DNA from: Adineta ricciae
Lineage: Eukaryota > Rotifera > Eurotatoria > Adinetida > Adinetidae
Length of the DNA: 64,000 bases
Assembly: GCA_905250025.1 (NCBI GenBank)
Contig: CAJNOJ010000007.1
Span: 558,001 to 622,000, forward strand
Direction: 5' to 3'
In this document: positions 1-64,000 of the stretch, one piece after another
How the letters are laid out: every line of letters begins with the position of its first letter
How positions within the stretch are numbered: the stretch's first letter is position 1
Notes under the pieces: generated by a model
What the model was told of the DNA's origin: nothing
Seen by the model: only the letters and a program-made list of their open reading frames with translations
Database searches by the model: none
Made by a program: the position numbers and the translations under genes

Positions 1-960
1 AAAACCTCTTTCATGCGGAGATTGTTGACAAAAAGGCAAAAATAACTGCTGAGACTCTTGTCGAAATGGTTTCGATGCTAAAATATGTGCATAAAACATT
101 GAACATGAATTAAGGTATATAAGAAAACCAACTGCTAAATAGCGAATGAAATCTTCCACGGCCAAGCGATCGGCTGTTTTAGATATATCTGCCGTAATTG
201 TCAGATATATTGTAGTCAATGGAAACCAAATTGTCGAGAGAACATAAAAAACGACTTCGCTAATCAAAACTTTGACTAGTTGAATATCGCGTCGCTTAAT
301 TCTCAGCGCTGAATCTGGATGTGCATTTCGAATACGTGACGCTGGTCGAGTACGAATTTGAGATTGGTGAATATTTTGAATAGCCCAAATCGAAAATATA
401 ATCATAATGATTAATGGTGCTGAAGTGGCAATAGTTGTATAGATACTATAGACGATTTGATACACACCTGCCGTACCACATCGACTAGCGGATTGTATGT
501 TAGCATAAATGATCACATGGATTGGAATGATTATCCATAGAACACAGATGACAAGGATTAGGATCAAAGCTATTCGACGTTGGCATAGATTACGGAGAAA
601 AATATTCTGCGAACATAGAGCAAATCGATCCACGCATGCTAGTGCTACACTTGACCGAGATAACATTAGAAATACATGTATGAGATATGCCTTCATTTTG
701 CAAAATGTAATTGAATACTTGGACGCGTTGTCTGGTAAATACGAATCTATAATCACTGAAGTCATTCCAAATAGAATAGCTAATAAACTGAAAATTGATG
801 TTGCAATAAAATAAATTGAACATGAATTCTTCCGAAATTTCTTCTGACTGAAAACAAGTAGATTTAAGATTGAACCGAGTATTCCTAATGCATAACAGAC
901 AGTTAAAACATAACGTGTGAGTATATTTTGAATGAAACTAAGATCACTGATTAAGGTCAT
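1..960 (-). CDS. Rhodopsin-like 7TM receptor, copy 1 (C-terminus cut by window edge)
   Basis: Class A-type G-protein-coupled receptor of the plasma membrane; ligand unknown, resembling invertebrate peptide receptors. The frame starts at ATG 958-960 and I found no stop codon reading leftward to base 1, giving 320 codons. The intact paralogue at 51002-52021 has 339, so only about 19 C-terminal residues are missing. The two copies align without net indels (constant offset 51061). Seen in the protein: several hydrophobic helices, a Cys at the top of TM3, DRF in place of DRY at the end of TM3, and a Cys in the second extracellular loop. Single exon. It points away from the homeobox gene, 1.1 kb upstream. 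Family assignment is by topology and motifs only. Confidence 0.75.
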   Translation of the reverse strand, partial: MTLISDLSFIQNILTRYVLTVCYALGILGSILNLLVFSQKKFRKNSCSIYFIATSIFSLLAILFGMTSVIIDSYLPDNASKYSITFCKMKAYLIHVFLMLSRSSVALACVDRFALCSQNIFLRNLCQRRIALILILVICVLWIIIPIHVIIYANIQSASRCGTAGVYQIVYSIYTTIATSAPLIIMIIFSIWAIQNIHQSQIRTRPASRIRNAHPDSALRIKRRDIQLVKVLISEVVFYVLSTIWFPLTTIYLTITADISKTADRLAVEDFIRYLAVGFLIYLNSCSMFYAHILASKPFRQESQQLFLPFCQQSPHERGF

Positions 961-2071
961 GGATGTATGCACGAGAGTTTTCTATGAGTTAAGTAAACAA
1001 AGTAGTTGAACTTCATAAAAAATAGAATTCATCGCAGTTTGCTGAGAACTAAGCACTAAATAGTACATTATTCTCATTAGAGCTTCGTGTCGCCTACGAA
1101 TATTTTGGCATGCTTTGTTTTTCCTTAATATTTTTGTATCAACTTAATGGGAGTTAATTGTAAGCGGATTCATTCCTCTGAAATATCCTCTTATTTATCC
1201 GTCGTTTCCGCCAGCAGGAGATAGTTAAGAGTGTTGTGCTTTCAATTACTGACTAATTGCTTTGGAAATAATATGACATACATTTTCCCATTTTAAAACG
1301 CAATTGATATTCGTATTCCTCTCATCTCATCATAACACTTACTGTTTGCTCTTTGAAATGAAGATTTTCTAAATCAACTTGTTTATCTTTTACATCCTAC
1401 TGCAATATTTTCTCTTTTCAATCAGTACAAAAGATAAAACTTGTTAAATATCTCAACAATCGTTGTTAAATGAACATTGGCTTATCGTCACACTGATCAA
1501 TAGTGAGAAAAAAGCGACCCATTTCTACTCTTTATGTGTTAATCAATATCAAAGATTCTGTCGGTATCTACCGTATCACAGTACATAAGCACCAGCTCCC
1601 GATTTCTCCACCTACAATTTTTCCCGTATCTAACTAGAAATATTACTGTCCTATTTGATCTCTTTCGTTCGCTTGAAAACTTCGTCTAATCTCCATTTCA
1701 TTTTGTTTACCGATCAATATCATGTAAGAGAATTTCCATCAACTTGTGATCAGTGGAAACTACCAACTGGCACGTTGTTGTTGTTCCTTTTTCTCCTTTG
1801 ATCATTGTCAATCAACAGATGAGCTTAGGTGTACTAATTAGTCTGTTTTTTCTCGATCTTTTTGATGTCCTTCTGTCGATTATTATTGTGTGTTGAATTA
1901 TGATTGGTGAGGAAAATGAACAGACATTTTTTCGTTCCTATGTATAGTGCTGTTCGTCAACATAATTGTCATCATTCCCTGCGATAAAACATTGTCAATC
2001 ATCTCACGATAACAGGTTAAGTCATCGAATCTCTTTTACAGATAGTCTGTTCTTCTCTGTTATACCTAGGT
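961..2071. other. Intergenic region, GPCR to homeobox gene (copy 1)
   Basis: About 1.1 kb between divergent genes, presumably holding both promoters and the homeobox 5' UTR. No reading frame, tRNA or repeat stands out. It aligns base by base with 52022-53133, with scattered substitutions and 1-2 bp indels, so it belongs to the duplicated block. Confidence 0.6.
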
Positions 2072-2701
2072 ATGGATCCATACTATTCATCACCATCATC
2101 TTGCTACTATCATCCATCATCTTGCGCTTCTTATGAATCATCGCCATCGTTTTTATCAGATCCTTATACTGATCCATACTCATCGTATCCATCAACATCT
2201 ACATCTTATTATTATTCATCATCATATACTGATCAAACAACCTCATCACCCATTGTTTTCTACAATAATTCGGCAACAAATATTCATAATCAGCCGAATT
2301 ATCCAGCTCCGATAGCCAGTACTCCGACGAATATGTCAATTGCTTGCTCCACATCCTCATTAAATACCACATTCGAGTCGGGTATGTTTTCTTTTCTGAG
2401 ATATATGCATAATTTTCTATGATGATCGTGTATGTAGCTCCACCACCAGGTCGTCGCCGTCGTCAACGAACAATTTTCTCAAAGGATCAAGTTGATATTC
2501 TCGATCAAGTCTTTGAAAAAAATCAATATCCTGATTTTCAACTGCGTGAACAACTCTCCGAAAGACTAGATGTTCCTGAAGCTCGAATTCAAGTATGTAG
2601 TAACGAGTGAAAGAAAATTTTAATTCTTTAATTGTTTTCTCTGGTAGGTGTGGTTCAAAAATCGTCGTAGCCGTGCTGGAAGAACAAAATCAAAATACTA
2701 A
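2072..2701 (+). CDS. Paired-like K50 homeobox protein, copy 1
   Basis: Putative DNA-binding transcription factor, 172 aa. Exons by phase matching: 2072-2381, 2438-2592, 2648-2701 (519 nt, closes on TAA). The N-terminal ~100 residues are extremely rich in Ser, Tyr and Pro. The homeodomain follows, beginning near the RRRRQRTIFS motif, with YPDF in the loop/helix 2 region and helix 3 WFKNRRSR. Lysine at homeodomain position 50 (WFKNRR) is typical of the goosecoid/Otx/Pitx paired-like group. The second intron splits helix 3 just before VWF, a classic homeobox intron site. The protein ends about ten residues after the homeodomain. It lies 0.2 kb upstream of the FAM234-like gene on the same strand. 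Exact class (Gsc-like or other) is uncertain. Confidence 0.85.
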
Positions 2702-2912
2702 TGGAAATTCTCTGTCAAGCTTCAGTTCATACACGAAGTTTTCTGTATTTTATTTTAGTATAAATAAAAATTCATTCGAGTATAAAAAGAATCTTTTAAA
2801 CTGTTAGCATATGACGAGGGCAGATTGAGTATGGGAAAGAGATGCAGATGGTTTCTGGTGTAGACGTCATCGGAAGGATAAAACTGCCTTTCGTGCGAAG
2901 ATAACGTTGAAA

Positions 2913-4925
2913 ATGGACGATGAAAATGAAATCTTTATTGGTACTTTTGAACGTGTTCCACCGGTGAAGAAAACACGGTGTGCTGCACGCTGCGTAACAA
3001 TAAGTCTAATCGCTAGCGTGATTATTTGTATCGTGGTTATTGTTCGCACGAGTACAAAGAGCGCAGCGCGTTTGAAAGTCAATGCGTTGTGGTTCCCTTC
3101 AGCTGGAAGTGAGTCTTGTATTCGATTAATGGACATTAATGGCGATGGACTGGATGATGTTATTGTGGGAGTAACTGAGGTCACGGCAATTACAAATGAA
3201 ATTAAAAAAGAACAAAACCGTTCGGCCTTCTGTGAGTCATTGAATGTGGAAGAACCATGCAGTGGCACGATGTATGGCATACGAGGATATGATTTTAGTA
3301 TTCTGTGGTCGTTCCGAATGAAGGAGTCGATCTTCGAACTCGTTTGCGATCTCATCGATTTGAATAACGATGGCCATCGAGATTGTATTGGCGCCGGACG
3401 GCAAGCATCTGTGGTTGCTTTTGATCCTTACCATGGCAAAATAATTTGGGACAGTAGAAATATAAGATCACGACGAGTGCTGTGGAATTTCTATAATCCT
3501 GTTCTTTTACCTGTTGATGTGGATGGCGATGGGATGAATGATATACTTATTTCTCATGGTGGAAATCCGACAATTCCCTCGGAAGTACACGAACGTGAAG
3601 CAGGCTGCTTATTGATTCTCTCCAGTCGAAATGGAAGCCAAATCGGTGAACCATTCTGGATGCCAGATGGTAAGGAGACATATATGTCGCCGATTTTATA
3701 TAACAATGAAACAATACTTTTCGGTACCGGTGGCGAAACGGTACCCGGTGGACTTTACAGCATATCTTTGGATAATCTTCTCAAAGGACATAATCAGTAC
3801 ATAACCGTAGTACAGTCCAAGACAAAGGGTATAATGGTGCCGCCTGTTATTCTTGATATCGATCATGATGCAATTAATGACATTCTTGTTAGTCATTTTG
3901 ATGGGACTCTAGAATTAATCGATGGGAAAACAATGGCACCATTATGGAGTCGAGTATTTGAAGGTTGGGAATTCTATACAACGCCAGCACCAGGTGACTT
4001 CAACAGTGATTCATTCGTCGATTTTATGCTGATCTTAAATCGCGGTAAATGAATGTAGCTTTCGAGAGTGATCTATTGCCGAATTAAGTATTTAGGTGAA
4101 TGGGATCGATATAATTATAGTGAAGTCGTGATTATTGATGGCTTAACAGGTGAAACGATCTGGAAGAAAAGAAATCAATTTGGTGAATTTACTGCTCCGT
4201 TGACATTACAAATGAAAAATAATGGAAAATATCAAGATAGTTTTATCTATCGTCAGCGTGGTCAGAAGAGTGAGGGTGTACCTTCAAATACTTCGTTGAT
4301 ATTATTTCATGGCATTGGTCTACAAGACGGAGAGATATCAAAGTTATCTTAGTTTCACATCATTTTCTTATCGAATTCCTTTTTATTTTGTTTTAGAAAT
4401 GATGGTGCAGCAACGTCGAATCTAACGTCTTCCTGCGATTCTTTCACATTAACTGATTCTGTTGCGCATATATATCTGACCAATATCCATGGCACCCATT
4501 TAATTGGCAGTATCTACCCGCCGATGAATAATCAAAATGAACTATGCAGCGACTTTGAACCGATGGAACGCGCAGGCGGTGCACTGGGAGATCTTGATGG
4601 CGATGGCGTTTTCGATACTGTGGATATCACAACATTTATTACGAAACTGACATCGCATACTTTACATGCTTTTCGTGCTCATTCGGTATTGACGCGTTTT
4701 CCGTTGAATGCAAACCTTATTGAGCCGCAAATCATCGCCAGCTATCAAACAGATATTTCAAGTAGGACTGTCAATGACAAACTTCTCGAATCATTGAGAA
4801 GGAAAACTTCGCTGTCGAAGAAATCAATAGTCTTTGATAAAGATTCATATGTGATACCGAAACAGACGTGGAATGCTTATCTGGGTCGATTCGCCAATAG
4901 TCACTACTATCGAAATATTGAATAA
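2913..4925 (+). CDS. FAM234: FAM234-like FG-GAP single-pass membrane protein, copy 1
   Basis: 635 aa in exons 2913-4044, 4096-4342, 4397-4925. A short cytoplasmic tail containing VPPVKKTRC precedes one hydrophobic segment (residues ~27-46), then a large extracellular part made of FG-GAP/beta-propeller-like repeats with Ca-loop motifs (DINGDGLDD, DLNNDGHRD, DVDGDGMND, DIDHD, DFNSDSFVD, DLDGDGVFD). This layout matches the FAM234A/B (ITFG3) family, whose molecular role is poorly known. Start: the ATG at 2913 is shared by both copies; an in-frame TTG two codons upstream is not used. The second intron has an unusual donor (GTTATC), also seen in copy 2. By eye, exon 1 shows 23 substitutions in 377 residues against copy 2. 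Confidence 0.85.
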
Positions 4926-5075
4926 AAAACAAACAAACAAACATAGAACCATCTGTTGTATAGCAGATAAGCAACAGATGACTTTGTTTATTGTGTAGAA
5001 ATATAAAGAGGACATTATGAGTGAATATGAAATGAGGAGGTGAAAGAGAAAGTTGTATTTAGCGGTTTCAGTTTT

Positions 5076-6785
5076 TCAATAAATGATCGTAAGTGTTGGT
5101 GAACTTGTGTGAACGATTGTTCCACTAAAGTTGGTGATGACTTGAGTTGTCAGAGAATAATCGTACGAAGCGTAAACACCGTTTTTCAGAATTTGAACTT
5201 GTCCATTCGACATATTTGCTGGCTGCATATAAATTGAGGTATTCGTCAAGCTGCCTAATTGACTTGTTATTTGTATATTTCTCTGATTCATGCATGAAGT
5301 ATCGCAACTTGTCGCAAAATTGATCATAAAATCACTAATCATTTGAATCGTACTATTAGAATACCTAAAAGTAAATCAAATTCATTATCAATACTTTTCA
5401 TCTTAATAGTTTCCTTTTCTTCTTTCATTACCAAAATTGCAAAATGACATTACTGATGGTAATATTAAATGCATTCGAACCATTAGGAAATTGTGCTTGG
5501 CGTTCAATCTGATCAAATAAAATGATAATAGACAACAAGTCGTATGTCATGGAAGAGGATTTTTCCTTTGGCATCTTACTATTTGTGTCAGTGCAGGATA
5601 CATAGTAGAAGCTGCGACGAGTGGAACAGGCCCATCGTTTTGACTCGCCGAAGTTTGTGTGCTTGTCGCATCTAACGTTGCAATGTAGTTGCTTTTACTG
5701 GTAGAAACAATCATCGTACAACTCTTGGCAGAGAAAACTAAGAGAAAAAAAACGAGAAGGATCGATTGAATGGTCAAAGATGGACATATTTCTACTGACT
5801 ACTACTCAATTTTGATGAATTACTGTTTTGTATTATGTTAATTTGACTGCCGGAAGGCATATTTGAGATAATTTCTATCGGAAATGTTAGAAAAAAAAAC
5901 GGTCGTTTTTGAAATCAAACAGTATGCTGTCATACTGGTAACGACAACGATGTTTTCAATGGAAATATACGGAGTGTAAACTGTAATTGCGCTCGAAACA
6001 GTATAAGACAGGTTCGAATTTTGTATCAAAAAATAGATTGGTGATGACAGTTGTTTATATGAGCACAATTGATTGAAAATAATCAGTTGTCGACGTTGAT
6101 CACAGGTTAAACATTCATGTGTATACATAATGACAAAGTCTAATGTAACACTACAGACAAAGCTCCTAGAAATTGAATTGAAAGTTTCCCTTGATCTCAT
6201 CAGTACCTCATGTTACTGGAATCATCTGTATCGGCAGACATTTGCAATATAGAGATGTTCGACTGATCTTGATAATTGTTTATTAGCAATTGTTGTTCAA
6301 GCTAGAAGAATAGCGATGTATTCTGAAAGACAACGAAATATTGCGCTCACTGCGTATTGAATTGACGCGTTCATAACCATTTGTGCATCAGCAAGGGTCG
6401 ATGTATTTGTCAAGAGTGTCAATCGTGCAAGATCTCGTTTTTGCAAAACTTGATTCATATGCAAAGTGTAATTACTTATTCTCACCGCTGAAACAAAAAA
6501 AACAGCGCATCGAGATGTTGTTTTTGCATTAGAAAAACCTTCGGTGTTATACTCGTAAGAATAAAACTTGTTTTGTCAACTGATTGATTACTTAAGTATA
6601 ACGGGATGATCGACAAGACAATCATCGATGCCAACAGGAAGGAAAAAGTAAGAAATCCGACCATTGTTAACGATGGCAGAATCATTTGTAAATAGGATTT
6701 TCTCAAAAAGAATCACATGTCAATATCAATGAATATTTTCCTATTTAACTTACGTTGTTTGCAATGTTTCTCTAGTGAACAACAT
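5076..6785 (-). CDS. Orphan type II membrane protein, 9 exons, copy 1
   Basis: I do not recognise this protein. On the minus strand nine exons join in phase: 6785-6754, 6701-6553, 6487-6351, 6301-6207, 6165-5936, 5874-5806, 5737-5580, 5508-5432, 5364-5076 (1236 nt, 411 aa). The exon 6 donor could be any of three GTs a few bases apart. One strong hydrophobic stretch lies at about residues 17-40, after a short N-terminus (MLFTRETLQTTKSY), so a signal-anchor topology is likely. The remaining ~370 residues are Ser/Thr/Asn-rich with many N-x-S/T sequons and scattered Cys, as expected for an extracellular ectodomain. The last exon ends ...SPTLTIIY with no second membrane segment. It is convergent with the FAM234-like gene, about 150 bp away. 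Confidence 0.7.
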
Positions 6786-7079
6786 GATGCAGCAATTGCG
6801 TCGTTCGAAAATGAAAACTTTGAGATTCTTCGCGCATGAAATTCGTCAATTTATATCGCTATCTTTTTCGTAAAGCATCCGATAACATTACGTGCCTTTT
6901 GGGACTTTTAAAAATTTTGATTTTTTTAAATGATATTCACTATTGAGAACATCTAGATGACAGATGATAAGTACTTTCATTAAGTTTGCTTTTAAAATTC
7001 TTAATGGGAGTATCATACTACTTCAAAGAAGAAAAAAACAAAAGATGAGAGTGCAAATGTTCGTTTAGTTGTAAACTTG
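6786..7079. other. Short divergent intergenic region (copy 1)
   Basis: About 290 bp separate the divergent orphan membrane-protein gene (-) and the 366-aa gene (+), so it probably contains both promoters. AT-rich, with no clear motif. Copy 2 has the equivalent at 57834-58127. Confidence 0.5.
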
Positions 7080-8103
7080 ATGGAACGTCAAGCATCTATT
7101 GACAGGAAACGCAAGCTGGTACCATCAAACTCCTTCCCAAATCAAATTCTTCAATCGGTTGTTAATTACGATTCAAAACTTGATTTCACCTGCGTGCCCA
7201 TTGCCATTGACGAAAAATTTTACGAGTCATCCATACGTCGGCAAACATATGGGTTAATCTGGAATTCCGTTCGATCGGCTGAATGCATTTGTTGAGATTC
7301 TTCAAATATCACCGGAATGGTCACGATATGACATCGACCTCCTTATTTACAAGAATCGAAATCAGAAATTGCTGAACGTTCTCGCTCTACGTGATGAATT
7401 TGTTCGTGTTTTACGCCGATTTTTTCAACAAGATCCCAGTCAAATGAACGATTCGTATGTCTTGAAGTATCTGGAGTTTACTCGTCGCGCAATTCAGTTA
7501 ACAATTCACCATCGACAAGATAGAGAATTGCCACTGATCATTACATTTTTGCTCCTCATCGAATTGAATATCCCTTGGACAACCTTCTCTTTCCTAATGA
7601 ATATTTCCAATCTCATGCTGATATCAAATCGACATATCTAAGTCCGTCAAATTCTATTAAATTTCAATTCGATTCGAGTATTATCGAAGCGAAGCTATAC
7701 GATTATCTGATCGACACCTCCGAATCATTCTCATCGATATTCACAAGTCTTTTTGAGCTACGAAATCAATCTCTAAATTATGTCCAACGAGTGGAGAGAT
7801 ATATTTCCAGAATAGGAGACGAACCAACAACGTCAGATCAGCTCAATTCAATCCATTAATATCAACCAAGATCGAAGGTGTCTTATCATCATTATTTTGC
7901 ACATCATCCTTACAGACATTATTTCTAATGCTTTACAAATCTTAATCGATGCTCTAGAAAACAATTATCTCGAACACCCCTTACTGAAAACAAAAAACAT
8001 ATTTTCGGAAATGTTTTCGCTCTGCGATGTAAGTCTTCAATATGGAATCAAAAAACTACTTGTGGATATGCAAATCAATTTGAAAAGACGTATGCATCGA
8101 TAA
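7080..8103 (+). pseudogene. Decayed copy of the 366-aa orphan gene
   Basis: This aligns along its whole length with the intact single-exon gene at 58128-59228 but carries four frame-changing indels. (1) A 32-bp deletion after 7276, at a CGATC microhomology present twice in copy 2. (2) A 2-bp insertion in the CTCT run near 7587. (3) A 5-bp insertion near 7845-7852. (4) A 52-bp deletion near 7925-7930, at a short TAAT-like homology. The net difference of 77 bp equals the length difference of the two loci (1024 against 1101 bp). The first frame runs into a stop near 7295. Substitution density elsewhere looks like that of neighbouring genes, so decay is probably recent. Sequencing error could explain the 2-bp event but not the two large deletions. 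Confidence 0.85.
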
Positions 8104-8862
8104 CCTCAATCCATCAAAACGTATTTTGATGTTTATGACTTTGTGTTTTTTATTATGATTTACTTAATAGAAAAATACAGTGTTGTCGTGTTTTTCTTGA
8201 TTTTATGAGAATTTATTCCCTGACAATCTAGTTAGTAAATAGAACTATATTTGCTTAGGGAGACCGGTTGCTCGTGTGTAATTGTACCAGAATAAAACAC
8301 CGTATAAAAATAAAAAGACGGCCTTGAATGATCGACTGTGCCATTTCGAAGAAGAAGAGAGAAAGAGAAAAGAAAAGATCGCAAGATACTTATTGTAGAT
8401 TCTCGTGTTTTGCTTGTCAACAACAAATTGATTAGTAATCAGACTTAAATCTTCACTTGAAGTTCTTTTTTTCTTTTTACTCTGTCAAATAATTTTACGT
8501 CCACACACCTCCGCGCTGTTTCTTCCTGTTGGTATTTTTTGTAAAAAATAAGTCGACGGTTTGGTTGACGACGTCATCAACATCATCATTTGCTAGCTTT
8601 CTCTCACTCTCGTTTCTTTTTTGTCGCTCTTTCTTCATCTTTTTCCTTGTCATCCACCTTTTTTTATGAATAACGAAACGACAACAACGGCATCCATCCT
8701 AACAACGACACTAGGCTGAAAAGCATACAGAAAGTTAACGCTAAAACGCACGCCAAATCATCATCAACGTGCGAGCAGAAACATTCATTTGATTATATTG
8801 ACGACAACACAAAACAAGCATACGTTTCGCTTCTAAACGTATGTAGTCAAACACTATACAAG
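8104..8862 (+). promoter_or_regulatory. Probable promoter and 5' UTR exon of the polyQ membrane-protein gene (copy 1)
   Basis: The region is T-rich, then turns CAA/CGA-rich from about 8680. It ends in a consensus splice donor (AAG|GTAAGT) at 8862/8863, which I infer is the 3' end of a non-coding first exon. A matching acceptor (ATAG) lies at 10624, just before the coding start. The same donor and acceptor exist in copy 2 (59991/59992 and 61743). The transcription start cannot be placed from sequence alone. Confidence 0.45.
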
Positions 8863-10624
8863 GTAAGTCTAATAGTTATTTCATCAGGCTCTTGACATGA
8901 AAACAACAGCTCGATGGTTTCATGCGAGGAAAACTTTGTAGTTCATCTTGCTCGATTGTTAAGATGTTTTTATGACCTTGTCGCAACGTATTAGATATGT
9001 GTTAGGATATGTGTATCAACTGTCGAAGAGAAATCAATTTTTCGTCTTTATTATTTGTTAAACCTTGACTTTATTATGGAACTGTGTATTCTTTTCTTTC
9101 TTTTTTTCTATTCGCATCCGATTATTGTTGTGAAATAATCATTCCTCGAGTTGCTACGTGCTATTCGCAAAAAATAATCGTTTGTTGGATGCCAGACGGC
9201 GCACTTTCTCGTTTTTTAAATATAACATGCAGCTTGCGATCAGTAGAAACGGGAAAAAGCTGCGCGTAAAATAAAAGAGAAACAAAATACAGAGCGAGAT
9301 TAGCTAATAAAACAAATGGCACAATAAAACGCTCGAATCATCGAGTCATGCAATAATCAGAAGTCAAACTTTGCAGAGATGAATCATCGAAATCAGAGTT
9401 ATTCGGAATGAATATTTCAACAAATCTTTCAGCCTTCATTTGTCGTCATAATAAATTTCGAAATGTACACAGACATCGAGTAAATCTGAAAATAAACAGA
9501 AGCAATTTAAAGAAAAAGAAATAGAATTGACATTCTCCAACACACGCATGCAGCTTACTTAAATATGTTAAAGTGAATGTATATTATTTTTCTTTTCAAC
9601 AAAGACTAACAGGTTATTATGCTATCGGCTAGGTCTTTTCTCCATCTCTGAAATGACAGCGTATCGTTGTCACAGTTGATTCGAGACAGATGAAAATCAT
9701 AGTTTACGATTAATCGTGAAAGACGTAACGATGACAAAAGATAACGAGATAACAAGTGAGTTGTTTAATCTCGAAGAGAAAACCGAGCGTTAAAAATCAC
9801 AACTTTTCATTCTATTCTCTGATTTCTTTTTTCTTTTTGTCTGTCGTAAGCCAACCTGTCAATATACGTTTTCGCTTCGTTTCTTTTCGTCGCACATCTA
9901 AACATCATACTTACTTCTTCTCTTTCACTTTCGTTTTGCTTATTGTATACACACAGGAGGAAAGGCCACCCCATACATACATCGACAAGTTTTTAACACA
10001 TACATACACACATCTATATATGTGCATACACAGTTTGAGCTTATTTGATATATGTTGACACAATTTTTGGTCGCGTCGGCTACTATTAAATATATATATG
10101 TGTACGTGTATGCGTTGATCTTGAACTATACAACGACGATATGTATTGATGACAAAGAGAAAGAAGATGAGTATTATATTAGTTGAAGAGAGTACTTAGC
10201 TATTGTTAACTCAATCAATGAACACAATTATGTTGTTCTATATATGGCATTGTATTTTTGGTGACGTCAGATCAACACAAAAACATATGAGTGTGAGTTA
10301 GTAGATTATCCTTGATTATATTATTATTATTATAAGGTCTTTCTTTTTAATGGCGTTTGAATAGATACCTAATGACGAGACAGATTTTTCTTATGGGAAA
10401 GTTTAATCATTAATCAAGGCTAAATGTGTGACAGTAACAAAAAGAAAACCTACCGAATTTAGTGAAGTGTAAATAATGCATTATAAAAAAAGTGAAGATA
10501 TCACGAGTAATTGAATGAGGTGTATTGAACATATGTTATGAAGGTGATAACAGAATATAATTTGCTGTGACTCCCTCTCTTTGTCTGAATATGTATCATT
10601 TATCTTCTTTTCTTTCATTTATAG
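8863..10624 (+). other. Long 5' UTR intron (inferred), copy 1
   Basis: About 1.76 kb between the inferred donor at 8863 and acceptor at 10624, far longer than the ~50-bp introns typical here. It contains only short simple-sequence patches (CATA/ATAC runs near 9990-10120) and no convincing frame. Copy 2 preserves it at nearly full length with scattered differences. Long first introns often carry regulatory elements, but none is identifiable here. Confidence 0.4.
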
Positions 10625-10656
10625 GTGTGCTATCCGCTCTTCCTTAGCGGTCTCCA

Positions 10657-11344
10657 ATGACCGAGAGTTATTTAACTACAGATATTATTGTTATCATCGT
10701 TTTGGTCGTCGTCTTAAGTATGTGACATATTTCATCTATGATAAAAATGCCTCGTTTGTTTAGTTTTGGTCGGTATATGCGCCTTTTTTACACATTTCTA
10801 TTGGACGAAAATCGGTGTTTCGGAAATATGGAATACAGCAAAATGGAGTTCAATGCGAAGTTCAATCTATCAGACAGTGCGTCGTTTCAGTCGCGCTAGC
10901 AGTGGCAAGTACGGCTCCGAACGTCCATTCTCTGCTGCATCCGTATATTCGGAAGAATCAGATGGTAGTGCATTACCAGCTCCGCTAAGAAATAAAAAAC
11001 CACAAGCAGCAGCTCCTCATTCTACTATACCCATTCCTCCACAACAGCAGCAGCAACAGTCGTCATCGCTGCCGCCACCGCCTCACTCTGCTTCTTCTTC
11101 TTCTTCTACTAATAATGCTTACTCAGCGACTGCACCGCGAAATCAATCATCCGACAGTTATGGACGTCGAAATTCACGCAATCAAGTACAACCGGTTTCT
11201 ACAGTTTCATATAATAATTCTGGAAGACAGAACTATGGCATTAAAATAGGACAAGCTCCTCAGAATACCAAAATTCGAAATGTTCATGAGTACGATGAGA
11301 GAAATCCAGATGGTTCTGTTACTATTGATGTACAACGGTTTTAA
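10657..11344 (+). CDS. Small single-pass membrane protein with polyQ/Ser-rich tail, copy 1
   Basis: 213 aa in two exons, 10657-10717 and 10764-11344 (642 nt). The short exon adds MTESYLTTD, then a run of Ile/Val/Leu that continues across the splice into GICAFFTHFYW, a single membrane helix at about residues 9-34. The rest is probably cytoplasmic: basic and Ser-rich (RRFSRASSGKYG), then proline-rich, then six glutamines, PPPP, a serine run and a conserved-looking C-terminus (IRNVHEYDERNPDGS). I cannot name the family. The reading without the first exon would start at a TTG and lose most of the helix. Copy 2 has ten glutamines at the same place. Confidence 0.7.
11041..11058 (+). repeat. CAA/CAG run (polyQ) in copy 1 membrane-protein gene
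   Basis: Six glutamine codons; the matching tract in copy 2 (62157-62186) has ten, all in frame. Confidence 0.85.
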
Positions 11345-11825
11345 ATGAATATCTGTCTTCATTTAATCATCCTGAGCTTTCCCGTTCGAAAACAAATCAT
11401 TTCTTGCTCTGTTTTGTCTCAATAATTTGGTGATATACGACTTCACCCTGGTGATAAAATCTTCTCTATTTTTTGTCTTTTGTACTCATATATAAATATT
11501 CATTCAATCGATGACTTATCATTTCTTTCTTATTTTAACTTGTTCTTCTTATTCATTCATTCATTCATTCTTTCTCTCTCTGCCCTCTACTTCATGCTTT
11601 TTTTCTATTTTTCTTATTGTTATGGATGATGACGACGATGGCTCGACTATTTTTTGCCTGTTTTTAATGTGAATATGCATGCGCAAATGCGCATTCGTCT
11701 TTCGGTGATATCTGTTGTGGCTTTTAAATGCGTTGGCATGAAAAATATACATAAAAAGCTCAAGCGAAACGTAACCGAGAAAATCTTTATTGTACAACCA
11801 AACAAAAAACAAAGTCAAATCACAG
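11345..11825. other. Convergent 3' region with simple repeats (copy 1)
   Basis: A shared 3' flank between the polyQ membrane-protein gene (+) and GPATCH2 (-). It contains a short ATTC tetranucleotide run (about 11551-11570), T-rich tracts, and AATAAA-like and TATAAA-like motifs. Small frames in both directions here are not supported as genes. Copy 2 equivalent: 62470-62959. Confidence 0.5.
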
Positions 11826-13835
11826 CTACTGATGAGACGGATGACTCGAGAGAGATGTAGACGTTTGCTCATTTTCCATACGTTCACTGATGTCCATTGA
11901 CGCGTTTTCGTAACCTGAACCTTGCCGATGGTTTTGATAATCGGTTTGTGCAGGAGCGGTGACGCCATTTTGATTGATACCAAGACTATTACCAGGAGTC
12001 CAGTCGATTTTCTCTAATAACTGATGACCAATATTAGTCTCATCAATTGGAGCAATGATCTCATCTATTAACGAACGAAATCATATGGAGAAAAATGAAA
12101 TCAATGTCGTAACGCACTGTTTTTATATGTATAATGGTCGTTTTTGACTCGTTTATGGTTGTAACTATTATGATGTGAACGACGAGCTTCTTTTAATAAG
12201 CGAATATGCCGTTTTTGATGAGGATGAGTACAGGCATTCTAAAAAAAGATCAATATAAATGTTAACGTAGATAGCGGCCCTTTCGATCAATTCATTGCCT
12301 TGAACTATAAGTGTAAGATGAAAACGAGCGAATGAAAAAACGACTTCATGACGTGTACGAATGCATAATGTATTTTTTTCACCTTGTTAGTTCATTTGCG
12401 TACGCACAAGTCATTTCTATTTTCAATATGAAAATATCGATCATACCAAGATCACAAATGTTAAACCCATAGAAGCATCCGATAGTCTTAGGTCATCCAT
12501 TCATACAAAGAGAATCTCACTATAATATATTCTTAGACTACATCTAGACAGTTGATTGGAATTCAATTCAAAGGCTTCGTTTGAAGAAGTATTCATTGCA
12601 CATGCATCTTACTTTCGATCCAAGATTTCTTCGATTGCCTGTTAACATTTCTCTATCAGCAAATGTTTTGATTCGATTTTGAACCGTTGTTTTGGAATTT
12701 GTTAGCATCATACTGAGTGCGCCGTTCACTATTTTTTGTAAAGTACTGTCGGTCGTCGTTAACATTTTCTCATCAGTGTCTTCATCATCTTGATCGGATT
12801 TGTTATCATTGTTATCTTCCCACCATGATATCATACGCGGTACGCTACTTTCATCTCGTGGCCAATCCGATTGTTCATCATCGGCTTCGTTGCTTGTTAA
12901 ACACGGATCTTTATCACTATCACTTAAATTTAAACTGCTACTACTGCTGAAGTTCGTTCTGAAAGATATCAAACACAAATAGATATAACATATCGATACA
13001 TTGGGTATAACTTACAGATTCTGATCATCGATACACGTCATATCGTAATCCTGTAGACTATTATTTCGTAGTCGATAATCGTCATGAACTATTGTACGAG
13101 AACGTTTGCGTTTACCAGCATAGTTCGTATTCTGATGAGATAATGAGATTGACGATGAGGAGGAAACGGTTGATGAACTTGCAGGAAGATCATTTATACG
13201 GCAATGACTATCACTGCGACAATTCCGACGTCGACGACGTAAAGGTGTACTTATCGTTGTAACACTCGCGACTTTGGCGCTTGGACAACGCGTTAATTTG
13301 ATCGGTTGGCCAGTTTTCCATATGCATGTTGTTGTCGGCGGAATGATCGGTTTTTTAAATGGACGACGGCGTCGTTGGACATCATCGGTTTGTGACGCCG
13401 AATCTGACTCGGATGCGGCTGCTAACGACGACGATTGCGTTTCTAAATCAAACACGAGAAAATCCATTGTTACTTTTGTTTTCGGCAAAGATTCCTACTG
13501 GGTTGCATTTGCATATCGTCACTATCACTGACAATAGATTGCTTATTATTCTGACTTCGACTTTGACTATTTTCAGGCGTGGTACTATCGGATACATCAA
13601 GTTTCTGCTGTTGCATCTCATTATTGACCGGTCGTTTACGTCGACGTTTGATTTTTGTTATTGTTACGGAAGATGATGAGGATGCTATTGGTATATTCGG
13701 TAATGATGATGATGTCGGAAGGATATGAGCATCATTTAGTGCGCTATTGAGATCAGCGGCTAATTGATCCATAATCTTTTTTTGAATACAACGGATTTTG
13801 TCTTTTATTAGAAAAACATGAGAACGGTCATCCAT
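11826..13835 (-). CDS. GPATCH2: GPATCH2-like G-patch protein, copy 1 (complete)
   Basis: 489 aa in five exons: 13835-13499, 13442-13016, 12958-12613, 12238-12118, 12064-11826 (1470 nt). The N-terminus contains basic clusters (KIKRRRKRP) typical of a nuclear protein, then long Ser/Asp-rich disordered stretches, a conserved DESSVPRMISWWED block, an NRRNLGSK segment, a basic THPHQKRHIRLLKEAR helix and a C-terminal G-patch (IGHQLLEKIDWTPGNSLG). G-patch proteins of this family bind and activate DEAH-box RNA helicases such as DHX15 in RNA processing. The G-patch is slightly degenerate: the usual MGW is IDW, and a later glycine is shifted. It is the last gene shared with copy 2 inside the window. 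Its exon 1 and 2 part has no partner here only because copy 2 runs off the right edge. Confidence 0.85.
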
Positions 13836-14684
13836 TCGATTGCAAATTGATTACGAAATGTCAAATTGAAGAATATTTGAAGGAATATTCAACAAAAATC
13901 TAATCATCTAAACATAAAAACAACCTGAATTCGTGTTTATCGGAAAAATCATACGATATGTATTTCCTAAGAAAAGAATCTTTACGCCTTATTATCAAAT
14001 TTCTTTCCCACCAGCTGCTGCGATCAAGATATGGCTTAGAATAATAAACGACTGATCGATAGCTTCAATCAATCGACTACTGCTCTGATCATTAGGAGTA
14101 TCTAGGAAAACAATCATTTAAAGTTTCTTCTTTATCAGGAATCAAAATGGACTTGAATAAACATTTCAGATGCTGCACACAAGAGAATCATCTGAAATCA
14201 ATCTAGAAAAAGAAAACTAACTCTTTGACAAAGGTTTTCTTTGTAAAATGCAAAGTTTTCATTATTCATTTAACATTCTCTGATAGATAAGAACACATTC
14301 TTCACATGATTACTTTCAAGAAAAGTGAAAAAGAGAGAAAGAGAAAGCATTTTGAAATTCATATATGTTATTCGATGAATTGGAACAAAAAAAAACAAGA
14401 GAGACAATTATTTATATATATATATATATATATACGTATATGTATAAGAATAAATGTGCACACGTTGAAAGATGAGCATAAACTTGTGAGAAGAACAAAA
14501 GGAAAAACAAATGAGAGAAAAGTTTCGTTTCGAGACAAAAAGAAGAAGAAGAATGTATAGGAATATATTGAGCAAGAACACAGATGCCGATTGGATCGAA
14601 CAAAAGAGGCGCTCTTCGTTTATATGTGTATATCGATACACAACTTGATTCTAACAAGTGAAGTCGTTATGGTTATTGCTATTA
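13836..14684. other. Intergenic region with a TA microsatellite
   Basis: About 850 bp between the GPATCH2 promoter side and the 3' end of the REPS gene. It holds a (TA)n microsatellite at about 14412-14434 and AG-rich low-complexity DNA at 14320-14560. The overlapping small frames are low-complexity artefacts. Confidence 0.6.
14412..14434. repeat. (TA)n microsatellite
   Basis: A run of TA dinucleotides in the intergenic DNA downstream of the REPS gene. Confidence 0.9.
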
Positions 14685-16167
14685 CTACTGCTGTTGCAGT
14701 TTATATTGAAGTTCTAATGAGATACGTTTATCAATGAGATCTGTCAGTCGATCTTCCCAATGTTTCAATTGGGCTTTGAGTACTGAATTTCGTGTTTTCG
14801 TTTGATTTAATGCTACGTGGAGATTCTCAGTCGTGGTCGCTGATGGTGTTGAGATAATTGCGGCTAATTCTTGTAAATGATCAGGCTGTAATAAATCGCG
14901 TATCTGGCCAAGAAGGATGTTTGCATCCGGTTGTTGAGGTGTAGATGCAACCGATGGTCGCGTTCGATTGTAGAAATAGGGCGTCGTATTCGTAGACGAA
15001 CTATTGTTATTACTGGTAGTTAGGGTGAGACTTCGTTGAGGTGTGTCATTGACTATTGTACGTGGTGGTAGAACTGGTTGGGGAGGAATATCAATTGACG
15101 CTGTTCGCCCAGGCACACGCGGTGGCGGCGGAGGTGGTGGTGGTTTCGATGTCGCACTTGGAGTAGTAACTGATGCCGTCGGTGGTAAATGAGGTGGCGG
15201 AGATAGACGAACAGCAACTGGCGCGACAATACGGTGATTGTCAGGTAATGGTGGCCCGTAGGTGAATTGTTTTGGTGCACTTGGATTTTCATCGTGATTT
15301 AATGGTGGATTAGGTGGCAATTCACTGTTAGTAGTTTTAAAGTTTGCCCAATTCTCTGCTTGTTCATTTGTTTGTGATAGCTGCGTTGTCGAATCGGATA
15401 AATCAATTAATGGTGTATATGGTTGTAATTGTGGTGGAAGTTCATCAGGCAATTCGAAACCGTTAACACGTAGAACAACAAGATGCATAGCAGTACAAAA
15501 TTCAGCAAGTGACAATGCACCATCATGATTAACATCCGACAGATTCCAAATTTGTGATAATTCACTTGTTGGTAAATGTGAGCGTTCGAAGAATTCTTTT
15601 GCTATATTACCTGAAATCAAAATCATCTCCTATCAAATCGGATCATAGATCGTAAATATATCATTTACCGCTGATTATTTTTGTTATATCTGGCTGAATA
15701 TCTCGAAATTGTTTTGTATAATATTCTCGTTGTACGGTATTTATTGTCCATGGATCATCGACAAAGTCTTGATCACTTCCATTATCATCTGAAATACTCG
15801 AGGATGATTCGTCATCATCGTCACTTTCACTTGTATCACTTGAACTTTCATTATTATGACGGTGTTTATTATGACCACCATTACTTGTTTTCGTCAAGTA
15901 CATAGCCCAATCTTTTTTGAATGCCGACGGTTGATGTTGAGATGCGGATGTTAATGATGAGGTTTGAGCGATCGCTTCATGTAAACGTGTTGAGTTACTG
16001 CCCACCAAACCCTTGCCTTCATCGTCAGATTCAATATAGGATGATAAATGTGGAACACTATCCGATTGAGAACTAAGTATCGATATTGTATCGATATCCA
16101 ATCGAGGATGAACATCAACCATTGGAATTGGGGGATGACGAAGAGTGACACCATCACTGGTCGTCAT
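14685..16167 (-). CDS. REPS1: REPS1/2-like EH-domain endocytic adaptor
   Basis: 474 aa in two exons, 16167-15669 and 15610-14685 (1425 nt). The N-terminus is Ser/Asp-rich. An EH domain (about residues 139-235) starts at [13 protein letters not shown], crosses the intron at ISG|N, and contains [20 protein letters not shown], an EF-hand loop with Ca-ligand-type Asp/Asn residues, followed by [15 protein letters not shown] domains bind NPF motifs. REPS proteins link RalBP1 and Eps15/epsin in receptor endocytosis downstream of Ral. Pro-rich segments (nine prolines near residue 300) suit SH3 binding, and the C-terminal ~60 residues form a coiled coil, the position of the RalBP1-binding region in REPS proteins. 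It is shorter than vertebrate REPS and has one EH domain. REPS1 versus REPS2 cannot be told apart. Confidence 0.88.
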
Positions 16168-16830
16168 TGTCTTTGCTCACCGGTGTTCGAGAAGAAATAA
16201 GAGATCTTGAACGAGCAAATCGATAGTTCTAAAACAAAAAACAACTGCTCAGCATGATTGCATCGAATTAGTTGGGAATGAGAAACGAAAACGGATGTCA
16301 CAACAATAAATCAACATGCTGATCAGATTCGTAGAAATTAACTGCAGTAATATGGTGTGAGAAAAGGGATAGCTAATTAAGATCATTGCTTTGTATCTCC
16401 TGTGTTGACTTAAGATTTTATAAGACCGATATGATAGCTATTTTGCCATCAACAAGAAAAACCGACGAGAGAGAAAAAAAAATATTTTCCTTAGTCGACC
16501 TAATGTGCAGGAAAATAAAAAAACGATCGATCTATCTCATTGGAATTAAGACGAGAACGAATAAGATATATGATTCATGTTTGTCTTAGCCTTTCGGTCA
16601 AGTGGTTAACCGCTGAACGAAACAGAATATAACATAGCTTAATGTCGCTGTCGCTATGCTAAATATGAGCATGTCAATGTTTTTGTAAACAAAACATCTT
16701 ACTAGATGTCACTAGTGACCGAATGTGAACACTGCATGTAGCAAGAAGTAAAAATTCAACACTTTATTGAGAAAAAAACATCAAGCAATGTACCATCAAG
16801 AAGATTTCTTTTTTCACGAATGAAATCAAG
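16168..16830. other. Intergenic region, REPS promoter side
   Basis: About 660 bp upstream of REPS and downstream of the small secreted orphan. I see no conserved frame. A stretch near 16590-16620 has a loose tRNA D-loop look (TCAAGTGGTTAACCGC) but lacks a B box and acceptor stem. Confidence 0.5.
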
Positions 16831-17247
16831 TTAACAACGCGTTTGTAACCACGATGGGTTTAGTGTCGTGCCAGTTAGACTAAAACAGGTATTAAGCAGT
16901 CCTGATGGAATTTCTGTGATAAATATTGATCGATAAGTGGCAATAAATGTCAGTGCTTTACATTCCATTTGTGACCAAACAACATCATAAGGTATGTCTA
17001 GAGTCGCGCATTGAACTACGGGAAATAATCCGGTATCAGATCGACGAATGAATAGTCCATAAGTGAGCGTTTGCATTTCAAGATAACATTTGGCTAGAAA
17101 AGCACCATGATTACAGATGCGAATATACGGACCAATTGAAACACTCAGATCTAAACGATAAAAAGAAAATGTTTTCGCCGGGAAATGTTTCTTTTGTATT
17201 GATTTACTTGTAGCTAAAAGCGCAGCGATGATGAAGTATCTCGACAT
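16831..17247 (-). CDS. Small secreted orphan protein
   Basis: I do not recognise a family. ATG at 17247-17245, with an upstream in-frame TTG not used. A GTAAAT...TTTAG intron at 17207-17151 joins exons 17247-17208 and 17150-16831 into 119 aa. The intron is 57 bp and has no stop in frame, so an unspliced 138-aa form would also be open. The spliced form gives a cleaner signal peptide (MSRYFIIAALLATN) followed by a compact Cys-containing domain (IRICNHGAFLAKCYLEM..., six Cys in the mature part), suggesting an extracellular disulphide-bonded protein. Divergent from the SDR gene about 330 bp away. Confidence 0.6.
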   Translation of the reverse strand: MSRYFIIAALLATSKSIQKKHFPAKTFSFYRLDLSVSIGPYIRICNHGAFLAKCYLEMQTLTYGLFIRRSDTGLFPVVQCATLDIPYDVVWSQMECKALTFIATYRSIFITEIPSGLLNTCFSLTGTTLNPSWLQTRC

Positions 17248-17580
17248 GTTCGAAGAATCGATTTCATTCAAATTGTTCTTCAAAGAGAAAAGTAGTGCAT
17301 TTCATACCAGTTGTATTGTGCAACAGACATCGTAATTGTTCCAACTAAGCGCATCGGTGAGTATGTTAAGGTTAAAAATCTTCTCTCATTTTCACTGTTA
17401 CCACTGATGATGTTGATGACTCATCCCATCAGTATAGCTTTATTTCTTTCTCCTTTTCTCAAAACATACACTTTGCGCTCGTGTTGTGAAATAAAAAACT
17501 ACAAGGTTATGTCGAATTTTTTCACTACTTATATCGTTAGTCTTCGTTTTACATGATGAAACCTTAGGAGACAGACTGTA

Positions 17581-19177
17581 ATGACAGAAACTGACCCTGT
17601 ATCTACGATTTCAGCGGCTGACCTCGCCATCTGTGTGAAAGTTCTCTTAAAATTTCAAGCTAACGATGGATATCCATCAATGACATCGAGTGAATACAAT
17701 CTCATTCGACCATTAATCCATGATTTGTACACCAAGGAACAGCGAGTTTCTCGAAAGAAGACCAAAGACGATCGTCGGCGAATTCGACAACTAGATCAAA
17801 CTGCGAAAAACACTTGTTTGCTTCGATTGGGTCGAGCTCAAACACTTCAACAGCTCGAATTGAAGGATGTTCTCGTCCCGGATGGCGTTGTGCAAATCGG
17901 AAGCCAGGAAACGTGTGCTGACTTTTCTCAGGAATTGCTTCAGCCAGATGCGTGCTACGTCTGTAAAGCAAAATATCGAACATTACACTTTTTCTACGAT
18001 CGACTCTGTCCATCGTGTGCAACGTTTAATTATGAGAAACGTTTGCAAACAACAGATCTGTCAAATCGTGTAGCTCTAGTCACCGGTGGTCGAGTGAAAA
18101 TTGGCTTTCGAGTCGTTCTGAAATTATTACGTGCGAATTGTTTTGTGATTGCGACAAGTCGCTTTCCGATGGACTTTCTGCATCGTTTGCACAAAGAACA
18201 AGATTTCGAGCAATGGAAGGATCGTATACATGTGTATGGTGTTGACTTTCGATATTCACAATTAGTGGAATTCTTCACAGAAATGATTCTCGAAAAATAC
18301 CACCGACTAGATTTTTTAATCAATAACGCATGTCAAACAATCCAACGGCCTAAAGATTACTATCAATATTTGTATAAAAATGAAAGATTGACGAATTATT
18401 CACTTTTACCAAATGATCAACAGAACATTCTCGAAGGAAATTTACAATTCTATCAACGTTTAGTTCCACTTTCTAACCGGATTCAGAATATATCAGACTG
18501 TCTAGCTTTACCTTCGACGAATAATCAATCGAATGGTACGATTGAACAAACATCGTCAATCACTAGCACAGCTACATTCGATGTGAATCAACAGCCGATT
18601 GATCTTCGCACGACTAACTCGTGGCTATTACGCCTCGGTGATGTATCAGTCAACGAAGTCAATGAAGTTCTGACGATCAATACTCTAGCACCATTTATTC
18701 TCAACAGTAAACTAAAAATTTTAATGGCTGACCGTCATCCAAACGAAAATGATATTAAGTTTATTATCAATGTGTCAGCTATGGAAGGTTCGTTTTCTCG
18801 TTTGAACAAAAGTGATCGGCATCCACATACGAATGCTGCGAAAGCAGCCTTGAACATGATGACACGAACGTCAGCGATGGATTATCAAAAATCAAACATC
18901 TACATGGTTTCAGTTGATACAGGTTCGTATCTTGACAACATATGAGAATATCCTCGGAAGTTGTTCTCTAGGTTGGATTAATGATGAAGACCCTCCGGAA
19001 AAAGCGATGAAGAAACTGCTCAAACACAATTTTCAGACTCCGCTCGATGAAGAAGATGCTGCCGCTCGTATTCTTGATCCAATTATTGATACTTATCGAC
19101 AACTAGCTGACGGAAAAGTTGATCTTGATATTCCTTACGGATGTTTTCTAAAAGATTATCAATCATGTAATTGGTAA
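17581..19177 (+). CDS. Divergent short-chain dehydrogenase/reductase with Cys4 N-terminal module
   Basis: 515 aa in exons 17581-18922 and 18972-19177 (1548 nt). The N-terminal ~150 residues are unusual for an SDR and include a paired CxxC (CYVC...CPSC, about residues 124-145) that may bind zinc. The Rossmann part begins at RVALVTGGRVKIG (cofactor loop), with LINNACQ after beta-4 and IINVSAMEG as the Ser-bearing strand. The catalytic helix reads HPHTNAAKAALNMM: the Lys is present, but the position four residues before it is Thr, not Tyr, so activity may be altered or the Tyr supplied differently. An insert of ~120 residues separates NNA from the Ser strand. Likely an NAD(P)-binding cytosolic protein; substrate unknown. 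The final exon is required to complete the fold. Confidence 0.75.
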
Positions 19178-19579
19178 TCGAATGGTGAAGTATTTCATTG
19201 AGAAATAAAGTTTGTCACTGTATATTTTGAGTAATCCATTCTACGTAAAATACAAATCCAAGAGAGTGAAAAAAAAAACGAGATTAGAATAAAGAAGGAG
19301 AGAGCAAAAAACGACGATAGAGAATTCACATTACGGTTTAATCTACTCTGTCAATGAAATGCATGGAGAAAGAGAAAAGAAGTGAAAATATTCTTGTATT
19401 CAAAATACGTCTAGCCATTCAGTTATATTATGAGCGGTACATTCGAGCTTTTAGGTTCTAGAAGACTATTTTCATGAGCTAATATTGGAGAAGAACAACA
19501 AATAGATCGTTTAACTCTCTATGTATATCAAAAAAATGAGATTTTCTTTTCGTATGTGATTGTCTGATTGAACTCGAGT

Positions 19580-21125
19580 TTATTTGCCACTCCAGGCCAT
19601 GATTACTTTGCTGAAACCAACGAACACTCCTTTGTTTGGTTTACTAAACAGAATAAATAAGAAAGAAAAATGATGGTGAACTTCCGAAGCAAGGCAAGGT
19701 TTACCATTGAAATAAACGTTGTCCTTGATAAACACCGTCGTGTTTACTTTCTAGAACGCGGATAAATAAATATTATTGATGGAAAAAAGGGCCTTCTACG
19801 AACCTTCGTCTTCTAACTCAAGGCCGAGATATTGATCACTTTTGTCCGGAATAGGTCCAATGTATTTCACAATGCCTTTACTAATTTTACCACCTGGTCG
19901 GGAAAATTTCACCAGATCATTTAGGTGAATATCAGTAATAGATGATGGAGCATAAGGACGTTTTGGACTAGAATTTAAAAAAAGCGATTTGAATGTTTTT
20001 TTTATTATGCTTGCCAATGAGCTTACCTAGCTGTTTCGACACTCGGTCGACGATGTCGATTCTGGTGACGATCTATATAAATCAAAGATATAGATTCCGA
20101 AACAATCGAATCGAACTGATTTTTACTGACCGTCATGCTGTGCATCATCGTCGTTGTTCATGTGTCTGTTCGATACATTATAACTATTTGAACGACGTGA
20201 TTGATGATCAGAATCAGGTAATGTGGTACTTCGAGAAAGGTTGTAGTTTTGTTGATGTAAAGCAGGCGATGATACTGCGACTGGGGGAGATGCGTAATCA
20301 TTCGATCTCTCCGGAGAGCGTTGTTTTGGTAAGCGATGATGATGGTCATAGGATCCAAGATCTAAAACAAAAGTTGGCTAAAGAGAATTTTCAAATGAAA
20401 CAAATACCTCGATTGTACGGCCCTAAAATAAAGAGGAACAAATCATATTAGAACGGATATTTTATAGAATATGAAGACACTAGTGAAATACTGAACTACA
20501 TCGATGATTACTACAGATGTTCGTGTTTTTATGAGCTAGTGGTGAATAAAAAGCGTTTGTTACCGGTATATGGCACTAGTGCATATTTAAGAGATTCTAC
20601 GGGGACAAAAAAAAGAAGGTTCACTTATGTTTAATACATGTTAGTATCACGCAGGGTGAATTCAAACACGTTTTGGTCGTGAACTTACCTTCATTCCGTT
20701 GAATATTTTCTTCGTCCCATTCAACGGATCGCTTAGATTTCGACGAACGATAATTTCCTTGTTGATCCACAGATTTGGCGAATGAATTCGGGTAATTATT
20801 TCGATTGAAATCATCTGGATGATTTGTTGAATGATATTTCGAAGATTGATGACGACTGATTCCCTCAATTTTTGTTGAACGATGTATTGCAGATGTTGGC
20901 CGATTGTGATATCGTTCAACACTGACGGATGTCAAATAATTTGTCGAGTCACTACCTTCCGACAAGTTTGGACTATCACTTCGAACTAAACAGCCAAACG
21001 AAAAGATCACATCCAGACATCTTCGAAGATCTCACCTTTCGAACGATCACGTCGTGATTCAGAGTGCGGCGCTTTCGATGGAGACGAAGACACTATAACG
21101 TCATTTTGTAAACTTGATTGTTGCT

Positions 21126-21156
<31 letters not shown>

Positions 21157-23053
21157 TGGTGCGTGTGGATCAGCAAATGCTTGTTGAACTGTGGTTCGCC
21201 AAGCAAGATTCTGTTGTTGTCGCTGTTGTTCTTGTAACAGTCGACGATTTTCTTCAAATAAATCATCATTTCGCTGTTTAAACGATCTGTCAAAAGAAGA
21301 AATTTCATTATTCTTTTGAATGAAATCATGACGAAATGTATATATACTTAAGATCATTTCGAAGCGCGTTGAATTCCTGATAAAGCAACTCATCATTACG
21401 TTTCTTTGTTTCAGCGGCCTAGAAAAGTAAATTGTAACTTTAGATTTAATTTCCTATCGAAATCGGAAACTATGCATGCGCTAATTGAAGCAAGTCAACC
21501 TGAGGTGATCTTTTCTTTCGAGAAAAAAATCTGTCCGACGCAAATGCCGGATCAATCAAAGAGAGAAGCACTGAAAGTTTCTTAAACATTTTCTAGACAT
21601 ATTTCAAATGCAAAGACAATCGTCAGAGTTCCTGTATTTACTTTTTGCTGCAATTCTTCATTTTCACGTTTTAATTGAGCAATTGTTCGATCGGTTTGAT
21701 GAATCTGTTGTTTTAACTTATCATTTTCATTAGTCAACGTCCGCATTTGTTTTTCATATGCTCCTAGAAATTCAAATTGAATTTTCTTCTCACAACGTAT
21801 CGAACAACTCATAACAAACTTAGTTTCTTTTCCAACGCTTCTTTTTGATGTAGAGTAACTTCATCAAGTTTGCTCGTACGTGTAACCATTCCATTGTTGT
21901 GCTGTTGATTTTGAAGTTTAGCAACTAATTCTTGTTGAACACGCAGTTCGTTCTGTAGAATATCCCTCTCACGACGAAGTGCTTCAGTTTCCGTGTTATT
22001 CTATCGAGGGAAAATTTCAGTTTAATGAAAATTCATTAGGCATTGCTGAGATAATGACTTACACTTGTATGACCGTTTTGATATTGAATTGGTATTTTAG
22101 CTTTGAGTAATTTATTTTCTAATTGTAATTCTTGGATTTCTTTATGTAAATGTATTATATCAAGTTCTTTTTCTTGTAATTCACGTTGAAGTGATGTCGC
22201 ATCACCATCATAGGAAAGAAGCTAAGCGAGAAGAGATCGTTATATGGCTTTTCTATTTGGAATTTCTTTTTTTTTTTTGCATTCTCAAAGAAATATTCCC
22301 TACCGAAGGTCTCACGTCTTTTTTGTATAAAACTTCTCAGCAGCAAAACATATTTGTATCCTGACAGCTTATTTCTCGATAATCAATAGATGACTTATAT
22401 TTGTACTTCCGAAAAGAATAAAGTTATTCTACAAGTCCTCCTTTACTTAGAAGCATTACAGTAATATTTGTTAATACTCTGCCTTCTTCTTCTTCTTCCC
22501 GACTGTGCCAAAAAGAAAACGAATATACAATCTACGGTAAACTTACATCGAGATTTTCCACGTTGAGCTTTGGTTCATCGTCAGCTTTGAAACCGATGCT
22601 TGTTGTTGCTGTTAGTGGTCCTTTAGCTAGGATTGGAATGGAATGTTCGGAAGTCTCGGACGATGCTCGATCATCGTTCAGCGATGTCAATAACTTCCCA
22701 TCGTATAAGTGCTTTAGAACAATATCGAGTTCTTTTCGTCGTTCATCAGTATTTCTCACTGTTGTCGATGAGCTCGAACGTGGTAAAGTTAAATTTAAAC
22801 GGTCACGGAGTTCATCGGTTAAGACAGTTGTTCGTGATGAATGCTCATTCTGTTCACTTTTCGATTTGTTAGAATTATTGAACAATGTTGGAATGTTTGA
22901 ATAACTCGAATAGTTTCTTGCTGGCAAAGTTTTTACTCCTTCCATTGTAAAAGACGAAACAGAATTGGAATGAAACGATGCGGCCGATGGTGCTTCAACG
23001 ATGTCATCAATTAAATCACGATGTGAGGCACGACCTTCAATTTTCGTAACCAT
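19580..23053 (-). CDS. Coiled-coil protein with C-terminal CAP-Gly domain
   Basis: 712 aa in twelve exons joined in phase: 23053-22547, 22221-22063, 22000-21820, 21763-21642, 21418-21348, 21286-21036, 20985-20689, 20361-20131, 20072-20027, 19967-19804, 19750-19705, 19643-19580. A Ser/Thr-rich head (residues 1-169) is followed by coiled-coil exons rich in Leu, Glu, Gln and Lys (about 170-360), a polyglutamine tract, and a Ser-rich linker. The C-terminal CAP-Gly domain spreads over the last three exons (LVKFSRPGGKISKGIVKYIG, YLGLELEDE, HDGVYQGQRLF, CKPNKGVFVGFSKVI). CAP-Gly domains bind the C-terminal EEY/F tails of alpha-tubulin and EB proteins, so a microtubule role is likely. CEP350 and KIF13B are known proteins with late CAP-Gly domains, but I cannot assign orthology. 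A 15-nt in-phase micro-exon (20426-20412) may be added. Confidence 0.75.
21121..21160. repeat. CAG/CTG trinucleotide run encoding polyglutamine
   Basis: A CTG-type run on the plus strand, read as a glutamine tract in exon 6 of the CAP-Gly gene on the minus strand. Interrupted by GTT (CAA) units, which usually stabilise such runs. Confidence 0.85.
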
Positions 23054-24218
23054 TTCAGACTATCTACAGTATAAATAATGGTATGAATGTAATAGGAGAG
23101 AAAGTAAATAAGAAAAAGGAGAGAAAAAAAAGACATTTCGAAATATACCCGGAGAAATTGTTCATTGTTATTCGTAAGTTTAGACTCAACTTTGAATATT
23201 TCTTTAGCAAAAAAAAAAGAAAGGAGAGAAAGAAAAAGTCGCTGAATAGATGCAATTACAGTCGTATGCAATTGGAATATTTTTTTTTCGTTCGAGCATA
23301 CAAAAAAAAAAGAAGAAGCTCTAGAACAAAGACGAACAAAAATACTTTTGTCGCATCGGTTATCGTCAACCATTGCCGTCTCTCTAAAATTACATCTTGA
23401 CTCGTGTTCACATGAAATATGACTTTTCCTTTCGCTTTCGTTTGTTTATTATTCGTAACCGGATGATGATTTCTTTGACCCTTCACGAGTCTTCTCAAGC
23501 AGTTGAACAGCCGAGCCGAATTTCACTTACTTGACCAAAGTGGCTAGTGGCATTTTTTCTTTCTTTTCACATACCTCCATTTTCATTCAAATATGCATCA
23601 CGCAACCAATGTACGCCATTCTCCAAAATTTCTCCTCGGTTTCTTCACGGGTTATAGTAACTATGAGATCGATCAACGATAGATGTCGTTTGTTAGCAAT
23701 ACATTCGTCCGCATCGTACGGAGATAGTCTGAGTAGATTGTCATTGAAAAGATCAAATTCTAAAGGACACTGATACTATGTATCAGTTTGAATCAAACAA
23801 TAGACTTTGTATTCACATGGGTAGAAGAAAATATAAAGATCATTTGCCTGTATTTTCCGTTCTGTATACTGAGTAGAAATATTTGTTATTAACAAAAGTA
23901 TCATATAGTACGTGCGATGACGTTCTTGTGAAATGTAGTCGTTTTGATAACATATATTTTGTTTTAAAACATGATCAATTTTGTCTGGCATCGAACATAA
24001 TAAATAGAGTTTTATCTAGTTTGTTTCGAAAGAAAATGAAAAGGAAATCACGATTATGAAAGTCACAAAAGAAAAGTAAGAACAACATAACAATCGAATA
24101 AAGTAAAGATTAATTTTTGTTGAGTTTTTTTCCAGGAAGACGGTTTGTAGTCGAATATATATGAATGGACACATGTATAGAGAAATATATTGCAGGAATC
24201 AATATGGATGACGAAGTT
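23054..24218. other. Intergenic region between CAP-Gly gene and myotrophin last exon
   Basis: About 1.2 kb, A-rich then mixed. The small frames (23083-23400, 23531-23773) are low-complexity or uninformative. It presumably holds the CAP-Gly promoter and the myotrophin 3' UTR. Confidence 0.5.
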
Positions 24219-26944
24219 CTATTTGTTCGATTTCTTTTGTTTGGTAATTAATTCACGAATTTCATTATTTGTACAACATTGATCATAGGGAAGACCATCC
24301 GGACTAGTGCCATTGACATCAGCACGCTAAAACAGGCGAAAAAAATAAAGTTGTTTGAAATATTTTTTTCTAACTATCAACAAAACAGTAATTCTTATCA
24401 AGTCATTACATCAGACACGTATTTCTGTGATAAAAAAGATTGTATGTTTGAAATAATCGTAATTTATATCGTTTTTTATCTGTATATAAGTATATAATCC
24501 AGAACAAACCAAAAAATACGCAATGAACGATAGCAACGAACACAAAGAGAGAGTAATCGATAGTCTAAATAGAGCACTGAAAGGAAAATTAACTTCGTTA
24601 TTTTTCGTTTTTTTTTTAAATTACACAATCAAACTAGTTCAAAAAAAACACACACAAACACAGAGAAAATGTGCTCTTGTGCATATATACATACGAGTAA
24701 TAAGGATCATAATACCGAGATGGGAAAAGAAAAGAAGACGAAATAAAGGTGACTAGACACACCGAGAAAATCGCATCCGATCAACACGTAGACTTTCTCC
24801 TGGTATAAAAGAAAGCGGATAGTGTTTTATTTAACAAGTTTGCAACCGAGTTGCTGCGCAGCTAGAGCCACACAAACACCATCGCGACATGATTCACAGC
24901 CATGATGTTGTCCTTTTGGATTTCCAATACGACGATAGTGATTTGATCTTATTGGTGTTGCTAAATTTGGATATTCATGATTATTGACAATGACGAACAC
25001 ATTTCGAATGACACGGCAGACCTCTTCGGGATACCATAGTGGTGCGCATACATCGCCACATTGATCACAATTTTGGGTAAATAATTTGAAATAAAGAACG
25101 TGTGATTTACAATCGTAGAAGAACGATATTTGTCCACGCATTGACGTCCAACAATGCCCACAGGCATTGCATTCAAACCGTACTTTGGCGATTTCTACAT
25201 CACATAATGCATCCGAAGGTAATTTACAGGTACCATCAACTGTTAATGGTACCAATACCCATTGGTCTGATGTGAAATATCTGCCGAATGTAAGTTGAAA
25301 TTCAGCATGAAATACTAAACACATATCGGAGCAGAATTCTTTTTTGCTTTCGTCGGATAATGTCAGCGCCAATTCGTAATCATCTTCAGTCAATACTAAT
25401 TCAGGTGACGATCTCGATGATGTCGTAACTGATTCTGAAAAACCAGATTCATCATCAGTCGTACTTGAACGAGGTTTTGTCGTTAAATCATCTTTAGTTG
25501 GTAAATCTTCTGCTTGAATACCATCGTTAGCAGCGTGTTTAGCTGATATGTGATCGACTGAACAGCTCGCCGATGAGGATAATTCAACTTCACGTACCAT
25601 TTTTGTGTTGAATAACGCGTATTTGTAATTGTACTGGTTGGCCTTTTTCTCTTCTCGTGTATGAAGCGCGCAGCGTCTTTTTAAGCGAATGTTGCTGCAT
25701 CGCTTCTTTATATAGTCGACGGGTTAAACCCTTGTTCGCTTTCTTCTACTTTTTACTCTTTCTCGCGTTCTTTTGCGCCGTCGACAGAATGAGTCATTCG
25801 GTGCGCATATTGCTCGTGCCCACATTAACGTGATCATCCGATTCTAAACGCTAGGCTCACATTTTATCGTTCTGCCCATTCTCATTTGCTTACAAAACAG
25901 AAGAAAAAAAATGGAAAGTGAAAGAGAACATCGAGTCATTTTTTTTCGTCCGATACGGACATTCCTATGATCCAATCCGACGTACGGCTGGTTCATCTGT
26001 TTCAACTGCATGACCTTGATTATTCCTTGGTACGAAACAATTCGTTAATTCAACGGATACCCATGTTGATTAAAAACATTTTTCCTTACGATATCACCGT
26101 ATCTGTTTCCTTGCGTAATCAACAAAAGAAACACTAGAACGCATCACACCTTTCAGTAAAATCTATTTATAGAAAGCACATTCTTTTTCTATTCTGTCCC
26201 TTTCTCTCTTTCTTTCTCTCTCTCTCTCGTTAACGATCGTAGTTTTGATTATGTACTACGGGGCCGTTTGAAGTATTACCAATGCAATCGATCGATAAAA
26301 GTGGACGTCAAATATGGTAGATGTGGATGAAACGAACAGATAGAAAACAACATGAACGAAAAATAGGAGAAGAAGAAGAAAAAGAATTGTCAAGCGTATA
26401 TCGGAAAATTTTGTCTGGGCCGCCTAGGAATGCTCGCAACAAGGGAATTAACTTATGTTAATGAGCGTAATCCGAGGGCAGATGCGTCTTTGTGTTATTA
26501 AATAGAGTAAACTCAGGATTAAATAGTAAACCACGAGCACAAACCTGTTCAAGAAGATATTTCACACAGTCCGTATGATCTTCATAGATTGCAGCAAGAA
26601 GTGGCGTCAAACCAAATTTATCTTTACTCTGTTAATTGAGAAGACAAAAGATTCGAAACGGATCGGTGATTTGCCTGATTAACTTACGTTAACGTTAGCA
26701 CCGTTATTAACAAGTTCTTTCAATACATCGAAATTTCCTGCATCGGCTGCATAGTGTAATAACGATCGGCCATTCATTTGCTCATTCACCTTTCCCGGAT
26801 GCTAGAGTAAAATGAAGAGGTAAGAGAGATACTGCGAACTTAATCAATCCTTACTTCTTTGAGAAGAGTCTTCAACGATTGAAGTTCGCCCGTTTTCGCG
26901 CACCATATCATGCTTTCGTTTGTACTGACTGTTGAATCACCCAT
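24219..26944 (-). CDS. MTPN: Myotrophin (V-1) ankyrin-repeat protein, with a gene-bearing intron
   Basis: 131 aa in exons 26944-26855, 26801-26688, 26628-26545 and, 2.2 kb away, 24326-24219 (396 nt, all phase 0). Translation gives an ankyrin-repeat protein: MIWCAKTGELQSLKTLL, GRSLLHYAADAGNFDVLKELV, FGLTPLLAAIYEDHTDCVKYLL, then ADVNGTSPDGLPYDQ in the last exon. Repeat order, spacing and length (vertebrate myotrophin is 118 aa) fit V-1/myotrophin, which sequesters F-actin capping protein. Without the distant exon the frame reads through the GTTTGT donor to a short non-homologous tail, so I favour the long-intron model. The intron (26544-24327) contains a complete 3CxxC zinc-finger gene on the same strand. 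Confidence 0.78.
24827..25600 (-). CDS. 3CxxC-type zinc-finger protein nested in the myotrophin intron
   Basis: 257 aa, single exon, ATG at 25600-25598. The N-terminal ~85 residues are Ser/Thr/Asp-rich and disordered. The rest is a zf-3CxxC domain: VRFECNACGHCWTSMRGQI, then FTQNCDQCGDVCAPLWYPEE, and a C-terminal CESCRDGVC. This fold occurs in receptor-transporting proteins (RTP1-4), which help chemosensory GPCRs reach the membrane, and in ZAR1-type RNA-binding proteins of the germ line. Unlike RTPs, no C-terminal membrane anchor is present, so a soluble role is more likely. It lies wholly inside the last intron of myotrophin, same strand, with about 0.95 kb of intron upstream for its own promoter. 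Confidence 0.82.
   Translation of the reverse strand: MVREVELSSSASCSVDHISAKHAANDGIQAEDLPTKDDLTTKPRSSTTDDESGFSESVTTSSRSSPELVLTEDDYELALTLSDESKKEFCSDMCLVFHAEFQLTFGRYFTSDQWVLVPLTVDGTCKLPSDALCDVEIAKVRFECNACGHCWTSMRGQISFFYDCKSHVLYFKLFTQNCDQCGDVCAPLWYPEEVCRVIRNVFVIVNNHEYPNLATPIRSNHYRRIGNPKGQHHGCESCRDGVCVALAAQQLGCKLVK
25601..26544 (-). promoter_or_regulatory. Upstream part of the myotrophin intron, likely promoter of the nested gene
   Basis: About 0.94 kb of non-coding intron between myotrophin exon 3 and the nested ATG. It contains a CT-rich tract (about 26200-26230) and a TATA-like string (about 25710-25720, TTTATATAGTC on the plus strand). No start site can be fixed. The part of the intron downstream of the nested gene (24327-24826) is A/T-rich with no gene. 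Confidence 0.35.
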
Positions 26945-28958
26945 GATGACAAATTAGCAAAGCAAATATTCAAAGATATCTGAAAATAGTAGGTAGCATC
27001 TTGCCAGACAAAACAACATCTATTGATCGATTCCATGTAAACAAACTATTTCTCCTCATTTTTACTTCGCTAACTTGAGAAGTTCTTTGTCTTATTTTGA
27101 GAATGTTGCATCATGCATGTTTTCTCGTCAATTACTGTTTATTTTCACTGTTTTCAATATGAAAAACATGACTTTCTTGCGCGACTACAGCAAATAGGCA
27201 AAAAGAAAGTGAAAGAATAACGAAGAATACGAATGTTTGCTTTTTGAGGAGTATGTCCGAAGGCATATACTATAGAGGCAAGGTATGAATGATTTGAAAG
27301 TAGATTTTTAAAACTGCTCTCAATGCCTTTACTCGACAGAGTGAATGGAAACTAAATGAACTTAGTTTTGAGTAAAAACGACATAAAAATCGAAAGAAAA
27401 ACTAAGATTCATTTATCAAATCAACATTCGACGAACTATACAATGGCTGCAATTATTTATAAGCTGTACTGAACAGACTCAGTCAATATCTGAATGACCT
27501 TCAGAGTTCTAAGGAAGAAATATTGGGCATCAGTTCATTTTAATTGACTGCTAGTCTTCATCTTAAACGCTAGATGATACCTTGATGATCATTTAACTAC
27601 CATACTTTGACAAGAAAAAAAAACACGAATAGACATAAGATTACTACGCAAAAAATTTCAATTTTATTGTCTCTTATCATCTTTCATCAAACTCGATGAT
27701 AATCGAAGTGATTTATGATGATCAAAAACGTTTTCGTCTTCTACGTATCATTCGACGTCCCCATTATCCGAAAGTAAGCGTAAATTATACTTTTGACTAA
27801 CAAAATGTTCATCATGATGCTAGGTCAAAACTAACTCATGCTTGACTTAACCTTAAGCCTAAACACGTCTTTGATTCGAATAACTAGAGACTCGTCAAGT
27901 GTAGACATAATCAAGCATGACCTGTCGCCATTCGACTGCGATTTTCTCTAAAAGAGCGCATAGCACAGTGTTGGTTGATTCCATCTTCGTCTTTGCTTTG
28001 CCATGGCGAAGAACTAAATACGAAGAATTGGCAATCTCTGGAAATGAGAAGCAACTTATCTATTATCGTCCCTGGGCATTACATTTAGCAATCTCGTCAC
28101 ATTCATGTTGATGTCAGAAGTTTCTCTTTCTTCTAGAAATATAACGAATAATAGATATATTAGTTTTTAGATTGATTTCTTCTTACACTTATCGACGATC
28201 ATTTGCATTTTGAGATGACGAGAGAATTACTTAGTCGAAAAAAGCAAGTGTATTATAAAAAACGACCAGAATATGAGTTTATTTTATTATTTATCTGTTC
28301 GTATACTGGTCTCACCAATCGAATTGTTTTCGAAAGATATATAGCGGCATCTATGAAAAGACTTTTTCTTCTCATATCAATCTGAATTATGGTTAAAGTA
28401 GGAAATCATAAGTGGAATCGGATTTTTGCTCGAAAAAAATTCGATGATGTTTTTCGCGCAATCATTGGTCGCTGGTTAAAATAAACAAATGACTGATCAC
28501 ATCAAATCGTTCTGTCATGATCATGACGATTGTCATTCATCACACCCACCAAAATATTTTTATTTCTTTTCAATAGTTGCTGCAAAACAACTTTTATTCG
28601 CGCTTGTTTTTTCTTTCTAGATCTCTATTTTTTTATGCTCAACTCAATCAAATAAACAAGGTAATAATTCTTTTTATTCGATAAATAATATATCACAATT
28701 TTTTGCAATTAACTATTTGTTTTCGTCCATTCAATTAAATTCTATGTTTTTAATGAATCTCTTCTACTCATATCCTTAGGAAGCCTATTGCATATCTAAG
28801 CAAAAAAAGCCTCATGGGCCGTTTGTAAGTATAACTGTTAACCTAACGAATGTACATGTAACTTTGTCAAATAGTGAATGTTCGACTTGTAGTTTTTTTT
28901 TCATGTCTATTTCTACTTGCTTTTTGACATTCTAACACTTAATTGAAATTGATTTTGA
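26945..28958. other. Intergenic region with possible gene remnant
   Basis: Two kilobases between divergent myotrophin and SLC66A2. At 27696-27773 an ATG opens 26 codons ending exactly at a GTAAGC donor. A 64-codon frame follows at 27917-28111 and another frame overlaps it. I could not join them into a gene, and no family is recognisable, so this may be an eroded gene or chance. The remainder is AT-rich and carries the promoters of both neighbours. Confidence 0.35.
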
Positions 28959-30860
28959 ATGCAGACTAAACTCTCCTCGTCATTGTTTAGTTTCGTCAAT
29001 CACAACTATGATCGGTATCAGGTCGCACTTTATCTCGGCATTGTTATTGCTTCTCTACTGCTTCATGTAACGAATGCTGCTACTAATGGCACGGAAGAAA
29101 ACGATGGACTTCTTGCCACAGCACAGAATTATTACAAGCAAGTTGTTGATCTTCTTCCCGGCAAATCGAATGAGAATTCAACGACAGTAAATCAAACTTC
29201 GAATGAAAATGGCACTACAATATCATCTCAGCGAACGAATCGTTTCGATTTTCGAACTATTTTATCAATCACTGTTCGGCTTTTATCTCAAGCTTTGATT
29301 ATCGTAAGTTGCGATAAACATCATGCAAAAGATTATGAAGATAAGAGTTTTTCCACTAACAGCTTGTCAAAACAGTTGACCTGTTTTTTCTTCGAAAGTA
29401 TTTAATGTTAAAGTGCCTAGTGAACGTCAGAAAAGAACAGTATTTTCCTGATATGTAATTGCGTATGACATGCCATGCCAGATGATATAAAATATATTTA
29501 ATTTCGTCGATGATCAAATTAGGAGAGATTCATGACAGTTAGGTTTTCTACCTGGAAGAAGGGAAAAACAAGCGATTATTGATATCAGATTTTATTATGC
29601 TCGGTTATTCGAGAACGAGGATGTTCTTTGTAAGCAGATATGCATTCAAACTAAGAAGCCTTGAAACATGTAAAAGATTGACAAGGCTATATTGACTAAA
29701 TACTCATATCCCTTTCAAAAATATACATTTTGTTTTCTACAATAAAATAAGTCAATAGATGATTGTTTTACAGCCAGTAGCTTAGATAACCAGACGGTTG
29801 CATATACAGAAAGTACGATACGTCTTTGAATATGAGATGATTATATAATACCTATGAATAATGAAGGCAAATCTTTTCAATAGGTCATATTCATATTATC
29901 TGTACTTATAACAAAGATCATAGAAAAGAACAAATGTCTAACGCCTTCTTTTTAGTTTGGTGGTGTTCTGCCTTATATTCCACAATATTTGATCATCAAA
30001 CGTAAACAAAATGCAGAGGGTTTCTCGAACTATGTGTGTCTTACTCTGCTTGTTGCAAACATTATCCGTATCGAATTTTGGTTTGGCAAACACTTTGAAA
30101 TACCTCTTCTTATACAATCAATCGTGATGATTCTATGTATGCTTATTATGTTGGAACTGTGGACACGTATACACGCGTTAACAATGCGTCGACAACTCGA
30201 TACGGAAGAAGGTGGAGCTGGCTCAAAAGAAGTATTAACCGATGAGTTTCTCGATAAGAAATTTACCGATTTCGAAGTCGATTATTTCTGGAGATGGACA
30301 ACGTATGTGATGCACAGAAATGTTTGATTAAGAAAATGAACGTTTTCGTTGATTTAGATTTGCGAGTTATCTTCAGTTCTTATTTCTAATTACGTTCATC
30401 TTCAGTAAGTTAAAACGAGGACCAATCTACGAACTTTTTTGTTCTACTTATTCCATATCGGAATGCCGATCATGAATGTAAACGTTCTTTTAGGTATCAT
30501 GACGTGGTTACTTCTGAAAAATGTCGTCTATATCGAAACGATTGGCTTTCTAGCTGTCGTTTGCGAAGCACTTCTTGGTATACCTCAATTCGTACGAAAC
30601 TTTCGTCTGAAGTCAACCGAAGGAATGAGTGTAAAAATGGTAAGAATTTGATCGGCTATGTTTCTCTCTTGTCTCATGTAAAATTCTCATTATAGGTTCT
30701 TTTGTGGGCATCCGGTGATATATTCAAAACAGTCTATTTCATTATTCGCAATGCACCGAAGCAATTCTGGTTATGCGGTATCTTGCAAATCAGTATTGAT
30801 GTTGCCATACTTTTTCAAGTTATGCTCTACTCAAATAAATATCGATTTCGTCAACAATAA
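28959..30860 (+). CDS. SLC66A2: PQ-loop transporter SLC66A2 (PQLC1)
   Basis: 349 aa in exons 28959-29303, 29956-30302, 30358-30404, 30494-30639, 30696-30860 (1050 nt). Seven membrane helices with two PQ-loops are visible: GGVLPYIPQYLIIKRKQNAE and LLGIPQFVRNFRLKSTEGMS. Long stretches match PQLC1/SLC66A2, including the cytosolic KFTDFEVDYFWRW motif. The human protein sits on endosome/trans-Golgi membranes and is implicated in phosphatidylserine handling. Unusual: exon 1 adds ~110 residues before the first PQ helix, with a signal-peptide-like segment (ALYLGIVIASLLLHVTNAAT) and several N-x-S/T sequons, absent from the human protein. The first intron is 652 bp. The ATG overlaps a CAG that could act as a splice acceptor, but the only upstream ATG exon tested is out of phase. 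Confidence 0.85.
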
Positions 30861-32347
30861 CGCGAGAAGCGAATCGAAGTATCACGCGTATATCTATCTC
30901 CTGTTTGTTTGATTTCTAATGACATGAGTCTCTATTTGTTTTTGTTTTTTTTTGTATATGTCTCAATTCTTTTATTTATATTCTGAACGATTCAATGGAA
31001 AACAATGAATATGAGTGAAGCGCATTTTTCGTGTTAAATTTACCTGATTAATGTTTACTTTGTGCTAATATCATTTCTTTTCTATTCATTCGTCCATATC
31101 TTATATTTGTAAACGAACTATTACTTGTCCGTTGCACGTCTTCTTTTTCTATTAACAAAATCTTTGTTTTTATATATTTCAATCTTAACGAGAAAAAAGT
31201 CCTTTTTTTTTTAAAAAAAAATTCTTATCCATTCTTTTTCTATTGATGTTGTATAAAAGCATCTTTTCTCTCCTGACCTCCTCGTTAGTTGTGTCATACG
31301 TTGTGAAAATCGATTTTTCTCAAACAAACGAACGTTTTCTGAAAACTAAGATATGAATTGCCCGTGTTCTCTCCGCCCCTCCCCAAAATGATTTTTCTGA
31401 TATCCGGATATACGACCGATTGGAATTTGGGACACTTTCCGATTACCTCATCCGAAATTCAAGTGCTACCTCTTGAGAATGAGATGATTAATAATATCCG
31501 AAAAAAAATGTCGTTTCTTTCTGTTTATTCTTGCAATACTTCTAATGAGTGCTTTTAACTTGAGAAATATTCTCCTTGACATAAAATCTTATAGACACAA
31601 ATTACAACGCGAAATATGATTTTGACCTTTAGCTATGCGATATAAAAATAACAATTTTCTTTTTTACATTATCTCACGCCTATGCACATTTGTGTATATT
31701 ATTCCGATGGATATGTGTATGGGGGTTAAAGATAACAAGATGTAATTTGATAAACAATATGAGGTGATGCATAAAAAAGAAAAGTTAATAGTTTGAACCA
31801 TCTAGCCTCGCGTTGATATGGATTTATGTTGCTTGAACTCGTGTTGGAAATGAAAATGAGACGCAAACTGTGAGAATGATTGACATACATGCACAATCAT
31901 TCATCCATCCTTCCAAACTTGTTCCCTAATCTGCTTGTCTGAAATCGCGTTCGCTTTCAGTCGCGTGTTCAATGACATATGAGCGGCGTGTGCTCGCACA
32001 AATTTGATTATCGCCAACGCCAAAACCACGCCCTGTACGCATATTTGCGTGTCAACACTTGCGTAATAATGCGTTTTTTTCTGTACGAAGAAGAAAAAAA
32101 GAAGAGTTTATTATGCGTTAGGCGGAAACTGAAGTCTCACTCTGTCTTTGCTCATTTCTTTTTTTTCTTTATGATTTTGTTTTACACATAGATCCGTACA
32201 GAATGAATGAGCAAAAGTGTGCAAAGTAATGATACGCTCTTGTACATTTCAAATGTCGGTATACGTGTACGCTTCAAATATGGAGTGTTGAAAAGAGAGG
32301 AAAGAAAAGAAGTAACAGAGAATGATCGAAACAGAGAAAAAGAGAGT

Positions 32348-32378
<31 letters not shown>

Positions 32379-33050
32379 GGTGGGGGGGGGGGAAGGAGAA
32401 AGAAAGTCCAATCACTATCACACGGTTGATTGCCATGCGAAAGTGAGAAGAACAATAATAAAAGCGACTTTAAACGAAAAAATGAACAACGATTATTAAG
32501 CATAAAACTTTCAATATCTACGCCTATGTTTAAACGAGGTATGTGTAATAGGTATCTTTTAATGTTTACTGTATGTGAAAGACAAAGAATATTCGTCTTC
32601 GTACTTATTGTCTCATTCGTTTCTAATCATAAGTACTCGAAAGAATGAACGATTCGAGAGTTGAAAAAATGACATTATCACACATATAAAATGTCATTTA
32701 TGTTTCGTCATCGGATAAATTGATTGTCGACGGTTATGATGAACATGTCGTTACCTATGCCGCCATCGGGCTTCGGTTACTAGTGATAGTATGTATATGC
32801 ATTTATATGTATATGTCACTAACGAAAAAAGAAAGGACAATGTAACATAGAACATTCGACCGTTTATTTATATTCATTATTACTACATCATAGTTCATTT
32901 GTTATACAAATTCATTCGTAAGTTAGTCAGGTTGTTCAATGAAGACAACGGTCCTTACATTCGTATGACAGAAGAAAGTTCCTGAGAGTAAAATCACGTC
33001 GATCAAAGTTGATAATCTTTAGTTCTTTTTCTTCTTGTTGTTGTTTTTAG
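30861..33050. other. Large intergenic region upstream of the TANC-like gene
   Basis: 2.2 kb without a supported coding exon. It holds an AG microsatellite followed by a G run at about 32341-32392. The missing first exon of the TANC-like gene must lie here or further left. One possible candidate is an ATG at 32211 whose short frame reaches a GTAATG donor in the right phase, but this is weak. Small frames elsewhere are simple-sequence artefacts. Confidence 0.45.
32341..32392. repeat. (AG)n microsatellite followed by G homopolymer
   Basis: An AG dinucleotide run ends in an imperfect run of about a dozen G. Such a site is prone to slippage and sequencing error. It lies in the intergenic DNA upstream of the TANC-like gene. 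Confidence 0.9.
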
Positions 33051-36000
33051 ATCTTGTCCTGTTTCGTTCGGCACGTTTTTTCTCTTCATCTGCAAAAAAG
33101 AAACCTCCTACCAACGATGATGATCTATGCATTTCCCATTCATCAAATCATTTATGTCCGATATGTCGATGTCCATACGATAATCAAAAACACAAACGCT
33201 TAATCGATACGACATGTCAGCATGAAAAGTGCTATACATGTATGTTCAAATATGAACAATGTTCGCTATGCTTGTCACATTTAGGTAAGTAGATGTATAT
33301 ATATATACATACATACGTCAAAAATTATTTTAAAAAAAAAAGTGAAATTAATCAAGCAGAACTACAAGACAATAATTGAGATATTGAAAATAACTCAAAA
33401 GAGAATTTCATAGTTGAAAAGTGTAACTTTATATATGAATTTATTTTAGTTAAAAACCGTTCTCCACAAGAAAACAAAGCAACAGTTCAATCAATGTCTC
33501 CTTTACCTCCTCCATCGTCGACTTCTTCTGCCTCTCAACCTGCTCCTGTCTCAACGATCATCGCGAACAATCTACTCGTCCAAGCTTCACCGCCAATCCC
33601 TCGCACTGCTACATCAATCACAACCGAGCGACCTCCTCCAACACCTGTTAAACCAGTTTCGCATTTTCAAAAGCTCCTTCATCATTTCAATGGAAACAAA
33701 TCTTCGCATACATCATTTCTACGCGGTACACCATTAACATCCAGTCAACAACGATCAGCAATAAAAACCAATGGTTCGATGGTCACAATTCTAAAGAATA
33801 ACCATAACAAATATGCTGAACCTTCACGACCTAAACAACAGCAATCCGCCGAACAATACGACGAATCACTTCCCCCTCCTCCACCTCCTGAATTAGCTCA
33901 CGAACAGTTACTTGGTATTTTGTTTCAAGGTAATCAAACACGGATCTCTTCCATCTCTCCCTCACCCTCGACATCATCGGCAACGACACATACATCGATT
34001 CAACGACTAATGATCGGAAAAAATAAACAGCAGCAACTACATACAAACACAGCGAGTATCTCACCTACGATGTCCAATTCTGATCTTTCATTTTCACCAT
34101 CTGGTATTAATGTTCTCTCACCAAGTAGTATGCTCTTTTCCATTGATTTCAATACCACTGTTTTTCCTTTTCTATCTTTCCCAAGGTATCGATACGTTTT
34201 CTGGTTATGAGCTTGGTCCAATGAGCAAGTCAGTTCCTAATACCATGTTAGATTCTCAAACATGGTCACCACCACGTTACATAACAACTCCATCGTCAGT
34301 CTCACCTTCGAACCACACATGTCATTGTGGTTCCACTGTCAAAGATGAATTAATTTCCATAAATGATGACGACAAATTTTTCATTCAACGCGATTGGATC
34401 TACGATGAAATGTATAAATTATTGAAAGGAACGACGAAACCCGGTCTTGTTCTCCTAAGTCGTACCCCAGGTATGGGTAAAACATTGCTCATGAAGAATC
34501 TTCTTCGACCAACATCAACAACTTCGATGTCGGCGTCAACAGCATCTCAGCAAATGACATCAGTGATTACTCGCAGTGAAAAAAGTAAAGTTTCAGACAT
34601 ATGTATTTTCATACTCGCCGACGTCTAACTCGTCTCATTGAGATTTAATCTTGATCAAACATTGCAAATACTTTAAAATAAAACTAATCTCTAAACGAAA
34701 TGAAATCTGACAGGTTCATCAGCAGAGAAAAAGAAGATTGCAATCGATACTTGTCTATTCCAAACCTTCATCTTTCTTTCTTTCTTTCTTTCTTCTAGCT
34801 TCTATTATTCTTGTCAATTCTCCCAAACGTTCATCTTATGAATGGCTACGATCGCACATCTTATCATCGCATTTTTGTGATTGTTCACAAACAAATTCTT
34901 GTTCATTACCTGACATCATTCATTCGATCATTTATCGTGCACTTGAACATCCGCTTCTACACGCCTATCGTGATGTTATTCTTCGTGAGCAACACACGCG
35001 GAAAGCAATTACATTAAATGCATGTATACAAAACATTGAACATGCGTTTTTCACTGGTAATAATGCATTTGTTTGAGAAAAATATTCTTTGAACTTTTCC
35101 TTTTCGCAGCTTTCCTCGATCAATTAAATCAATTGAAACTTCTTGGCCATTTAGAAGATTTATTTTCCATATCTAATCACGTCTATTTAATTATCGATGG
35201 TATTAATAACGAATTATGCGACACCGAAGGACAAACCATCACCGAATTTTTATTTGCTAACCTTCATCGTCTTCCATCATGGCTCAAATTAATCATAACA
35301 ATGAATCGTCTTGATGACGATCAACATCAAAGAGAACAAAACACTTTTCTTCAAAATTTTGTTCTATTAGACATCGAAGATGAACCGCGATTTTCGACTT
35401 GTTTGTATAATGATATTCGAGAATATTTATCCAAAAGATTAGAAGTAAGTTTTTCTTAGTCGTGGAGAGTTTTTTCGTTCATATTTCGTTTGTTTAGAAT
35501 GATTGCAGTAATGAACTATACGATCTGTCATCGTCCATGTCAAATATTGATCAATTATGTACGTTATCCCATGGAAATCTTCTATTCATTCAACAACTTT
35601 GTGATATATTCGAACAACGAGAATTCCCATCAAATATTGACCTGCCGCGAACGTTAGATGAAATCTTCTATTATCGATTTTTAAACGAAAATATTCAGAG
35701 AAATTTGGATGTGTGTCGAGCGATACTCGAACTATGTTTAGCATCGCGAAGACCTATTAATTTAAATGTTCTATATGATTGTTTGAATATTGATGAAACT
35801 TTTCGAGTTGAATGGCCAATATTTGTACAAGTAGATTCTTGGACTTTCATATCAAACATTCGATTCATTCGATTTTTGCTTTAGAATATCTCGTTCTTAT
35901 CAGTCTTTTTAACGCAATTTCCCAATTCAACCTATGCTATCAGTCATGGATGTATTCGGAATTGGTTATTAATCAATTCTCATCAGTATTTCGCTTCCAA

Positions 36001-38357
36001 CGTCAAGTAAGTCTTCATATTGAGAAGAACATCAAGTCTTTTTTGTGTTTTCAGGAAAGGTCATTCACGTTTAGCGCTTTATTTATCCCGTTCATTAACT
36101 ACACCTTTGCATGGCCCGGAAGCAATCGAATGCATTCGTCATCTTTCATTAAGCGACCTGTTCTCTAATAATATTATGCAAATTTGTCATACAGTTAAAC
36201 ATTTAATCGATGATCCATCACGTCTATTGGCTTGCTTACGAAATGCCTTCTATCCTGAATTAGATATCTGTGAATTACTTTTAATGATATCAGCTAATCC
36301 CAATTCCTTAGTCGATTCCATTCATATGCCACTTTTATGTATTGCATCTCGTAATGGTTATGCTTCGTTCGTTGAATTACTTTTGAAATATCATGCGAAT
36401 GTCAATATTACAACTAAGAATAATGAAAACAAAACCGCTCTCATGTTAGCTGCTGAGTACGGGCATGAAAATGTCGTGAAATTATTGTTAAATTACAATG
36501 CTGATGTAAGTTGGACAGCTCGTTTTTATGTAATCGAAGTCAACTGAATGTGTTGTTTTGTATAGATCACTCTCAAAGATAAATATCAATTAACGAGTGT
36601 GGCTTATGCAACAAAACATGTTGCTATTTTGAAATTATTCAATTATACAGATGAATCGATTCAGCAACAAGCATTTGTCTATGCTGCATCGAACGGTTCG
36701 TTAGACGCTCTGGAGTATATGTTAACTGATAATACTTATTCGTCGATTGATATCAACGGGATTGATTATGTACATGGGGAGACAGGTAAGAGAGAAAGAC
36801 GAAATGAATTGAGAGAATCTTCGAGAAACTAATGTTCGTCGTTTGAATAGCTTTAACAAATGCAGCAGGTCACGGTCATATCAAAATTATTGATTATTTA
36901 ATAACAAATCATCAAGCTGATATTGATCGAATAAATACGCGGCAAATGACACCATTGTTACTAGCAGTTAAAAATGGAATGTGGTCATGTGTGGAATACT
37001 TACTCGATCATCAAGCGTCGATCGAACATTGTGATAAACAAGGACGAACATGCTTAATCATTGCAGCTACAGAAGGCCATCTAGCAGTTCTCGACAGTTT
37101 ATTAGAAAAAGGTTTGTTTACACATGTGTTGCCTTTTTGAATTCGATACAATTCTTTCGCATATTCCAGGTGCTAATGTTCATCATCAGGATGAAGAGGG
37201 TCTAACAGCTTTATCATGGGCTTGTCTGAAGGGTCACTATCATGCTTGTGAAACATTGTTAAGCCATGGAAGTAATATTAACCACGAAGATATCAATGGA
37301 CGTATACCAATGGACATGGCATCGTTCTACGGCGATGTTCAACTCGTTCAATTACTTATTGATCATGGTTCTGTAGTGGATCATGTGGATAAAAATGGCA
37401 TGCGTGCATTAGATCGTGCTATAGGTTGTCGAAATGTTGCCGTTGTCAATTGTTTGTTGAAGAAGAGCGTGAAACTTGGTAAGATACAGCGAACGCATCT
37501 ATTGTGTGTAGACGCGCGTCATCTATATACGAGTAGAGGTATTCGAGAGAATGTTTTGCAAGTATCTAACGAAAGAGGAGTACGGTTTTTTCCTGCATGT
37601 ATCTGTTATGTAATGATCTGAGAATTAATTCGATGTAAATTGGATAGAATTTGTTTTAGTAAGATTGAGATGATTTTCTCACGATGTTGATATGTGTCTG
37701 ATATTTTAGGCCTCTCGACATGGGCATTGGCAGCTGGTAAAAATGATATGATGACAATTTTAATCTCGAAATTGATCGACGATGGTGTTTCACTTTATAA
37801 AGTAAGTATTGCTTGATTTGGTCGTTCAATTGTACATGTTTTGTCTTTCGAAAACTAGAAAAATCAATACAAAGATGCTGCTTATCGTTTTTCGTATGCA
37901 TTGAAGAAACTACCGGCTGATATCGATCAACAGACAACAGATCAATTTGCGACTAACTTTCGTTTAATGAAATACAATTGCTTAATCAATTTAGCTAAAT
38001 GTAAACGAAAGCTAGACGTATGTGAAAAAGAACGAAGTGTCAATGTCTTTGCTGAGAACATTCTTTCTTGTTTTAGTGCTACGAAGCAGCAATTGATTAT
38101 TGTACGCAAGCACTCTGTATTCATAATACTTCGGATGCTCTTTTACTTCGATCCAGAATCAAACGCGATCAAAAGTAGTGAATATTCCTCATTGAATTTC
38201 AATTTTTCACATGTATATATATCGTTCTAGACTGTACGATGATGCATTAACTGATTTGCTTGCTGCGAAAAGTCTTGATCCAGCTAATACAGAATTAGAT
38301 CGATATATCAATCGATTACATGCAGATCTTCAACACTGTCATGAAACTCTTCTATGA
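33051..38357 (+). CDS. TANC: TANC / rolling-pebbles scaffold: RING, P-loop NTPase, ankyrin, TPR (first exon not found)
   Basis: Sixteen exons join in phase to ~1370 aa: 33051-33284, 33450-34124, 34186-34584, 34714-34752, 34799-35056, 35110-35444, 35498-35830, 35885-36006, 36055-36505, 36566-36785, 36851-37111, 37170-37478, 37710-37801, 37859-38017, 38077-38174, 38231-38357. Order: RING-like Cys cluster (CPICRCPYD...CYTCMFKYEQCSLC); Pro/Ser-rich linker; P-loop NTPase with Walker A (RTPGMGKTLLMK) and Walker B-like VYLIIDGIN; about ten ankyrin repeats; TPRs (YKDAAYRFSYALKKLP...). Blocks such as GLTALSWACLKGH and GMRALDRAIGCRN are hallmarks of TANC1/2 and Drosophila rolling pebbles, which organise postsynaptic or myoblast-fusion complexes. 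The RING matches the fly form. The first listed exon begins in phase 1 without an ATG, so a 5' exon is missing. The 39-nt exon is the least certain. Confidence 0.85.
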
Positions 38358-38643
38358 CATTCCATTTGCAACTGACCCCGGTCAAAAGTCTCTTTCTTCA
38401 TATTTCAATATATATATTTTTTTTTCTTCTTTATATGTACACATTTCTTGTTGAACAGTTGAATAATACTTGTGTTCTTCAATTAAAATTCAAACTCTTC
38501 TTTTTTCTTTCTCAATCTCGCTTGTTTTCTTCTTTTGTTAATTTGATTCAAGTTATAATAGAGATAAAACCTTCCAAATCGATTATTTCTTGTTTTAGAA
38601 GCATTCTAAAGATCAAAGAAAAGGATTGTTATGTTTAGAATCA
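38358..38643. other. Short T-rich intergenic gap before SDHAF3
   Basis: About 290 bp of T-rich DNA between the TANC stop and the SDHAF3 ATG, on the same strand. Two TTTTAG / TTTAG acceptor-like sites (about 38597 and 38638) precede the ATG and could serve cis- or trans-splicing. Confidence 0.4.
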
Positions 38644-39166
38644 ATGTATGAGAAAATCTTTGGTACACAACATCGTCTGACTGTCTTGAGATTGTATAAA
38701 ACTATTCTCCGTTTACATCAAAGTCTTCCTCATGAATTAAGCCAATTAGGCACCCAATACGCTCGTGATGAATTTCGTCGTCATAAGAATGCTCAACCAG
38801 AATTCGTTACAAACTTTATGGTTGAATGGAGTGTAAGTATCGTAAAATGTAGAAAGTTTTGCCTGCCCGTCTTCGTCTTCCTATTCGTCACGTTTAATGA
38901 CACATCTTTCTTTTTCGTTCCTCTGATTCATGATAAGCATTCACGCTTACGATCGTCATCACTTCTTTTTTTTCTCTCGTATTTATTTCACTTTTTCTTC
39001 GCAGGAGTACGCTCGAATACTAACACGTCAAGTTTCGTCTAAAAACAAGGCTTCATTTGGTAAAGCGTTCGATACACCAACATTTGATCTTCTCAAAGAA
39101 GATCAACTCTGTCAACTCTTCGAATTATACACAGAAATCCACAAAGCTACTCAATCAACGAAATAA
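38644..39166 (+). CDS. SDHAF3: SDHAF3 (Acn9/Sdh7), succinate dehydrogenase assembly factor 3
   Basis: 116 aa in exons 38644-38832 and 39005-39166 (351 nt). A small mitochondrial LYR-family protein ([15 protein letters not shown], the LYR variant LYK also seen in human), with the conserved [16 protein letters not shown] and FVTNFMVEW blocks. SDHAF3 protects the Fe-S subunit SDHB during complex II assembly in the mitochondrial matrix. A frame starting slightly upstream uses a TTG and is not preferred. The TAA stop (39164-39166) shares its last base with the ATG of GK5, so the two CDSs overlap by one nucleotide in the arrangement TAATG. Confidence 0.88.
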
Positions 39167-41072
39167 TGCCTAGTAAATCGAAACTAGGAAATTTAATTCG
39201 TTTAACAAGTAACTTAGATGATGCAGATCAATGCCCTTCACCTCCTATCAAAGATCCATATATCCTTTCAATTGACATTGGTACGTCTTCAATACGTGCT
39301 TTCCTTTTTTCGAAATCCTTTGAAATTATATCATCAAGCCAAAAATCACAAACACTTCTTTGTCCCGAACCACATGGTTACGAATTTGATCCCGATAAGT
39401 TCTGGTCTACATTACTCGAAGTGATCAACGAAACTATCCAATGTGCCAAACCATTAACCGCTACAGATATCACTTGCCTAGGAATATCAACATTGAGAAA
39501 TTCAGTTATCCTATGGGATCGTAAAACAGGTGAAACATATTCGAATATCATCCTCTGGAATGATTCGAGATCGAGTTCACATGCAACATCAACAAATACA
39601 TCATTGACATGGAAAACTATCCGTGGCTTTGCGAAAGTCATTTATCCTATTGTTCAAACTGCTCGCATGTCAACATTGTCTAACCTCGAGTTTCGCACGC
39701 AAATGATTGCGTTCAAATTATTGTGGCTATTCGAAAGAAAGCCGGAATTAGTTCAACGTGCGCGAAATAATGAATTACTATTTGGCTGTATCGAAACTTG
39801 GTTAATCTGGAAACTAACCGGTGGACAAGAACACGTCACTGATGTATCATGTGCGAGTTCAACTGGTCTCTACGATCCATTTCTGTCCCAATGGTCTACA
39901 CTACTTTGTAGAAATCTAGGTATCGACATGAGATTATTACCAGCAATTAAACCGACATTCGGAGAATTCGGAAGATGTGATCCAAGTCTATTTGGTAAGA
40001 GTTCGACACATTTTAACAAACGTCTCATTGCTTATCAGTCACGAAAATGGTTCGAACATCTGAATCAGCGTGCTTCACGTATTTGTTTAAGATAAGATGA
40101 GGCAGATGATGATCAAAGGTAGAAATAGCTAGTACGACTATTCAATGTAGCTTAGCAAATATTAAAAAACAAAAAGTTCGACATTGAATGAGTCATAATG
40201 GTGTCTTAAGTTCAAACAAATAGAAAAAAAGAGTCACTTTCTTCCTAGGGTGTGCAATTCCTATCACTGCTGTTATTGGCGATGTTCAAGCGAGTATGTT
40301 TGGTCAATGTGTATCTCAACCTGGCGAATGTTTACTCACATTGGGTACCGGTGCTTTCATCAATATTCTAACTGGCCCAGTTAGCGCTTGTACCGATGGT
40401 ATTTATCCATTAGTTGCTCATTCGGATCTCTCTAATTCGTCTGAAAATGTTCATTTCATGCATGCACTCCATAGCGGATGTGCGACGGTGCTAAATTGGG
40501 CTAAACAAGCGCAATTTTTCAACGACTTTTCTGAACTGAATGCTATATCGATGGATGCTCGACCAGCGAAAGTCTTCTTCCTTCCAGCATTTGGTGGTCA
40601 CGACAACGATCCATACTGCGGTTCCGGTTTCATTGGTATCGATAGTGAGACGAAACGCGATGACTTACTTCGTGCTATCCTCGAATCCATTGCTTTTGTT
40701 ATCTACGAAGTCTTCTCATTTGTTCGTGAAGATTATAAGAAACACCAAGGAGGTAAACAGTTGAAATGTCTACGCGCAGCCGGTGGTGTGGCAACATGTG
40801 ATTTCATCTGTCAAATCATTGCCAATTTATCCCACATGTCGATTGAACGATGTCATGCGTTCAATTTAGCTTCTGGTATTGGCGCTGGCTTTCTTGCCGC
40901 TTATGGTTACAATCTTGTGGACGATTACGAATATTTTCAAAAGATTATCACCGTGGATAAAGTATTCGAGTCTGTTCATTGTGATATTACAAAAACAAAC
41001 TATAAACAATGGAAGGCGATCGTACCACGCTTTGCCAAATGGTACGCATCGGATGATAGAAGTGATACTTGA
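39166..41072 (+). CDS. GK5: GK5-like FGGY-family sugar/glycerol kinase
   Basis: 550 aa in exons 39166-39994 and 40249-41072 (1653 nt). FGGY kinase with the N-terminal ATP-fold motif [31 protein letters not shown] and WNDSRS in the substrate region, then [12 protein letters not shown], a phosphate-loop-like LTLGTGAF, and [11 protein letters not shown] near the C-terminus. Domain order and length match metazoan GK5 (putative glycerol kinase 5), whose substrate is not firmly established. Start: the ATG at 39166 is the only in-frame Met before the ATPase core, and it overlaps the SDHAF3 stop. An independent start would need an undetected upstream exon. The intron is 254 bp, longer than most here. 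Confidence 0.85.
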
Positions 41073-41294
41073 GCTCATGATCTGTTTTGTCTTTTTTTTG
41101 ATGATCTCATCCTTTTTATTTATCAATCGTGTTTTTGGTTTTTGTTTTGATGTATTAATTCAAACAGCTAACTCTATACTTTTCCTGTGTGCGTTATTTT
41201 GTGATAAAAGTGAACACTTTTATTAGAAAGAAGCCGCTCATTTTTCACCTTTAGATATGACATTATTTTCATTGAGAAATTGAGAATAATCGAC
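41073..41294. other. Gap between GK5 and MRPL46
   Basis: About 220 bp, T-rich, without a supported frame; it holds the GK5 3' UTR and MRPL46 promoter or leader. Confidence 0.4.
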
Positions 41295-42397
41295 ATGTCA
41301 TCAGCTTTACTACGTATACCATCTCTAGGTAAGTTAAAAAATTCACTGAAGATGGTCACCTTGATGCCTCTTCTAGTTTCATCGTCGATTGTTCGACGTT
41401 TAGTCATCGCTAATGCTTCAACCAGTAGCCAAACAGCCGCAGCAGCAGTGGTGACGAAGTCCGAAAAACTGCCGCAAATTAAAGTTGCTCTATGTATACA
41501 ACGATATGCACATTTATCACCTGAAATGGCACCAATAGAAAAAGAATACACTGACTTAATCACCGAACTGGAGACTGAAAATAGTTATTTATCCGATCAT
41601 GAATTACGACATAAACGAGAATTGTAAGTGCATATTCTACAGCATTCGTTGGTATTCGTCCATTTTTAGTGAACATGGTAAACAACGGCAAGTTTCGGCG
41701 ACGAGTACGGCCGCATCCGTGACGATTGTTGAGACAGCTGCTGATTTAGAAGATCGTTTAGCAAAAGATTTTTCTAATTTTCATTTCATGCCAAGAGAAA
41801 CAGGTATTTGACACATCATTTTTTGTTTGTTTGACTCGTATTCGCTCCACTATTCATACTTGTAGAGGATGATAAAACAAATAATCTACATAGTCACAAT
41901 CGTAAACTGGATGATAATCTATTACTAATTGTTCAGCAGGCGAATACTCAAACAAATAAAGATGAATGGATTTTTCCCGAGAAAAACTACAATGGCGAAC
42001 CATCACTACGAGCAGTATGCGCTTTCTACGACCAAAAAAGTAACGATATACGTTCTTTGTTGATGCTAGGCTGTTGAACAACTGGTTGCAACATGTGGAA
42101 ACCTTCATGTTCAAATAGCTGGCAACGCGCCATTAGCGTGTTATAAAGACGGTACCGATAAATCGTCAAAAAAAGTAAGACAGAGCACCTGAGCACGATT
42201 CGTCTCCTATTAGGCACGTACTGTTTTAATAGATTTTCTTTTACAAAGCGGAATATCTGGCAGGTGTTGTCAAGCAATTTGCTACTCTCAAATCATCTCC
42301 TTACAAAGACTATGCATGGGTCACTCATTCCGATCTGGCAAAATACTTGTCACCGTCATATCATAAAGCTGTTAAAGATATGTTATTTGTTTTTTGA
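41295..42397 (+). CDS. MRPL46: Mitochondrial large ribosomal subunit protein L46
   Basis: 277 aa in exons 41295-41328, 41377-41623, 41670-41803, 41866-42014, 42070-42174, 42233-42397 (834 nt). The N-terminus is basic/hydroxylated and suits a mitochondrial presequence. Recognisable blocks: ENSYLSDHELRH, LAKDFSNFHF, HSHNRKLDDNLLLIV, DEWIFPEKNY, AGNAPLACYK, IFFYKAEYLAG, YAWVTHSDLAKYLSPSY. These follow MRPL46, a NUDIX-fold protein of the central protuberance of the mitoribosome. The first intron (41329-41376) is 48 bp with no in-frame stop, so retention would add 16 residues without a frameshift; the splice sites (GTAAGT, TTCTAG) are strong. The last gene of a same-strand run TANC-SDHAF3-GK5-MRPL46. 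Confidence 0.88.
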
Positions 42398-42449
42398 TAA
42401 ATTCATACATAGAATAGATACGTTCATTGTTCGAAACTGAAGAATAGTG

Positions 42450-43760
42450 TCAAATACTAAGAGTACTACAGGTAATTAGGAGTAATATCGATATAAAGTA
42501 GCTGATTCCGCTGCTGGTGGATTGATCATATTGCACTTGATAAAGTCTATTATTTCCATCTTCACTAAATAGTAGACTTCCATCCTTTAATACTAATAAC
42601 CCGACAGGTCTTCCGAATGTCGTTGGTCCTGATGGATCTGTTAGAAATCCACGAATAAAATCTTCATAGTATCCCATCGGACTATTCGTATCTTTGTTAA
42701 ATGGTATAAAAACGACTTTATGACCGGTACCTTCATTTCTATTCCATGATCCATGTAGTGCGGCAAATGCGCCGTTTCGATAACGTTCAGGAAATTGTTG
42801 ACCGGTGTAAAAGAGCATATCGAGAACGGCTGAATGTGCTTGAAAGAGAACATCTGGCGTTTGTGTTTTGGATACTAGATCAGGTCGTTCACTTGTTCCA
42901 TTTGCCAGACGTCGTCGAGGATCAAGCAAAGTTGAACTCAGATATGCATATGGCCAGCCGAAAAATTGATTTTCTCGAACGCGAGTAAAGTAATCTGGCA
43001 CAAGATCATCACCAATAAGGTCACGTTCTTGACAAGCAACATACATATCGTTGGTTACGGGATGAAATGCTAATCCGGTCGGATTGCGAAGGCCATCGGC
43101 AAATGTCTTCTGATTTGTACCGTCAATATTCGCCTGTTGAATCGATGCTCGAGGCGAATCGTCAATATCGACATTCGTTGCCGAGCCAATACCGACAAAA
43201 ATCTTATCATGTGATGGTGAGATCGTAAGCGATCGTGACCAATGGCCGTTTGCATTGTATGTCATGAGTATATCACCGGTGCCTTCTAGTTTTCGACTAC
43301 CATTTGTCCATGGGTAACGGCGCAATGCATCTCGATTACCGACATAAAAGAAATTATTGAGAAAAATCATTCCATAAGGTCGATTAAGGCCATTCGATTG
43401 ATCAGCAAATGTCGTTCGCTGATCGGGATACCCATCGTTATCGGTATCAACTAGACAGGAAATACGACTAATTACTGATTCAGCTACAAGAATATCACCA
43501 GAAGGTGTATATATTAAGATGCGCGGCGATGTCAAACCGACAAAGTAAGGTTTAACAGAAAATCCAGATGGTACGAACAGTTCAGGATCTTGTGGTACTT
43601 GAACAACAATAGCATCCTTGTCTACTGATGCACTAGCATTTGGTGCTGGAAGGTCATTGATCGTAATTTTGATAGATTCCGGTGTAAAGGTGACGTTTTT
43701 TGCATGAATTTGTTCTAAGCAGATGATAAAAATAAGGAACAAATACACCAAAGCTTGCAT
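42450..43760 (-). CDS. Secreted, GPI-anchored sorbosone/PQQ sugar dehydrogenase-like beta-propeller
   Basis: 436 aa in one uninterrupted exon, ATG at 43760-43758. A clear signal peptide (ALVYLFLIFIICLEQIHA) leads into a six-bladed propeller of the L-sorbosone dehydrogenase / soluble PQQ glucose dehydrogenase family: PRILIYTPSGDILVAES, LVDTDNDGYPDQ, LNRPYGMIF, GLRNPTGLAFHPVTNDMY, QFFGWPYAYL, FAALHGSWNR, GRPVGLLVLKDGSLLFSED. These enzymes oxidise sugars with PQQ and are mainly bacterial or fungal. The C-terminus ends in a short hydrophobic tail after a Ser/Gly-rich stretch (QSTSSGISYF), as in GPI-anchored proteins. Lack of introns among intron-rich neighbours and a bacterial-type family suggest horizontal acquisition. 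Convergent with MRPL46, stop codons ~50 bp apart. Confidence 0.85.
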   Translation of the reverse strand: MQALVYLFLIFIICLEQIHAKNVTFTPESIKITINDLPAPNASASVDKDAIVVQVPQDPELFVPSGFSVKPYFVGLTSPRILIYTPSGDILVAESVISRISCLVDTDNDGYPDQRTTFADQSNGLNRPYGMIFLNNFFYVGNRDALRRYPWTNGSRKLEGTGDILMTYNANGHWSRSLTISPSHDKIFVGIGSATNVDIDDSPRASIQQANIDGTNQKTFADGLRNPTGLAFHPVTNDMYVACQERDLIGDDLVPDYFTRVRENQFFGWPYAYLSSTLLDPRRRLANGTSERPDLVSKTQTPDVLFQAHSAVLDMLFYTGQQFPERYRNGAFAALHGSWNRNEGTGHKVVFIPFNKDTNSPMGYYEDFIRGFLTDPSGPTTFGRPVGLLVLKDGSLLFSEDGNNRLYQVQYDQSTSSGISYFISILLLITCSTLSI

Positions 43761-46700
43761 CTATTATCGATGAATTCTGACGTGGAGTTTTGTAGGACGA
43801 GGGTAATGTACTTGCAATCCTGCGATATATAAATACTTGGATAACGAAAAGATTTGTATGTAGATGATAAATGACAACGCAAATATTATGCTTATCATGC
43901 CTTTACCTAAAACTGCTTGGTTAAGAATAAAAGTTTATCTTGATATTTTAAGCCTTATATCGTATTTTTCAACTTCCAACTGAAATACCATCAATTGCGT
44001 AGATAAATATGTTATACAACAATTATTTAAAGCACCAAAATACCAACCGTTCTCAGGTCACTCATTCAATTAAAAAAGGACAATTTACTCGTTCGTTGTC
44101 GACTGTTTTTTGCTCTTTGTAACCTATCAAACAAATATTAAGGGCGATAAAAACCTGTTCGTTGATTAATGATCGCACATACTATTGTTGTCCTCTTTTC
44201 TTGATAAACTCTGCCGTTTATTACGAAAAAAGAATCAATTCTCCTAGTTTTTTTGTCTAGAGAGGTGGAGTTACAACATCCATATTCTAAGCTTTGCAAT
44301 TATTCCAGTCGTCTGCCTTTCTAATTCATTTATTTCGATCTAGAATCAAGTCTTTGCTTTTTAAATTCACATTGAAATCAAGCAGACCATCATATAAGTA
44401 TAATCAAGTGTATTGACCGAAGCCGAGTCATATATTGACACGTAATATTGAACTTGATTCAATAATCGATTTTTCGAAGTGATCTACACAAGTAGACTAG
44501 AAGAATCAATCAAAGGAAACCTCTAGTATGAGGTAATTATCAAGATGACTAAATTTGCGTCAATCAAAGCGAAAAAAATCACTTGGAGATTGTTGAACAT
44601 GATGAACAATTCAGCCATTACTAAATCGAACGGAAGAACGGAACATTTAACTCTTTGTCATAGTAAAGATATAATCGTTTTCACTTTTACGGTGATTATT
44701 ACGAGTTAAATTGAACATCAACAGTGTCTTCGGTCGCGCGTGAATGCTTGTGATTCAATTCGAAATTTTGTTCAAATGTATGAAACATATCAATGTATTT
44801 ATATCTTTCAACAATTAAAATTTACCGAACAGTTGATCTTATCATCTTCTGCTATTTCACGAAAGAGCAGAAGACTGAGAAATCCTCATTTCCTTGTCTC
44901 TTTCTTTGTATGAGAATGATACAGCTATTACAGAATACTTTTCTGTAATCATCATATTATTTTGAGAAATGATTTACTTTGCTCGTAGTATCGTCAGCGG
45001 CAAAGAAACAACTAACGACATGAGTGGCTTATTCCAGCCTCCGATAACATAATTTTGATTGGCTACGCTACTTTGATTAATATAAAGTTTAAATGAGTCA
45101 CTCAGGTGTATAAGAAACAGTCATTTATTCTGTCGATGATGTTTTTGTCAGTATACTGCATCCCTACATACGTCATTTGTGTTTATTTTTGTCAAACATT
45201 GATATCAGGTTCGAATGTTCACTTCCGGAATTTTCTTCTTCCGAAACATCGTTCTTTATTCTCGTAAATCACACACCTTTACATATTTTCTCTCATGTCT
45301 GCCAAGAATATGTTTTCATATATTGTTTGTATCTACATATATAGATTTTTTATTATTGCATTTACACCTTGAAGGCATATATACACGCATTTGTCTCAAG
45401 TTGCGACAAGAGCCAGAGCAATTCATTCATTCTTTGTTTTCTCTGTCTGTCCTCAAGATCGGTCATTCATTATTTTTCTTTTGTCTCGTTATTCTGTCGC
45501 AGACGACACTGAATAAATTAGTTTCATCGATACCATTTATTTATTTCAACTTTCTTCTTTTTATCTTCCACACTCGAATAGAAAGATAAAATTGTACGAA
45601 AAAAATATATGACACGTTATCATCAAATACGTACACACACAAACACGTTCCTTCGTATTCGACCTCATTAGATGGAGAAAAAGAAGAAGAAACAGCGTAT
45701 ACTTCTAATATCGTTTGTCCGTTCACTCTTCTTCTCATTCTTTTTTTCTCTTCTTTTCCCTCCACCGTACAATATAGGTACACAAAAATTCTCTCTTTCG
45801 ATGTAGTAAATTAATGGTTGAAATCTTACGAGCCCTCGCCGACGCCGCTGTTCGTCTGTATTATTTATTGTGTATCTGTCTGTTGCTTCTCTTTTCGTTT
45901 TTCTTCTCTCTCCCTTTCTCACACATAATTGACTTTCGTCTTATCTCTCTTCTTTTTTCGCTCAAACTCAGTCTCTCTCTCTCTCTCTCTTCCTTTCAGT
46001 CTAGTTGTTTGTTCACTCTATTTCTGTTGTTAAAACGGCGGCAATAGTGACTACCACTATCTTAAGATAAATGCGAAACAACATGCATGAGACTTAATCC
46101 TCGATACATGCAAAAAAAAAGAGAAGATCACTGCTATTTATTTAGATTGGCGAATTCTTCTTCTTCTTCTGTAGTTCTCCTTTCGCTTCTGTTGATTTTA
46201 CTGTTAATACGTTTTTCGATTTTTCTAAGAAAACAACAACAACAACGAGATATTTTCGAACATGCACATACGTCTCCCTCGACTTGAGTAAGTTCAAGAT
46301 TTCTTATGTAATATTTACTCAGAAGTGAATAGATGGATATTGTGAACATAATTTGATAGTCTATGTATTCGCGTGTTATACTTTAATTATACATGTTCGA
46401 CTGGCAGTAACCACACGATTGACCTGAATGCAAAACAAGAAAAAGAATAATGGGTCATAAAATCGATGAGAATACACAAGGTAATGATACGATTGTAGTG
46501 ATACTATCGATTTAAAATAACATTTAATTTCATCCATTTCGCGTCGATAAAATTTGAACATTTACTACATTCATATGGATGCATGGGTAGGTCAAGATGA
46601 CGCACGCGTTTTTAGTAGAAGAATAAGAACAACAACTAAACAATCAATTGAGGAGAGCGATTTTTATTGATCAAATACATAATCAACATTTTTATCTAAT

Positions 46701-48735
46701 GAATCAAAGGTTACATTAAATCCTTTAGTATATTCCAAAGAATGACAGAAATATGGCCTTCAACCCTCATCGTTTTTACACACGATCACGTCTTGAGTGA
46801 GTTTCTTACCAAAAAATATTTCACATTTTTCTTGTTTTATTCATTTGATTTCAACAATCGACTCGTTCTTTTCTTTTTACTATTCATCAAACATTGTAAG
46901 GTATTTGCGGCAAATCATAGGTATATATATGTCCCGAAACGAGTGCTAGAAGAAAAACGTCTCTCCTCTCCCTCTCTTGTTCGCGTAATAAAACTAAGCC
47001 AATCTGTATTTTCTTTCACATGACGTTCAAGAATTTGTACACTTCTCATCGGAGATACTAACACGTGCGTTTTATTCGAAAAATTATATCTTATGATCCT
47101 TTGCTGCTAACAATCAGTCGATCGACCGGCCTCACACACAAATCTGGTCATGGTTGCTTCGTGTTATGTCATATTTATTCATGTTCTACGCCCATTCTTT
47201 CGTCGTCGTCTTAGCTCATATGACGGAATACATATTCTATTCACTAAATTTGTCTTTCAGCTCCTATTAATACTACAATTTGATATTAGTTAGAGAAGAA
47301 ACATAATCTTGCAAAAGATGACCACGATAATGAATCACCGTTGTTTTTTCTTCTGCTGAATTAAACAGCAGCACTGTTGACATGCATTGCATTTCTTTTT
47401 CTTCTTCTTCTTCTTCTTCCCCTCCTCCAAGCTCCCTTTTTTTCCTTCTCTCTTTTCTATTCAGGCATTCGTTTCAGATAAACACACATATACATTGTGG
47501 ACGACGACGGAGACGGTATCTCTATGTATAAAATATTGTAGAACAACAACGAATAAACTTGACTTGCAAATAGATCATATAAACAAAACTTGAACAATGT
47601 CACCAAAAGCCGTAAGTTGTTTGATTTTCTTATTCTTCCGGTGGATTTTTTACGCAAGATAAGAACAGTGTTTGAAGAAAGGAGAAGCTTTTGTGTNTAA
47701 GAAGAACAAGTCTACATACAAGAAAAATGAATGATGACTAAAAGCGTATAGCACGACGTGTCTTCCGCCTTCTACTACTATACTACGATGACGACGGCGA
47801 CATGTATATATACATACAGTCTCTATTTCTTTTCTGCACTGAGAAGAAGAGAACGAAAGAGAGAGAGAGAGAGGGAGAGATGAAGATGATCGCCATCGTA
47901 ATAAACGATAGCAAGAGAGAGAGAGAGAAAGAGAGGGAGGGGAGAGATCGAGAAGGAAAAAAAGAACAAAGTGGCACGCGAATTACTCGTATATAAAAAC
48001 TTGATGATGATGAAGAGATGGGGAGCCGACAAACAACTGTCCGGACGATGAACAAATGACCTCATCTTTACGAGACCTTTGTGTTTCAATATACATACAT
48101 ATCCAATGTCCTTTTAGTCACGTCCGTTCGTTTCTTCAATTCACAATTTTATTACATGTCTGAAAGTGTCTCACACCTTCCTCTTCACATCTATCAAAAG
48201 CAAGATCATGATCGATCTAATTCGAGCTGAAAAGATCTCAGTCTATTCAATGATGTTTGAATTATTTAAGTACAAGCAGCAAAAATAGATGAAGTACACT
48301 TTACACCTTATGTACATATATGGATATTAACAATCGACAATTAGTTTTTCTTCTTCTTCCCTATTGTTTAATGTACACATATTCATTGAGATGGGTGTAT
48401 ATGTATGTATGTACACATCTATAACATACGGTAGGTGAAGGAAGTAATCAACAGATGGACAATAACGATCTATCATTCACTCACCGTGTTCGAAGTGTCT
48501 GCTTGTTAGCCATCTTGAGATTAAGAATGTAAAATCTGAAGAAAAAAACGAAAGTCGATTGGATGGGTTTGTCTCGTGATTATATTAACACTTGGAAAAT
48601 AAATGAAAAGGAATATAAAAGAAACCGTTTTCTCTATTACCACTGGTTCAATTACAATGAAAAAATTTTTTTGGTTGTTGATTACTTTCAATCATAATTT
48701 TAAAGTGTATCTCTGACCGTCGAAGGACGATAACT
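43761..48735. other. Gene-poor 5-kb interval with simple repeats and one ambiguous base
   Basis: No coding gene is supported. It holds CT/AG microsatellites (about 45969-45990, 47855-47940), a TTC run near 47395-47419 and one undetermined base (n) at 47697. The longer frames (for example 45215-45589) are T-rich and lack protein character. A possible orphan first exon (ATG at 47597, five codons, then GTAAGT at 47612) has no visible partner. The sorbosone-dehydrogenase promoter is at the left end. Confidence 0.55.
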
Positions 48736-50451
48736 TTAATGAAGTTTTTTATCATTGACAATTTCACTCGATCCTCTGCGCTTTTTAGATTCTTCATCAT
48801 CATCACCGTCCTTAGTATTCGATACTTTTGTTTCATCAGGTACTTGTTTGGATTCTTCTTCTTGCTGAGAATCAGAGTTGGCCATTTCCATTCTGGAATT
48901 AAATCCAGTAGAAAAAGTTTCTTCGTTAAAAATATGAGACACTTACGTGTTTTGAGACACCAACGGCTGGTCGTGACTCACTTCCATTGCATCTTTATCA
49001 TCGTCCACAGTTTGTGTTTCTTGACTATCGATTGAGTCATGTGGAATAGAAGGTAAACGATCGACTAATGAGGCGACCTCATCTTTAGACATAATTTCTG
49101 GCGTGTGAGGAGTCGAAGAATCACCGTGTTTATCGTGCTTCAATGTGGAATCATCATCATTTGCTTTCGATTCATCTGTAGTTTGTTTTTCGACTTTTGT
49201 ATCCGGTTCCTCTTTAGGGAGAACTTCTGATGTAGGTTGTACAGGATCGAACGGCGCAAATTTCAATTCCTCAGCTTTCTTCACCCATGCATCGTATATA
49301 TGATCGTCCCAGAGGACGAATACAACTAACGGTAATGAGCCGGCATTTTTATCGATTGTTTGAAGGGCAACATCGGCACCGTCATTTGCTGGCTGTGAAA
49401 TATAACATCATCTTTATTTGTTCAAGAGTAACTAATACTCACATAACCGAATATCCCACAACTAATAGCAGTAAAGCCAATGGATTCGAGGTCATATAGA
49501 TTGGCTAAATCAAGTGCCGTTTTGTAACACGAAGAGAGCTGGTCAGCACATTGCGAAACTTTTCTGCTATTATATACGGGACCAGCTGTGTTGATGATAT
49601 AGTAAGTTGTCGATGACATATTATAGCTCAACAAAATACGTGAATGTCCAGTTGGTAGACGAACACCAGATTCAACTTGCTTATGAGCAACACAAGCTGA
49701 ATAGAGTTGCGATCCGGCAGCTCTATGAATCATTCCATCGACTCCAGCACCACCCGTCATATGTTCGTTTGCAGCTATTGGAAATACAATGCACTCAGAT
49801 AATGTTATTTTCCATCAACAAAATATGCAAACCATTCACAACGGCATCGACTTTAGTTTGAATAATATCACCTTGAAGTATGATCAGTATTGTACGCTTG
49901 TTATTGATAAAATAATAACGAGGAATGCGTTTCTTAGTTTTCGTTTTTGCCATTAGATACGATCCATATCTCTTTCCCAACTCGGCTTGGTTGCTATATA
50001 CGACATAATTGTAGGATCAACACATATAATCATTGATGAGATATAACTTACTTCCTCCAATAATCCACTGCGTCTTGATATTCATCTGATGAACAATCTG
50101 GCTTCGAAATGATCGATTTAGGATGATCTCGTGTGAATCTGTAAATATATAAGAATTTCATTTTAGATTTTTTACGGAATAGACGCTTACAGACGATTAA
50201 GTACACCAGGTAACAAATGACGAGCGAAAAGTGTGAAAAAATATCGAAAAAAATTGGGAGGACTATGCCTGAACAGAACATATTTCAAAACGCGAACTAA
50301 TCGAACAGCGAAAGCATGTTCGTAAGTGATATTTCATTTGATTATTGTAACCAAAATGATCACGGACAAAATCAACGATGAATGCTTACCGATCAGATTG
50401 TACCTCTGGTGATTTTGCTGATGTACTGTCCGCATTGCTCGACGCCATCAT
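48736..50451 (-). CDS. MacroD-type macro-domain protein
   Basis: 440 aa in seven exons: 50451-50390, 50268-50191, 50138-50052, 49993-49833, 49774-49443, 49392-48947, 48892-48736 (1323 nt). After an ~105-residue N-terminal part (HSPPNFFRYFFTLFARHLLPG, YQDAVDYWRNNQAELG), a macro domain covers about residues 105-270: LQGDIIQTKVDAVVNAANEH, GGAGVDGMIHRAAG, YYIINTAGPVY, SCGIFGYPANDG, VVFVLWDD. The NAAN and GGAGVDG motifs are those of catalytically competent MacroD/Poa1-like ADP-ribose hydrolases, which remove mono-ADP-ribose from acidic residues. The C-terminal ~165 residues are Asp/Glu/Ser/Lys-rich and disordered, ending in a basic KKRRGSS segment that may be nuclear. The 3' end of the duplicated GPCR gene lies about 550 bp further right. 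Confidence 0.85.
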
Positions 50452-51001
50452 TCGATAAAAGTGTATATTGCGCAAATCTTAAAAAATAAATCAAAAAAAA
50501 ATTCTTGAAGAAGAGTAAATCATCTTATTTCGAGTAAATAACATTAAAACATGGTACATTAGTCATTTTCCAGCGATAGAACTAACTTGATTAATCGCAT
50601 AGGCAGTAGACATAGTCGTCTATACAGACATCATTTTCGTTTCGAGATACAAGCGATTGTTGCTTGAAAATTGGTTTAATAAAATCTTGTTTTATATAAA
50701 CAATAATTGTCACAAGTAATCTTTTCCGACTTTCGAGGCAAGAATGGCAAAAGGACAAAATTCTATGCGTCGCTTTTCTTCGATGAAAAAAAAAAATAAC
50801 CATGCAAAATTTTCAAGCAAAGCTAAGCAACATGTTTAAATACGACACAGAATGGTAGTTTGAAAGAACGAACGGATAGGAAGTAAAATGTCAGTATATA
50901 TGAGCGCTGCTGATAGATGTCGAGAAGTATCACATGATATCATTGCGTACAGTTTTTGAAGAAATACTCCAAAGCAGGCTTTGTCATTGTTAGTGAAGCA
51001 T
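50452..51001. other. Gap before copy 2 of the duplicated block
   Basis: About 550 bp upstream of the macro-domain gene and downstream of GPCR copy 2. I see no gene. The left boundary of the repeat cannot be located, because copy 1 starts at the window edge. Confidence 0.5.
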
Positions 51002-52021
51002 TTAACGATGATAAATGTACTTGAGTCGTTCTCTATTCTTTGAAATGACTGATGTACCTCGAAAACCTCTTTGATGCGGAGATTGTTGACAAAAAGGCAA
51101 AAATAACTGCTGAGACTCTTGTCGAAATGGTTTCGATGCTAAAATATGTGCATAAAACATTGAACATGAATTAAGATAAATAAGAAAGCCAACTGCTAAA
51201 TAGCGAATGAAATCTTCCACGGCCAAGCGGTCGGCTGTTTTAGATATATCTGCAGTAATAGTCAGATATATCGTAGTCAATGGAAACCAAATTGTCGAAA
51301 GAACATAAGCAACAACTTCGCTAATCAAAACTTTGACTAGTTGAATATCGCGTCGCTTAATTCTTGGCACTGAATTGGGATATGCATTTCGAGTACGCGC
51401 CGCTGGTTGAGTACGAATTTGAGATTGGTGAAGATTTTGAATAGCCCAAATCGAAAATAGAATCATGACGATTAATGGTGCTGAAGTGGCAATAGTTGTA
51501 TAGATACTATAGACGATTTGATACACACCTGCCGCACCACATCGGCTAGCAGATTGTATGTTAACATAAATGATCACATGGATTGGAATGATTATCCATA
51601 GAACACAGATGACAAGGATTAGGATCAAAGCTATTCGACGTTGGCATAGATTACGAAGAAAAGTATTCTGCGAACATAGAGCAAATCGATCCACACATGC
51701 TAATGCTACACTCGACCGGGATATCATTAAAAATACATGTATAAGATATGCCTTCGTTTTGCAAAATGTAATTGAATGCTTGGACGAGTTGTCCGGTAAA
51801 TACGAATCTATGATCACGGAAGTCATTCCAAATAGAATAGCTAATAAATTGAAAATTGATGTTGCAATAAAATAAATTGAACATGAATTCTTGCGAAGTT
51901 TTCTCTGACTGAAAACAAGTAGATTTAAGATTGAACCGAGTATTCCTAATGCATAACAGATAGTTAAAACATAACGTGTGAGTATATTTTGAATGGAACT
52001 AAGATCACTGATTAAGGTCAT
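51002..52021 (-). CDS. Rhodopsin-like 7TM receptor, copy 2 (complete)
   Basis: 339 aa, single exon, ATG at 52021-52019; the longer frame to 52033 would start at GTG. Seven hydrophobic helices are visible, with an extracellular N-terminus only ~15 residues long. Features: Cys before TM3 (ITFCKTKAYL), DRF in place of DRY, Cys in loop 2 (SASRCGAAG), a basic third loop (PRIKRRDIQLVK), and TM7 with NSCSMFYAHIL in place of canonical NPxxY, then a palmitoylation/helix-8-like SKPFRQE. The class A fold is likely, and the unusual DRF and TM7 motifs place it in an invertebrate-expanded peptide-receptor-like group. Ligand unknown. Copy 1 (1-960) has the same length over the shared part. Confidence 0.82.
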   Translation of the reverse strand: MTLISDLSSIQNILTRYVLTICYALGILGSILNLLVFSQRKLRKNSCSIYFIATSIFNLLAILFGMTSVIIDSYLPDNSSKHSITFCKTKAYLIHVFLMISRSSVALACVDRFALCSQNTFLRNLCQRRIALILILVICVLWIIIPIHVIIYVNIQSASRCGAAGVYQIVYSIYTTIATSAPLIVMILFSIWAIQNLHQSQIRTQPAARTRNAYPNSVPRIKRRDIQLVKVLISEVVAYVLSTIWFPLTTIYLTITADISKTADRLAVEDFIRYLAVGFLIYLNSCSMFYAHILASKPFRQESQQLFLPFCQQSPHQRGFRGTSVISKNRERLKYIYHR

Positions 52022-53133
52022 GGATATCCGCACGAGAGTTTTCTATGATTTGAGTATGGAAAGTAGTTCAACTTCATAAAATAGAATTCATCGCGGTTTG
52101 TCGAGAACTCGACATTAAATGATACATTATTCTCATTAGAGCTTCCTGTCGCCCACGAATATTTTCGCATGCTTTGTTTTTCCCTGATATTTTGATATCA
52201 ACTTAATAGAAGTTGATCGTCAGCGGATTCATTCCGCTGACATATCCTCTTATTTTTCCATCGTTTCCGCCAGCAGGAGATAGTTAGGAGTGTGGTGCTT
52301 TCACTTTCTGACTAATTGCTTTACAAAATAATATGACATACACTTTCCCATTTTAAAACGCAATTGATATTCATATTCCTCTTCTCTAATCATAACACTT
52401 ACTGTTCGCTCTTTGAAACAACGATTCTCTAAATCAACTTGTTTATCTTTTACATCCTACTGCAATATTTTCTCTTTTCAATCAGTACAAAAGACAAAAC
52501 TTGTTAGATATCTCAACCATCGTTGTTAAATGAACATTGGCTTATCGTCACACTGATCAATGGTGAGAAAAAAACGACCCATTTCTACTCTTTACGTGCC
52601 AATCAATATCAAAGATTGTGTCGGTATCGACCGTAGCACAGTACATAAGCACCAGCTCCCGATTTCTCCACCTACAATTTTTCCCGTATCTAACTAGAAA
52701 TATTACTGTTCTATTTGATCTCTTTCGTTTGCTTGCAAACTTCAACTAATCTCCATTTCATTTTGTTTACCGATGAATATCATGTAAGATAATTTCCATC
52801 AACCTGTGATCAGTGGAAACGACCAACTGGCACGTTGCTGTTGTTCCTTTTTCTCCTTTGATGATTGTCAATCAACAGATGAGCTTAGGTGTACTAATTA
52901 GTCTGTTTTTTTCTCTATCTTTTTGATGTCCTTCTGTCGATTATTATTGTCTGTTGAATTATGATTGGTGAGGAAAATGAACAGACTTTTTTTTCGTTCC
53001 TATGTATAGTACTGTTCGCCAACACAATCGTCATCATTCACTGTGATAAAACATTGTCAATCATCTCACGATTACAGGTTAAGTCATCGAATCTTTTCTA
53101 CAGATAGTCTGTTCTTTTCTATTATACCTAGGT
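52022..53133. other. Intergenic region, GPCR to homeobox gene (copy 2)
   Basis: Colinear with 961-2071. No frame or structured RNA seen. Presumed divergent promoters. Confidence 0.55.
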
Positions 53134-53754
53134 ATGGATCCATACTATTCATCACCATCATCTTGCTACTATCATCCATCATCATGCGCTTCTTATGAAT
53201 CATCACCATCGTTTTTATCAGATCCTTATACTGATCCATACTCATCGTATCCATCAACATGTACATATTATTATTCATCATATACTGATCAAACACCGGC
53301 ATCACCCATTGTTTTCTACAATAACTCGACAACAAATATTCATAATCAGCCGAATTATCCAACACCCATCGCGAGTACTCCGACGAATACAGCAGTTGCT
53401 TGCTCTACAGCCTCATTAAATACCACATTTGAGTCGGGTATGTTTTTTTTTCTGAGATATATATATTATTTTCGATGATCATGTACGTAGCTCCACCAGC
53501 AGGTCGTCGTCGTCGTCAACGAACAATTTTCTCAAAGGATCAAGTGGATATTCTCGATCAAGTCTTTGAAAAAAATCAATATCCTGATTTTCAACTCCGT
53601 GAACAACTCTCCGAAAGACTAGATGTCCCTGAAGCTCGAATTCAAGTACGTAGTAGTGAATAAAAGAAAATATTAATCCTTGAATTGTTTTCTCCGGCAG
53701 GTATGGTTCAAAAATCGTCGTAGCCGTGCTGGTAGAACAAAATCAAAATATTAG
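53134..53754 (+). CDS. Paired-like K50 homeobox protein, copy 2
   Basis: 170 aa in exons 53134-53437, 53491-53645, 53701-53754 (513 nt). Structure is identical to copy 1: Tyr/Ser/Pro-rich N-terminus, K50 homeodomain (RRRRQRTIFS ... WFKNRRSR), intron before VWF, and an almost immediate stop after it (TAG here, TAA in copy 1). Differences concentrate in the N-terminal low-complexity half, which is two codons shorter. From RRRR to the stop I find no amino-acid difference, which argues for purifying selection on the DNA-binding part of both copies. Confidence 0.85.
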
Positions 53755-53966
53755 TGCAAATATTTTTGTCAAGCTTCAGTTCATACACGAAGTTTTCTGT
53801 ATTTTATTTTAGTATAAATAAAAATTTATTCGAGGAGAAGAAGAATCTTTAAAACTGTTAGCATATGATGAGGGCAGATTGAGTATGGGAAAGAGATGCA
53901 GATGGTTTCTAGTGTAGACGTCATCGCAAGGATAAAACTGCCTTTCGTATGACGAAATTATTGAAA

Positions 53967-55979
53967 ATGGACGATGAAAATGAAATCTTTATTGGTACTT
54001 TTGAACGTGTTCCACCGGTGAAGAAAACACGATGTGCTGCATGGTGTGTAACAATAAGTCTAATCACCAGTGTAATCATTTGTATCGTCGTAAGTGTTCG
54101 CACGAGTACAAAGAGTACAACGGATTTGAAAGTCAATGCATTATGGTTCCCTTTAGCTGGAAGTGAGTCGTGTATTCGATTAATGGACATTAATGGCGAT
54201 GGACTGGATGATGTTATTGTGGGAGTAACTGAAGTCACGGCAATTACGAATGAAATTAAAAAAGAACAAAACCGTTCGGCATTCTGTCAGTTATTGGAGG
54301 TGGAAGAACCATGTAGTGGAACGATGTATGGCATACGAGGATATGATTTCAGTGTTCTGTGGTCTTTCCGCATGAAGGAGTCGATCTTCGAACTCGTTTG
54401 CGATCTCATCGATTTGAATAACGACGGCCATCGAGATTGTATTGGTACTGGACGGCAAGCATCTGTGATTGCTTTTGATCCTTACCATGGGAAAGTAATT
54501 TGGGATAGTAGAAATATAAGATCACGGCGAGTGCTGTGGAATTTCTATAATCCTATTCTTTTACCTGTTGATGTTGATCGCGATGGCATGAATGATATAC
54601 TTATTTCTCATGGTGGAAATCCAACAATTCCCTCGGAAGTACACGAACGCGAAGCAGGCTGCTTATTGATTCTCTCCAGTCGAAATGGAAACCAAATCGG
54701 TGAACCATTCTGGATGCCAGATGGCAAGGAAACATATATGTCACCGATTTTATATAACAATGAAACAATACTTTTCGGTACCGGTGGCGAAACGGTACCC
54801 GGTGGACTTTACAGCATATCATTGGATAATCTTCTCAAAGGTCATGAACAGTATATAACCGTAGTACAGTCCAAGACAAAAGGTATAATGGTGCCACCTG
54901 TTATTCTTGATATCGATCATGATGAAATCGATGACATTCTTGTTAGCCATTTTGATGGAACTCTAGAATTAATCAATGGGAAAACAATGGCAGTATTATG
55001 GAGCCGAGTATTCGAAGGTTGGGAATTCTATACAACGCCAGCACCGGGTGACTTCAACAGTGATTCGTTCGTGGATTTTATGCTGATCTTAAACCAGGGT
55101 AAAGGAAAATAACTTTCGAGTGATTTATTACCTAACTAAGTATTTAGGTGAATGGGATCGATACAATTGTAGTGAAGTAGTGATTATTGATGGCTTAACA
55201 GGTGAAACGATCTGGAAGAAGAGAAATCGATTTGGTGAATTTACTGCTCCGTTGACATTACAAATGAAAAATAATGGAAAATATCAAGACAGTTTTATCT
55301 ATCGTCAGCGCGGTCAGAAAACTGAGGGTGTACCTTCAAATACTTCGTTGATATTGTTTCATGGCATTGGTCTGCAAGACGGAGAGATATCAAAGTTATC
55401 TTAGTTTCAAATCACTTTCTTAACGCATTCCTTGTCTTGTTTTGTTTTAGAGATGATGGTGCGGCAACGTCGAATCCAGCGGTTTCCTGCGATTCTTTCA
55501 CATTAACTGATTCTGTTGCGCATATATATCTGACCAATATTCATGGTACCAATTTAATCGGCAGTATCTACCCGCCGATGAATAATCAAAATGAACTATG
55601 CAGCGACTTTGAACCGATGGAACGCGCAGGTGGTGCACTAGGAGATCTTGATGGCGATGGCGTTTTCGATACTGTGGATATCACAACATTTATTACGAAA
55701 CTGACATCGCATACTCTGCATGCTTTTCGTGCTCATTCGGTATTGACGCGTTTCCCGTTGAATGCAAACCTTGTTGAACCGCAAATCATCGCCAGCTATC
55801 AAACAGATATTTCAAGTAGAACCGTCAATGACAAACTTCTTGAGTCATTGAGAAGGAAAACTTCGTTCTCAAAGAAATCGATTATCTTCGGTAAAGACTC
55901 ATATGTGATACCAAAACAGACGTGGAATGCTTATCTGGGTCGATTTGCCAATAGTCACTACTATCGAAATATTGAATAA
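53967..55979 (+). CDS. FAM234: FAM234-like FG-GAP membrane protein, copy 2
   Basis: 635 aa in exons 53967-55098, 55148-55394, 55451-55979, with exon lengths identical to copy 1. An in-frame ATG six codons upstream (53949) exists only in this copy. I chose 53967 because copy 1 must start there. One Ca-loop differs: DVDGDGMND in copy 1 is DVDRDGMND here, replacing a glycine of the DxDGDG loop. Most other changes are conservative. The GTTATC second donor is kept. Confidence 0.84.
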
Positions 55980-56125
55980 AAAACAAACAAACATAGAACC
56001 ATCTGTTGTGTAGCAGATAAGCAACAGATGAATTTGTTTATTGTGCAGACATATAAAGAGGACATTATGAGTGAATATGAAATGATAATGTGAAAGAGAA
56101 AGTTGTATTTAGCGGTTTCGGTTTT

Positions 56126-57833
56126 TCAATAAATGGTCGTAAGTGTGGGTGAACTTGTGTGAACGATTGTCCCACTAAAGTTGGTGATGACTTGAATTGT
56201 CAGAGAATAATCGTATGAAGCGTAAACACCGTTTTTCAGAATTTGAACTTGTCCATTCGACGTATTCGCTGGCTGCATATAAATTGAAGTATTCGTCAAG
56301 TTGCCTAATTGACTTGCTATTTGTATATTTCTCTGATTCATGCATGAAGTATCGCAACTTGTCGCAAAATTGATCATAAAATCACTAATCATTTGAATCG
56401 TACTATTAGAATACCTAAAAGTAAGTCAAATTCATTATCAATACTTTCCATCTTAATAGTTTCCTTTTCTTCTTTCATTACCAAAATTGCAAAATGACAT
56501 TACTGATAGTGATATTAAATGCATTCGAACCATTAGGAAATTGTGCTTGGCGTTCAATCTGATCAAACAGAATGATAATAGACAACAAGTCGTATATCAT
56601 AGAAGAGGATTTTTCTTTGGCATCTTACTATTTGTGCCAGTGCAGGATACATAGTAGAAGCTGCGACGAGTGGAACAGGTCCATCGTTTTGACTCGCTGA
56701 AGTTTGTGTGCTTGTCGCATCTAACGTTGCAATGTAGTTGCTTTTACTGGTAGAAACAATCATCGTACAATTCTTGACAGAGAAAACTAAGAAAAAACCG
56801 AGAAGGGTCGATTGAATGGTCAAAGATGAACATATTTCTACTGACTACTACTCAATTTTGATGAATTATTGCTTTGCGTTATGTTAATTTGGCTGCCGGA
56901 AGGTGTATTTGAGATAATTTCTATCGGAAATATTAGGGAAAAGATCGTGTTTTGAAATCAAATAGTATGCTGTCATACTAGTAACGACAACAATTTTGTC
57001 GATGGAAATATACGGAGTGTAAACTATAATTGCGTTCGAGACAGTATAAGACAGGTTTGAATTTTGTATCAAAAAATAGATTGGTGATGACAGTTGTTTA
57101 TATGAGCACAATTGATTGAAAATAATCCGTTGTCGACGTTGATCACAGGTTAAACATTCATGTGCATACATAATGACAAAGTCTAATGTAACACTAAGGA
57201 CAAAACTCCTGGATATCGAACTGAAAGTTTCCCTCGATCTCATCAATACCTCATGTTACTTGAATCATCCGTATCGGCAGACATTTGCAATATAGAAATG
57301 TTCGACTTATCTTGATAATTGTTTATTAGCAATTGTTGTTCAAGCTAGATGAATAGTGAGGCATTCTGAAAGACAACGAAATGTCGCACTCACTGCGTAT
57401 TGAATTGACACGTTCATAATCATTTGTGCATCAGCAAGGGTCGATGAATTTGTCAAGAGTGTCAATCGTGCAAGATCTCGCTTTTGCAAAACTTGATTCA
57501 TATGCAAAGTGTAATTATTTATTCTCACCGCTGAAACAAAAAGAAAACAACGGATCGAGGTGTTATTGTTTTTTCATTAGAAAAACCTTCGATGTCATAC
57601 TCGTAAGAATAAAACTTGTTTTGTCAACTGATTGATTACTCAAGTATAACGGGATGACCGACAAGACAATCATTGTGGCCAACAGGAAGGAAAAAGTAAG
57701 AAATCCGATCATTGTTAACGATGGCAGAATCATTTGTAAATAGGATTTTCTCAAAAAGAATCACGTAGCAATATCAATGATTATTTTCCTATCTAACTTA
57801 CGTTGTTTGCAATGTTTCTCTGGTGAACAACAT
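56126..57833 (-). CDS. Orphan type II membrane protein, copy 2
   Basis: Homologue of the nine-exon gene at 5076-6785. The ATG is at 57833-57831 and the last exon ends at 56126. The splice sites I checked are at equivalent places (for example, the exon 2 donor is GTATGA where copy 1 has GTATAA). Long exon frames correspond (56884-57246, 56563-56823, 56126-56392). Signal-anchor helix and N-glycosylation sequons are retained. I did not re-close every phase by hand here, so the exon list of copy 1 should be used as the template. Function unknown. Confidence 0.68.
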
Positions 57834-58127
57834 GATGCAGCAATTGCGTCGTTCGAAAATGAAAACTTTGAGACTCTTTATGCATGAAATTCGTCAATTT
57901 ATATCACTATCTTTTTCGTAAAGCATCCGATAATATTATGTCCCTTTTGGGACTTTTAGAAATTTTGATATTTTTAAATGATATTCACTATTGAGAACAT
58001 CTAGATAACACTTGATAAGTACTTTCATTGAGTTTGCTTTTAAAATTCTTAATGGGAGTATCATATTACTTCAAAGAAGAAAACAACAAAAGACGAGAGT
58101 GCAAATGCTCGTTTAGTTGTAAACTCG

Positions 58128-59228
58128 ATGGAACGTCAAGCATCTATTGACCGAAAACGCAGACTAGTACCATCAAACTCCTTCCCAAATCAAATTCTTC
58201 AATTGGTTGTTAATTACGATCCAAAACTTGATTTCACCTGCGTGCCAATCGCCATTGACGAAGAATTTTACGAGTCATCCATACGTCAGCAAACATATGG
58301 GTTAATCTGGAACTCCGTTCGATCATCGAATACAAGTAGATTGATCTCGTACGATCGGCTGAATGCATTTGTCGAGATTCTTCAAATACCATCGGAATGG
58401 TCACGATACGACATCGACCTCCTTATTCACAAGAATAGAAATCACAAATTGTTAAACGGTCTCGCTCTACGTGATGAATTTGTTCGTGTTTTACACCGAG
58501 TTTTTCAACAAGATCCCAGTCAAATGAACGATTCGTATGTCTTGAAGCATCTGGAGTTCACTCGTCGCGCAATTCAATTAACATTTCATCATCGACAAGA
58601 TACGGAATTGCCGCTGATCATTACATTTTTGCTCCTCATCGAATTGAATATCCCTTGGACAACCTTCTTTCCTAATGAATATTTCCAATCCCATGCTGAT
58701 ATCAAATCGACATATCTAAGTCCGTCAAATTCTATTAAATTTCAATTCGATTCGAGTGTTATCGAAGCGAACCTATGCCATTATCTGATCGACACTTCTG
58801 AATCATTCTCATCGATATTCAAAAGTCTTATCGAGCTACGAAAACAATCTCTAAATTATATCCAACGAGCGGTGAGATATGTTTCCAAAACAAGAGACGA
58901 ACAAACATCATCAGACCAAATCAATCCATCAATATCAGCCAAGATCGAAGGTGTCTTATCATCATTATTTTGCACATCATCCTTACAGACATTATTCCTA
59001 ATACTTTGTTCGAATTATTCACAAATTGAATCGATTTCATCGCCCATCGTTAATGCTTTACAAATCTTAATCAATGCTCTAGAAAACAATTATCTCGAAC
59101 ACCCCTTACTGAAAACAAAAAACATATTTTCGGAAATGTTTTCGCTCTGCGATGTAAGTCTTCAATATGGAATCAAAAAACTACTTGTGGATATGCAAAT
59201 CAATTCGAAAAGAGGTATGCGTCGATAA
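58128..59228 (+). CDS. Orphan 366-aa protein, intact copy
   Basis: Single uninterrupted exon. No signal peptide, membrane helix or known motif is evident. The sequence looks globular and mainly helical (ISYDRLNAFVEILQIPSEW, ALRDEFVRVLHRVFQQDP, TFLLLIELNIPW, NALQILINALENNYL), basic at the N-terminus (RQASIDRKRR). I do not recognise the family, so it may be lineage-specific. The copy at 7080-8103 is a pseudogene, so this is the only functional version in the window. It is divergent from the orphan membrane-protein gene, about 290 bp away. Confidence 0.7.
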   Translation: MERQASIDRKRRLVPSNSFPNQILQLVVNYDPKLDFTCVPIAIDEEFYESSIRQQTYGLIWNSVRSSNTSRLISYDRLNAFVEILQIPSEWSRYDIDLLIHKNRNHKLLNGLALRDEFVRVLHRVFQQDPSQMNDSYVLKHLEFTRRAIQLTFHHRQDTELPLIITFLLLIELNIPWTTFFPNEYFQSHADIKSTYLSPSNSIKFQFDSSVIEANLCHYLIDTSESFSSIFKSLIELRKQSLNYIQRAVRYVSKTRDEQTSSDQINPSISAKIEGVLSSLFCTSSLQTLFLILCSNYSQIESISSPIVNALQILINALENNYLEHPLLKTKNIFSEMFSLCDVSLQYGIKKLLVDMQINSKRGMRR

Positions 59229-61743
59229 CCTCAATCCATCAAAACGTATTTTGATGTTTATGACTTTGTGTTTTTTATTATGATTTACTTAATAGAAAAA
59301 TGCAGTGTTGTCGTGTTTTTCTTGATTTTATGAGAATTTATTCTCTGACAATCTAGTTAGTAAATAGAACTATATTTGCTTAGGAAGACTGGTTGCTCGT
59401 GTGTAATTATACCAGAATAAAACACCGTATAAAAATAAAACGACGACCTTGAATGATCGACTGTGCCATTTCGAAGAAGAAAAGAGAAAGAGAGAAGAAA
59501 AGATCGCAAGATACTTATTGTAGATTCTCTTGTTTTGCTTGTCAACAACAAATTGATCAGCAGTGAGACTTAAATCTTCACTTGAAGTTTTTTTTTCTTC
59601 TTACTTTGTCAAATAATTTTACGTCCACACACCTCCGCACTGTTTCTTCCTGTTGGTATTTTTTGTAAAAAATAAGTCGACGGTTTGGTTGACGACGTCA
59701 TCAACATCATCATTTGCTAGCTTTCTCTCATTCTCGTTTCTTTCTGTCGCTCTTTCTTCATCTTTTCCCTTGTCATCCACCTTTTTTTATGAATAACGAA
59801 ACGACAACAACGACATCCATCCTAACAACGACACTAGGCTGAAAAGCATACAGAAAGTTAACGCTAAAACGCACGGCAAATCATCATCATCATCATCGTG
59901 CAAGCAGAAACATTCATTTGATTACATTGACGACAACACAAAACAAGCATACGTTTCGCTTCTAAACGTATGTAGTCAAACACTATACAAGGTAAGTCTA
60001 ATAGTTATTTCATCAGACTCTTGACATGAAAACAGCAACTCGATGATTTCATACGAGGAAAACTTTGTAGTTCATCGTGTTCGATTGTTAAGATGTTTTC
60101 ATGACCTTGTCGCAATGTATTAGGATGTGTGTATCAACTGTCGATGAGAAATCAATTTTTCGTCTTTATGATTTGTTAAACCTTGACTTTATTATGGAAC
60201 TGTGTATTCTTTTCTTTCTTCTTGTTCTATTCGCATCCGATTATTGTTGTGAAATAATCATTCCTCGAGTTGCTACGTGCTATTCGCAAAAAATAATCGT
60301 TTGTTGGATGCCAGACGGCGCACTTTCTCGTTTTTTAAATATAACATACAGCTTGTGATCGGCACAAACGGGAAAAAGCGACGCGTCAAATAAAAGAGAA
60401 ACAAAATACAGAGCGAGATTAACTAATAAAACAAATGGCACAATAAAACGCTTGAATCATCGAGTCATGCAATAATCAGAAGTCAAACTTTGCAGAGATG
60501 AATCATCGAAATCGGAGTTATTCAAAATGAATATTTCAACAAATCTTTCAGCCTTCATTTGTCGTCATAATAAATTTCGAAATGTACACAGACATCGAGT
60601 AAATCTGAAAATAAACAGAAGCAATTTAAAGAAAAGAAAAAGAAATAGAATTGACATTCTCCAACACACGCATGCAACTTACTTAAATATGTTAAAGTGA
60701 ATGTATATTATTTTTCTTTTAAACAAAGACTAACAGGTTATTATGCTATCGGCTAGGTCTTTTCTTCATCTCTGAAATGACAATGTGTCGTTGTCACAGT
60801 TGATTCGAGACAGATGAAATCATAGTTTACGATCAATCATGAAAGACGTAACGATGACAAAAGATAACGAGATAACAAGTGAGTTGTTTAATCTCGAAGA
60901 GAAAACCAAGCGTTAAAAATCACAACTTTTCATTCTATTCTCTGTTTTCTTTTTTTTTGTCTGTCGTAAGCCAACCTGTCAATATACTTTTTCGCTTCGT
61001 TTCTTTTCGTCGCACATCTAAACATCATACTTACTTCTTCTCTTTCACTTTCGTTTTGCTTATTGTATACACATAGGAGAAAAGGCCACCCCATACATAC
61101 ATCGACAAGTTTTTAACACATACATACACACATCTATATATATGCATACACAGTTTGAGCTTATTTGATATATATTGACACAATTTTTGGTCGCGTCGGC
61201 TACTGTTAAATATATATATGTGTGTGTGTGTATATGCGTTGATCTTGAACTATACAACGACGATATATATTGATGACAAAGAAAAAGAAGATGAGTATTA
61301 TATTAGTTGAAGAGACTACTTAGCTATTGTTAACTCAATCAATGAACACAATTATGTTCTTCTATATGTGGCATTGTATTTTTGGTGACGTCAGATCAAC
61401 ACAAAAACATATGAGTGTGAGTTAGTAGATTATCCTTGATTATATTATTATAAGGCCTTTCTTTTTAATGACGTTTGAATAGATACCTAATGACGAGACA
61501 GATTTTCCTTACGAGAAATTTTAATGATCAATCAAGGCTAAATGTACGACAGTAACAAAAAAGAAAACCTACCGAATTTAGTGAAGTGTAAATAATGCAT
61601 TATAAAAAAAATGAAGATATCACGAGTAATTGAATGAGGTGTATTGAACATATGTCATGAAGGTGATCACAGAATATAATTTGCTGTGACTCTCTCTCTC
61701 TGCTTAAATATGTATAATTTATCTTCTTTTCTTTCATTTATAG
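59229..61743 (+). promoter_or_regulatory. 5' region and long UTR intron of the polyQ membrane-protein gene, copy 2
   Basis: Colinear with 8104-10624. The inferred non-coding exon ends at 59991 (AAG|GTAAGT) and the intron runs to the TAG at 61743. It includes a CATA/TGTG microsatellite patch near 61210-61235 that is longer than in copy 1, and a CATCAT run near 59882-59898 that is expanded relative to copy 1. No gene in the interval. Confidence 0.4.
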
Positions 61744-61775
61744 GTGTGTTATCCGCTCTTCCTTAGCGGTCTCCA

Positions 61776-62469
61776 ATGACCGAGAGTTATTTAACTACAG
61801 ATATTATTGTTATCATCGTTTTGGTCGTCGTCTTAAGTATGTGAAGTATTTCATCTATGATAAAAATGACTCGTTTGTTTAGTTTTGGTGGGTATATGCG
61901 CCTTTTTTATACATTTCTATTGGACGAAAATCGGTGTTTCGGAAATATGGAATACAGCAAAATGGAGTTCAATGCGAAGTTCAATCTATCAGACAGTACG
62001 TCGTTTCAGTCGCGCTAGCAGTGGCAAGTACGGCTCCGAACGTCCATTCTCTGCTGCATCCGTATATTCGGAAGAATCTGATGGAAGTGCGTTACCAGCT
62101 CCGCTTAGAAATAAAAAATCACAAGCAGCTCCTCATTCTACTATACCTATTCCTCCACAACAACAGCAGCAGCAGCAGCAGCAACAGTCGTCATCGCTGC
62201 CGCCACCGCCTCACTCTGCTTCTTCTTCTTCTTCTAATAATGCTTACTCGTCGACTGCACCGCGAAATCAATCATCCGACAGTAATGGACGTCGAAATTC
62301 ACGCAATCAAGTACAACCGGTTTCTACAGTTTCGTATAATAATTCTGGAAGACAGAACTATGGAATTAAAATAGGACAAGCTCCTCAGAATACCAAAATT
62401 CGAAATGTTCATGAGTACGATGAAAGAAATCCAGACGGTTCTGTTATTATTGATGTACAACGGTTTTAA
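61776..62469 (+). CDS. Small single-pass membrane protein with polyQ/Ser-rich tail, copy 2
   Basis: 215 aa in exons 61776-61836 and 61883-62469 (648 nt). Same N-terminal membrane helix and tail as copy 1. The glutamine tract is ten residues against six, and neighbouring Ala and Ser runs differ by one or two residues, as expected for repeat slippage. Outside these tracts the two proteins are nearly the same. Family not recognised. Confidence 0.7.
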
Positions 62470-62959
62470 ATGAATGTCTGCCTTCATTTAATCATCCCGA
62501 GCTTTCCCTTTCGAAAACAAATCATCTTTTGCTCTGTTTTGTCTCAATAATTTGGTGATATACGACTTCACCCTGGTGATAAAATCTTTCTTCTTCTCTA
62601 TTTTTTGTCTTTTGTACTCATATATAAATATTCATTCAATCGATGACTTATCATTTCTTTCTTATTTTAACTTGTTCGTTTTATTCATTCATTCATTCAT
62701 TCTTTCTTTCTCTACCCTCTACTTCATGCTTTTTTTATTTTTCTTATTGTTATGGATGATGACGACGATGGCTCGACTATTTTTTTTTGCCTGTCTTTAA
62801 TGTGAATATGCATGCGCAAGTGCGCATTCGTCTTTCGGTGATATCTGTTGTGGCTTTTAAATGCGTTGGCATGAAAAATATACATAAAAAGCTCAAGCGA
62901 AACATAACTGAGAAAACTTTTATTATACAACTAAACAAAATGACAAAGTCAAATCACAG
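62470..62959. other. Convergent 3' region (copy 2)
   Basis: Equivalent to 11345-11825, with the ATTC run and T-rich tracts. The small frames on both strands are not supported as genes. Confidence 0.5.
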
Positions 62960-64000
62960 CTACTGATGAGATGGATGATTCGAGAGAGATGTGGTTGTTT
63001 GCTCATTTTCCATACGTTCACTGATGTCCATTGACGCGTTTTCACAACCTAAACCTTGCCGATAGTTTTGATAATCGATTTGTACAGGAGCAGTAGTGCC
63101 ATTTTGGTTGACACCAAGACTATTACCAGGAGTCCAGTCGATTTTCTCTAATAACTGATGACCCATATTAGTCTCATCGATTGGAGCAATGATCTCATCT
63201 ATTAACGAACAAAATTATGTTGAGAAAAATGAAATTAATGTCGTAACGCACTGGTTTTATATGTATAATGGTCATTTTTGACTCGTTTATGGTTGTAACT
63301 ATTATGGTGTGAGCGACGAGTTTCTTTTAATAAGCGAATATGCCGTTTTTGATGAGGATGAGTACAGGCATTCTAAAAAAAGATTAATATAAATGTTAAC
63401 GTAGATAGCGTCCCTTTCGATCAATTCATAGCCTTGAACTATAAGTATAAGATGACAACGAGCGAATGAAAAAACGACTTCATGACGTGTACGAATGCAT
63501 AATGTATTTTTTCACCTTGTTAGTTCATTTGCGTACGCACAAGTCATTTTTATTTTCAATATGAAAATATCGATCATACCGAGATCACAAATGTTAAATC
63601 CATAGAAGCGTCTGACAGTCTTAGGTCATCCGTTCATAGAAGGAGACTCTCACTATAATATATTCTTGAACTACATCTAGACGGTTGATTAGAATTCGAT
63701 TCAAGGGCTTCGTTCGAAGAAATATTCATTGCACATTCATCTTACTTTCGATCCAAGATTTCTTCGATTGCCTGTTAACATTTCTCTATTAACAAATGTT
63801 TTGATTCGATTTTGAACTGTTGTTTTGGAATTTGTTAGCATCATACTGAGTGCACCGTTCACTATTTTTTGTAAGGTACTGTCGGTCGTCGTTAACATTT
63901 TCTCATCAGTATCGTCATCATCTTGATCGGATTTGTTATCATTGTTATCTTCCCACCATGATATCATACGCGGTACGCTACTTTCATCTCGTGGCCAATC
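62960..64000 (-). CDS. GPATCH2: GPATCH2-like G-patch protein, copy 2 (5' part beyond window)
   Basis: The visible part comprises exon 5 (63198-62960), exon 4 (63372-63252) and part of exon 3 (64000-63746), at the same lengths and phases as copy 1. The G-patch reads MGHQLLEKIDWTPGNSLG (IGHQ in copy 1). The exon 4 end encodes YKT where copy 1 has YKN. Exons 1-2 and the start of exon 3 lie past the right edge, so the duplicated block continues beyond the window. Same inferred RNA-processing role as copy 1. Confidence 0.8.

Follow-up and report, generated by a model that had tools for sequence, protein, structure and literature searches.

Does this locus hold a genuine chromosomal repeat, or was it duplicated during assembly? 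The window, by which we mean the whole 64,000-nucleotide stretch analysed here (C7:558001–622000), begins and ends with versions of one block, and allelic blocks on one scaffold have been used to argue against ordinary meiosis in bdelloids (PMC5916493, in extract). A bdelloid origin is supported by 44 matches to the bdelloid spliced leader, each with one or two mismatches and none exact; at most two mismatches were allowed and the reversed control gave no match. GC content is 36.3% over 264 kb, and published values are 35.6% in A. ricciae vs 30.8–32.6% in three other bdelloids (extract of PMC5916493). Within the window, no Rfam match reached the gathering score, ARAGORN found no tRNA and tandem rows numbered three, all of them short. 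On these results, RNA genes, tRNAs and tandem arrays were rejected as the cause of the repeat.

Self-alignment of the window pairs bases 1–12867 colinearly and on the same strand with 51062–64000 (E-values 0), with 12092 of 12804 ungapped columns identical (94.4%) and an offset between 51043 and 51133 at eight alignment positions. This agrees with the first-pass annotation, which had described a colinear, same-orientation repeat of 1–12,861 and 51,062–64,000 with an offset drifting from 51,061 to 51,139. Since the match runs to the first and the last base of the window, the real edges of the repeat are invisible within it. The self-alignment was extended by 100 kb of flank on either side (C7:458001–722000, 264 kb in total), and there the true repeat is one 51 kb unit present twice, head to tail. 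The repeat as first delimited is therefore real in its letters, but its limits are those of the window. The two copies and the two arms, placed by self-alignment and, for the copies, global alignment, are as follows.

1..47696, plus strand: copy A (putative haplotype 1; C7:554619–605696, 51078 bp), starting 3382 bases left of the window
47698..64000, plus strand: copy B (putative haplotype 2; C7:605698–657088, 51391 bp), continuing 35088 bases past the window
1..12867, plus strand: first arm of the earlier reading, a fragment of copy A only, truncated by the window start
51062..64000, plus strand: second arm of the earlier reading, a fragment of copy B only, truncated by the window end

The 13–51 kb middle, which had been regarded as single copy, is duplicated too. 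It takes in the last part of A and the first part of B, and its partner lies partly at window 47698–51061 and partly outside the window ends. A single-copy middle was rejected because the 264-kb self-alignment shows the whole 51 kb unit duplicated. In a global alignment of A with B, 48253 columns are identical and 2509 differ out of 50762 (95.06% ungapped), with 164 gap events. Identity per kilobase window ranges from 91.5 to 97.9%, excluding the final 78-bp window, which is wholly identical. The edges lie slightly above the mean, at 97.1% in the first kilobase and 97.2 and 96.4% in the last two full kilobases.

Where a true tandem pair would show continuous sequence across the junction, the assembly has a gap of one base, which is the sole N of the window. 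The following features meet at this point.

47476..47696, plus strand: 221-bp end of A, repeated without a difference at the end of B (C7:656868–657088)
47633..47696, minus strand: 3' remnant of a probable SMP/C2-domain gene (PF17047, PF00168), cut at the N; its place in A is suggested by the 221-bp identity
47697 (C7:605697), no strand: single N, marking an assembly join that coincides with the A/B junction
47698..47818, plus strand: 121-bp start of B, repeated without a difference at the start of A (C7:554619–554739)

The junction being a gap, the assembly does not demonstrate continuity from A to B; the only link seen between them is the scaffold join at the N. Seven N runs occur in the 264 kb stretch (six single Ns and a ten-N run), so that the crude chance of an N falling on the junction is about 7/264000 if gaps are assumed to be uniformly placed. 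Exact 221-bp identity across the N recurs at three of the five other single-N joins (C7:464732, 690713 and 691998). It is absent at the other two (C7:500110 and 712669) and at the ten-N run, which counts against an assembly artefact. Identical A–B runs of at least 221 bases number only three (402, 238 and the terminal 221), and a random A–B column starts such a run with a frequency of 0.0039; that the two interior runs also reach this length is a second counterpoint, and a third is that at the left edge the identity covers 121 bp instead of 221. Runs of at least 121 identical bases begin at 2.2% of A–B columns (frequency 0.022), so the left-edge identity is not striking alone.

Because the ends of A and B share 221 bp and this length recurs at other joins, it seems that the end of A is an assembler overlap with what comes after B. 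Thus, 221 is probably a recurring contig-overlap length on C7, and the overlaps of this length were presumably made by the assembler. Negative gaps are written by some scaffolders as a single n, and the join at the A/B junction may well stem from a scaffolder that estimated the gap as negative. Our literature search on single-N negative gaps, among sources available in part, found no useful description of them. SPAdes with a final k-mer of 121 was used for maximum-haplotig assemblies (extract of PMC7943196), a class to which GCA_905250025.1 may or may not belong. At the B/right-flank edge, the full SMP/C2 coding stretches are present (C7:657025–657885 and 657898–659256): a stretch coding for a C2 domain crosses the edge and adjoins one with SMP and C2 domains, and the two are probably one gene.

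Divergence between the copies was then compared inside and outside long open reading frames (ORFs), which stand in for exons in place of gene models. The set comprises 20 ORFs in A of at least 150 codons, read from stop to stop, and leaves out shorter ORFs that overlap a longer one by more than 30%. Domain matches and receptor likeness identify the following ORFs.

2829..4052, plus strand, copy A: ORF with a FAM234-type beta-propeller (domain match), with its B counterpart at 53913–55112
39088..41072, plus strand, copy A: two ORFs with the N- and C-terminal domains of an FGGY carbohydrate kinase (domain match)
51002..52042, minus strand, copy B: 7tm_1 receptor-like ORF, whose A counterpart spans the window start

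Long ORFs carry 731 substitutions in 15020 columns (4.87%), and the sequence outside them differs at 4.97%. The earlier observation that introns and intergenic DNA are as similar as exons thus holds for the raw values, but the pattern by codon position shows selection: the 20 ORFs have 165, 126 and 440 substitutions at the successive positions (3.29, 2.52 and 8.79%). These counts contradict the claim that divergence was not shaped by selection, and selection-free divergence was rejected on them. With selection visible in this bias, A and B both look like functional alleles. A few of the 20 ORFs lack codon bias, two of these having 2 gap columns; they are probably spurious and were kept in the count.

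Copy number was assessed by searches of the genome assembly (130.46 Mb, 1033 contigs); absence applies to these contigs, from which short ones may be missing. Long probes proved unreliable, as a 9.7 kb probe missed copy B and a 10 kb probe omitted the window's own place, and absence is therefore claimed from six 4-kb probes only. Each of the six recovered itself, and both block probes recovered the other copy too. Neither of these two block probes found a third allelic copy at 92% identity or more besides A and B. The four flank probes lay at distances of between 13 bp and 53 kb from the edges, and none found an allelic partner over more than 45 bases; probes of 6 kb in the flanks agree with the 4-kb ones and were left out of the count. 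Throughout the probe searches, no match other than A/B and the probes' own places reached allelic identity along a stretch exceeding 45 bases. The short flank-probe matches were to C76 (89% over 44 bp) and to C232, C194 and C91 (87–88% over 43–45 bp), and a block probe gave a diverged match on C97 (68%). Contigs C70, C201, C534, C272 and C23 match near window 42.5–43.5 kb at 65–75%, and this stretch looks like part of a dispersed gene family. The 10 kb probe also gave many short low-complexity matches. A third or fourth copy, for which the first-pass annotation proposed a search, is therefore not seen at allelic identity with the two block probes, but diverged counterparts exist on C19 and C77.

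These two ohnologous contigs are 92.3% identical to each other over 3.17 kb and 94.9% over 3.09 kb, and at this identity they behave as a second allele pair. Against the A/B region they show 67–86% in genome searches; BLAST pieces of at least 40 bp give 78–90% to A, to B or to the left flank. This is the pattern of a degenerate tetraploid, with A/B at 95%, C19/C77 at 92–95% and the two pairs more diverged from each other. Left flank, block and right flank follow one another in a single order on C19 (619.6–621.6k, 629–664k and 665.2–666.9k) and likewise on C77 (37–38.8k, 46–82k and 83.4–85.1k), an order read from scattered matches and not from a full alignment. Contig C77 begins about 583 kb into C19; the pair looks like an unjoined end overlap of two haplotypes, with colinearity followed to C19:685k.

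Taken together, these results make it very probable that the repeat is a false heterotype duplication, that is, both haplotypes of a single locus set one after the other. Of the two readings offered in the first-pass annotation, the assembly join is strongly favoured, and the same-scaffold block of an ameiotic genome has no independent support. The join is favoured because the N lies exactly at the A/B junction, because the 221-bp end overlap has the length found at other joins, and because C19 and C77 each show a single order. It is favoured further because the two block probes found no third allelic copy, because the SMP/C2 stub of A is complete only across the B/right edge, and because the A–B divergence of 4.9% resembles both that of C19–C77 and the published allelic value, an allelic heterozygosity of 5.5% in A. 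ricciae (extract of PMC7953838). Haplotype copies that lie side by side across a gap are, moreover, a published class of error (extracts of PMC9516828 and PMC2864568). In the proposed mechanism, each homologous chromosome would carry one 51 kb stretch, in two versions about 5% apart. The left contig would end in haplotype A and the right contig would start with haplotype B; contigs that were to be overlapped or kept as alternatives would have been placed end to end by scaffolding, with a one-base gap. A and B would accordingly belong to different homologous chromosomes.

The flanks, for which no allelic partner was found with the four probes, place a demand on this explanation: either they are homozygous, or their second haplotype was removed or lies outside the contigs searched. 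The first option defines a particular form of the artefact and not a competitor to it, namely a heterozygous island of 51 kb amid homozygosity that arose by gene conversion or mitotic exchange, with an assembly graph running from the left flank to A or B and on to the right flank. The partnerless flanks are consistent with such an island, as are the two diverged contigs of the ohnologous region, the exact ends shared by A and B, and edge kilobases that exceed the mean identity. Several interior kilobases are nevertheless as similar as the edges, the left end overlap has 121 bp instead of 221, and the flanks' second haplotype may simply have been discarded as redundant or be outside the searched contigs. 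We regard the island as a tentative possibility, somewhat short of an even prospect.

That the 51 kb pair is real, with alleles 5% apart head to tail on one bdelloid chromosome, single flanks and no haploid sets, appears highly improbable. A true tandem segmental duplication, in which the paralogs A and B share one chromosome, have an age that explains their 5% difference, and as a pair present on both homologs were collapsed in assembly, would account for the clean head-to-tail pair in the assembled letters, for a codon-position bias in the long ORFs of both copies as under purifying selection, and for the lack of the block at allelic identity on any other contig with the two 4-kb probes. It would, however, need a coincidental N exactly at the junction, a 221-bp identical end that happens to match the overlap length of other joins, and a chance likeness of A–B divergence to allelic divergence, and it would have to accommodate the single order of matches on both C19 and C77; we consider it very unlikely. 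The same four points weigh against an ameiotic architecture, in which both alleles are physically linked on one chromosome and haploid sets are impossible, the case made for A. vaga on its 2013 assembly. This reading draws on the bdelloid origin, on the allele-like pair on one contig, and on precedents, namely the same-scaffold homologous blocks of A. vaga from 2013 and two tandem cases in A. ricciae (extract of PMC5916493). The same source cautions that in bdelloid assemblies many breaks of collinearity fall across scaffold gaps, and that wrong scaffolding may explain some of them; the join here is a gap. An ameiotic architecture is, if anything, slightly less credible still than a true tandem. 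The repeat is most likely not a real feature and would then be no evidence for an unusual bdelloid chromosome.

False heterotype duplication is a term of the Vertebrate Genomes Project, recognized by a gap between the pair, half of the diploid read depth, discordant or linked reads and heterozygous one-copy k-mers (extract of PMC9516828). Our locus shares with the published class the divergent haplotypes that adjoin on one scaffold and are parted by a gap (here the N at C7:605697), but it comes from a degenerate-tetraploid bdelloid and was examined in assembled sequence (PMC9516828, in extract). As for heterozygous k-mers, the assembled copies differ at 2509 columns out of 50762, in line with allelic divergence. 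The locus also resembles the duplicated overlapping contigs of Kelley and Salzberg (2010), in which a left contig overlaps at its end with the beginning of a right contig and the two carry their flanking sequence on opposite sides (extract of PMC2864568); here the suffix of the left part aligns to the prefix of the right part over its full length to both contig ends, the edges being exact over 121 and 221 bases. It differs in that the overlap is 51 kb at 95%, and in that theirs were confirmed by mate pairs and ours is drawn from the assembled letters (PMC2864568, in extract).

Among rotifers, the closest parallels are allele-like blocks that share one bdelloid scaffold. Flot et al. in 2013 reportedly described single A. 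vaga scaffolds that carry allelic blocks in colinear order. In a re-analysis, 23 of 25 such blocks were palindromes and two were tandem (extract of PMC5916493), whereas the present pair is direct, has a gap at its junction and a linkage without independent support. The A. ricciae blocks ARIC00305 and ARIC00659 of Nowell et al. (2018) are likewise tandem homologous blocks on one scaffold, but they probably derive from another assembly (174.5 Mb vs 130.5 Mb here; PMC5916493, in extract). The C7 locus illustrates at base level how an assembly join can yield a same-scaffold allelic block. For such blocks we suggest a cheap check on the assembly itself: whether the junction holds a gap of one base, whether the ends overlap exactly over the length seen at other joins, and in which order the matches lie on ohnologous contigs.

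Global alignment of copies A and B, the two head-to-tail 51 kb units, revealed an insertion in copy B that is their largest difference in length and could be a small mobile element. This insertion is listed below together with two repeated regions to the right of copy B and a gene-like stretch within the window.

C7:647980-648224: 245-bp insertion, copy B only (global A/B alignment)
C7:680315-684701: tandem-like array (labels L023, L024; self-alignment of C7:458001-722000)
C7:711231-717010: two repeated stretches (labels L026, L027; same self-alignment)
Window ~42520-43540: stretch containing a Glucose/Sorbosone dehydrogenase-like ORF

The array consists of diverged units (76–86% identity) at spacings of ~285, 570 and 860 bp. 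In the two repeated stretches, identity is 81–83%, with ~3.1–3.5 kb between repeats; they flank a single N at C7:712669 and perhaps represent a local gene duplication.

On sequence similarity, the dehydrogenase-like stretch appears to be a member of a dispersed gene family. Genome searches retrieved diverged relatives (65–75%) on contigs C70, C201, C534, C272 and C23, and none on C19 or C77 among the matches listed. A search with window 14000-24000 as probe additionally returned a 35–51 base segment (~21106-21170) with 86–97% matches on dozens of contigs. This segment is probably low-complexity sequence, because a TGTTGC/TTGCTGCTG tandem repeat (21118-21157) overlaps it.

Among the spliced-leader matches, divergent pairs were frequent (C6, C8, C77, C79, C99 and other contigs of the genome), with a spacing of ~150 bp, but ~370 bp on C79 and ~470 bp on C146. 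All 44 matches listed begin with T, whereas the bdelloid leader begins with G.

C19 from 583k to its end and C77 from position 1 probably form an unjoined end overlap between two haplotypes of the ohnologous region. Their geometry would be that of copies A and B, but without the join.
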